A DNA stretch of 42,323 nt, taken from the NCBI RefSeq assembly GCF_024102715.1, contig NZ_JAGFJM010000013.1, positions 1 to 42,323 on the forward strand, written 5' to 3'. How positions within the stretch are numbered: position 1 is the first letter of the stretch; every line of letters begins with the position of its first letter. The notes beneath the pieces were generated by a model, which made no database searches, was not told the origin of the DNA, and was given only the letters and a program-made list of their open reading frames with translations. Positions 1 to 42,323 of the stretch are shown piece after piece. This DNA comes from Nitrosomonas communis. GTDB lineage: Bacteria > Pseudomonadota > Gammaproteobacteria > Burkholderiales > Nitrosomonadaceae. The translations under genes and the position numbers were made by a program.

Positions 1-5
1 CCCAA

Positions 6-39
6 TAAAAAAGAGACTAGAGAAAACCCCTAATCTCTT
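6..39 (-). terminator. Probable intrinsic terminator of the tRNA gene
   Basis: Downstream of the tRNA on the minus strand, bases 11-16 pair perfectly with 34-39. A further three pairs form between 18-20 and 30-32 after a single mismatch. On the minus strand the stem runs into six T residues (complement of the A run at 7-12). The position directly behind the tRNA 3' end fits rho-independent termination. The stem is AT-rich and the loop fairly large, so this is a moderate call. Confidence 0.5.
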
Positions 40-46
40 GATTTTA

Positions 47-123
<77 letters not shown>

Positions 124-296
124 ATACGAACAATCAACTTACCATGAATAAACCGCAGCAAATATTTATCTCTTCTCCAGCAATCAGGAATAACTGATTA
201 ACGTCTTTCGTCTTCTTATTACGAATCAAACATCTCCGCGCCTCAACTACTCACCAAATTGGCGCACCAACAATCCCTACATTCCCAAATGCAAAC

Positions 297-325
297 ATTA
301 TAACGCAATGCGTTACTTGCATAAA
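297..325 (-). promoter_or_regulatory. Candidate sigma-70 promoter reading towards the tRNA
   Basis: On the minus strand a perfect TATAAT lies at 302-297. A weak -35 hexamer (TTTATG, 325-320) sits 17 bases upstream. It lies just past the rpoD stop and would give a leader of about 165 nt before the tRNA. The -35 is poor, so this is only a candidate. The tRNA could instead be read through from rpoD. Confidence 0.3.
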
Positions 326-328
326 AAA

Positions 329-2350
329 TTATGAGTTTCCCGTATCCAAAAAGCTACGCAGACGATCAGAACGAGCTGGATGTCGCAACTTCCGCAATGC
401 CTTTGCTTCAATTTGTCGAATACGCTCGCGTGTAACATCGAACTGTTTTCCAACCTCTTCCAAGGTATGATCGGTATTCATTTCAATACCAAAACGCATG
501 CGCAGAACTTTTGCCTCACGTGGCGTAAGGGAATCCAGCACATCCTTAGTAGCGGTACGTAGACTTGCATAAACAGCAGCATCAGCAGGTGCCACAGTTG
601 ATGAGTCCTCAATAAAATCACCCAAATGCGAGTCTTCATCATCACCAATTGGTGTTTCCATGGAGATTGGCTCTTTAGAAATCTTGAGAATTTTTCTAAT
701 CTTCTCTTCAGGCATCTCCATCTTTTGCGCCAGTAATGCTGGCTCCGGCTCCTGCCCAGTTTCCTGCAAGATCTGACGTGAAATACGATTCATTTTGTTA
801 ATCGTCTCGATCATATGAACCGGTATTCTAATCGTACGAGCCTGGTCGGCAATAGAGCGCGTTATTGCCTGACGTATCCACCATGTTGCATAGGTAGAAA
901 ATTTGTAACCACGTCGATATTCAAATTTATCAACGGCCTTCATCAAGCCAATATTACCTTCTTGAATGAGATCTAGAAATTGCAATCCACGATTAGTATA
1001 TTTCTTTGCAATCGAAATCACCAATCGCAAATTAGCTTCTGTCATCTCACGCTTTGCACGTCGCGCCTTAGCTTCACCAGTGGTCATGCGACGATTGATT
1101 TCTTTCAATTCTTTAATAGGAATCTTGGCTTGTTCTTGTAACGCAAGCAAACATTGCTGCTGCTCCAAAATAGCTGGCATGAAATGTTTCAATGACTGAC
1201 CGTAAGACTTGTTAGACTCAACCTCCAATCTAACCCAATCCAAATCTGTCTCATTGCCAGGAAAACATTTGATAAAATGATTGCGTGGCATTCCCGCCTT
1301 AGATACACATAGATCCATAATTTTTCGTTCGCAACCGCGAATTTCATTAACGAGATCGCGTTGTGTATCACATAATTTCTCTACCATTTTAGCTGAAAAG
1401 CGCATCGCCATAAGCTCGGATGAAATTTTCTCCTGCAGAGCTTTATATTTTTTATCTTCTCGCGCACTTTTCTTTTCGACTATTTTTTGCATTTCATTAT
1501 AAGCTTTGCGAATCTCTACAAAACGCTCTAATACATCGCTCTTTAACTTAATCAAGCTGGCGCTTGCGACTGCAACGCCGCCCTCATCTTCCATATCATC
1601 AGAAATAAAATCCTGCTCCAGTGTCTCATCAGATAGCTCTTCATTAAGAATTTCCTGAGTATCATCATCAAGAAAACCATCGACCAATTCATCAACACGC
1701 AACCGATCATTCTCTACTTCCGTCGCCAAATCCAGAATATCCGCAATAATCGTTGGACACGCAGAAATAGCCTGGATCATATGTCTCAAGCCATCTTCAA
1801 TACGTTTTGCAATTTCTATTTCACTTTCGCGTGTTAATAATTCAACAGATCCCATCTCACGCATATACATGCGCACTGGATCAGTAGTACGTCCAAACTC
1901 CGAATCTACACTTGAAAGGGCAGCTTCAGCCTCTTCAACTACGTCCTCATCAGTTACAGCGGTTGCCGTATCAGACATAAGCAATGCTTCTGCATCTGGC
2001 GCCTCATCATGAACCGATATTCCCATATCATTGATCATGCTAATGACGCCCTCAATTTGCTCAGCATCTAGCATATCATCGGGCAAGTGATCATTAATCT
2101 CAGCATAAGTCAAATAACCACGTTCCTTGCCCTGTACAATCAATTTTTTAAGCCGCATCTTTCGCGCCTCGATATCTTGAGGCGCAGAAGATAAAGTTTC
2201 CTCCACAATCTCTTCTACTTGATCATTATTTGGCGCTTTATTCTTTTTTGATACTCTCATTTTCACTGATTTTATCTTGGTTAACTCCAAGTGCTCAGCA
2301 GCAATTGGATTTTCTATGTCTTTTTCTGATGTTGATCGCTTTGTAGCCAT
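329..2350 (-). CDS. rpoD: RNA polymerase primary sigma factor RpoD (sigma-70)
   Basis: The 673-residue protein is the housekeeping sigma factor that directs core RNA polymerase to -35/-10 promoters. Visible domains are an acidic N-terminal region 1.1 (about 50-140), region 1.2 starting at [11 protein letters not shown] (about 157), the non-conserved insert of large group-1 sigmas (about 215-400), region 2 with [20 protein letters not shown] and [11 protein letters not shown], region 3, and region 4 ending with the [18 protein letters not shown] helix-turn-helix. Length and order are normal for proteobacterial RpoD. A lysine-rich stretch at about 28-42 is the only local peculiarity. It is the last gene of the rpsU-yqeY-dnaG-rpoD cluster, but 430 bp separate it from dnaG, so an own promoter is likely. 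The start is the ATG of the sequence MATKRS. Confidence 0.98.
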
Positions 2351-2780
2351 ATTTTTTTAAGTATCCTGAACCATTCCTAAAAAATTCAACCTCTATTTTT
2401 ATAGCCGTCTCTTCTCTATGCGCACCCATTCATTTTAGCAACAAGGCCTATTTTCTATTTAAGAATTAATATTTGTTAAGCTATTAATTTCCTTCCAGGT
2501 TACCGCTAACCATTAATATCTATTTGCTGAATTCCGGTTGATAAAGATAAATAAAGTCTTAAATTTTAAGTATATCAAAAAATTGTCATACCGCTTCTTT
2601 TCATCTAGATAACGCCCCCCCCAAAGAGCTCATCTTCATTTATACCCTGTAACCTATTAACGCCACAACGCCGGCCCTCTTTTTGTTCAATTAATCAATG
2701 AAAAGTTCAAAATGAAAGTCATTCTCACCAACTGGCATCCAGATACCTTATTTATTATAGTAACAACTTGATAACAATCC
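2351..2780. other. Intergenic region between dnaG and rpoD (rpoD promoter region)
   Basis: The 430 bp are AT-rich with no credible ORF. The region probably carries rpoD promoters. On the minus strand a perfect TATAAT occurs at 2759-2754, but no good -35 lies at 16-18 bases spacing, so I do not call it. A run of eight C residues lies at 2615-2622. In E. coli the equivalent space holds heat-shock and internal rpoD promoters; no clear sigma-32 site was recognised here. Confidence 0.5.
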
Positions 2781-4583
2781 TCACGACATAGCCAATTGCT
2801 GCAATTCCCGCTTTTCCTCTACAGTCAGCATGCTTAGAGGTTTACTTTGCAATACCGCCATTCTTTGCTTGCGCTGCATCTCTTGCAGCCGCAACAACAC
2901 CCCAACAAACTCTGCCTCTATGTCCATACCCTCTTCCCATATATTTACCTCTTCCTCTATTTTTTCCAGCAATTCATAGCAAGGGCTATCACAGAAATAT
3001 GCCTTAACTGACAACGATGCCGCATCTTTTAAGACCTCTGGTGGGAAAGAATTAAAAAAATCTACTAGCGCTAGTAAGAGCGTTTTTTCATCATTTTGTT
3101 CATCACAACCAGCAAGCACATTCTTATCTAACTTCCCAGCGTATGCAGGATTATGCAGGATCAACTGTATTAATTTACGATAGGGTGTAGTTGGTTGCGG
3201 TCGCTTCATTTTCGGACTCGAGAGGGATAATGAACTCTTTCGCTTAAATTGCAATATCTCCTCTAATTCATTTTGGTTAATAGCAGTGAGTTGTGATAGT
3301 CGCTTTATCAGCACAAGAGCAAGAACTGGAGCACCAATTTGAGCTAGCAGCGGTTTTGCATGCTGCACCAATCCAGCACGACCCTCGCTCGTTTGAAGAT
3401 TCACACGTGCAGATAACTCACCATAAAAAAACTCTGACAGAGGTTGTGCCCGCTCCAAAAGCGCTTCAAACGATTCTTTCCCAAACTTACGAATATAACT
3501 ATCGGGATCTTCATTCTCGGGCAGAAACAAAAAATTTATTTTCTTTCCATCTCTTAATTGAGTGAGGCTATTTTCAAGCGCCCGCCAAGCCGCTTTTCTT
3601 CCTGCATTGTCGCCATCGAAACAAAAAATTATTTCATCAGTTTGGCGCAGAAGCTTCTGTATATGAAAAGGTGTGGTAGCCGTTCCAAGAGTTGCAACCG
3701 CATAGTCAATACCATGCTGTGCAAGCACGATTACATCCATGTATCCTTCTACCACCAAAGCCCGACCTGATTTACGGATCACTTTACTAGCGGCAAATAA
3801 ATTATAAAGCTCGCGTCCTTTTGTAAATAAAGGCGTCTCGGGAGAATTTAAATACTTTGGCTCTCCGGATTCCAACACCCTACCACCAAACCCAATTATC
3901 CTGCTTTTCTGGTCGAGAATTGGAAACATAATACGATTACGGAAACGATCATAATGCTTACCATCGTCGCCCGATACCACTAAACCCGCTTTTACCAGTA
4001 CATTTTCCGCCTGATTTAACGAATAATCAGAAAACACAGCAGCAAGATTCTGCCAACCAGGCGGCGCATAACCAATTCCAAAACGAACGGCTGTTTCTCC
4101 CGTTAAACCGCGTTTTTTCAAATAATCGATAGCATGATTGGCATTCTTGAGCTGTCTACGATAATATCGGGCTGCAATGCTCATCGATTCAACCATACGA
4201 TGCATAGATCCTCCCGCCTTATCTTGCTCACCTTCTTTTTTAGCAGCGGATAAATGGGATTCCGACACATGAGAGCTAGTCATCGCAGCTGGTCGAACTG
4301 GAACTTGCAATCCAGCATAGACAGCCAAATTTTCAACTGCATCGATAAAACTCATTCCATTATGCTCAATCAGAAAATTAATGGCATTGCCATGTCTACC
4401 ACAACCAAAGCAATGATAGAACTGCTTAGCGGGACTAACCGTAAATGATGGGGTTTTTTCATCATGAAAGGGGCAACATGCGCTAAAATTGCCACCGACT
4501 TTCTTGAGTGGCACATAACGCCCGACTACATCCGTTATATCGATGCGACTGAGCAACTCTTGAATAAACGATTGAGCAATCAT
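2781..4583 (-). CDS. dnaG: DNA primase DnaG
   Basis: The 600-residue primase makes RNA primers for lagging-strand synthesis at the replication fork. The N-terminal CHC2 zinc-binding domain shows the C-x2-H-x17-C-x2-C spacing (C37, H40, C58, C61). The TOPRIM catalytic core contains VVEGYMDVI and FCFDGDNAGRKAA with the metal-binding Glu and Asp residues. The C-terminal part (about 460-600) is a divergent helical domain expected to bind helicase DnaB. Length matches the family (about 580-620). It lies between yqeY (about 150 bp upstream) and rpoD, the standard macromolecular-synthesis order. The start at MIAQSFIQELLSRIDI agrees with the family N-terminus. Confidence 0.98.
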   Translation of the reverse strand: MIAQSFIQELLSRIDITDVVGRYVPLKKVGGNFSACCPFHDEKTPSFTVSPAKQFYHCFGCGRHGNAINFLIEHNGMSFIDAVENLAVYAGLQVPVRPAAMTSSHVSESHLSAAKKEGEQDKAGGSMHRMVESMSIAARYYRRQLKNANHAIDYLKKRGLTGETAVRFGIGYAPPGWQNLAAVFSDYSLNQAENVLVKAGLVVSGDDGKHYDRFRNRIMFPILDQKSRIIGFGGRVLESGEPKYLNSPETPLFTKGRELYNLFAASKVIRKSGRALVVEGYMDVIVLAQHGIDYAVATLGTATTPFHIQKLLRQTDEIIFCFDGDNAGRKAAWRALENSLTQLRDGKKINFLFLPENEDPDSYIRKFGKESFEALLERAQPLSEFFYGELSARVNLQTSEGRAGLVQHAKPLLAQIGAPVLALVLIKRLSQLTAINQNELEEILQFKRKSSLSLSSPKMKRPQPTTPYRKLIQLILHNPAYAGKLDKNVLAGCDEQNDEKTLLLALVDFFNSFPPEVLKDAASLSVKAYFCDSPCYELLEKIEEEVNIWEEGMDIEAEFVGVLLRLQEMQRKQRMAVLQSKPLSMLTVEEKRELQQLAMS

Positions 4584-4682
4584 TTATTAAAGTAAGTCAA
4601 TATGTTAGTTGATTATTAAAGAAATCGCCAAACCCTTACCACTGACTCACGCAAACTTAAAACGAATATCCATCCAATAAAA

Positions 4683-5129
4683 TCAAGAAGAAATTTTTTT
4701 CTTCACCAGCGCAGCCACCTGAGCCATATCCGCACATCCAGCCAGCCTAGCCTTTAGCAACGCCATGATCTTCCCCATTCGCTGCTGCCCCGTATCTGCC
4801 ACATCAGCGACAATCTCATTCACTATATTATCAATTTCAACTTCACTTAACATCTGCGGCATATAGGCGCGCAATACGTCTACCTCATATTTCTCAGCAT
4901 CAGCCAAATCCTGCCGGCGCGCTGCCTCATATTGCACAATCGAGTCCCGACGCTGCTTAAGCATTTTTTCGATCACAGCAATAATCGCCGCATCATCCAA
5001 TTCAATACGCTTATCAACCTCTCGCTGCTTAATTGCTGCTCGCAACAGCCGGATCGCATCGCGCCTCTTCGAGTCACCGGCACGCATTGCGGCCTTCATA
5101 TCTTCTGTGATTCTCTGCTTCAAATTCAT
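4683..5129 (-). CDS. yqeY: GatB/YqeY domain protein
   Basis: A 148-residue, helical, charged protein of the YqeY family. It resembles the C-terminal tail domain of the GatB amidotransferase subunit, thought to contact tRNA. The family signature includes KRRDAIRLLRAAIKQREVD near the start and YMPQMLSEVEI in the middle. The stand-alone protein has no settled function. It sits between rpsU and dnaG, as in many betaproteobacteria. I start it at the ATG giving MNLKQRITEDM; a TTG 15 bases upstream would add five residues that the family does not have. Confidence 0.93.
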   Translation of the reverse strand: MNLKQRITEDMKAAMRAGDSKRRDAIRLLRAAIKQREVDKRIELDDAAIIAVIEKMLKQRRDSIVQYEAARRQDLADAEKYEVDVLRAYMPQMLSEVEIDNIVNEIVADVADTGQQRMGKIMALLKARLAGCADMAQVAALVKKKISS

Positions 5130-5173
5130 AATCAAGCAGCCCAAAAAACTCGTCTTATAAACCTACTGATCAG

Positions 5174-5386
5174 CTAATAAAGTTTTGGCGGAAGTAATTG
5201 GCTACGCAAACGTTTGTAGGTGCGCTTTACCGCTGCAGCGAGCTTACGTTTACGCTCTGCCGTTGGTTTCTCATAAAATTCTCTTGCACGCAATTCTGTG
5301 AGTAACCCAGTTTTCTCAACCGCGCGTTTAAAACGACGCATAGCAACTTCAAATGGCTCGTTTTCTTTAACTTTAACAGTGGTCAT
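5174..5386 (-). CDS. rpsU: 30S ribosomal protein S21
   Basis: A 70-residue, strongly basic protein with the S21 signature [20 protein letters not shown] and the [16 protein letters not shown] tail. S21 sits near the 3' end of 16S rRNA on the 30S platform and helps initiation. Length is exactly family-typical. It is first in the cluster with yqeY, dnaG and rpoD, linking translation, replication and transcription genes. An AAGGAT ribosome-binding site lies about 11 bases before the ATG. Confidence 0.98.
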
Positions 5387-5447
5387 AAAACAGTAATCCT
5401 TTCGGTCTCCTTCTATTGAATGTTAATAATTTTACAAAAAGCTTGCT

Positions 5448-5476
5448 ACTATAGCATTATTATTTTTTTTATAAAA
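5448..5476 (-). promoter_or_regulatory. Candidate promoter of the rpsU cluster
   Basis: On the minus strand a TATAGT box (5453-5448) stands 17 bases downstream of a weak TTTTAT hexamer (5476-5471), within an AT-rich spacer. It would give a short leader (about 55 nt) for rpsU. Only the -10 is close to consensus, so confidence is limited. Confidence 0.35.
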
Positions 5477-5633
5477 GCTTACCGCAAGAAAAATTCTTCA
5501 ATACAATCAAATGAAAATCAACTAACCATTAATTGCGTTTTACCATTGATCTCTTTTCGATAGCCCCTTTTGCGCCCAATAGGCATAAAATTAGATACAG
5601 AAAAATTTAGTATAAATTATATTTACATTTAAA

Positions 5634-6653
5634 ATGATTGTGCTTGGCATTGAGACATCGTGTGATGAGACAGGCATCGCCCTCTATCACACTGAACATG
5701 GTTTATTAAGTCACACGCTATATTCGCAAACTGAAATCCACAATGAGTATGGCGGAGTTGTACCAGAGCTCGCCTCACGTGATCATATCCGCCATGTAGT
5801 CCCTCTTATAAAACAAGCTTTGAAAGAAGCAAATATTTGCCTGAAGGAAGTTAATGCCATTGCTTACACGCAAGGGCCTGGCTTGGCAGGAGCATTATTG
5901 GTAGGTGCATGCATCGGTTCTGCGCTTTCATTTGCTCTTGGTATTCCAGTACTGCATATTCATCACCTTGAAGGCCATCTTCTGTCTCCTTTATTATCGA
6001 CACCATCTCCCACATTTCCTTTTTTAGCATTACTCGTTTCTGGTGGTCACACCCAACTGATCAGGGTAAATGACATAGGACAATATGTACTACTTGGTGA
6101 AACAGTCGACGATGCAGCGGGTGAAGCTTTTGATAAAACCGCGAAGCTTCTTGGGCTAGATTATCCCGGCGGACGGGCACTTGCCGCGCTCGCTGAACAA
6201 GGTGGTAGATCCAGTCATTTTAAACTTCCTCGTCCCATGCGGCATAGCGGGGATTTTAACTTTAGTTTCAGCGGGCTAAAAACCGCTGTTTCTACCTTAA
6301 TAAAAAATCATAAAATTACCCACCAAGTCAGCGCCGACATTGCGCTTTCTTTTCAAGAAGCAGTCATCGATATCCTGACAGAAAAATCCTTGTCTGCCCT
6401 CGTGCAAACTGGACTCAGTCAACTCGTTGTAGCTGGCGGAGTAGGCGCAAATATTCAGTTACGTAAAAGACTCTTTCGCGAAACAACCAATATGGGGGCA
6501 ACAGTTTTTTTTCCTGAATTCGAATTCTGCACAGACAATGGTGCAATGATCGCTTTTGCTGGAGCGATGCGCGTACAAAAGCAAGGCATCAACTGTCAAC
6601 AACTTATGAATAGCTTCACCGTTAGAGCTAGATGGGATCTGGAAACACTGTAA
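5634..6653 (+). CDS. tsaD: tRNA N6-threonylcarbamoyladenosine (t6A) transferase TsaD
   Basis: The 339-residue TsaD/Kae1/Gcp protein transfers the threonylcarbamoyl group to A37 of ANN-decoding tRNAs, working with TsaB, TsaE and TsaC. The ASKHA fold begins with [13 protein letters not shown]. The metal-binding HLEGH motif is at 111-115, the nucleotide-binding LVSGGHTQL follows, and CTDNGAMIA is near the end. Length is normal. It is divergent from rpsU (about 250 bp apart), which is a common proteobacterial arrangement, and ends 18 bp before the stop of the converging plsY. Confidence 0.98.
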
Positions 6654-6671
6654 AAAATAGTCGATATCAAA

Positions 6672-7280
6672 TCACAATTTACTTTTTTCTCCAATACGCG
6701 TTTCTCTACCTGCAGCCAGATTGATGATATTTGGTTTATGCCGCCAAAAAAGAAGTAGCGATATCATCGTAATGGCCCAGACATTTATTCCGGGGCCAAA
6801 CAAAATATATGCATAAATAGGCGCCAGCAGTGCAGCAACCAATGCAGCCAATGAAGATACACGCCAAATTATTGCGACCAGCGCCCAGGTAAGCATCACT
6901 GCCCCTCCTAACCAAAGATCCAAGCCGAGTAGCACGCCAGCCGATGTTGCCACCCCCTTGCCACCTTTAAAGTCAAGAAAAATAGGAAACAAATGACCAA
7001 GAAAAACAGCCAACGCAACGCCAGCGATCACTTCGCTTCCAAGTTCCCATGCGAAGGAAAAATATTTGGCGAGTATTACTGCTAGCCACCCTTTGCCCGC
7101 ATCACCCAATAACGTTAAAACTGCTGCTACTTTCTTGCCGCTACGCAGCACATTGGTCGCACCAGGATTTTTTGAGCCATATGTTCTCGGATCAGGCAAT
7201 TTAAATAGCCAACTTGCTATTACTGCAAATGAAATTGAGCCCAGCAAATAAGCTACTAACAACATCAACCCTATTTCCAT
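6672..7280 (-). CDS. plsY: Acyl-phosphate:glycerol-3-phosphate acyltransferase PlsY
   Basis: A 202-residue integral membrane protein with about five hydrophobic segments. PlsY transfers the acyl chain from acyl-phosphate (made by PlsX) to the sn-1 position of glycerol-3-phosphate, the first step of phospholipid synthesis. The characteristic loop [14 protein letters not shown] is at about 35-48, and a second conserved loop has FKGGKGVAT. It faces tsaD tail-to-tail and folB head-to-head (113 bp), the widely conserved tsaD-plsY-folB neighbourhood. Confidence 0.97.
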
Positions 7281-7393
7281 ACCATCACCAAAATAGCACC
7301 ACTTTTATAAATAGACTAGAATCGCTATAACAATACATGAAGACATTTTTTAAATTAATTCAAAGCAAAACTATAAATCACATTTAAATCCGA

Positions 7394-7777
7394 ATGATGG
7401 ATACTATCTTTCTCCAAGGCTTCCAAGCAAAAACGCTCATTGGAATTTATCCATGGGAAAAAAAAATTGCTCAAACAATTGAGCTTAACCTTGAAATTGC
7501 CCTCCCAACCAATCGCGCCTGTTTTACCGACAATCTAGAAGATTCGCTGGATTATTCCCTCATTGTCAAGCGTATCAATGATACTTTGGCTACCAAACAC
7601 TTCTGTTTACTTGAGGCACTAGCCGAGCATATTGCTCAAATTGTCTTGATAGAATTTAATTCACCATGGGTAAAAGTAAGCGTTGCTAAGCTTGACATTA
7701 TTCAAGGAGTAAAAAAGCTTGGTATCTGTATTGAACGAAAATCAACGCTATACCAGCTTACCCCTTCGCCTGCATAG
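7394..7777 (+). CDS. folB: Dihydroneopterin aldolase FolB
   Basis: A 127-residue T-fold enzyme of folate synthesis. It cleaves 7,8-dihydroneopterin to 6-hydroxymethyl-dihydropterin and glycolaldehyde. The N-terminal LQGFQAKTLIGIYPWEK holds the pterin-binding Glu, and the catalytic Lys is in the VKKLGICIER segment near the C-terminus. Two ATGs are adjacent (MMDT); the second gives the more usual N-terminus, but the difference is one residue. It is divergent from plsY. Confidence 0.95.
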   Translation: MMDTIFLQGFQAKTLIGIYPWEKKIAQTIELNLEIALPTNRACFTDNLEDSLDYSLIVKRINDTLATKHFCLLEALAEHIAQIVLIEFNSPWVKVSVAKLDIIQGVKKLGICIERKSTLYQLTPSPA

Positions 7778-7843
7778 CAGATTTATACTATTTAGCCCGT
7801 AATCCTCTTAATCCGGAAATGACGAAAACATTGAGCCAGATCT

Positions 7844-8521
7844 TCAAGATATTCTATATCGTGTTGGATCGGGGATCTGTGCCGCATTAAAACCCGCCTT
7901 GCGCAAGCGGCATGCATCACATAGACCGCAAGCGAATCCAGTTTCATCAGACTGATAACAAGAGACAGTTAAACCATAATCAATCCCTAATTCTACTCCC
8001 AGACAGATAATTTCTTTTTTGGAAAGATTAATAAGCGGCGCATGCAGCGTCAGCTTATTCCCCTCTCTGGCAGTTTTGGTTGCAAGATTCGACATTTTCT
8101 CAAACGCTTCAATATAGTCTGGCCGACAATCCGGATAACCAGAATAATCGATAGCATTGACACCGATAAAGATATCGTGACTTCCGAGCACTTCAGCCCA
8201 GGCTAATGCCAGGGAAAGCATAATCGTATTACGTGCAGGAACGTAGGTAACAGGAATACCAGTCATTATTCCTTCAATAGGAACAGCGATAGACTTATCA
8301 GTGAGTGCGGAACCTCCCAGCACACCCAAATCCACGCTGATGATCCGGTGTGCTTTGACACCCATGGATTGACCAATCTTCAGTGCTGCCGCCAACTCTG
8401 ACTGATGACGTTGACCATAGTCAATACTCAAGGCATAACATGCAAACCCTTTGTCACACGCGATCGCAAGTGTCGTTGCCGAATCTAATCCGCCTGATAA
8501 AAGCACAACAGCTTTTCTCAT
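7844..8521 (-). CDS. queC: 7-cyano-7-deazaguanine synthase QueC
   Basis: A 225-residue PP-loop ATPase that converts 7-carboxy-7-deazaguanine to preQ0 in the queuosine tRNA-modification pathway. The ATP-binding PP-loop is [17 protein letters not shown] near residue 5. A C-terminal zinc site is formed by the cysteines in SCYQ and [11 protein letters not shown]. Length is typical. It follows queE by 56 bp and is the last gene of the long yebC-to-queC run. Confidence 0.97.
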
Positions 8522-8577
8522 AAAGCCACAAGATTTTTAATAGAGAAACAATTCGCAGAAACATATTTGCCGGATCA

Positions 8578-9267
8578 TCATCGTCCTGTTACCTCCCCCC
8601 ACAGTATTTTATGCAACTGGAGTTGTAGTCTAACCGGCAAACGATCCTTTAATATCCAGTCTGCAAGCAGAGACGGCTCAAGCTGGCCATATACTGGTGA
8701 AAACAGCACCGGGCAAATCTGATCGAGATGCCGCTCATTAAATACGCCAGCTGCCCATTGATAATCTGCCTCGTCACACAAAACAAATTTTAATTCATCA
8801 TGATAAGTTAAATAATCAAGATTTGACCACCGGTTCTTCGTCACTTCACCCGAGCCAGGGGTCTTGATATCTACAATCTTGGAAACTCGCTTATCCACCC
8901 TAGAAACATCGAGTGCTCCACTTGTTTCAAGAGAAACAGAATAACCTGCATCACACAGCACAGTAAGTAGTGTCAGACAAGCTTTTTGCGCCAGAGGCTC
9001 ACCACCCGTAACTGTAATATAGCGAGATGCATAACTTGAAACTTCGTTCATCACCTCACCAATTGACAGGTTCCTGCCCCCTGTGAATGCATACGCGGTA
9101 TCACAATATCCACACCGCAAGGGACAACCCGTCAAGCGAATAAATACTGTCGGCAAACCAACCCGACTGGTTTCTCCTTGCAAAGAGTAAAATATTTCAC
9201 TTATATGCAATACTTCTGCTTCTAGCTTCTGTTCAGAATGTTGTTGTAGCGGAAAGGGAAAATGCAT
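8578..9267 (-). CDS. queE: 7-carboxy-7-deazaguanine synthase QueE (radical SAM)
   Basis: A 229-residue radical-SAM enzyme that rearranges 6-carboxytetrahydropterin into 7-carboxy-7-deazaguanine. The C-x3-C-x2-C cluster motif is CPLRCGYC at about 48-55, after the substrate-binding FYSLQGETSRVGLP. A glycine-rich SAM motif is TVTGGEPLAQ. The first 20 or so residues before HISEIFYSLQGE are longer than in E. coli, but an AGAGG ribosome-binding site precedes this ATG. It is placed between cpoB and queC, a frequent Tol-Pal neighbourhood in proteobacteria. Confidence 0.96.
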   Translation of the reverse strand: MHFPFPLQQHSEQKLEAEVLHISEIFYSLQGETSRVGLPTVFIRLTGCPLRCGYCDTAYAFTGGRNLSIGEVMNEVSSYASRYITVTGGEPLAQKACLTLLTVLCDAGYSVSLETSGALDVSRVDKRVSKIVDIKTPGSGEVTKNRWSNLDYLTYHDELKFVLCDEADYQWAAGVFNERHLDQICPVLFSPVYGQLEPSLLADWILKDRLPVRLQLQLHKILWGEVTGR

Positions 9268-9314
9268 TACCTCTCAAGAGACACACTAATGATTGCTCTC
9301 TTCGTTATTAAATT

Positions 9315-10121
9315 TTATTTTATATTAATGAGTCGATGCTTAGCCTTTTCAGCTGCATCACTATTAGGGTATTTAGCGAGCAAGTTTTGCAGTGTTTTCT
9401 TAGCTGCAGAAACTTCAGCCATTTCCAATTGACTACTCGCCATATTGAGCATAGCATCAGGCGCTTTTGCGCTATTAGGATAATTTTCGATTATTTTTTG
9501 CTGCGTATTGATGGCAGATCTAAAATCACGTAATGCATAATGAGCATTACCTATCCAATACACAGCTCCTGGCGCCAAATTAGAAGCAGAATAACGTGCG
9601 AGAAAATTTTCAAATTGAGCAATCGCTCTGGAATAATCACCTTGTTTGAACAAATCATAACTGGCATTATAAGCATCTCGCTCTGATACATCTGTCGGTT
9701 GGGCTACAGCCACAGTCCTTTCGCCGGTTGCCGTCGTAGGGGCAGAAAGCGTGGTATCTGATGAAGAATTCGGGCTAATCGACGTATCATGAGATGCAGG
9801 TTCAACTTGTCTCAATCGGTTATCCAAATCAATATAAAAATCCTTCTGCTGTTTTTTCAACAGCTTATTTTCTTCATTCAATATTTCAATTTGCCCATGT
9901 AGTTTCCCAAGCTCAATTTTAAATGCTTCGAGCTGGCTATATAGTTCTAATATTGCCTGATTTTTAAGAGCTTCTTCTACGCTAATGATACGCGCCCCCA
10001 TCTCTTGTATTTGTTTATGTAATAATTCAATTTGCTCACGTGCTTGTGAGTCATCGAATAATCCAGCAAAACTTACATTACAACTAAGCAAAAACAATAG
10101 TACAGAAGCGCGCACCAGCAT
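9315..10121 (-). CDS. cpoB: Cell division coordinator CpoB (YbgF), periplasmic TPR protein
   Basis: A 268-residue periplasmic protein that links outer-membrane constriction by Tol-Pal with septal peptidoglycan synthesis. The N-terminus has a signal peptide (hydrophobic core VRASVLLFLLSCNVSFA). A coiled coil follows (about 25-100) that trimerises and binds TolA, then a Ser/Thr-rich linker, then TPR repeats from about 150 (DAYNASYDLFKQGDYSRAI; NAHYALRDFRSAI). Its ATG overlaps the pal stop by one base (TAATG), which implies translational coupling with pal. Confidence 0.95.
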   Translation of the reverse strand: MLVRASVLLFLLSCNVSFAGLFDDSQAREQIELLHKQIQEMGARIISVEEALKNQAILELYSQLEAFKIELGKLHGQIEILNEENKLLKKQQKDFYIDLDNRLRQVEPASHDTSISPNSSSDTTLSAPTTATGERTVAVAQPTDVSERDAYNASYDLFKQGDYSRAIAQFENFLARYSASNLAPGAVYWIGNAHYALRDFRSAINTQQKIIENYPNSAKAPDAMLNMASSQLEMAEVSAAKKTLQNLLAKYPNSDAAEKAKHRLINIK

Positions 10122-10642
10122 TAGTATTCCCCTTGATAAAGGATATCGGCGCGACGGTTCTCAATCCATGAAGACTCATCATGACCCACTGCGCGAGGTT
10201 TTTCCTCACCCAAGCTTACTGCTTCAATCTGATGATCACTCGCACCCGACAACAGCATGGCATTTTTCACGCTGTCTGCACGACGCTGGCCAAGCGCAAG
10301 ATTATACTCGCGACTTCCACGCTCATCTGTATTACCTTGCAACAATACCCTTGCATTTGAGTTGTCTCGCAGGTATTTGGCATGTGCCAGCACTAGCTCT
10401 CTATACTGGTTTCTGATGGTATAGCTATCAAAGTCGAAATAAACACTACGCTGGGACAAAATGTTAGAAGGATCTCGTAATGGACTCATGGCGAACCCAC
10501 CTGATCCCATACCATCCTGTGTACCCATGCCACCACTCCCACCACCCATGGTTCGATCCTCCATCTCACTTGTAGGCTGTGTAGATTGGCTTGCGCACGC
10601 TGACAATAAACAAATTGTCAGCACACTCAAAATTTTTCTCAT
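10121..10642 (-). CDS. pal: Peptidoglycan-associated outer-membrane lipoprotein Pal
   Basis: A 173-residue lipoprotein. The lipobox LLSAC places the acylated Cys at 16. It is anchored to the outer membrane and binds meso-diaminopimelate of peptidoglycan through its OmpA-like domain. That domain runs from about 68 (VYFDFDSYTIR) through GNTDERGSREYNLALGQRRA to the C-terminus. The linker (about 30-52) is unusually Gly/Met-rich (GGGSGGMGTQDGMGSGG). It is translated right after tolB and coupled to cpoB. Confidence 0.97.
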   Translation of the reverse strand: MRKILSVLTICLLSACASQSTQPTSEMEDRTMGGGSGGMGTQDGMGSGGFAMSPLRDPSNILSQRSVYFDFDSYTIRNQYRELVLAHAKYLRDNSNARVLLQGNTDERGSREYNLALGQRRADSVKNAMLLSGASDHQIEAVSLGEEKPRAVGHDESSWIENRRADILYQGEY

Positions 10643-10658
10643 TTTTTACCTTATAAAA

Positions 10659-11977
10659 TTAATTAACGAAGTTACCGATACGCTGCGATTTCAGCAAGGG
10701 TCCCCATACCGGTTCTCTAATATCACCAGTTTGTGATGAAAGCCGCTGCTTCGTTTGTCCATCGCTCGAAACGGCGGATAATATACCACGTCCGCTTATT
10801 TCAGTAGCGTATAAAATCATCTTGCCATTAGGGGCAAAACTGGGCGATTCATCAAACCTTGAATCGGTTAGTAATTGCATTTGTCGTCTAGCAAAATCTT
10901 GTACTGCAATATTAAACTTGCCATTATGACGATGAATGTAAGCAAAGCTTTTCCCATCGGGACTATAGCGTGGACTTACATTATAATTTCCTTCAAATGT
11001 GAGGCGCTCAGCTACGCCCGCTTGAGCGCCGATTATCGCCATACGGTATATTTGCGGACTGCCTCCACGATCAGAGGTAAAAATAATCGAGCGACCATCC
11101 GGAGAAAAACTAGGTTCCGTATCAATCCCAGAACTTTGTGCAAGCCTCTGTAAGCCACTGCCATCCGCATTAATCAGAAATATTTGAGAACCCCCGTGCA
11201 TAGTCAATACCACAGCCAGTTTACTGCCATCGGGAGACCAGGCCGGTGCACTGTTACTCCCCTTAAAATTAGCGACAGCCTTTCGTTCCCGCGTTGATAG
11301 TGTTTGCACGTAAACGACGGGCTTCTTGCTTTCAAATGAGACATAGGCAAGTTTTCTGCCATCGGGTGACCATGCAGGTGAAATAATTGGTTCGGTATAT
11401 TCGATGACTGACTGAGGATTAAAGCCGTCAGAATCAGCTACTTGCAGCGCATATTTGTTGCCTTGTTTCATTACATAAGCAATACGGGTGCTAAATACTC
11501 CAATATCACCGGTCAACGCTTCGTAAACAACATCAGCAATACGATGAGCGGCGGCGCGTAGCTGATCGACTGAAACCGTCCCTGCAAATCCAGTCACCTG
11601 TGCGCGCTTAGCGACATCCATCAAACGAAAGCGCACATCAACCCGTCCATCCGGCAGCATCGTCGTGCTACCTATCACGAGCGCGCTCGCGCCTCGATTT
11701 TGCCAATCTGCATACATGATCTCTTCTGGTTCATGAGGCGTGTGTCCCAATGATTCAATTAACCTGAATAAACCTGTGCGCTCCAAATCGGCTGCCACCA
11801 CAGCCGTTATACTCTGCGGAAGTCTTGATTCAGCAGAAAACGGAACAATGGCAATAGGAATTCTGGTCGCCCCCCCCCAAATATCTCGATATTCAGCGCA
11901 GCATTAAGCGGCGCATGCATAATCGATAGCATCAGGAAAAGCACATAAAAGGAAATATGATGTAAATAGTTCCACAT
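10659..11977 (-). CDS. tolB: Tol-Pal system beta-propeller protein TolB, interrupted by a frameshift
   Basis: TolB is the periplasmic beta-propeller of the Tol-Pal complex. The 5' part (ATG at 11977) encodes a signal peptide and LNIEIFGGG, then runs out of frame and stops at 11807. The family sequence continues in the next frame: the bases after the G run read ATRIPIAIVPFSAESRLP, then VVAADLERTGLFRLIES, an N-terminal domain and six repeats of the SPDGRKLAY or SPDGSKLAV type. The shift lies in a run of nine Gs on the coding strand (11878-11870); ten Gs, or seven, would restore one reading frame. I regard it as one gene with a one-base deletion, either a sequencing error or a real variable tract. 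The rest of the protein looks intact, and the neighbours are normal tol-pal genes. Confidence 0.9.
11870..11878 (-). repeat. Homopolymer of nine G (coding strand) inside tolB
   Basis: The plus strand shows nine consecutive C residues. The reading frame of tolB changes exactly here. Such runs are prone both to sequencing/assembly length errors and to slipped-strand mispairing in vivo. Confidence 0.97.
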
Positions 11978-12013
11978 AGCAGCAACTCTCAAAAAAATTG
12001 CAATCTATAAAAA

Positions 12014-13105
12014 TTAAAGCGATTCACGATAATATACTGTGAGATTAAAATCACGAAATTCTCTGAATAACGCCGAATCAGGTGGTAGCGGCAACGGTGT
12101 GGACAAGAAAATAGCTCTTTCCACTGCTTCATCAAATGCAGCATAACCGCTCGTTCTGCGTAACACCACATTCAATACTTCTCCACCAGGTAACAGCGTC
12201 ACCTTGAACTCAGCGACTGGATTACCCGGTAAATCGGGCGGCATGACAATACGACTTCTGATTTTTGCCTGGATCATTGCCTTATATTTAGCTATTTCAT
12301 CTGCCTGCCTGTTCTTCTCAGCAGCAGTGCTTTGTGCAATGGCTTCCTGCTGACGTTGCTGCTTGATTTCCTCAGCACGTTGCTGCTCCTTGAGTAGCTT
12401 TTCCTTCTCAACTTCAGTTTTTTTCGTTGCCTCCTTAACCACTTCTGGCTTTGCCACCTTCTCCTTGATTGGCTCTGCTTTGGCAGGCGTCTCTTTGACT
12501 AACTCAGGCTGCTTCGTCACCTCTTTTACCGGCTGAGGTTTTACTGCTTTCTCCTTGCTCTCAGTAGCAGTTTTTTTGGGCAGTGGAGGTGCTTCTACTT
12601 TGACCGGCTCAGGCTTGGGTGGCGTCTCTTTAACTGGCTCGGGTTGCTTTGTCACCTCCTTTACCGACCGGGGCTTTACTATTTTCTCCTTGATCTCGAT
12701 AGCAGGTTTTCTGGGCGGAGAAGGAGGCTCTACTCTGACCGGCTCAGGCTTAGGTGGCGTCTGTTTAACTGGCTCGGCTTGCTTTGTCACCTCCTTTACC
12801 GGCTGATGTTTTACTGTTTTCTCCTGGATCTCAGCGGTATTTTTTTTGGGCGGCGGAGGTGTTTCTACACTGACCGATTCAGGCTTGAGCGTTGTCTGTT
12901 TAATCACAGGAGCAGGCTTGACAGCTTGCGGCAGCTCACTCCATAAATCGACAACCATAGTTTCAGGAGGTTCATTCTTCCAGCTTAAACCAAAAACCAT
13001 GAATATAAAAAAGACAAAATGAACGAGCAGAGCTAGTACAGCAGCCCGCAATAGCCCTGGCTCTGCATGCGAAACATCGCGCCAAGCTGTCACATTCATC
13101 GTCAC
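12014..13105 (-). CDS. tolA: Tol-Pal system protein TolA
   Basis: The 363-residue inner-membrane protein spans the periplasm and connects TolQ/TolR energy transduction to TolB and Pal. It has one transmembrane helix at about 20-41, a long Pro/Lys/Glu-rich stalk (about 60-230), a charged helix (about 230-275) and a C-terminal TolA/TonB-like domain with AKIRSRIVMPPDLPGNP and VLRRTSGYAAFDEAVERA. The stalk is built from three 45-residue repeats (separate entry), so it is more PPII-like than the Ala/Lys-rich helix of E. coli TolA. It starts 8 bp after the tolR stop. Confidence 0.95.
   Translation of the reverse strand: MTMNVTAWRDVSHAEPGLLRAAVLALLVHFVFFIFMVFGLSWKNEPPETMVVDLWSELPQAVKPAPVIKQTTLKPESVSVETPPPPKKNTAEIQEKTVKHQPVKEVTKQAEPVKQTPPKPEPVRVEPPSPPRKPAIEIKEKIVKPRSVKEVTKQPEPVKETPPKPEPVKVEAPPLPKKTATESKEKAVKPQPVKEVTKQPELVKETPAKAEPIKEKVAKPEVVKEATKKTEVEKEKLLKEQQRAEEIKQQRQQEAIAQSTAAEKNRQADEIAKYKAMIQAKIRSRIVMPPDLPGNPVAEFKVTLLPGGEVLNVVLRRTSGYAAFDEAVERAIFLSTPLPLPPDSALFREFRDFNLTVYYRESL
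12482..12886 (-). repeat. Three tandem 135-bp repeats encoding the TolA stalk
   Basis: Residues 74-118, 119-163 and 164-208 of TolA are near-copies of a 45-residue unit. Each runs from K-P-E-x-V-x-V-E through E-K-x-V-K and V-K-E-V-T-K-Q to V-K-x-T-P. The DNA repeats are imperfect but clearly related. Such repeats can change copy number by recombination, which would alter stalk length in steps of 45 residues. Confidence 0.9.
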
Positions 13106-13112
13106 TTACATG

Positions 13113-13529
13113 CTATCTAGGTTTTGTAAGCAGTCCGACTTTGCTCACTTGTTCTTGCTGCAAGATATCCATGATATTAATCACTTCTTCATAACGCACA
13201 TTTTTATCTGCAGCGATCACGACAGGTTGTTCCGTATTTTGCATCTGTTTATTTTTGATTGCTTTCACTAACTCGCTACGGCTCATCTTCTGCTCACTAC
13301 CCGCTTTACTACGGTCACGTAATGTTAGACCGCCATCTGCAGCAATGATAACCTCCAATGGCTCAACTGGGGCAGTAGACGATTTGCCAATTTGGGGCAA
13401 CTCTATTTGACCAGGATGAATGAGTGGTGCAGTGATCATAAAAATAACCAGCAACACCAACATCACATCAATGTACGGCACAACATTGATTTCATTCATT
13501 AAACGACGTTTAGCTCGACGATTAATCAT
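13113..13529 (-). CDS. tolR: Tol-Pal system protein TolR (ExbD family)
   Basis: A 138-residue inner-membrane protein that forms the proton-powered motor with TolQ. The N-terminal MNEINVVPYIDVMLVLLVIF contains the transmembrane helix with the essential Asp (in the YIDVML motif). The remainder is the periplasmic TolR domain ending LQQEQVSKVGLLTKPR. Length is typical. It lies 17 bp after tolQ and 7 bp before tolA. Confidence 0.97.
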   Translation of the reverse strand: MINRRAKRRLMNEINVVPYIDVMLVLLVIFMITAPLIHPGQIELPQIGKSSTAPVEPLEVIIAADGGLTLRDRSKAGSEQKMSRSELVKAIKNKQMQNTEQPVVIAADKNVRYEEVINIMDILQQEQVSKVGLLTKPR

Positions 13530-13546
13530 GGGAAGACCACGTTCTT

Positions 13547-14230
13547 CTATAATTTTGCTGCGCGTCGCTGCAGCACATTGGACAGCTCTTCCATAAAACT
13601 TTCGTACCGTGTTGCTAACTGACTGGTATCACTAGCATAACGATTATAGGCAATAACCGCCGGGATCGCTGCAAACAAACCCATCGCTGTGGCGATTAAT
13701 GCTTCTGCAATACCAGGCGCAACGTGCGCAATTGTCGCCTGGGTCAAATTAGATAGTTCACGAAATGCATTCATGATACCCCAGACTGTGCCAAATAGAC
13801 CTACATAGGGACTCACTGATCCTACAGTGGCCAAAAAAGACAAATGTGACTCCAGCCTATCCATTTCGCGTTGATAGGCAGCACGCATTGCACCCCGGGT
13901 ACTGTCCATCATGGCACCAATATCCATACCAGCCTGATGCTTAGTAAATTCACGAAATCCCGCCTCAAAAATACGCTCCATACTCCCCGCCATGTCACGT
14001 GCACCAGTCGCACGCTGGTAAAGCGCACTCAAATCCACCCCTCTCCAGAAAGTATTTTCAAACTCGTCGCTTTGTTTGATCGCCAGTCTAATTGCAAACA
14101 TCTTACGAAAAATAAACCACCACGATAACAATGATGCAACCAACAAAAGCAGCATCACCAGCTGGACAGGCAGACTGGCACTGCTAACCAGGTAAAAAAG
14201 CGATAGATCTTGAGTAACAGTCGTATTCAT
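13547..14230 (-). CDS. tolQ: Tol-Pal system protein TolQ (MotA/TolQ/ExbB proton channel)
   Basis: A 227-residue inner-membrane protein with three predicted helices: about 20-40, about 130-155 (VGSVSPYVGLFGTVWGIMNA) and about 165-190 (VAPGIAEALIATAMGLFAAI). It is the pentameric channel subunit that pairs with TolR to use the proton motive force for outer-membrane constriction. The Pro/Gly-rich helix motifs of ExbB/TolQ are complete. It starts 6 bp after the ybgC stop. Confidence 0.97.
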   Translation of the reverse strand: MNTTVTQDLSLFYLVSSASLPVQLVMLLLLVASLLSWWFIFRKMFAIRLAIKQSDEFENTFWRGVDLSALYQRATGARDMAGSMERIFEAGFREFTKHQAGMDIGAMMDSTRGAMRAAYQREMDRLESHLSFLATVGSVSPYVGLFGTVWGIMNAFRELSNLTQATIAHVAPGIAEALIATAMGLFAAIPAVIAYNRYASDTSQLATRYESFMEELSNVLQRRAAKL

Positions 14231-14236
14231 AATAAT

Positions 14237-14671
14237 TTATTTTTCGATTTTTTGACGAAGCATTACAGGGACACTCACCGGCTTGAGATTATTGACGCCC
14301 ACACATACCACATGAATAATTGCACTGACTAACATGACCTGATCTCGTAATACCTGCTGAAATAAGGTGATGCGACTTCTGCCGATCTCGGTTACCTGCA
14401 CGGTCACGTGTAATAAATCATCAAGAAACGCTGGTTTGAAATATTCAATATTAAGCGATCGCACCATAAAAATTATTTGATGAGCTTGAATCAATGTATT
14501 AACGTCAAACCCCATTTCTCGCAACCATTCGTAGCGGGCGCGCTCCATAAAATTAAGATAAGTGGCATGATAAACAACCCCCCCGGTATCGGTATCCTGA
14601 TAATAAACCCGTACTGGATGGAAAAAAATATCACTCGATAAAGCCAACTCTGTTTGGCGCTTGAAACTCAT
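14237..14671 (-). CDS. ybgC: Acyl-CoA thioesterase YbgC (4HBT hot-dog family)
   Basis: A 144-residue hot-dog thioesterase, usually the first gene of the tol-pal operon. The 4HBT signature YYQDTDTGGVVYHATYLNF contains the catalytic Asp, followed by MERARYEWL. In E. coli YbgC hydrolyses acyl-CoA/ACP thioesters and associates with phospholipid-synthesis enzymes; its role with Tol is unclear. It directly follows ruvB and is 6 bp from tolQ. Confidence 0.95.
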   Translation of the reverse strand: MSFKRQTELALSSDIFFHPVRVYYQDTDTGGVVYHATYLNFMERARYEWLREMGFDVNTLIQAHQIIFMVRSLNIEYFKPAFLDDLLHVTVQVTEIGRSRITLFQQVLRDQVMLVSAIIHVVCVGVNNLKPVSVPVMLRQKIEK

Positions 14672-14713
14672 TTTTTGATCTACTGTTTATCGTTCACAAA
14701 ATTTATCAAAATT

Positions 14714-15754
14714 TCAACATTCTTCCCACAAATCATCCATCAAATTATTTTTCGCAGGAATGATATCGAAATGCTGATACGTCATGGCTGTGGCCATGCG
14801 GCCACGCGGCGTGCGCTTTAAAAATCCTTGCTGAATTAAATATGGTTCCAACACATCTTCAATCGTGTCACGTTCTTCGTTGATTGCTGCAGCAAGATTA
14901 TCTACGCCCACTGGGCCACCTTCAAATTTTTCAAGGACAGCCAACAATAGCTTTCTATCCAATACGTCAAGCCCGATTGCATCCACATCCAGCATCTTTA
15001 AAGCTGCGTCTGCCACGGATTGGGTAATACACCCTTCGGCCTTGATTTCAGCAAAGTCCCGCACCCTTCGCAACAAGCGGTTCGCAATACGAGGCGTGCC
15101 ACGCGATCGGCACGCAATCTCCATAGCGCCTTCAAAAGTAGTTCTGACATGCAGCAATCCAGCCGAACGCATTACAATTTTACTTAATTCGTCAGCAGTA
15201 TAAAACTCCAGCCGCGACACAATACCAAAACGATCTCTCAACGGATTTGTCAACATGCCAGCGCGCGTCGTCGCCCCCACCAAAGTAAAAGGCGGTAAAT
15301 CAATTTTAACTGAGCGAGCAGCTGGTCCTTCACCAATCATGATATCAAGCTGATAGTCTTCCAGCGCAGGATAGAGAATCTCCTCCACCACAGCCGATAA
15401 CCGGTGAATCTCATCGATAAACAGCACATCATTAGGCTCAAGATTGGTTAACAAAGCAGCCAAATCACCCGCCCTCTCCAAAACTGGGCCTGAAGTTTGG
15501 CGCAAGCTAACGCCCATTTCTCTAGCAATGATATGCGCCAAGGTCGTTTTACCTAAACCAGGAGGGCCGAATAGCAGCACATGATCCAACGATTCTTTCC
15601 GTCGCCGTGCAGCTTCGATGAAGATTTGTAATTGTCCTCGAATTTTTTCCTGTCCGACATACTCCTCAAGTTGTCTAGGACGTAAGGCGCGCTCTAATAC
15701 TTCTTCTTGAGAAGAGAACGGTGCTGCAGTAACGATTCGATCTGTCTCAATCAT
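14714..15754 (-). CDS. ruvB: Holliday junction branch-migration helicase RuvB
   Basis: A 346-residue AAA+ motor that drives branch migration on RuvA-bound Holliday junctions. It shows [14 protein letters not shown] at the start, Walker [13 protein letters not shown] (about 62-73), Walker [10 protein letters not shown], sensor-1 [18 protein letters not shown], the arginine finger, and a C-terminal winged helix with RTPRGRMAT. Length is typical. It lies 20 bp after ruvA. Confidence 0.98.
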
Positions 15755-15774
15755 TTACTTATCCAGAAAATACG

Positions 15775-16359
15775 CTATTTCCCTTTTGAAAGAAGCTTTA
15801 ATGCTTGTTTGATACCCTCTGAAACAGCGATATTGCTGGGTAATTGTTTGATTGCCCAATCCAGTTCCCGATCATTATAGCCCAGCGAGCGCAAGGCGTT
15901 GAGTATGTCATGACCACTTCCTGCAGAAATAACTGCCACTTCAGAATGATCCGAATCAAAATCAAATTTGTCCCGTAGCTCTAAAAGTAAACGTTCAGCA
16001 GTTTTTTTTCCTATTCCTGGAATTTTGGTAAGGAGAACAGCATCTTGAGTGGCAACTGCACGATGTATCTCTGATACACTTAATCCGGACAACAACGCCA
16101 ACGCAATTCTCGCACCAATGCCAGAGATTTTCATTAGCCGGCGAAAAACAAATCGTTCAGCTTCGGTGCCAAAACCAAATAATAAATGAGCATCGTCCCT
16201 GACGATGAAGTGAGTATAAAGTGCTACAGTTTCCCCAATCACTGGTAGCTGATAAAAAGTACTCATCGGCACATCAATTTCATAGCCAATTCCTTGCACA
16301 TCTATCAGCACTAAGGGAGGATGTTTTTCAAGCAAAATGCCTGTTATCTTCCCTATCAC
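15775..16359 (-). CDS. ruvA: Holliday junction DNA-binding protein RuvA
   Basis: A 194-residue protein that forms tetramers holding the four-way junction for RuvB. Domain I starts [20 protein letters not shown]. Domain II carries two helix-hairpin-helix motifs ([19 protein letters not shown] and [19 protein letters not shown]), and domain III ([14 protein letters not shown]) binds RuvB. A longer reading frame begins upstream, but the family N-terminus is at a GTG. That GTG overlaps the ruvC TGA in the four bases GTGA, implying translational coupling. Confidence 0.96.
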
Positions 16360-16871
16360 ACTGTCCTTCCACGCTTTAGGTAGTGATACGTAGCTGCGAC
16401 TGATCCTACTCCGCCATGGGCGTGACAAATCGCACAAGCGAGCGCATCTGATGCATCTATCCCAGGCTTCCCCCCAAGTCTCAATAATCTTATCACCATC
16501 TCCTGCACTTGCTCTTTGCCAGCATGCCCATTACCAACCACCGCTTGTTTGATCTGCAATGCGGTATATTCAGATACCTCAAGATTATTAAGTACAGCAG
16601 CACAAATTGCTGCTCCCCGAGCCTGCCCAAGTAATAAAGTTGATTTTGGATTAATATTAACAAAGACTTGTTCTATGGCGATATAATCAGGAGCATACTG
16701 CGAAATGATGTGATTAAGACCATCAAGAATCAACTTTAATCGGGGCGGCAGTTTATTGTCTGGCGATGTTTTGATACAACCGCTACTCACATACGACAAT
16801 TTATTACCTATTTTATCGATTATCCCAAATCCAGTGATATGCAAACCGGGATCTATACCAAGAATACGAAT
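16356..16871 (-). CDS. ruvC: Holliday junction resolvase RuvC, apparently starting at ATT
   Basis: A 172-residue endonuclease that cuts junctions held by RuvAB. The conserved N-terminus [17 protein letters not shown], with the first catalytic Asp, is encoded in full. The next conserved acid is in IAIEQVFVN, and the C-terminal [14 protein letters not shown] holds the remaining acids. The only normal start codon in frame is the TTG of the Leu after DPG, which would delete the catalytic Asp. Upstream, the frame contains no ATG, GTG or TTG before an in-frame TGA. The position of the usual initiator Met is an ATT, preceded by an AGGTGA ribosome-binding site. I therefore start it at ATT. Confidence 0.9.
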
Positions 16872-16875
16872 TTCT

Positions 16876-16881
16876 TCACCT
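16876..16881 (-). promoter_or_regulatory. Ribosome-binding site supporting the ATT start of ruvC
   Basis: The minus strand reads AGGTGA, complementary to the anti-Shine-Dalgarno end of 16S rRNA, four bases before the ATT codon at 16871-16869. Its spacing fits an ATT start and not the downstream TTG at 16844. Confidence 0.6.
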
Positions 16882-16891
16882 TTCCGGCAAA

Positions 16892-17617
16892 CTACCCGTC
16901 AATGACAGCAGTGGTATAAACCTCCTGTACATCGTCAATATTCTCTAATGCATCTAACAGTTTTTGCATTCTGACTGCATCATCCCCGATTAGTAAGGTT
17001 TCGTTTATCGGTTTCATCGTGACTTCAGCAAGTTCAGCTTTAAAACCTGCTTTTTCCAATTCAGCTTTAACTGTAATGAATTCATAGGGCGCTGTAATGA
17101 CCTCTATGCTTTTATCTTCATTACTAATAATATCTTCCGCGCCTGCTTCCAACGCTGCTTCCATCAATCGCTCTTCGTCGGCACCAGGTGCAAACAGCAA
17201 TTGCCCACAATGTTTAAATAGAAATGCAACCGATCCGTCCGTACCTAGGTTACCCCCATATTTTGTGAATGCATGACGCACATCAGCAACGGTTCGCGTT
17301 CGATTATCCGTCATACAATCCACCATGATTGCGGCTCCTGCCACGCCATAGCCTTCGTAACGGATTTCTTCATAACTTACCCCCTCCAGATCACCACAGC
17401 CACGCTTTATCGCACGCTCGATGTTGTCTTTCGGCATATTGTGTTCATACGCCTTATCAATGGCTAGACGCAAGCGTGGATTACTCCCTGGATCAGCTCC
17501 CCCTAATCGAGCTGCAACAGTTATTTCCTTAATCAATCGTGTGAAGATCTTGCCACGCTTGGCATCCTGTGCAGCTTTCTTATGTTTAATATTAGCCCAC
17601 TTGCTGTGACCTGCCAT
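16892..17617 (-). CDS. yebC: YebC/PmpR family transcriptional/translational regulator
   Basis: A 241-residue YebC-family protein. Hallmarks are [18 protein letters not shown] at the start, then [23 protein letters not shown] and [12 protein letters not shown]. Members act as DNA-binding regulators or, in later work, as translation factors for proline-rich stretches; I cannot tell which applies. The start is the ATG of MAGHSKW, with AAGGA ahead of it; a TTG just before it is not needed. It is first in the yebC-ruvCAB-tol-pal run and ends 20 bp before the ruvC start. Confidence 0.95.
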
Positions 17618-17840
17618 CAACTTCCTTTCTTATTCAAAAATAATACAATCCTATCATCCCATCCTTTATGAATAAAGTGGTCACGATATTAAACAGAAAG
17701 AGCAAAAACACCCTGAATGGCTGCACGCTCATCAGAAAGCTAGAACCCATGGATAGTCAGCTTGAAGAGGTGCTGCCAATCACTCCCGTTAAGTGCATCA
17801 TAAAGAATCACTTTCAATTCCCCTTTTGGGGCTTGCAGCC

Positions 17841-17876
17841 GGATTGCTTTCATTTTTTTTAAGCATGAAGCAATCC
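17841..17876. repeat. Inverted repeat between yebC and glmS
   Basis: Bases 17841-17849 pair perfectly with 17868-17876, and the stem extends inwards with one bulge to CAT/ATG, leaving a loop that contains eight T residues. It lies about 40 bp past the glmS stop. No T run follows the stem on the minus strand, so it is not a textbook terminator, but it may protect or end the glmS transcript. Confidence 0.55.
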
Positions 17877-17915
17877 AGCATACGATGATGATCAAAGACA
17901 ACCTCTCCTTAACAA

Positions 17916-19763
17916 TTACTCAACTGTTACTGCCTTTGCCAAATTCCTTGGTTTATCTACATCAGTACCTTTCTGGAGGGCAACATGATAGGCCAGTAAT
18001 TGTAATGGAATAGTATGCAGAATAGGACTTAGCATTCCAGCATGCCCTGACAGTCGGATAATATGCACACCCTCACTCTCCTGGATTTGAGAATCCGCAT
18101 CAGCAAAAACGTATAGCTCCCCCCCTCGTGCCCGAACTTCCTGTAAATTAGATTTAAGCTTCTCCAATAGCGCATCATTCGGTGCAATGGCGATCACAGG
18201 CATATCCTTATCCACCAGAGCAAGTGGACCATGTTTAAGCTCTCCGGCAGCATAAGCCTCCGCATGAATATAGGAGATTTCTTTGAGTTTGAGCGCACCT
18301 TCCAAGGCAATAGGATAATGCACTCCACGCCCAAGAAATAAAGCATGACGCTTTTGAAAGAAATCACCAGCCCACTTCATCACCTGCGGCTCAATCTGCA
18401 GCGCAAGCTGGATAGCGGTAGGCAAATGCCGCAATGCCGCAATCACTTTTTGTTCAAACTCGCTAGAGAATTTATTACGCAGCTTGGCTAGTGTCACGGT
18501 TAATAGCATTAATGCAGCCAATTGAGTAGTAAATGCCTTGGTAGAAGCCACTCCGATTTCTGGTCCTGCGCGAGTAAGAAAACGTAGATCAGTCTGCCGA
18601 ATTAAAGCACTCTCAGGAACATTACAAATAGCCAAGCTATGCCTATGCCCTAATGATTTAGCATAACTAATGGCAGCCAGCGTATCAGCAGTCTCACCCG
18701 ACTGGGAGATCCCAACCACGAGTGTATGAGCATCTGCGATTGGATCACGATAACGATATTCGCTCGCGATCTCTACACTGCAAGGTAATCCTGCTATGGT
18801 CTCCAACCAATACTTGGCAACGAGGCCAGCATGATAACTGGTACCGCAGGCCAATATCAAAATACCCTTAATATGTCTGAAAACTTCTTCAGCCTCGCTA
18901 CCGAATAATTGCGGTGAAATGGAATGTGCATTTAATACCATTTCTAGTGTGTTAGCGACTGCGATGGGTTGCTCAAATATTTCCTTTTGCATGAAGTGCG
19001 AATATGGGCCCAATTCCACTGCATCGCGAGTTAAACTACTCTCCTGGATAGGCCGACTCACCTCCTTAACCTTGGCGTTATTAACACAATTCAAAATGCG
19101 ATAACCGTCATTATGTAATTCGGCCACGTCTCCTTCTTCTAGATAAATCATACGTCGTGTCACTTGTACCAATGCAGAGGCATCCGACGCAACATAGTTA
19201 CCCTCTGCTCCCAATCCTAATAGCAAAGGTGCGCCATTCCGCGCTACCACAATATGATCTGGCCGTGTTTCTTCAACTACAGCAATCGCATAGGCGCCTT
19301 GTAGTTCCGTGATCGACAAGCAAACAGCTTCAAGGAGATCATGTGTCGTCCGCAGATGCAGCGAGATAAGATGAGCTATCACCTCGGTATCTGTATCTGA
19401 AAGAAACTCGAAGCCCTCTGATTGAAGACGCTTGCGTATTGCTTCATGGTTTTCGATGATCCCATTATGGACGACAGCGATCTTCCTTTCATCTCCTGAC
19501 AAATGCGGATGGGCATTACGCTCACTAGGCGCACCATGCGTCGCCCAGCGCGTATGAGCAATGCCAGTAAACCCATGTGTTTTCTGGAGATGCGCAAGCT
19601 TACCCAATTCAGTCACACGCTCAGTGGTACGCAATCTGTGCAAACTTCCGTTTGCAACAACGATTCCCGCCGAATCGTAGCCTCGATATTCAAGTTTTGA
19701 TAACCCTTCCAACAAAACTGGTACCACGTCATGTTTAGCGATGGCTCCCACTATTCCGCACAT
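17916..19763 (-). CDS. glmS: Glutamine--fructose-6-phosphate aminotransferase GlmS
   Basis: The 615-residue enzyme makes glucosamine-6-phosphate from fructose-6-phosphate and glutamine, the entry to UDP-GlcNAc. The N-terminal glutaminase domain begins MCGIVGAIA (Cys2 nucleophile) and includes [13 protein letters not shown] and [18 protein letters not shown]. Two SIS isomerase domains follow, with [16 protein letters not shown] and the second [22 protein letters not shown]. The C-terminus ends [11 protein letters not shown], family-typical. glmU lies 43 bp upstream on the same strand. Downstream products feed peptidoglycan and LPS and, by inference, the amino-sugar exopolysaccharide encoded further right. 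Confidence 0.98.
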
Positions 19764-19806
19764 AAAATCTCCTTCACGCTATATATTGTTTAATACAAAC
19801 ATGAAA

Positions 19807-21180
19807 CTATGCTTTGTCTTTTTTTGGCCGTTTCCAGCTACTAATGCTCACTTGCCTTGAGCGGGATAACGTTAATTGCTCTTCAGGTGTATCTCGGGTA
19901 ATTGTAGAACCTGCACCAATAGTAGAACCTCTTGCTACCCTTACCGGAGCTACGAGTTGCGTATCTGAACCAACAAACACATCATCCTCAATAATAGTCT
20001 GATGCTTAAAAGCGCCATCATAATTACAGGTTATCGTTCCAGCACCAATATTAACCTTCGTGCCAATTACTGCATCACCAATGTAACTCAGGTGATTTGC
20101 TTTGCTCCCCATGCCAATATTACTGTTTTTAACCTCAACAAAATTACCGATATGGGCTTCATCATAAAGTCTGGTTCCCGGACGGATGCGCGAGTAGGGT
20201 CCAACGTGACAGCCTTTTCCTATCTCCGCGCTTTCAAGCAAGCTATATGGAAAAATCGTCGTGCCTGAAGAAACTGAGACATTCCGTAAAATGCAATGCG
20301 CACCAATTTTAACATCGTCACCAAGCTGTACAGTCCCCTCAAAAATACAATTGACATCTATTTCGACATTACGGCCACAAATCAACTGCCCCCGCACATC
20401 AATACGAGAGGGATCCATGATCATAACGCCTTGCTCCAAAAGATTATTCGCACACTCACTCTGATTAATACGCTCAAGCTTGGCTAAATGCGCTTTGCTG
20501 TTAACGCCCAATATTTCCCAGTTATGTACTGGATGCGCAGCATCAACCATGAGACCTGCCTCAACTGCCATCGCAACAATATCAGTAAGATAGTATTCAC
20601 TCTGAGAATTCTTGTTTTGTAGCCTAGGTAAAAAATTATGTAAATGCGAATTAGGCAGCACCATAATACCTGTATTGATTTCTCGAATTGCAAGCTGAGA
20701 GTTACTAGCATCCTTTTCCTCAACAATGGCTTGAATCGCACCTGTTGCTTGATTTCTAATGATTCTTCCATAGCCAAACGGCACGTCCAGCTCTGCCGTC
20801 AATAAGACAAAACTATTTTCTGTAGCTTTTGCGATCAATCTGTCCAGCGTATCAACTTTAATTAGAGGCACATCACCCAACAATACCAGCGTCACCCCCT
20901 CAGCATCCAGATATGGCAAGGCCTGCAACAAAGCATGGCCAGTACCAAGCTGAACTTCCTGCTTCACCCAAATAATTTCGTTATCATTAATCACCTTCTG
21001 GACCATCTCACCGCCATGCCCATAAACCACGCAGATTTTTTTAGGTGAGAGTGTTTTAGCCGCATCGAGCACATGCCCTAATAAAGGTTTTCCAGCCAGT
21101 GCATGCAATACCTTAGGCAGCGATGATTGCATTCTTTTACCAATTCCGGCAGCCAAAATAACGATATTAAGATTAGTCAC
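19807..21180 (-). CDS. glmU: Bifunctional UDP-GlcNAc pyrophosphorylase / GlcN-1-P acetyltransferase GlmU
   Basis: This enzyme of about 457 residues acetylates glucosamine-1-phosphate and couples it to UTP. The N-terminal Rossmann uridyltransferase shows NIVILAAGIGKRMQSSLPKV and VLLGDVPLI. The C-terminal left-handed beta-helix (hexapeptide repeats from about 250) has the acetyltransferase-site segments GPYSRIRPGTRL, HIGNFVEVKNS and NHLSYIGDAVIG. I prefer the GTG giving VTNLNIVIL because an AAAAGGG ribosome-binding site lies about 9 bases ahead; a TTG 6 bases further up is possible. Confidence 0.97.
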   Translation of the reverse strand: MTNLNIVILAAGIGKRMQSSLPKVLHALAGKPLLGHVLDAAKTLSPKKICVVYGHGGEMVQKVINDNEIIWVKQEVQLGTGHALLQALPYLDAEGVTLVLLGDVPLIKVDTLDRLIAKATENSFVLLTAELDVPFGYGRIIRNQATGAIQAIVEEKDASNSQLAIREINTGIMVLPNSHLHNFLPRLQNKNSQSEYYLTDIVAMAVEAGLMVDAAHPVHNWEILGVNSKAHLAKLERINQSECANNLLEQGVMIMDPSRIDVRGQLICGRNVEIDVNCIFEGTVQLGDDVKIGAHCILRNVSVSSGTTIFPYSLLESAEIGKGCHVGPYSRIRPGTRLYDEAHIGNFVEVKNSNIGMGSKANHLSYIGDAVIGTKVNIGAGTITCNYDGAFKHQTIIEDDVFVGSDTQLVAPVRVARGSTIGAGSTITRDTPEEQLTLSRSRQVSISSWKRPKKDKA

Positions 21181-21636
21181 AACCAAACACCCTTTTCAAA
21201 TTATTTTCGATGGATTTATGTAGCTTAGGCTTATTGCAAGATATAACGACTATATATAACCGGTCAAAGCCGCATATGACTTTATTCCAATATTTCCATT
21301 TTGAAATTTACTACAACAACACGACAGGCAAATTAAAAAATTAATCCGATTTTGTTCAGCTTATCGTTAGTTTAGGCAAAATATTCCAGCCTTTTCTATA
21401 AATTTCACTGTCATCGTTTAATTCCCTCACCTTCTTCGGTAGGTATTGTACGATTTTGCGAGCGCAGCGCATTAGAATGCTCACTCTGCATCATTTTACT
21501 TGCTTTGCGCCCGCAACACCGCACTTCCCCTTTCCCAGTCTAAGAATTCCAGAATTTCTTAAACTGACTCCCAACTTAAACAACTGAATCAAGAGAAGCA
21601 GTTATGGCAAAATATTGCTCCACTCCTCTGGATGTA
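21181..21636. other. Intergenic region upstream of glmU
   Basis: AT-rich, with no ORF worth calling. It should carry the glmU-glmS promoter (minus strand) and the end of the accessory deacetylase transcript. An imperfect inverted repeat (AAGAATTCC against GAATTTCTT, around 21542-21560) is present without a T run. No riboswitch or glmS-ribozyme-like structure was recognised. Confidence 0.4.
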
Positions 21637-22065
21637 TTACCGAATCGGTGGCGCCCCCTTTGCTGAATCATGGCGAGGTTTGGAAAATTTATCTCTCCCA
21701 CTTATTATCTCAGCCGCTTCACCCTCGAAATGAGCTGCCGCATCAAGGAGAGGCTGAGGATTGCCGCCTTGCTGTGCAATAATTTCTGCCGTCGCCATAT
21801 ATTGCGCCACCAGCAATTTCAGCTGCTCGGAGTATACTGGGTCCTCCACTTTTAGGCGCTTGTCGTTTTCCTTCAATATTTTAACTCTCTTCTCCCCTTT
21901 TTCAGGTTTAGCTTTTTCAGGTTTAGCTTTTTCAGGTTTTCCTATCTGATCAGGCTTTTTCTCCGGAGCTGCATACGCTGATAGGGAAATCCCTCCTGCG
22001 CCAATCGTTACAATCACAGCGGCAAGAGTAAGGACGCTCTTCAGTGAGTAAGTGTAGTATTTCAT
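21637..22065 (-). CDS. Small secreted Lys/Glu/Pro-rich protein, function unknown
   Basis: A 142-residue protein I cannot assign to a family. It begins with a signal peptide (core VLTLAAVIVTIGAGGISLSAYA, cleavage near AYA-AP). A strongly charged, repeated segment KPEKA-KPEKA-KPEKG (about 42-57) and a basic stretch KRVKILKENDKRLKV follow. A predicted helical half comes next (YSEQLKLLVAQYMATAEIIA; LLDAAAHFEGEAAEII), and the tail is polar. No cysteines or membrane anchor are visible after the signal. It lies 55 bp downstream of the Agd3-like deacetylase on the same strand and is probably co-transcribed. That suggests, without proof, a periplasmic or matrix-associated accessory protein that contacts polysaccharide. 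Confidence 0.8.
   Translation of the reverse strand: MKYYTYSLKSVLTLAAVIVTIGAGGISLSAYAAPEKKPDQIGKPEKAKPEKAKPEKGEKRVKILKENDKRLKVEDPVYSEQLKLLVAQYMATAEIIAQQGGNPQPLLDAAAHFEGEAAEIISGRDKFSKPRHDSAKGAPPIR
21897..21941 (-). repeat. Three 15-bp tandem repeats encoding KPEKA units
   Basis: A 15-base unit (plus strand CTTTTTCAGGTTTAG) occurs twice exactly and a third time with changes only in its last bases. It encodes the Lys-Pro-Glu-Lys-Ala repeats of the small secreted protein and keeps frame if units are gained or lost. Confidence 0.92.
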
Positions 22066-22120
22066 TTGAATATCCTCTTAATTGTTAATTTTTCAGCATA
22101 ATTTCCGTCGCGATGAATGC

Positions 22121-24262
22121 TCATTGCGTCAGCGCCCGGTTAACGTTAAGTGTCGTTGGCGTCGTATTTACGCTAGTAAGCTGCCTGATTATCTGGCCAC
22201 CATAGAGCTGTCCACCGGCTACGCCTGTGATAAAAAGATTCTGCACAGCTTTATCTGCTGACAAAGTCACGGTATTGGCGGCACGATTCCATGTTGCTTG
22301 AATGGCGGCGGTTTTAGAGTTAAGCCTATCCCTTGTCTGGTTGCCAATCCTGTAATAGGGATAATTCTTGACTGGCAGCTTAAACAACTCCTCGTAGATT
22401 GCGAAGACAGCGTTTAACCAGTCAAACTGAAGCGTATTACCGTTTTCATCATATTTGGCCAGGTTCGACTGATGGAAATAATGAGGCCATTTATTAAAGG
22501 TCAGCATATGCCGCACTGCGCTGTCAGCTTCAGCCGTGAGAATTTCCTCATAAGTCCGAGTAGCGCAGATAGCCCCAGGTATTGCACATGGGTCCTGTCC
22601 GGCATTTACAAATCGATCGTGAAAAATATAGTTGTACTCATCAACCAACTGATCCGGGTTAATTACATTGTAGAAAACATTGGTCGGCCAGCGCGGCAAC
22701 ATGAGGCGATTGCTGCTGCTGCCATCATCGTACTGCGTAATAAACTGCTCAATATTCTGAGCCTGCTGCGATGAGTCGGAGGCAAGATAGTTCACACCTG
22801 CGCTGGCGGCAGCTTGTAGGAATAGCGGACTGGCCCCACCCTGATCAAACGGTATGTCGTCATCCTGAACGTTGAACATCTCTGGATGCAGTTCAGGATA
22901 ATCGGTGCAGTTACGGTCTTTCAAACCAGAGTGATTGCCAGTCACGATAACCTGATTATTAGCACTTTGCTCAGGCAGACCCAGAAGTCCCCACACCGTC
23001 CGGTTCTTGGTAATCTCTGCCTTGATCGCCGCTAGAGTAGTAAAGGTATCGTAATCACAATTTGGATTAGCCGGTACGGGCGCTTTATCCATATCTGCAT
23101 GACTAAAGGTATGGTTGATGAAGCGGAAATGATTTTTGTTGGCAACCACCGCTGCCACCAAATCTTCTGTCAGGTTTGCAGTGAGTGTCGTCGCGGCCGG
23201 ATCAACTACCGCTCCAGCGCCATTGAATGCAAAATCTAGCTTGAAAGCACCTGCTGTCGGAAATGCAGCACGAAAAGCAGTCTGCTTACTTACACCATTG
23301 CTGATATCACTGCTGTTCAACCGATAAGTTTGCAACGGATTGTCTGCACTAAGAGCGGGATCCCATAGCGTATTATCAAGAAACAAGTCATCCAAATGGG
23401 CGGCCATATGAACGAAGCGTGCTCCAATGAATACCCCTTGAGTCGCCCAGTTGACAAACTCATAGGCCAGCACCCTTGAATGAAGGAGGAATGGGGCATG
23501 AGTAATCGTCGAGAACATAACTTCACGCACTGGTGTTGTTCCGGGCGGCACTATGTACTGTATGATCGAGACCAATGCCTCTCCATTCTGAGTTTTTAGA
23601 AGCGGCACCACACGAGGCACAGTACCATCCCGTGGACCCAGCGTGTCATTACGAGGATTGGCTGCAAAGGCAAAATCCGTAATCGGAAGCGGATTCGCCT
23701 GATTAATATACTCAAAAACTTCTTTCTGATAGTTAGCAGGCACTGACCACTGAGCACTGTAGTTCGCTCCGCTAGAAGAATAGGTCAGACCGTAATCCAG
23801 ATAGATTCCAAACGGTGGATTGGGATCCCAATAGGTGCCAGGCCACCCTGACAACACCGCTTCGCGCACACGAAAATCTTTTTGGTAATTATGCAGAATA
23901 TCCCATTCTGACGGCGTGAAGTTTGGAACCAAGTCAGCATCTGTCAGAATAACGCCATTGTAGTTACCTACACAACCAGCTTCCTGCGAGCTGCAGGCCG
24001 CTCCATTTGAAGCAGAGGCAAGCATTGCAGCTGTTAAATCGTCTGTTGCGGCATTTAATACATCATAGGGCACGCCCATTTCATCAAGAACAGGCTTGAT
24101 AAAGCTGAGCCCCAGATCTTGCGCTTCGCTTCCCGTGGAAATAACCAGCACTCTCAGCTTAACGGCATTATCAGCAAATGCAGATGTCACCACCACAAAT
24201 GAAGCTAGCCACACTGCTACTGTGACTAACAGACCACCTCTTATACTCCAGTTCTTTTTCAT
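22121..24262 (-). CDS. Secreted polysaccharide deacetylase, Agd3/CE18-like
   Basis: A 713-residue exported protein (signal core LLVTVAVWLASFVVVTSAFA). After an N-terminal domain of about 230 residues, a deacetylase-type metal site is visible: AAHLDDLFL (Asp291-Asp292) and NHTFSHADMD (His384, His388), the D-H-H pattern of NodB-like carbohydrate deacetylases. Further conserved-looking segments are TGNHSGLKDR and FNVQDDDIPFDQGG. Overall length and architecture recall fungal Agd3 (CE18), which deacetylates GalNAc residues of galactosaminogalactan; this is from memory and not a search result. I start at MKKNWSIRGG, which has an AGGGGA ribosome-binding site 7 bases ahead; an upstream start would place 24 residues before the signal peptide. 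It is followed by the small KPEK protein, and a sigma-54-type promoter lies in front. Confidence 0.8.
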   Translation of the reverse strand: MKKNWSIRGGLLVTVAVWLASFVVVTSAFADNAVKLRVLVISTGSEAQDLGLSFIKPVLDEMGVPYDVLNAATDDLTAAMLASASNGAACSSQEAGCVGNYNGVILTDADLVPNFTPSEWDILHNYQKDFRVREAVLSGWPGTYWDPNPPFGIYLDYGLTYSSSGANYSAQWSVPANYQKEVFEYINQANPLPITDFAFAANPRNDTLGPRDGTVPRVVPLLKTQNGEALVSIIQYIVPPGTTPVREVMFSTITHAPFLLHSRVLAYEFVNWATQGVFIGARFVHMAAHLDDLFLDNTLWDPALSADNPLQTYRLNSSDISNGVSKQTAFRAAFPTAGAFKLDFAFNGAGAVVDPAATTLTANLTEDLVAAVVANKNHFRFINHTFSHADMDKAPVPANPNCDYDTFTTLAAIKAEITKNRTVWGLLGLPEQSANNQVIVTGNHSGLKDRNCTDYPELHPEMFNVQDDDIPFDQGGASPLFLQAAASAGVNYLASDSSQQAQNIEQFITQYDDGSSSNRLMLPRWPTNVFYNVINPDQLVDEYNYIFHDRFVNAGQDPCAIPGAICATRTYEEILTAEADSAVRHMLTFNKWPHYFHQSNLAKYDENGNTLQFDWLNAVFAIYEELFKLPVKNYPYYRIGNQTRDRLNSKTAAIQATWNRAANTVTLSADKAVQNLFITGVAGGQLYGGQIIRQLTSVNTTPTTLNVNRALTQ

Positions 24263-24384
24263 AAGAATTCCCCTCTCAACTCGATATACAAAAAAAAAGC
24301 TAGTGTCGCTTTTTAAGCCCAATAGTTCATGCAATCTTTGACCACTTTTAACGATTGCCTCACCACAAACTATATTAAATACAT

Positions 24385-24401
24385 TGCATGATTCATGCCA
24401 A
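24385..24401 (-). promoter_or_regulatory. Candidate sigma-54 (RpoN) promoter for the deacetylase gene
   Basis: The minus strand reads TTGGCATGAATCATGCA. GG and GC are separated by exactly ten bases, and the element matches the consensus YTGGCACG-N4-TTGCW except at two positions. The expected start lies about 12 bases downstream, giving a leader of about 110 nt to the ATG at 24262. I saw no comparably good sigma-70 promoter here. Confidence 0.6.
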
Positions 24402-24461
24402 GATCAAAAATATACAAATAATCATAATGTTACCCACGCACAAAATTCAGTCCTGTATTAA

Positions 24462-24487
24462 AGTGTAAAATTCCCCGACAAAATTCT
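24462..24487. repeat. Direct repeat copy 1 (26 bp)
   Basis: Matches copy 2 at 24938-24963 in 23 of 26 positions and in the same orientation; the core is CCGACAAAATT preceded by AGTGTAAA. It may be an end of a decayed mobile element or a repeated regulatory site. Confidence 0.7.
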
Positions 24488-24937
24488 AGCGTATGCACTT
24501 TAGTCTTTTAGATAGTCAATTGACCTTGCCAATCCAGCAGTTGATGGAATTTGCACCGTAGAAACAGACGACAATGATGCATCTGGAAACTGCGACGCCC
24601 GAGTACATGCAAAAACTAGGACGGGCACTCAAACGGATCTCTCTTGGATGACTCTCTCATAAGAAGCTCTATGGCAGGACAAGGCACAATGACGCGGAAT
24701 AGTTACTCTATTCTATGGAGTTACAGCATAGTCACATGCCCGTAGAATCATGCAATCTACACTGGAGCGGCAACACTTGAAAGGTGAAAATGGAAATTAT
24801 GGTAAAGGTTGCACAATATGCGCAATGTTAACACCAGAAAATAAGCGCTCAATGCTCAACACTCAATCGAGAAAGTCGGATTAAAGCAAAGCAGAGAGCA
24901 AAATACTATTAATATGTTGAATATATTACTCAACTAG

Positions 24938-24963
24938 AGTGTAAAGTTCTCCGACAAAATTTT
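24938..24963. repeat. Direct repeat copy 2 (26 bp)
   Basis: Second copy of the element at 24462-24487, displaced by 476 bp, with three mismatches. Confidence 0.7.
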
Positions 24964-25462
24964 GTTATTTATCAAGACAAACTACATAATTACCGTTTGC
25001 AGAAAGCGAGATCTGATAACCAAATAACTATCTATTTTTATGCAAGCTGGCTTCCAGGGATAGCCTCGCGGCCTCGTGTCATCCTTGCACCCGACTGAAC
25101 ATGCCTTATCTTACCCAACTGCAGTTTTTAGCACCATTCCTTACACATTTTCCCCCTATATCAATACGGAAAATAGCAGGCACTAAGTTACATTTACTAT
25201 TTTTCTGTTACCCGATAGATACACCGAAGTTTTTATAAGGCATAAAAACCATTTATTGGTGAAGAAAAAATATATTTGACCTAACTATTACCATTATTTT
25301 CTTAAAAAAATTAAAGAATATTGGCCAGTTGCCCGATCAATAGGTTCCATCTGTCGTTATTTTGAATCAACTGCTCTTGGTTTTGAGTCCTAAACTTTCT
25401 AACCACAAGCAATGATCGATCTAGTTAAATTTCATAAATTCCAATATGGAAGGAAATAGTCA

Positions 25463-26875
25463 ATGACTGAACCAGAAATGATCCAAGCCTCTAATATTCC
25501 TCCTATCAACTCCAAAATTAACTCAACAAGAAGATTCTCGGCGCATAAAATATGCCAACCCCAAAAAGTAAAAAGCTTAATTCAACTACTTTTAACTATG
25601 TTGCTACTTATAGCAAATATCAGTTTTGCTGAATTTATTTCTCCATCCAGCTTATTAAATAAAAGAGGCTCATCTTCACCACAACCGCTAGATACTGTTA
25701 CTGTTAAAGATCAGCAAGGCACAGACGACAATTGGAACAACTATATAGAATTTGAACCAGGCTCCCAAGGATATCAAGGAATCTTCAAATTTAACCTTCC
25801 AGCTAGTCCAAACAAAGCAATTTCGGAATTAATATTCCATGCGAATTACCGTGGCCCAGAAAAGTCCATTCAAAAATGGGAATTCCAGTTACTTAATAGT
25901 TCAGGGAATTGGATTTCTATCGCAGACAATCACAATATTGTAGATTGGGTTTGGAGCGATATTATTTCAGTAATCAAAGAGCCCGGTCAATTTATAAACA
26001 ACAAAAATCAGATCACTTTACGCTACCGAACATCAAGTCACGTAGACCATAGTCAACTTGACTACCTTGCTTTCGAAATCAGCAACCTGGAATCAAATTC
26101 TCCTGAAGTTGGTCATAATACGTCAGAACTGGATGATGTTATCACTGTTACACCATCACCGACAGCTGGAACCCGTTGGCAACCAACTCCCGGGTTAAAG
26201 TGGCAAATCCAATATCATGACTCGCTCGATACCTCTTTGAATGTCGATGTTTATAACATTGACCTGTTTGATACCAGCGCAACAGCTATCTCAGCATTAC
26301 AATCAAAGGGTAAGTATGTTATTTGTTATTTTAGTGCGGGTAGTTACGAAAACTGGCGTCCTGATACCGGCGCCTTTCCAGCATCGGTTCTCGGTCGCAA
26401 TCTGGATGGCTGGGCAGGTGAAAAATGGCTGGATATCCGGCAATTAGATATTCTGATTCCGATCATGCAAGTACGCATGAAGCTGGCTGCTAAAAAAGGC
26501 TGTAACGGTGTTGATCCTGACAATGTTGACGGCTACAGTAACAATACGGGTTTCCCTCTCAGCTATAACAATCAACTGGCTTATAACATAGCCCTTGCTG
26601 AAGCTGCGCATGATCTTGGACTCGCCATAGGCTTGAAGAATGATGTTGATCAAATCAAGGATCTTGTGAATTATTTCGACTTTGCAGTAAATGAAGAGTG
26701 CTTTCAATATGGTGAATGCAATACACTCAAACCATTTATCAATGCTGGAAAAGCTGTTTTTGGCATAGAATATAATCTTTCAAATTCGAGTTTCTGTCCG
26801 CAAGCAAATTTGATGAATTTCGATTTTCTCAAGAAAAAATTATCTCTCGATGCCTGGAGAGAATCCTGTAGATAG
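25463..26875 (+). CDS. Secreted GH114-type glycosidase with N-terminal beta-sandwich (putative endo-alpha-1,4-polygalactosaminidase)
   Basis: A 470-residue protein. A charged 36-residue leader precedes a hydrophobic signal segment (SLIQLLLTMLLLIANISFA). Residues about 75-207 resemble a beta-sandwich, perhaps carbohydrate-binding. Residues about 240-470 are a TIM-barrel of the GH114 family: WQIQYHDSL, VICYFSAGSYENWRPD, WLDIRQ, then the acidic GVDPDNVDGY (Asp351-356) and FAVNEECFQYGEC (Glu411/412), which likely hold the catalytic acids. GH114 members hydrolyse alpha-1,4-galactosamine polymers; fungal Ega3 is the reference. It lies beside galE and the pel genes and may trim or release the polymer. 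An AAGGAA ribosome-binding site fits the ATG. Confidence 0.87.
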   Translation: MTEPEMIQASNIPPINSKINSTRRFSAHKICQPQKVKSLIQLLLTMLLLIANISFAEFISPSSLLNKRGSSSPQPLDTVTVKDQQGTDDNWNNYIEFEPGSQGYQGIFKFNLPASPNKAISELIFHANYRGPEKSIQKWEFQLLNSSGNWISIADNHNIVDWVWSDIISVIKEPGQFINNKNQITLRYRTSSHVDHSQLDYLAFEISNLESNSPEVGHNTSELDDVITVTPSPTAGTRWQPTPGLKWQIQYHDSLDTSLNVDVYNIDLFDTSATAISALQSKGKYVICYFSAGSYENWRPDTGAFPASVLGRNLDGWAGEKWLDIRQLDILIPIMQVRMKLAAKKGCNGVDPDNVDGYSNNTGFPLSYNNQLAYNIALAEAAHDLGLAIGLKNDVDQIKDLVNYFDFAVNEECFQYGECNTLKPFINAGKAVFGIEYNLSNSSFCPQANLMNFDFLKKKLSLDAWRESCR

Positions 26876-26889
26876 CGCTGAACTGCCAA

Positions 26890-26938
26890 GCTGCTGCCTC
26901 CCCCGGCAGCAGCACTTATGACAAGTACTGCTGCTGGC
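26890..26938 (+). terminator. Alternative hairpins between GH114 gene and galE (possible terminator or attenuator)
   Basis: GCTGCTGCC at 26890-26898 pairs perfectly with GGCAGCAGC at 26905-26913 across a six-base loop. The same 26905-26913 strand can also pair (8 of 9) with GCTGCTGGC at 26930-26938, so the two stems exclude each other. AAGTACTGCT is repeated at 26923 and 26940. No T run follows either stem, so simple rho-independent termination is not certain. Confidence 0.45.
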
Positions 26939-27051
26939 TAAGTACTGCTTGATACTTACCGATACCCTATTTCTCTGAATGGCAACGCTATAATTTTCTT
27001 TAAGCAAAAATTAGATTAAATCAAAAATAGCTTATAGGTATATAAAACATT

Positions 27052-28071
27052 ATGAATATTCTCGTAACAGGTGGCGCAGGCTATATCGGCAGCCATACCG
27101 TCATTGAACTCATAAATAATGGATACGATGTCATAATTATTGATAATCTATCAAACAGCAGTAAAGAAGCAATTATTCGCGTAGAAAAAATTGTTGGTAA
27201 AGCACTTCCTTTTTATAAAAAAGATGTACGAGACAAAAAAGCACTTGAGGTAATATTTTCAAATCATCGAATAGACGGGGTTATTCATTTTGCTGGCCTT
27301 AAAGCCGTTGGCGAATCGGTCAAGGTACCACTTAAGTATTATAATAATAACCTTAACTCTACCCTCTCTCTCCTAGAGGTGATGGAATTTCATGACACAA
27401 AGCAGCTGGTTTTCAGTTCATCCGCCACTGTGTATGGCGATCCAGTAAGCGTACCAATCAAAGAATCTGCTACGCTTCCCGCCAAGGTTACCAATCCCTA
27501 TGGCCAAACAAAGCTTATTATCGAAACAATACTCATGGATCTCGCGATAACGAATAATAATTGGCAAATTACTGCACTGCGCTACTTTAACCCAATTGGC
27601 GCACATGAATCCGGCACCATTGGTGAAGATCCAAGTGACATACCCAATAACCTTATGCCATATATTAGCCAAGTCGCAATCGGCAAACTTAAGGAGCTCT
27701 CGATATTCGGCAATGATTACCCTACTCGTGACGGTACCGGCGTGCGTGACTATATCCATGTAACTGATCTTGCAAAAGCGCACGTGGCAGCCCTTAATAC
27801 GCCAGCCCCACCAAACAAGTACCGCGCAATAAATGTAGGTACCGGCAAAGGTACCAGTGTGCTCGAGCTTGTCAATGCCTTCGAACAGGCAAATGGCGTA
27901 AAAGTGCCATACAAAATTACTGGGCGCCGTCCCGGTGATGTCGCAGAATGCTATGCCGATCCAAGCTTGGCGCACTCTATATTAGGTTGGCAAGCACAAA
28001 AAACGATTGAAGATGCCTGCGCAGACTCCTGGCGCTGGCAAAGCGCTAATCCTAATGGATACAAAGGATAA
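27052..28071 (+). CDS. galE: UDP-glucose/UDP-N-acetylglucosamine 4-epimerase GalE
   Basis: A 339-residue short-chain dehydrogenase-type epimerase. The NAD site is GGAGYIGSHT. The catalytic Ser-Tyr-Lys is seen in FSSSATVYGD and NPYGQTKLI, and NNLMPYISQVA and GTGVRDYIHV are further GalE hallmarks. In the segment GDVAECYADPS, Cys300 occupies the place of Tyr299 of E. coli GalE and Cys307 of human GALE. A small residue there admits N-acetyl sugars, so interconversion of UDP-GlcNAc and UDP-GalNAc is predicted. In Pseudomonas the epimerase PelX supplies UDP-GalNAc for Pel, and this gene is the obvious counterpart. It follows the GH114 gene by 176 bp and faces pelB tail-to-tail. Confidence 0.95.
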   Translation: MNILVTGGAGYIGSHTVIELINNGYDVIIIDNLSNSSKEAIIRVEKIVGKALPFYKKDVRDKKALEVIFSNHRIDGVIHFAGLKAVGESVKVPLKYYNNNLNSTLSLLEVMEFHDTKQLVFSSSATVYGDPVSVPIKESATLPAKVTNPYGQTKLIIETILMDLAITNNNWQITALRYFNPIGAHESGTIGEDPSDIPNNLMPYISQVAIGKLKELSIFGNDYPTRDGTGVRDYIHVTDLAKAHVAALNTPAPPNKYRAINVGTGKGTSVLELVNAFEQANGVKVPYKITGRRPGDVAECYADPSLAHSILGWQAQKTIEDACADSWRWQSANPNGYKG

Positions 28072-28267
28072 TTTGGGAGAATTTGATAGCGTTTGCTGTC
28101 GACCATGAAATTCGATAGCCTAAACAGCGCATAGATCTTGCCAGGATGACGGCATAGAAGCTGTAGTCAATTATCTTCGTTAATCACCGGCATAGCTTGC
28201 TTGCATGCTTTGAATTTTCGATAAGACAGCAACTCTGTTTTGAGTATCTTTCAGCAAATTTATATGT

Positions 28268-31200
28268 TTAGAAGCGGATAGAGTATTGCAGGCCTATTCC
28301 CTTAAATGCTTGATCAGTCTTACCCCCCTGGATATTACTATAAAATGCTCCGGCACTAAGTATGTCAGGACCTAGCAATGAAATTCCGACGCCTATCCGT
28401 CCGGTATAACCCAACACATTGTTCGGCCACACCCATCCTGTCCAGGCATCCGCAAGAAAAAACGGGCGCCTCAGCACACCCTGATCAGATGGTCCATAAC
28501 GAAAAGTAGTACCTGCACCCATGGTACCAAACCTCTTCGTGATCAGTGTCTCTACATCTGCTACCGGCGCTGCAAATAACCCAGTCAATTCAGAAGGAAG
28601 TGTCCCTGCAAGATCATTGCTTTCCCATGTTCCCTGGAGTCTGATCTGCCAATCCTGAATGCCTGTAAGCAGAGAATTTGCCAGTATCCCTTGCAGCTTA
28701 TAGCCTTTACCCAGAGTACTCCTTTCTCTCGTCAAATAACGATGCGCATCAATATCTAAACTCATGAATGTTTGCCGAGTTAATTGAGTAGATACATTGA
28801 ATAAAATAATATCTTTTCTTCCTAACGCTCGTAACGGCCCTGTTTCTTGGCTTATTTCATTCACTCCTAGACGTAAGCTTGTTTTCACACTATTGGTAAT
28901 ATCCTGGCTAACCTTAGCCGCGCCATATACCACAGATTTATCGTCTCTGAGGTTGCCGCCTAGATTCAACTGGAGCATTCCTTCTCGCAGCGGATGTGTA
29001 AACTCTGTCGCTATATCTACTTCGCTATCTACAGGCAAAATAATATTAGGATCTGATGAATTCAGATGCGTATACTTAAGCTCCATTCCGAGTGTGCCAC
29101 GTAAGTAGGGTGCAGTAAAACGCGTCCGACCCTCGATAAAATCTATATCTCCAAGACTTCTATAATCAAAGCCGCCTATCAGCTGCTTGCTTGATTTCAC
29201 TGCTAATTCATCTCTGGCCTGGAAAAAATATGTTTGCAATGCTGGCGTTTGCCCTTTAGCTGGATCAAGCAGATCATAGGTTAGCGCCAAGGCCTCTTCA
29301 TTTCTGTTAAGACGCTTAAGCGCATCCATTTTATTAAACGCTGTAAGCTTATCGTTTTCATTTTCAAGTATATGCTCAGCAGCAGCGAGATCATTTGCCG
29401 TCAAAGCTAAAGTAAGGCGTTGCCAGGCTGGTGTTTCTTGTCTGGCAATATGTTCTTGCAACAACCAATAACGCGCGGCAGCATAATTCTTCTGAGATAG
29501 ATATGCGGCAACAAGCAGCTCCTGAACAACAGGATCATCGTAGCCTTGTGCAAGGCGCTTTTTCAAAATGGAAACTTCAGCATCTGCACCTTCCATGTCT
29601 CGCACTAATGCTAAATATTGCGGATGCAATAAATCCTTAATACTTTTTTCTGACTTGTTTCCAGCCTCATTAAAACGTGATCTTAAGTTAAATAAAACAT
29701 ATTGACGCAGACGCCAAGCTGCATCCGCATGCCCAGCCCGACTCAAGACATCTGCATAGGTAAGCTGCCAGAGATAGTCATCGGGACTGATTTGTGATTT
29801 ACGCTCAAGCCAAGGTAAGGCTTCTTCGTACTGACCTATCGTAGCTAATGCTATACCATAAACACCCCATAACATCGAATTTTCTGATGCATCCGTATGC
29901 CACATTTCAAGATAAGATTGCAGTGAATTTCTATCATGTCGCTCAATGAGACTCCACAAAATCCCTTCTTTGGCCGTAGTTGATGCAGGATTAACTGTTA
30001 AAGCCTGTTGATAATGCTTTATAACCATTTCAGGTTTGTTCTCATGAATATCCAGCTGGGCTCGCAACAACCAATACATCTCTGAATCCTCGAATTTTGC
30101 TTCATCATTCATTGCTATTTTTACGAGCCGCTTTAGTTCTGTTGGCATACCGGCCTGATTAGCCACATCCATAGAAAGCAATAACCAGCGTGATTCATTA
30201 AATCGAGTATAGGCTTCTTCACCGATTGCGATAGTTTCTTCTGCCCTATCCTTATCACGCATCATCTGAATCAACCGTTCTACCACAAGTGCATTAGCAT
30301 TTCTCGATTCCCAGAGCGTGTTATAAGCTAAAAAAGAATATTCAGGCTGTTCTAGCTCCCAGGAAAGCTCGCCTAGAATCTCCCAGTAATAAGAATCTTT
30401 TTCTGTCACCTCATCTTGGCTTGATAACAAGAGAGAAAATGCCTCCTCTGATTGGCCATTTCTCCACATTAATCTGGCTTGATGGGCCACAGCTTCCGGC
30501 AGACGATTGAAATATTCTCCAATATATTGCCATGTTGCCATTGCCTCGGCTATTTGTCCGGTATTTTCCTGCGTTTTAGCCAATGCCTCCCATGCTTGTA
30601 AGTTATTCGGATAACGCTTTAAATAGGATTCTAAAAAATTAATATGATCGGATAAATTGCCTGCCTCATTATAAGCAAACAATAAGTTGCTCACCTCTTC
30701 CTCGGTTAGTTCCCGTGTGCTTGCCAACTGCTCCAACATTTCAATGGTGATATTAAAAAAATATAGCTCTCTTGAAAGCTTGGCTGCATTCAGAATTGCC
30801 ACATCATCCTTCCTATTTCTGGCTAACCATAACCATTCTTTAAATGCTACCGCCGGCTTGTCATTCCATTCTGCAATACGCGCTAAACTTTCATGGGCAT
30901 TATGATCATCTGGCACAATGCCGATTAACCGATAAGCTAGCACCAAAGCTGATTTAATTTCCTCGGCAGCAAGCGCACGTTCAATTTGTTTTTTAATTTG
31001 ATCAGGATTATCAGGATCCAATGTCAGGCGCACAATACCCATTTCATATGCATGTCTTGGTTTATTGTCAGCAAAATAAATACTGATCATCTCATCAAGA
31101 AGCTCTGGATCCTTCGGAAATTGCTGTTGGTAATCATGGAAATATTCCTCAGAGCGAACACTACCACCGACCGCTCGCAACACTTGCAGGGCCAGAAGCG

Positions 31201-31855
31201 CAAATTGCTTAGCCTGGGCGGTATTCCCCGCTAACTTATAGCTCTCGTGATAAACTTCTGCCGCCTTATACGGTAACTCAGCTGCGATATACCAGCGAGC
31301 TGATTCTTGCAATTTATCAAGCCGTTCAGCAGCATTGAAAATACTAGTCGACCATTGATAATACAAATTTGCAGCAATAACTGGTTGATTAAGCTCCAAA
31401 CTAAGCCTAATGATTCTAGGCATCAAAGTTACTGGAATTGTTTTTTCGCTAATCTCAATAATGCTGCTTTGTAGTTTAACTAGTTCTGTTTGCCGGTTTG
31501 GGTCATCTTCTGCTAAATAGAAATAATCCCTCAAATTAATTTCCAGCATCATGAGTCTGGCATCCAGCGCAGCGGGATCATCCTTTGCTAACAATGACTT
31601 CAACTCCAATCGAGCCTTATCATCATCCCCCAAATTAATATAGTGGCGCGCGAGCTCCAGCCGTAAGTTAGCGTTCTCAGGATCTATATTTAATAGAAGC
31701 TTTAAATACAGCACTGAAATGTGGTCGGGTTGGACTATTCGAAACAATTCTCTTAACCGCTCCTCCTTATAAAACACCAGCGCAAAAATAATAGCTAGCG
31801 CTATAGTGAATACGAGTATTGCTTTTTTAGTATTACCCGACAATTTTTGATTCAT
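28268..31855 (-). CDS. pelB: Pel exopolysaccharide outer-membrane export protein PelB
   Basis: A 1195-residue protein, close to the 1193 of Pseudomonas aeruginosa PelB. One transmembrane helix at about 11-29 is followed by a very long series of TPR-like helical repeats (about 45-870; for example LYLKLLLNIDPENANLRLEL). From about 890 the sequence has the alternating pattern of an outer-membrane beta-barrel and ends in Phe (LQYSIRF), as outer-membrane porins do. PelB guides Pel across the periplasm, binds PelA and forms the exit pore. I use the ATG of MNQKLSGNTKK; a TTG 42 bases upstream would add a poorly supported leader. It is on the opposite strand from the other pel genes and convergent with galE. 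Confidence 0.93.
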   Translation of the reverse strand: MNQKLSGNTKKAILVFTIALAIIFALVFYKEERLRELFRIVQPDHISVLYLKLLLNIDPENANLRLELARHYINLGDDDKARLELKSLLAKDDPAALDARLMMLEINLRDYFYLAEDDPNRQTELVKLQSSIIEISEKTIPVTLMPRIIRLSLELNQPVIAANLYYQWSTSIFNAAERLDKLQESARWYIAAELPYKAAEVYHESYKLAGNTAQAKQFALLALQVLRAVGGSVRSEEYFHDYQQQFPKDPELLDEMISIYFADNKPRHAYEMGIVRLTLDPDNPDQIKKQIERALAAEEIKSALVLAYRLIGIVPDDHNAHESLARIAEWNDKPAVAFKEWLWLARNRKDDVAILNAAKLSRELYFFNITIEMLEQLASTRELTEEEVSNLLFAYNEAGNLSDHINFLESYLKRYPNNLQAWEALAKTQENTGQIAEAMATWQYIGEYFNRLPEAVAHQARLMWRNGQSEEAFSLLLSSQDEVTEKDSYYWEILGELSWELEQPEYSFLAYNTLWESRNANALVVERLIQMMRDKDRAEETIAIGEEAYTRFNESRWLLLSMDVANQAGMPTELKRLVKIAMNDEAKFEDSEMYWLLRAQLDIHENKPEMVIKHYQQALTVNPASTTAKEGILWSLIERHDRNSLQSYLEMWHTDASENSMLWGVYGIALATIGQYEEALPWLERKSQISPDDYLWQLTYADVLSRAGHADAAWRLRQYVLFNLRSRFNEAGNKSEKSIKDLLHPQYLALVRDMEGADAEVSILKKRLAQGYDDPVVQELLVAAYLSQKNYAAARYWLLQEHIARQETPAWQRLTLALTANDLAAAEHILENENDKLTAFNKMDALKRLNRNEEALALTYDLLDPAKGQTPALQTYFFQARDELAVKSSKQLIGGFDYRSLGDIDFIEGRTRFTAPYLRGTLGMELKYTHLNSSDPNIILPVDSEVDIATEFTHPLREGMLQLNLGGNLRDDKSVVYGAAKVSQDITNSVKTSLRLGVNEISQETGPLRALGRKDIILFNVSTQLTRQTFMSLDIDAHRYLTRERSTLGKGYKLQGILANSLLTGIQDWQIRLQGTWESNDLAGTLPSELTGLFAAPVADVETLITKRFGTMGAGTTFRYGPSDQGVLRRPFFLADAWTGWVWPNNVLGYTGRIGVGISLLGPDILSAGAFYSNIQGGKTDQAFKGIGLQYSIRF

Positions 31856-32766
31856 AATTTTAAAAGCCGCAGTTGGACGGGATGTAGCGCGTGACAATCA
31901 GGACGCAAGACAAGGCGCATGACGCTGCAGAACCGCCCCTTATAACCTCGAGTAGCGCCACTTTCATACCGAAAGTAACATACGATATACTCCGTAGTGT
32001 CCCCATTGTTCAGGCTAACAAAAAATTTCGAAAATGTCTCTAAATACCATCGGTCTGACTTCCCTATCAAGTGATCAACCGCGATTTTTAGGATAATAGA
32101 TTTCTTTTAAAAAATATATATCCAAATACATTTCTCTGTAATATCGGCAAGCATAGCGAAATTCACCATACCAAAATGATTATCAGCAACTTATGCTCTT
32201 CGCGCATTCAAAAAATTATTCAAATGAAATGGGATTAAAATGGTTACCTTGCGCTCCATATTTCTTAGTCAAACAACTGCAAAATGTATTGAGACCTCCT
32301 TGCAAGTATCTGACTATAAGCTACCAACAATAAAATTATATTTATCGCACATTTGACGACAAAAAATATGTTACTTCTAACAGAAAAGGCAACATATTAC
32401 ATTCCGCAAAGCCCCTGCGCATACGATGTTTAAGCCCAGAAACCACTTCTAGTCTAAAGCTCGAACCGTCCTGCTAGTTAACACTTTCGCATAGAAATCT
32501 TGCCAAATACTTTTTTTATGCTGAATAGTTACCATAGCGCTTAAACTAACCAATCGATATGTAGTAAGAAATGTGTTTGAGTAGCTGGTGCATTACAGTG
32601 TTAATATATTCATGCTCGAGTTCTTGGGTTGGAAAATTGCTGTTTCGATACGCCAATTTCACCCTCTCCCCAAGCTCTCTCAGGCCCTGTTTCTCAAAGA
32701 TTTATGGTTAACCGGACTGTTATGAAGAGGCATATTAAATTAATCCGCCAAAAGGAGATTTAGTTT
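31856..32766. other. Divergent intergenic region between pelB and pelC
   Basis: This 911-bp region separates the two pel transcription units and must hold both promoters. The part next to pelB (about 31862-31990) is noticeably richer in G+C than the rest and looks imported or repeat-derived. The remainder is AT-rich with only short open frames. A weak sigma-54-like sequence at 32624-32641 was considered but not called. A strong AAGGAG ribosome-binding site for pelC is at 32752-32757. Confidence 0.4.
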
Positions 32767-33336
32767 ATGTTGATTGATTGCGAAAAAATCCTGCAATTTG
32801 TTCATCTAAGGTTTAGATTTTTCTTTTTTATTATTTTGCTTAGTTTGTTGATGTCATGTTCGGTAATCGATGTACAGAAAAGTGCTCCGCTTTCTTCTTC
32901 TGGACGTTGGCTGATTCTGCCTTTTCAGAATTATTCCCAAACTCCACGAGCTGGCGAACAAGTCGAAGAAATGCTTGCCACCTTGCTTAGAATTCGAGGA
33001 GTTCCACAAATAGAAATGTACCAGCAACAAGATGAAAACAAGAATAGCTGGCCTGAATTGAATGATCGTAAACGCCAGGAAGATGCCTTGTCATTAGCTA
33101 TTAAAGACAATGCTTCCTATGCAGTTGCCGGAAGCGTTGATGAATGGCAATACAAACTTGGTGTTGGTAGTGAGCCGGCTGTTGGTCTGACCATCCGCAT
33201 TATAGAAATTCCCTCTGGCAAAGTCATTTGGTCTGCAAGTGGAGCGCGCTCCGGCTGGAGTACAGAATCATTAAGCGGTACTGCGCAAAAATTGCTCAGA
33301 GATTTGACTTCAAGTATTGAAGTTACCAAATTATAA
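32767..33336 (+). CDS. pelC: Pel export lipoprotein PelC
   Basis: A 189-residue outer-membrane lipoprotein. A hydrophobic signal (FFFFIILLSLLMSC) ends in a lipobox with Cys31. The mature part has the PelC pattern WLILPFQNYSQTPRAGEQVEEML and IRIIEIPSGKVIWSASG. In P. aeruginosa PelC forms a dodecameric ring at the inner face of the outer membrane that funnels the cationic polymer to PelB. It is the first pel gene on the plus strand, but 616 bp separate it from pelD. A good AAGGAG site precedes the ATG. Confidence 0.9.
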   Translation: MLIDCEKILQFVHLRFRFFFFIILLSLLMSCSVIDVQKSAPLSSSGRWLILPFQNYSQTPRAGEQVEEMLATLLRIRGVPQIEMYQQQDENKNSWPELNDRKRQEDALSLAIKDNASYAVAGSVDEWQYKLGVGSEPAVGLTIRIIEIPSGKVIWSASGARSGWSTESLSGTAQKLLRDLTSSIEVTKL

Positions 33337-33952
33337 GAAATATCTGGGTGAATTACGTTTTTGGTTAGCGAGCATCTCAGAAGAAATTTGGAAACTCTTG
33401 CATTAGGTGAGGCGCCTCAGCACAATGCGATTCCCGGTATAGTATCATCCCCGATTTCGTCAATGCGCGTGAGGCGCTCGTGAGCGTTACCGATAAGGCG
33501 AATGTTTGAAGTAGTGAAAGTATACTCGACTGTCTATAGACTTGGAACTATGAAATACTTTAAAGGTAACATGATAATCTAACCGCACTCTCATTTTTAA
33601 CTATTACATGCCCTCGCTCGCACAATAGTTCGAATATTTCGGCAGCTCATTATCCTCAAGATAAAAATAGTCAGCATTTAAATCATAGGATTTAGGTTAG
33701 AATTAGCAGTTCTGTAGGCTTTGTGGCAAGATACATTGGTACACTGTTGGGTGAAATTGTAGTTTATCCAATATGCAACTTGAGCCGGGCATACTATCCA
33801 TTATCTATCAATGCATTATTCGTTTCCTCGAATTCCGGAACTTTAGTTAAAAACTTTTGCATTTATGTATAAAAATTTTCAGAATTCAGCCGAATACTGT
33901 AATTAATGATAGAAATCTTTATTTCTGAAGAATAATTTTTATATTCAAAAAA
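33337..33952. other. Gap between pelC and pelD
   Basis: No gene is seen in these 616 bp, although pelC and pelD are normally adjacent. The palindrome TGAGGCGCCTCA lies at 33408-33419, and its right arm can also pair with TGAGGCGC at 33470-33477. The segment from about 33540 on is AT-rich and may carry a promoter for pelDEFGA. I cannot name a -35/-10 pair. The gap could be a scar of a lost gene or an insertion remnant. Confidence 0.4.
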
Positions 33953-35329
33953 TTGAATAACGCGATAGCACCCAAAAAGGAAGAAATAATCAAATGGCTA
34001 GAGTCCATTGGTATTTCTATATTACTTCCAATAATTGGTTATTTTATTGATTCATTAGATCCTTTCTTCGTAAATTATGAGTTCCCCTGGTTAATTCTGG
34101 CTCCTTTATTAATTAGCCTTCGATATGGATTTGTGTGCGGAATAATGACTTGTGCATTACTTATAAGCATGATAGCAACAGGATTCTACTCCGGATGGTG
34201 GGGGATTTCATTTTTTCCAAAAGAACTGATCGTTGGCTTGTTACTAATTACACTCATTGCTACTGAATTTCATGGAATTTGGGTTCGTAAAATAAAGCTC
34301 CTAGAAAATAAATATAATCATATTAACGCGAGAATGGATAAGTTTACTCGCGCATATCATCTTCTTAAAGGTTCACATCATCAGCTGGAGCTACATGTAG
34401 CAAGTCAAGCGAAAAGCTTGCGCTCTTTTTTACTTGATTTGGAACGGCAAGTTTTATCTTTAGAAAAAAGTAGTGGCGGCCCGCTCGCGGGTATCGGTGA
34501 AAATATTCTTAAACTTTTTAGTGATTTTGCCAGTGTGCAGGTTGCTGCAATTTATGCTGTAACGGACGAGCAAAAAAAAATTAATCCTGAACCAGTGGCC
34601 TGTTTAGGGCATGCTTCCCCTTTGTTAGCTTCAGATCCTCTAGTAAGAGAAGCGTTAAGAACAGGACAGGTTGCGAGCATTAAATTAGAAGACGACATGG
34701 ATGCTGTAAAAACACTTGTCGTTATTCCTTTAATTGATGTTTATCAGAAAATCTGGGGACTGGTTGCCGTAAATGAGATGCCATTATTTGCATTCCAGGA
34801 AAGTACCATGGATTTATTTGCTATTTTGGGCGGACATATTGGTGATCTGATTAAGCGTCGCGCAGAAAGCTATCGGTACGTAGACGACAGAGGAAAAGAT
34901 TTTGAACATAAATTGCGCCGGGTTTTAAATGAAATTGAGCTCTTAAAGACATCAGCCATAATGATTGGCGCAATTATCAATTCTGATGAGTTGCGGAGTA
35001 AATATCTTGCCAGATTTCAGGCTAACTTACGCGGCGTTGATAAAATTTGGATCTTTAAAGATGAACAAAATCATGAAACTTATTTAATCCTATTGCCTTA
35101 TACGGATGAAAAAGGCGCTAATGCATTTTTGAATCGTATTGGATTATCAGAGCCTATGGCAGAAAAGGTTAGCACTGGGTTAAATAGCAAAGCCTTTAGC
35201 TATTACGATGGTGATGTTAGTATTTGCACATGGATTTTAGATAATAAAATTTCACTGAAAAAAGTTATATTAGAAATTTATCAATTTTATAAGAGCGATT
35301 TATCTAGTTATCCTAACGGCAAGAAATAA
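33953..35329 (+). CDS. pelD: Pel biosynthesis inner-membrane c-di-GMP receptor PelD
   Basis: A 458-residue protein. Four hydrophobic segments lie at about 20-110 (ISILLPIIGYFID; FPWLILAPLLISL; CGIMTCALLISMIATGF; LIVGLLLITLIA), then a coiled segment, a GAF domain (about 175-300) and a degenerate GGDEF domain (about 330-455). The inhibitory-site motif RxxD is kept as Arg360-Gly-Val-Asp363, so c-di-GMP binding is predicted; the GGDEF catalytic sequence is absent, as in known PelD. It activates Pel synthesis through the PelDEFG complex. The reading frame has no ATG near the start. TTG at 33953 is the best visible codon, without a clear ribosome-binding site, so the exact start is uncertain. Confidence 0.92.
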   Translation: MNNAIAPKKEEIIKWLESIGISILLPIIGYFIDSLDPFFVNYEFPWLILAPLLISLRYGFVCGIMTCALLISMIATGFYSGWWGISFFPKELIVGLLLITLIATEFHGIWVRKIKLLENKYNHINARMDKFTRAYHLLKGSHHQLELHVASQAKSLRSFLLDLERQVLSLEKSSGGPLAGIGENILKLFSDFASVQVAAIYAVTDEQKKINPEPVACLGHASPLLASDPLVREALRTGQVASIKLEDDMDAVKTLVVIPLIDVYQKIWGLVAVNEMPLFAFQESTMDLFAILGGHIGDLIKRRAESYRYVDDRGKDFEHKLRRVLNEIELLKTSAIMIGAIINSDELRSKYLARFQANLRGVDKIWIFKDEQNHETYLILLPYTDEKGANAFLNRIGLSEPMAEKVSTGLNSKAFSYYDGDVSICTWILDNKISLKKVILEIYQFYKSDLSSYPNGKK

Positions 35330-35331
35330 TA

Positions 35332-36342
35332 ATGCGATTATTTCTAATTCTATTTAATTTGTTTCTTCTCGCACTAGCATTAGGATTAGAAATATATAGC
35401 TTACAGTTAATTTTCAAAGAGCCTGTATCGGAGCAAGCTCTAATAACAGCACTTTTCTTTCATTTTATTGCATGTGTTGTTGCCACCTGTATTTTTCCTA
35501 AAATCATCACGCCCAGTCAAAATAGACCTCAATTAAAGGTTTATATTTTCTTCTTTGTGGTCACTTTTTATTTACCCGTAGCAGGATTAACGGGTTTAAC
35601 CTTGGCAATACCATTCATACTACGCCGCTCTTCCAAACTAAAAAAAGCAAATTTGTCTGTAAGCTTAAGTAAAATCAGAAAACTTCCTGATATACCAGCT
35701 CTAGTTACAGAAGGCAATTCTGCAGACTTACATAGCTTATATCGATCCAAAAATCCAGACAAAAGACTGCAGGCTATCTATGCTACATTAAAATTAAAGG
35801 ATCAAGACGCAGTACCAATATTGCGCATGGCACTTGGTGATCCAGTCGATGATATCAGATTGCTGGCCTACGCTTTGTTGGACCGCAAAGAACACCATCT
35901 CAGTGAACGAATAAAGAAATCGAGGCAAAAACTTGAAAAAATAGAAAACTCAAGAAACAAACAATTATATCGGCAGATTGCAAATGACTATTGGGAGCTC
36001 GCCAATCTCGGTCTCGCACAAGGAGAAATGCGAACCTATGTGCTCAATATGGCCTGCAAATACATTGAATTAGGCCTTAAATATTATCCTCAAGATTTAG
36101 GATTTTGCTTTCAATATGCACAAATTTTACTTAAGCTGGGAAGTTATGATCAAGCATATGAACAATTTAAAAAAGCTGAGAGCCTAGGAATTGAACATAA
36201 AAAATTACTGATTTACTATGCTGAAATTGCTTTTCATAAGCATCATTATCACAAAGTAAAACAATTGATGGCAGCAATAGATTTTCCCGCAGCCTATCCT
36301 CAATTATCATCGGTAGTGCAATTTTGGCAAAAAAAGAATTAA
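35332..36342 (+). CDS. pelE: Pel biosynthesis inner-membrane TPR protein PelE
   Basis: A 336-residue protein with hydrophobic segments in the first 100 residues (LFLILFNLFLLALALGLEI; ALFFHFIACVVATCIF; VYIFFFVVTFYLPVAGLTGL). A cytoplasmic helical part follows, ending in TPR-like repeats (YPQDLGFCFQYAQILLKLG; YDQAYEQFKKAESLG). PelE links PelD to the glycosyltransferase PelF in the synthase complex. It starts two bases after the pelD stop and overlaps pelF by 19 bases, so the genes are translationally linked. Assignment rests on topology and position. Confidence 0.88.
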   Translation: MRLFLILFNLFLLALALGLEIYSLQLIFKEPVSEQALITALFFHFIACVVATCIFPKIITPSQNRPQLKVYIFFFVVTFYLPVAGLTGLTLAIPFILRRSSKLKKANLSVSLSKIRKLPDIPALVTEGNSADLHSLYRSKNPDKRLQAIYATLKLKDQDAVPILRMALGDPVDDIRLLAYALLDRKEHHLSERIKKSRQKLEKIENSRNKQLYRQIANDYWELANLGLAQGEMRTYVLNMACKYIELGLKYYPQDLGFCFQYAQILLKLGSYDQAYEQFKKAESLGIEHKKLLIYYAEIAFHKHHYHKVKQLMAAIDFPAAYPQLSSVVQFWQKKN

Positions 36343-37853
36343 TACAACAAGTACGGAATTACGCTGACATTACCCTCTTGTTAGAAGGCACTTATCCCTT
36401 TATTAGAGGTGGCGTTTCAGGCTGGGTTCACCAGTTAATAGAAGGGTTCCCCCAATATACCTTTGCTTTGATTTTTCTCGGATCCAAGAAAAATGATTAT
36501 GATGAAGCAAGATACATTTTGCCTGATAATGTTATTCATCTGGAATGCCATTATTTGTGGGATCATTTTTCTATAGCTGAGCCGAAAGCCTGTGAAGGCA
36601 ATAATGATTATATTTTGAGCTCAAGAAAGCTCCATGATTGGTTCCGTAATCCTTGCTCGAGTTTTGATGAAGCAGTCATCAGCAAACTTTTGGTTACTTT
36701 AGGGCAACCTTCTGGCTTCACTGTAGAGGAGTTTTTTTATAGCGAAACATCATGGCAGCATATCTGTGAGTGTAATGACCAATATAATGCGAACAACTCA
36801 TTCATTGATTATGTATGGGCAATTAAGGCTATGCATGCTCCATTATTTAAGCTTGCCAGTATTGCTCATCAGTTTTCTTTTCGTACCGGAACAATCCATG
36901 CCGTGTCTACAGGCTTCGCAGGTTTTCTTGGCGTGCTATTGCATTATATATCCAACCGCCCCTTTATTCTTACAGAGCACGGGATTTACACTAAAGAAAG
37001 AAAAATAGATTTGCAATCTCTTTTTATTAGGGAGCATCGTGATTTATTAAGTGATGCTCATCAGATGGGAATGCAATATCAGGAAATATTATGGGTAAGA
37101 TATTTTGAATCATTAGGCCGGCTTATTTATAAAACATCTAACCCTATTATTAGCTTATATGAGAAAAATAGGGAGCGTCAGATCACTGATGGCGCAGATC
37201 CTGACCGAACAATAGTTATACCAAATGGAATAGAATCTGAACGTTTTCTTCCTATACGGACACAACGGCCAGAAAAAATTCCCCTGGTGATCGGGTTAAT
37301 TGGAAGAATTGTGCCGATAAAAGATATTAAAACTTTTATTCGGGCCATGCGCACGATTCTGAGTCAATTACCTGAAGTTGAAGGCTGGCTGATTGGTCCA
37401 GAAGATGAAGATAAAGAATATGCGCAAGAATGTAGAGATCTGGTACTGGAGCTAGGATTGGAAGAAAATATACATTTCCTAGGATTTCAAAATATAAGCG
37501 ACTTACTTCCTCGTCTAGGACTGCTGATATTGACATCAATCAGTGAAGCTTTCCCGTTAGTAATACTTGAAGCCTTTGTAAGCGGTTTGCCGGTTGTAGC
37601 AACCGATGTAGGCGCCTGCCGAGAAATCATCGAAGGTAGAAGCGAGGAAGACCGTGCTTTGGGATGTGCAGGAATAGTAGCCCCGATTGCTAATCCAGAA
37701 GCGATTGCAGCAGCTGTAATTACATTATTGACCGACGAAAATCGGTGGCATGCGGCAAGCAAAGCTGGCATTCAGCGCGTTGAGAAATATTATACGCAGT
37801 CTATCATGCTAGATGGCTATAAAACAATTTACGATCAGGCGTTGACACAATAA
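36324..37853 (+). CDS. pelF: Pel glycosyltransferase PelF (GT4 family)
   Basis: A 509-residue cytosolic GT-B glycosyltransferase that polymerises Pel from UDP-sugars. The PelF N-terminus is recognisable as LLLEGTYPFIRGGVSGWVHQ. The GT4 core has IPNGIESERFLP, VIGLIGRIVPIKDIKTFI and the E-x7-E region SISEAFPLVILEAFVSGLPV. Length matches P. aeruginosa PelF (about 507). The start is a TTG inside the end of pelE; no ATG lies between it and the conserved N-terminus. Its stop overlaps the pelG ATG by one base. Confidence 0.95.
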   Translation: MAKKELIQQVRNYADITLLLEGTYPFIRGGVSGWVHQLIEGFPQYTFALIFLGSKKNDYDEARYILPDNVIHLECHYLWDHFSIAEPKACEGNNDYILSSRKLHDWFRNPCSSFDEAVISKLLVTLGQPSGFTVEEFFYSETSWQHICECNDQYNANNSFIDYVWAIKAMHAPLFKLASIAHQFSFRTGTIHAVSTGFAGFLGVLLHYISNRPFILTEHGIYTKERKIDLQSLFIREHRDLLSDAHQMGMQYQEILWVRYFESLGRLIYKTSNPIISLYEKNRERQITDGADPDRTIVIPNGIESERFLPIRTQRPEKIPLVIGLIGRIVPIKDIKTFIRAMRTILSQLPEVEGWLIGPEDEDKEYAQECRDLVLELGLEENIHFLGFQNISDLLPRLGLLILTSISEAFPLVILEAFVSGLPVVATDVGACREIIEGRSEEDRALGCAGIVAPIANPEAIAAAVITLLTDENRWHAASKAGIQRVEKYYTQSIMLDGYKTIYDQALTQ

Positions 37854-39235
37854 TGGCAGGCATTGGGTTCAGACTACGCGAGTTAAAGAAGGGAGATACT
37901 CTTTCAGGACTTCTGCTAGCCTATGGGTTTGCCGGGATTATTGGTTCTGGTCCATGGGTGTTATCGATCGTAGGCATACTGCTAATTGGATTCATCCATA
38001 CAGAAAGCTCATCCGCGCCTTATTTTGTTGAACAGTTTCAGATATCTGTGACTTATCTGATGGCAATTTCTTTAATCCTGACGGGACCGTTACAACTATT
38101 GCTCACGCGCTTTATTGCCGACAAGTTATACGAAAAAGATGACAAACAGGTGCTGCCCAATCTGATAGGCGCTATATGCATTGTTATTGCTGTTAGTGGA
38201 ACGCTTGCAGGTTTTTGTTTAGCTTACTTGTTTACTGGCTCAGTATTATATCGTTTATTGATGCTGAGCGGTCTGGTCATCCTTTCTACCATCTGGATTG
38301 TAGTCGTTGTGTTATCGGGACTTAAGGCTTATCGTGAAATCTTGTTAGCGTTTCTGTTAGGTTATGGAATAACAGTGTGGGCGGCTAAAGAATTGGGAAT
38401 GTTTGGACTGGAAGGCTTACTTTCCGGGTTTGTAGTAGGACACAGTATTTTATTGTTCATGCTTTTGATTGTGGTTTTTAACTCCTATTCAAGCAATAAA
38501 CTGATTGCCTTTGACTTTATGCGGCGCAGTCAAATATTCATAAGCTTAGCATTTACTGGCTTTCTCTATAACATGGCGATTTGGGCAGATAAATTTATTT
38601 TCTGGTTTAACCCTGAAACAAGCAGTGCAATCATTTCACCTTTGAGAGCGTCGGAACTTTATGATCTTCCAATATTTCTTGCCTATTTATCGATTATACC
38701 CGGGATGGCGGTATTTTTATTGCGCATGGAAACAGACTTTGCAGAACAGTATACAAAATTTTATGATGCCATTAATGGTGGCGCTCCCTTAAAAATTATT
38801 TTACAAATCTACGAAGAAATGGTTGCCACAATTAAAAGAGGATTTATTGAAATCTTTAAAGTGCAGGGAATGACTATCGCTATATTGCTGGCAATAGGAG
38901 ATAAATTACTAGCGTGGGTAGGAATATCCCCTTTTTATAAAGTGCTACTAAATATAGATCTGATTGCGGTAGGCATACAAGTATTATTATTGGCTGTTCT
39001 CAACTTGCTATTTTATTTTGATTACCGTAAAGATGCTCTATATCTCTGTTTGTTATTTGCCACCTCAAACATTATATTCACTCTTCTGAGTCAATATCTA
39101 GGACCTATATTTTATGGCTATGGTTTTGCCTTGTCAGTGGCATTAACCACAATAGTCGGGATGATCATCGTCTCAAAAAGACTCAACGAGCTCCTGTATG
39201 AAACATTCATGCTGCGTTATAGAACCAATAATTAA
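37853..39235 (+). CDS. pelG: Pel polysaccharide inner-membrane transporter PelG
   Basis: A 460-residue polytopic protein with about 12 hydrophobic segments, in the MATE/MOP-type flippase-like PelG family. The N-terminus GIGFRLRELKKGDTLSGLL is characteristic of PelG. PelG is thought to move the growing chain across the inner membrane in complex with PelD, PelE and PelF. The start codon overlaps the pelF stop (TAATG), so expression is coupled. Confidence 0.95.
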   Translation: MAGIGFRLRELKKGDTLSGLLLAYGFAGIIGSGPWVLSIVGILLIGFIHTESSSAPYFVEQFQISVTYLMAISLILTGPLQLLLTRFIADKLYEKDDKQVLPNLIGAICIVIAVSGTLAGFCLAYLFTGSVLYRLLMLSGLVILSTIWIVVVVLSGLKAYREILLAFLLGYGITVWAAKELGMFGLEGLLSGFVVGHSILLFMLLIVVFNSYSSNKLIAFDFMRRSQIFISLAFTGFLYNMAIWADKFIFWFNPETSSAIISPLRASELYDLPIFLAYLSIIPGMAVFLLRMETDFAEQYTKFYDAINGGAPLKIILQIYEEMVATIKRGFIEIFKVQGMTIAILLAIGDKLLAWVGISPFYKVLLNIDLIAVGIQVLLLAVLNLLFYFDYRKDALYLCLLFATSNIIFTLLSQYLGPIFYGYGFALSVALTTIVGMIIVSKRLNELLYETFMLRYRTNN

Positions 39236-39330
39236 AAATTAATTATAAAATTTTTCTAAAGGGTAAGTCGTTTAGCTTTACTAAAAATATTTGGTTTGAT
39301 GCATTTCTAAAAGAAACACAGGACAATAAT

Positions 39331-42114
39331 ATGAAATTAGTTTTCTCGCGCTACCGCGCAAGTATAATACTTATTCATAGCATACTTTTATGGTGTATTT
39401 GCATGCCCGCATCCGCTAATTCAAGTATTGCGTTTTTCTATGGCCAATCTGTCCCGTTGGATTTACTTTCTCATTATAAGCAAGTGGTAGTGGAGCCTGA
39501 GAATATAGATAACCTAGATTATCTGCAAGCGAAGGGAACAGAGGTATTCGCCTATATCAGTATTGGAGAAGTCCATCAGACACGCTCTTGGTATTCAGAA
39601 GTTTCCAAACGCTGGTTTATGGGCAGCAATGTAGAATGGGGAAGCAGTATTATTAATTTAACCAAAGAAGGATGGCACGACTATCTAATTAATAAATATC
39701 TGACTAAGTTATGGAAAGCGGGCTATCGCGGTTTTTTTTTAGATACCCTGGATAGTTATCAAAGAGTAGTCACCGATCATGATGGTCGATTGCGTCAGGA
39801 AAAAGCATTAGCAAATCTAATTAAACGTATACATCAACATTTTCCGGGGGTTAAACTTATTCTTAACCGCGGATTTGAGATTTTGCCGGAAGTTGGTCGA
39901 TATGCTGTCGCATTGGCTGCGGAATCGCTATACCAAGGGTGGGACCAGTCCAATAAAAATTATACCGAAGTTACCGAGCAAGATCGTAAGTGGTTATTAG
40001 AGAAATTAAGGTACGCACAGAATCAATATGGATTGCAAATAATTGTCATTGATTATGTTGATTTAAAACAGAAAGAGTTAGCGCGAAAGACTGCTAAACG
40101 CATATCTGACCAAGGGTTTACGCCTTGGGTGGCAAATCCTAGCTTAGACATTCTTGGTGTCGGGCTATCAGAAATTATCCCCCGACGAATTTTGGCGCTC
40201 TACAATGGGCAGGAATATCCGGAAGGTCTGCAACAAACGGATGTGCATAAATTACTTGCCATGCCACTAGAATATTTGGGCTATGCTGTCGATTATTTGG
40301 ATGTGAACATGGGATTACCAGCAAATTCATTGACCGGGCAATATGCTGGAATCGTCACCTGGTTCAACAATGATGCCTTATCAAGGCCGATAGCTTATCG
40401 AGATTGGCTGTTACGGCAGATAGATACAGGCATAAAAGTTGCAATTCTGGGAAATTTAGGTTTTAAAGCTAATAATAGCTTTTTGCAGCATCTGGGAGTC
40501 AAATTAAGTCAGTCAGCAATAAAGGAACCACTCAAAATTGAGCAGAGCGATAAAATTATTGGTTTCGAGGCAAAGCCTCATCCCAAAACACGCGGATTTA
40601 CTGCCTGGCAAGCTCTAGCAAATATCGAAACACATCTGAGTTTAATAGATCAAAGCAAACAGTCTTTGGTGGCTGTATTTACCGGACATTGGGGCGGAGC
40701 GGCCTTACATCCTTATGTCATCGAAACTGGCTATAAAGGGCGTCAACGCTGGATTATCGATCCATTTAGATTTTTAGCTAAGGCACTTGATCTGCCAGAA
40801 ATACCTGTGCCAGATGTCACTACTGATAATGGTCGGCGCTTGTTACTGGTGCAAGTTGATGGCGATGGCGCAAGCAATAAGGCAGAAATACCGGGAACGC
40901 CATTAGCGATAAAAGTAATTCAGGATTATTTCTTGAAAAAATATAATCTGCCAGCTACCGTTTCTATCATTGAAGGAGAGATCAGCCGTAGCAGCTCATC
41001 AGACAAGCTGACGGAAACCGAAAAACTAGCGCGGGATATTTTTAAACTGAATAATATAGAGATAGCTAGCCATTCCTATAGCCACCCTTCAGCATGGTTT
41101 CAAAAGAATTATATTGTTGCGAGAGGTGATGATTTTCACCTTGCCATTCCTGAATATGAATTTGACTTGGAACGGGAAATTGCCGGATCTGTAGATTATA
41201 TTAATAAAAAATTAGCACCTGAAAAGAAGCAAGTTCGTATTTTTTTCTGGACCGGCGATGGGCTGGCAAATAAAGAAGCACTCACTTTGACACGCACACT
41301 TGGATTAGAAAACATGAATGGTGGCGGCGCTACTATGAGTAAAGATGAAAACACCATTACTCGCGTGCCCCCTCTTGGCTATGCCATCGAAAATCAACTT
41401 CAGGTATATGCTCCAATTGCAAGCGATCATATCTATACAAATGGCTGGCAAGGCCCTTTTTACGGATTTGATCGAGTCATTGAAACCATGCAGCTCACCG
41501 ACAATCCTCTTCGCCTGAAACCAATGCATATTCATTATCACTTTTATTCAGGTAGCAAAATAGCATCCATCAATACTCTTACGTCTGTCTATGATTGGAG
41601 CATTAAGCAAGAATCCAGGGCTATCTGGATAAGTGAATATACTCAGAAGGTAAAAGAATTCCAGAATATGACTATATCTCGCAGTTTGGATGGCACTTGG
41701 AATATTAGAGGGCTACAAACATTACGTACATTACGTCTGCCAGCGTCAATCGGATGGCCTGATTTCAAAAGATCCGAAGGAGTCATTGGAGTGCGGGATG
41801 TAAAACAAGGGCGCTATGTGCATCTTTTGCCAAATCGCAATGGGCAGGTTCTATTGAATACAACCTCTAAATTTCCATCAACGACTTATTTATTGCACAG
41901 TAACGGAGAAATTAAGAAGTGGCATAAAACAGCAGAAGGAGTTAATCTACAAATACATGCTCATACTCCTGTGGAGCTGTCCATTGCATCTCCAAGCCGT
42001 AACTGTTATATAAAATGGAAAGATGGTACGCTAAATGCGCAGCATCAACATCAAGGCTGGAGATTTATTTTTCCTGTAGCAAATCCCGGAAATGTCTCGT
42101 TAGTTTGTAACTAA
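39331..42114 (+). CDS. pelA: Pel glycoside hydrolase / deacetylase PelA
   Basis: A 927-residue periplasmic enzyme with a signal peptide (SIILIHSILLWCICMPASAN). The N-terminal TIM-barrel hydrolase (about 32-290, GH166/GH114-related) contains GFFLDTLDS (Asp138) and LAAESLYQGWD (Glu198), probable catalytic acids. A middle domain follows. The deacetylase domain shows LLLVQVDGDGASNKAE (Asp510, Asp512) and IASHSYSHPSAWF (His581, His585), the D-H-H metal site. A C-terminal beta-rich domain completes it. PelA partly deacetylates Pel, making it cationic, and can cleave it. In P. aeruginosa pelA is first in its operon; here it is last, 95 bp after pelG, with its own CAGGA ribosome-binding site. Confidence 0.95.
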   Translation: MKLVFSRYRASIILIHSILLWCICMPASANSSIAFFYGQSVPLDLLSHYKQVVVEPENIDNLDYLQAKGTEVFAYISIGEVHQTRSWYSEVSKRWFMGSNVEWGSSIINLTKEGWHDYLINKYLTKLWKAGYRGFFLDTLDSYQRVVTDHDGRLRQEKALANLIKRIHQHFPGVKLILNRGFEILPEVGRYAVALAAESLYQGWDQSNKNYTEVTEQDRKWLLEKLRYAQNQYGLQIIVIDYVDLKQKELARKTAKRISDQGFTPWVANPSLDILGVGLSEIIPRRILALYNGQEYPEGLQQTDVHKLLAMPLEYLGYAVDYLDVNMGLPANSLTGQYAGIVTWFNNDALSRPIAYRDWLLRQIDTGIKVAILGNLGFKANNSFLQHLGVKLSQSAIKEPLKIEQSDKIIGFEAKPHPKTRGFTAWQALANIETHLSLIDQSKQSLVAVFTGHWGGAALHPYVIETGYKGRQRWIIDPFRFLAKALDLPEIPVPDVTTDNGRRLLLVQVDGDGASNKAEIPGTPLAIKVIQDYFLKKYNLPATVSIIEGEISRSSSSDKLTETEKLARDIFKLNNIEIASHSYSHPSAWFQKNYIVARGDDFHLAIPEYEFDLEREIAGSVDYINKKLAPEKKQVRIFFWTGDGLANKEALTLTRTLGLENMNGGGATMSKDENTITRVPPLGYAIENQLQVYAPIASDHIYTNGWQGPFYGFDRVIETMQLTDNPLRLKPMHIHYHFYSGSKIASINTLTSVYDWSIKQESRAIWISEYTQKVKEFQNMTISRSLDGTWNIRGLQTLRTLRLPASIGWPDFKRSEGVIGVRDVKQGRYVHLLPNRNGQVLLNTTSKFPSTTYLLHSNGEIKKWHKTAEGVNLQIHAHTPVELSIASPSRNCYIKWKDGTLNAQHQHQGWRFIFPVANPGNVSLVCN

Positions 42115-42130
42115 CTTCGATAGAAAAGAG

Positions 42131-42145
42131 CACATCTATGATGTG
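42131..42145 (+). repeat. Small hairpin after pelA
   Basis: CACATC and GATGTG form a six-base stem with a three-base loop 17 bp after the pelA stop. No T run follows, so it is not a clear terminator. The last 178 bases of the window hold nothing else recognisable. Confidence 0.4.
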
Positions 42146-42323
42146 AGAACAAGTAAGAGAATAGTAATTAGTCGATCCTGAAAAACTGCCTCAATAACCA
42201 TCTTGGATCAGCAGTTTCAAAAGGCAGTGTACTAATAAAGCCAAAATCGAGCAGTTTGGTTCTCTTCCATCAAATAATTTGTGTGGTTTGCACTCTTCGC
42301 CACGGGAAATAGAGGAAAAAAGT

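What the first reader, a model, noticed from the sequence alone, without database searches (positions are those of the whole stretch)
21637..42114. Pel exopolysaccharide locus combined with galactosaminogalactan-type tailoring enzymes
A complete pel set (pelB and pelCDEFGA) lies next to three genes whose best-known counterparts sit together in the Aspergillus galactosaminogalactan (GAG) pathway: an Agd3/CE18-like deacetylase, a GH114 endo-galactosaminidase-like enzyme and a Uge3-like epimerase. Both polymers are alpha-1,4-linked, GalNAc-containing and partly deacetylated. The locus thus encodes two potential deacetylases (PelA and Agd3-like) and two potential hydrolases (PelA N-domain and GH114). 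This suggests a polymer whose charge and chain length are tuned twice, perhaps inside and outside the outer membrane. Gene families are read from motifs; the shared pathway is inference.
Basis: partly seen in the sequence, partly recalled or inferred. Interest (0 to 1): 0.85.

Follow-up and report, generated by a model that had tools for sequence, protein, structure and literature searches.

The report
Fungal-type deacetylase at bacterial Pel locus
An ammonia-oxidising bacterium carries, beside the genes for the biofilm sugar polymer Pel, a deacetylase of the kind first described in a mould, and comparison with relatives suggests that it backs up or takes over the job of Pel's own deacetylase where that enzyme has been lost or altered.

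Summary
In detail: window 21637-42114 holds a full pel set, a CE18/Agd3-type deacetylase, a GH114 enzyme close to Aspergillus Ega3 and a general GalE. That bacterial Agd3 homologs sit with GH114 and Pel-like genes is in print (Bamford 2020). Added here: (1) in 125 family genomes CE18 occurs in 26 of 29 with PelG and 1 of 96 without; all 11 rearranged 'type A' pelG copies have CE18 within 16 kb. (2) PelA's own deacetylase domain (CE21) is absent in five CE18 genomes (four lineages); its catalytic base Asp is Arg in 22 of 22 'type B' Nitrosospira PelAs read; His526 is Gln in 9 of 9 full-length type A PelAs, the window's included; 27 of 28 CE18-negative draw genomes are canonical. (3) A small exported protein of no known family lies directly downstream of CE18 in 34 of 46 copies and is fused in one. 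Best reading: the CE18 enzyme is a Pel deacetylase that backs up and can replace PelA's. Against: two Nitrosospira with the Arg form lack CE18; four CE18 genomes keep canonical CE21; the window's CE21 may still work.

The parts
17916..19763 (-). GlmS (GATase + SIS): glucosamine-6-phosphate supply; neighbour, membership inferred
   Evidence: Pfam; an Agd3 copy stands beside GlmU or GlmU-GlmS in L028, L030 and L091
19807..21186 (-). GlmU (NTP transferase + hexapeptide): UDP-GlcNAc supply; neighbour, membership inferred
   Evidence: Pfam; synteny
21637..22065 (-). 142-aa small protein with signal-like N-terminus, conserved partner of the Agd3-like enzyme; no known family
   Evidence: No Pfam match at 0.001, no NCBIfam match, nothing convincing at laxer cut-offs; of 46 distinct CE18 copies 34 have it downstream, 1 fused, 1 upstream, 10 none
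22121..24262 (-). Agd3-like CE18 deacetylase, 713 aa, Sec-type signal (read by eye), CBM87-like N domain
   Evidence: Pfam; PDB 6NWZ; motif residues D291 D292 H384 H388 R524 H597 in 45 of 46 distinct proteins, one X
25463..26875 (+). GH114 endo-galactosaminidase-like enzyme with N-terminal GH114_assoc domain
   Evidence: Pfam; Ega3 6OJ1 1.2e-58, aligned over GVDPDNVDGY and VNEEC
27052..28071 (+). GalE-type UDP-hexose 4-epimerase; Cys at E. coli Tyr299 place suggests UDP-GlcNAc/GalNAc use
   Evidence: Pfam, PDB, alignment with E. coli GalE; role of residue 299 recalled
28268..31855 (-). PelB, TPR + outer-membrane barrel
   Evidence: Pfam B-barrel_PelB_C 5e-87
32767..33336 (+). PelC lipoprotein
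   Evidence: PDB PelC 9H80 1.3e-39
33953..35329 (+). PelD (GAF + GGDEF-like); RGVD fits the RxxD c-di-GMP motif (motif recalled)
   Evidence: Pfam; PDB 4DMZ 3.9e-28
35332..36342 (+). PelE (by place between PelD and PelF and by homology in pel loci)
36324..37853 (+). PelF glycosyltransferase
   Evidence: Pfam DUF3492 1.9e-91 + Glycos_transf_1
37853..39235 (+). PelG membrane exporter
   Evidence: Pfam PelG 8.1e-149
39331..42114 (+). PelA: GH166 hydrolase (about 30-283) and CE21 deacetylase domain (about 500-927); Gln508 at Pa His526, Asp699 at Pa Glu723
   Evidence: PDB 9CGY 1.4e-191 and 5TCB 6.5e-48; residue table

Best explanation
The region encodes one Pel-type pathway with an added deacetylase and hydrolase of the fungal GAG kind. 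GlmS/GlmU and a GalE that may handle UDP-GlcNAc/GalNAc can supply UDP-GalNAc; PelF with PelD, PelE and PelG makes and moves the alpha-1,4-GalNAc chain; PelB and PelC export it. The Agd3-like CE18 enzyme, with its small partner, removes N-acetyl groups from this same polymer, as a back-up to the CE21 domain of PelA and as its replacement in relatives where CE21 has been lost or its catalytic base changed. GH114 then cuts deacetylated stretches, for chain length or turnover. Shown here: gene families, intact CE18 motif residues, linkage and co-occurrence, loss or alteration of CE21 in many CE18-bearing genomes, and constancy of the partner. Inferred: that Pel is the CE18 and GH114 substrate, the order of events, the partner's role, and where in the envelope the enzyme acts.
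For: Linkage: 11 of 11 type A pelG copies have CE18 within 16 kb; of the 23 other copies none has one within 280 kb on its contig (15 of the 23 have none on the contig at all, some contigs being short); CE18 in 26 of 29 PelG genomes and 1 of 96 others, Fisher 1.9e-22, not corrected for kinship. Replacement: PelA matches cover only the hydrolase in Nitrosomonas JL21 and KLAP95, G719, Thiocystis violacea and a Nitrospirae MAG; in JL21 and KLAP95 the CE18 gene and its partner precede pelCDEFG and a hydrolase-only pelA on one strand; in G719 the CE18 frame is the next listed frame after pelG. Even draw: of 30 PelG genomes only G719 lacks CE21, and it is the only CE18 carrier besides the window's genome (both draws report 398 genomes and the same totals, taken as one draw). 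CE21 residues: base Asp to Arg in 22 of 22 type B PelAs read while hydrolase Asp/Glu stay in 22 of 22; His526 to Gln in 9 of 9 full-length type A and 3 of 3 Methylococcales; 27 of 28 CE18-negative draw genomes canonical. Alanine in place of that Asp left no detectable esterase activity in PtPelA (PMC12022489, passage). In the CE18 tree the three type B rows group with type A Nitrosospira/Nitrosovibrio rows, and CE18 is found in 15 of 18 type-B-only genomes. CE18 motif residues intact in 45 of 46, one X. Ten of ten CE18 genomes outside the family that were tested have a PelA match.
Against: G348 and G356 have the Arg-type CE21 and no CE18 match (93% and 98% complete), so Pel without either deacetylase may be viable. 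G370, G374, G375 and G376 have CE18 and a canonical CE21. Type A CE21 keeps base, metal and acid residues in 9 of 9, so it may be fully active; one CE18-negative genome (G671) also has Gln at 526. In type B genomes and in Thiocystis CE18 lies away from pel. G371 and the other MAGs are of untold completeness and divergent, so a missed CE21 is possible. Kinship makes most counts non-independent; CE21 loss or base loss amounts to about five lineages. CBM87 match of the window protein is below Pfam's cut-off. A fungal GH114 showed no activity on Pel (PMC12054363, passage). No enzyme, polymer or expression was measured.
Confidence: 0.7

Rival explanations
1. Double tuning: PelA deacetylates in the periplasm during export and the Agd3-like enzyme adds further deacetylation later or outside, both active on one polymer.
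For: Both enzymes keep base and metal residues in the window, in the other eight full-length type A loci and in G370. In G719 the CE18 protein carries a JDVT-CTERM sorting signal, which suggests a surface place there.
Against: CE21 is lost or its base changed in about five CE18-bearing lineages; a two-step need would predict both kept. The window protein shows no such sorting signal in NCBIfam.
Confidence: 0.35
2. The CE18 and GH114 enzymes serve a second, GAG-like galactosaminoglycan made by other genes or by neighbours, and the pel link is only inherited clustering.
For: In type B genomes the CE18 gene is far from pel or on another contig; several Nitrosomonas have GH114 without PelG; some genomes hold several CE18 copies away from pel; a fungal GH114 had no activity on Pel.
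Against: In the family CE18 occurs almost only with PelG, and the ten genomes tested outside it have PelA; JL21, KLAP95, G719 and Methylococcales have it in the pel gene row on one strand. Other synthases were not searched for.
Confidence: 0.15
3. Ordinary Pel locus in which CE18 and GH114 act mainly as release or turnover enzymes on already exported Pel, for dispersal, with PelA still doing the needed deacetylation.
For: Ega3 is specific for deacetylated stretches of GAG (PMC7229062, section 13); GH114 matches with E under 1e-40 occur in 11 of 11 type A genomes against 0 of 18 type-B-only genomes.
Against: Does not explain CE18 in type-B-only genomes without such GH114, nor CE21 loss.
Confidence: 0.15

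Closest known systems
Bacterial Agd3-containing operons of Bamford et al. 2020 (PMC7229062; passages and section 13 read)
   Same: CE18 homologs near genes like the Pel outer-membrane components, with GH114 highly consistent
   Different: Nitrosomonadaceae, CE21 loss, changes at Pa His526/Asp528 and the small partner are not in the passages and section read; the figure and supplements were not seen
Pseudomonas Pel system, PelA CE21/GH166 (PMC12022489; passages read)
   Same: pelA-G gene set, PelA homology over the full length, hydrolase residues
   Different: pelB apart and on the other strand, pelA last, Gln at His526, added CE18, GH114 and partner
Aspergillus GAG cluster (agd3, ega3, sph3, uge3, gtb3; full gene list recalled)
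   Same: CE18 and GH114 side by side, an epimerase; a Spherulin4 gene in the Methylococcales locus L082
   Different: Polymer made and exported by Pel proteins; no Spherulin4 among the 18 window proteins scanned; GalE of general type
Bacillus cereus PelADA, CE26/CBM114 (PMC13254593; passages read)
   Same: A three-domain Agd3-like deacetylase serving Pel
   Different: Another CE family; Gram-positive
Duplicated pel operon with pelA rearrangement in Nitrosospira multiformis (PMC7112194; passages read)
   Same: Two pel types in Nitrosospira; pelB fission also noted there for other species
   Different: No CE18 or PelA active-site result in the passages read

Membership tests
Pel biosynthesis system | PelA, B, C, D, E, F and G present | tested here: met
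   PelE by place and homology only
Pel biosynthesis system | Product is partly deacetylated alpha-1,4-GalNAc polymer | not testable with these tools
   chemistry needed
CE18 (Agd3) | Curated profile match to the CE domain | tested here: met
   PF25115 63 bits, cut-off 27.6; 6NWZ 2.5e-12
CE18 (Agd3) | Four catalytic motifs: Asp-Asp, His-x3-His, Arg, His | tested here: met
   45 of 46 distinct proteins, one X; first, second and last motif aligned to 6NWZ, the Arg placed by conservation only; motifs
CE18 (Agd3) | CBM87 domain | tested here: inconclusive
   21.3 bits, under the cut-off of 27.6; above it in L083 and L122
CE18 (Agd3) | Deacetylates GalNAc oligomers | not testable with these tools
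   enzyme assay needed
GH114 | Profile match and conserved Asp/Glu pair | tested here: met
   289.8 bits; alignment to Ega3; residue roles
CE21 (PelA deacetylase domain of the window) | Base Asp, metal Asp-His-His, acid His | tested here: met
   D510 D512 H581 H585 H737; acid His placed by alignment
CE21 (PelA deacetylase domain of the window) | Conserved His (Pa H526) proposed to activate the base | tested here: not met
   Gln508; proposal read
Fungal GAG pathway | Sph3/Spherulin4 gene in the cluster | tested here: not met
   no Spherulin4 among 18 window proteins scanned; rest of the genome not searched
Fungal GAG pathway | Gtb3 synthase gene in the cluster | not tested
   no search with a Gtb3 model was made
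UDP-GlcNAc 4-epimerase type GalE | Small residue at E. coli Tyr299 place | tested here: met
   Cys; rule recalled, activity untested

The most novel reading that the evidence does not exclude
Pel deacetylation has changed hands repeatedly: a CE18 enzyme of the fungal GAG kind, working with a previously undescribed small exported partner, has taken over from PelA's own CE21 domain, which then lost its catalytic base or vanished; in Nitrosospira a CE18 gene that arrived with a type A pel locus, perhaps after duplication, outlived that locus and now serves the older pel locus whose PelA deacetylase is disabled.
Probability: 0.5. Interest if true: 0.75.

Novelty: new variant of a known kind. Interest (0 to 1): 0.6.

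Why it matters
Deacetylation makes Pel and GAG cationic, and PelA deacetylase activity is needed for biofilm in Pseudomonas aeruginosa (PMC12022489, passage). A natural set of genomes in which the deacetylase domain is intact, altered, without its base or absent, paired with an outside CE18 enzyme, makes it directly testable which enzyme sets Pel charge and whether deacetylation must be coupled to PelB. It also adds an uncharacterised partner protein for CE18 enzymes, and points to a cationic Pel-like matrix in ammonia oxidisers and methanotrophs, whose biofilms matter in wastewater treatment and soils (the last from general knowledge).

Tried and rejected
Uge3-specific role of the epimerase: rejected as too specific; it is a general GalE, absent from 10 of 10 other type A stretches. 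Structure prediction of the natural CE18-partner fusion and of the partner: switched off, so no fold search was run. Known family for the partner: none convincing in Pfam, NCBIfam or the PDB. Papers on Nitrosomonas galactosamine matrix, Agd3 with Nitroso-organisms and the pel operon with Nitrosomonas gave nothing on the point in the search listings. PF25115 over 250 genomes of the order found only the window's genome; that draw held seven other family genomes, none of them among the CE18 genomes, so it says little about the family. PelG and CE18 trees have long branches, some joins flagged unsafe; used only for grouping inside Nitrosomonadaceae and with Methylococcales.

Limits of the counts. 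'Type B' was read gene by gene only in G335 (L037); the others are so named because a PelA hit lies about 9-12 kb before pelG, and G350 had no PelA in reach. PelA residues were not read in G373 (matches seen) or G350; one residue of G595 is masked; one best frame per stretch was read, so a second CE21 hit of G386 was not. G326 was left out of PelA counts: CE18 fragment at a contig edge, no PelA or PelG. In the partner count the ten copies without are L045, L046, L048, L072, L088, L089, L090, L093, L096 and L122; L083 has it upstream; frames under 600 residues were dropped. CE18-negative means no match to the A1 profile, which could miss very distant CE18 proteins.
Full report
What is there. 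Six-frame reading and Pfam give, from left to right: GlmS, GlmU, a 142-aa protein with a signal-like start, the Agd3-like protein, GH114 with a GH114_assoc domain, GalE, PelB, then PelC, D, E, F, G and A. PDB sequence searches agree for the Agd3-like protein, GH114, PelA, PelC and PelD.

What was known. Bamford et al. 2020 (PMC7229062; passages, section 13) found Agd3 homologs in 45 bacterial species, saw GH114 'highly consistent' beside them, and genes like the Pel outer-membrane components in Gram-negative operons. Bundalovic-Torma et al. 2020 (PMC7112194, passages) noted pel duplication with pelA rearrangement in Nitrosospira multiformis, and pelB fission elsewhere. So the combination as such is not new. 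I saw no paper on CE18 in ammonia oxidisers or on CE18 replacing CE21 in the listings of searches, which cover open-licence PMC papers only; supplements were not read.

Co-occurrence. In 125 genomes of the family, PelG occurs in 29 and the CE18 protein in 27, with 26 shared; the odd one, G326, is a fragment at a contig edge. There are 34 pelG copies. Eleven belong to a rearranged type A locus (pelCDEFG then pelA, pelB apart), and each has a CE18 gene within 16 kb; of the other 23, none has one within 280 kb on its contig, and 15 have none on the contig, some of which are short. Fisher's exact p for genome co-occurrence is 1.9e-22 without correction for kinship. GH114 matches with E under 1e-40 occur in all 11 type A genomes and in 0 of 18 type-B-only genomes, but also in some Nitrosomonas without PelG; a GH114 frame lies in 6 of the 10 other type A stretches fetched. 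Outside the family, a scan of one genome for each of 84,980 species with two short peptide patterns gave 37 loci, ten genomes of them in Methylococcales, Methylothermaceae, Thiocystis, other gammaproteobacterial or Chromatiales MAGs and a Nitrospirae MAG. In Methylococcales L075 and L082 CE18, partner, pelB, C, D, E and F run on one strand, with pelG and pelA following in the longer stretch of the first; L082 has a Spherulin4 gene between partner and pelB. All ten of these genomes have a PelA match.

Replacement of PelA's own deacetylase. In Nitrosomonas JL21 and MAG KLAP95 (both 99% complete) the only PelA match covers residues 6-279 or 2-279, the hydrolase. Their CE18 gene and partner lead into pelCDEFG and a hydrolase-only pelA on one strand. 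Thiocystis violacea and the Nitrospirae MAG also have hydrolase-only PelA; in Thiocystis the CE18 gene was found on another contig than pel. An even draw of 398 Pseudomonadota gave 30 PelG genomes over the cut-off and 2 with CE18, the window's and G719. A profile of full PelA found CE21, fused or as its own gene, in 29 of the 30; the exception is G719, where a hydrolase-only pelA heads pelB, D, E, F, G and the CE18 frame is the next listed one.

Residues. On an alignment of PelA proteins, the seven CE21 positions named in PMC12022489 (Pa H526, D528, D530, H600, H604, E723, H761; passages) are canonical in 27 of 28 CE18-negative draw genomes (G671 has Gln at 526; G595 has one masked residue, counted as canonical). 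In 22 of 22 type B PelAs read, H526 is Glu and the base D528 is Arg, while both hydrolase residues stay. Three of these 22 also have Asn at the acid place. In 9 of 9 full-length type A PelAs, the window's included, H526 is Gln and the base is kept; E723 is Asp in the window, G349 and G357. In Methylococcales 3 of 3 have Gln, and 2 of 3 Glu at D530. Four CE18 genomes (G370, G374, G375, G376) are canonical. By genome, a canonical CE21 occurs in 4 of 36 CE18-positive genomes read and 27 of 30 CE18-negative ones read (the 28 plus G348 and G356, which have the Arg form and no CE18). The published alanine mutant of the base had no detectable esterase activity. The CE18 motif residues are intact in 45 of 46 distinct proteins, the other having one unreadable residue.

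History. In the CE18 tree the three type B rows (G335, G338, G354) fall among type A rows of the same genus group, and 15 of 18 type-B-only genomes have CE18. Some genomes with both pel types also hold CE18 copies away from pel (G346, G347, G353), so duplication may have come first. The simplest reading is one arrival with a type A locus related to that of Methylococcales, loss of that locus in many Nitrosospira, and retention of a CE18 gene. This is inference; some branches are long and some forks weak.

The partner. The 142-aa protein (window 21637-22065) has a signal-like N-terminus, a charged linker and a conserved C-terminal stretch, and matches no family convincingly. Of 46 distinct CE18 copies, 34 have it directly downstream, one (Nitrosospira briensis Nsp8, L038/L069) has it fused, one (Thiocystis) upstream, ten not at all, six of these being the most distant CE18 proteins. 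It follows the CE18 gene even far from pel, so it belongs to the enzyme rather than to the locus. A role in folding, holding or placing the enzyme is my guess.

Place of action. The window enzyme has a Sec-type signal by eye and no sorting tail in NCBIfam; the G719 enzyme ends in JDVT-CTERM, which hints at the cell surface there. Where the window enzyme works is open.

Verdict. The finding is real and known in outline. The added result is a correlation, seen in about five lineages and with clear exceptions, between CE18 and loss or alteration of PelA's deacetylase, plus a constant small partner. It is sequence evidence only.

Noticed in passing
L028:13769-14599, L029:8777-9607, L027:5084-6133: A second, hydrolase-only GH166 protein stands beside full PelA in three Nitrosomonas-group genomes (G258, G324, G259), a tandem duplication.
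   Followed up: partly
L117:9042-12766, L118:659-4425, L110:19-4214: pelB is split into two reading frames in JL21, KLAP95 and Thiocystis, all with hydrolase-only PelA, but also in L113, which has a canonical PelA. Full-length PelA, not its hydrolase domain alone, binds PelB in Pseudomonas (passage).
   Followed up: no
G000:C116:63333-63989 and G000:C38:46293-46967 (L034, L035): Two further strong GH114 genes in the window's own genome, with no pel gene in the stretches fetched.
   Followed up: no
L028, L030, L091; window 17916-21186: An Agd3-like copy next to GlmU or GlmU-GlmS recurs in relatives, and GlmS stands beside the split pelB in JL21 and KLAP95.
   Followed up: no
L082:12724-13623: Spherulin4 (GH135, Sph3-like) gene between the CE18 partner and pelB in a Methylococcales MAG, a further GAG-type enzyme in a pel row.
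   Followed up: no
G258, G259, G324, G346, G347, G353: Two or more CE18 matches per genome, up to eight in G259 with pieces at contig ends.
   Followed up: no
L083:9938-13006: Thiocystis CE18 protein has a C-terminal extension of about 300 residues without a Pfam match.
   Followed up: no
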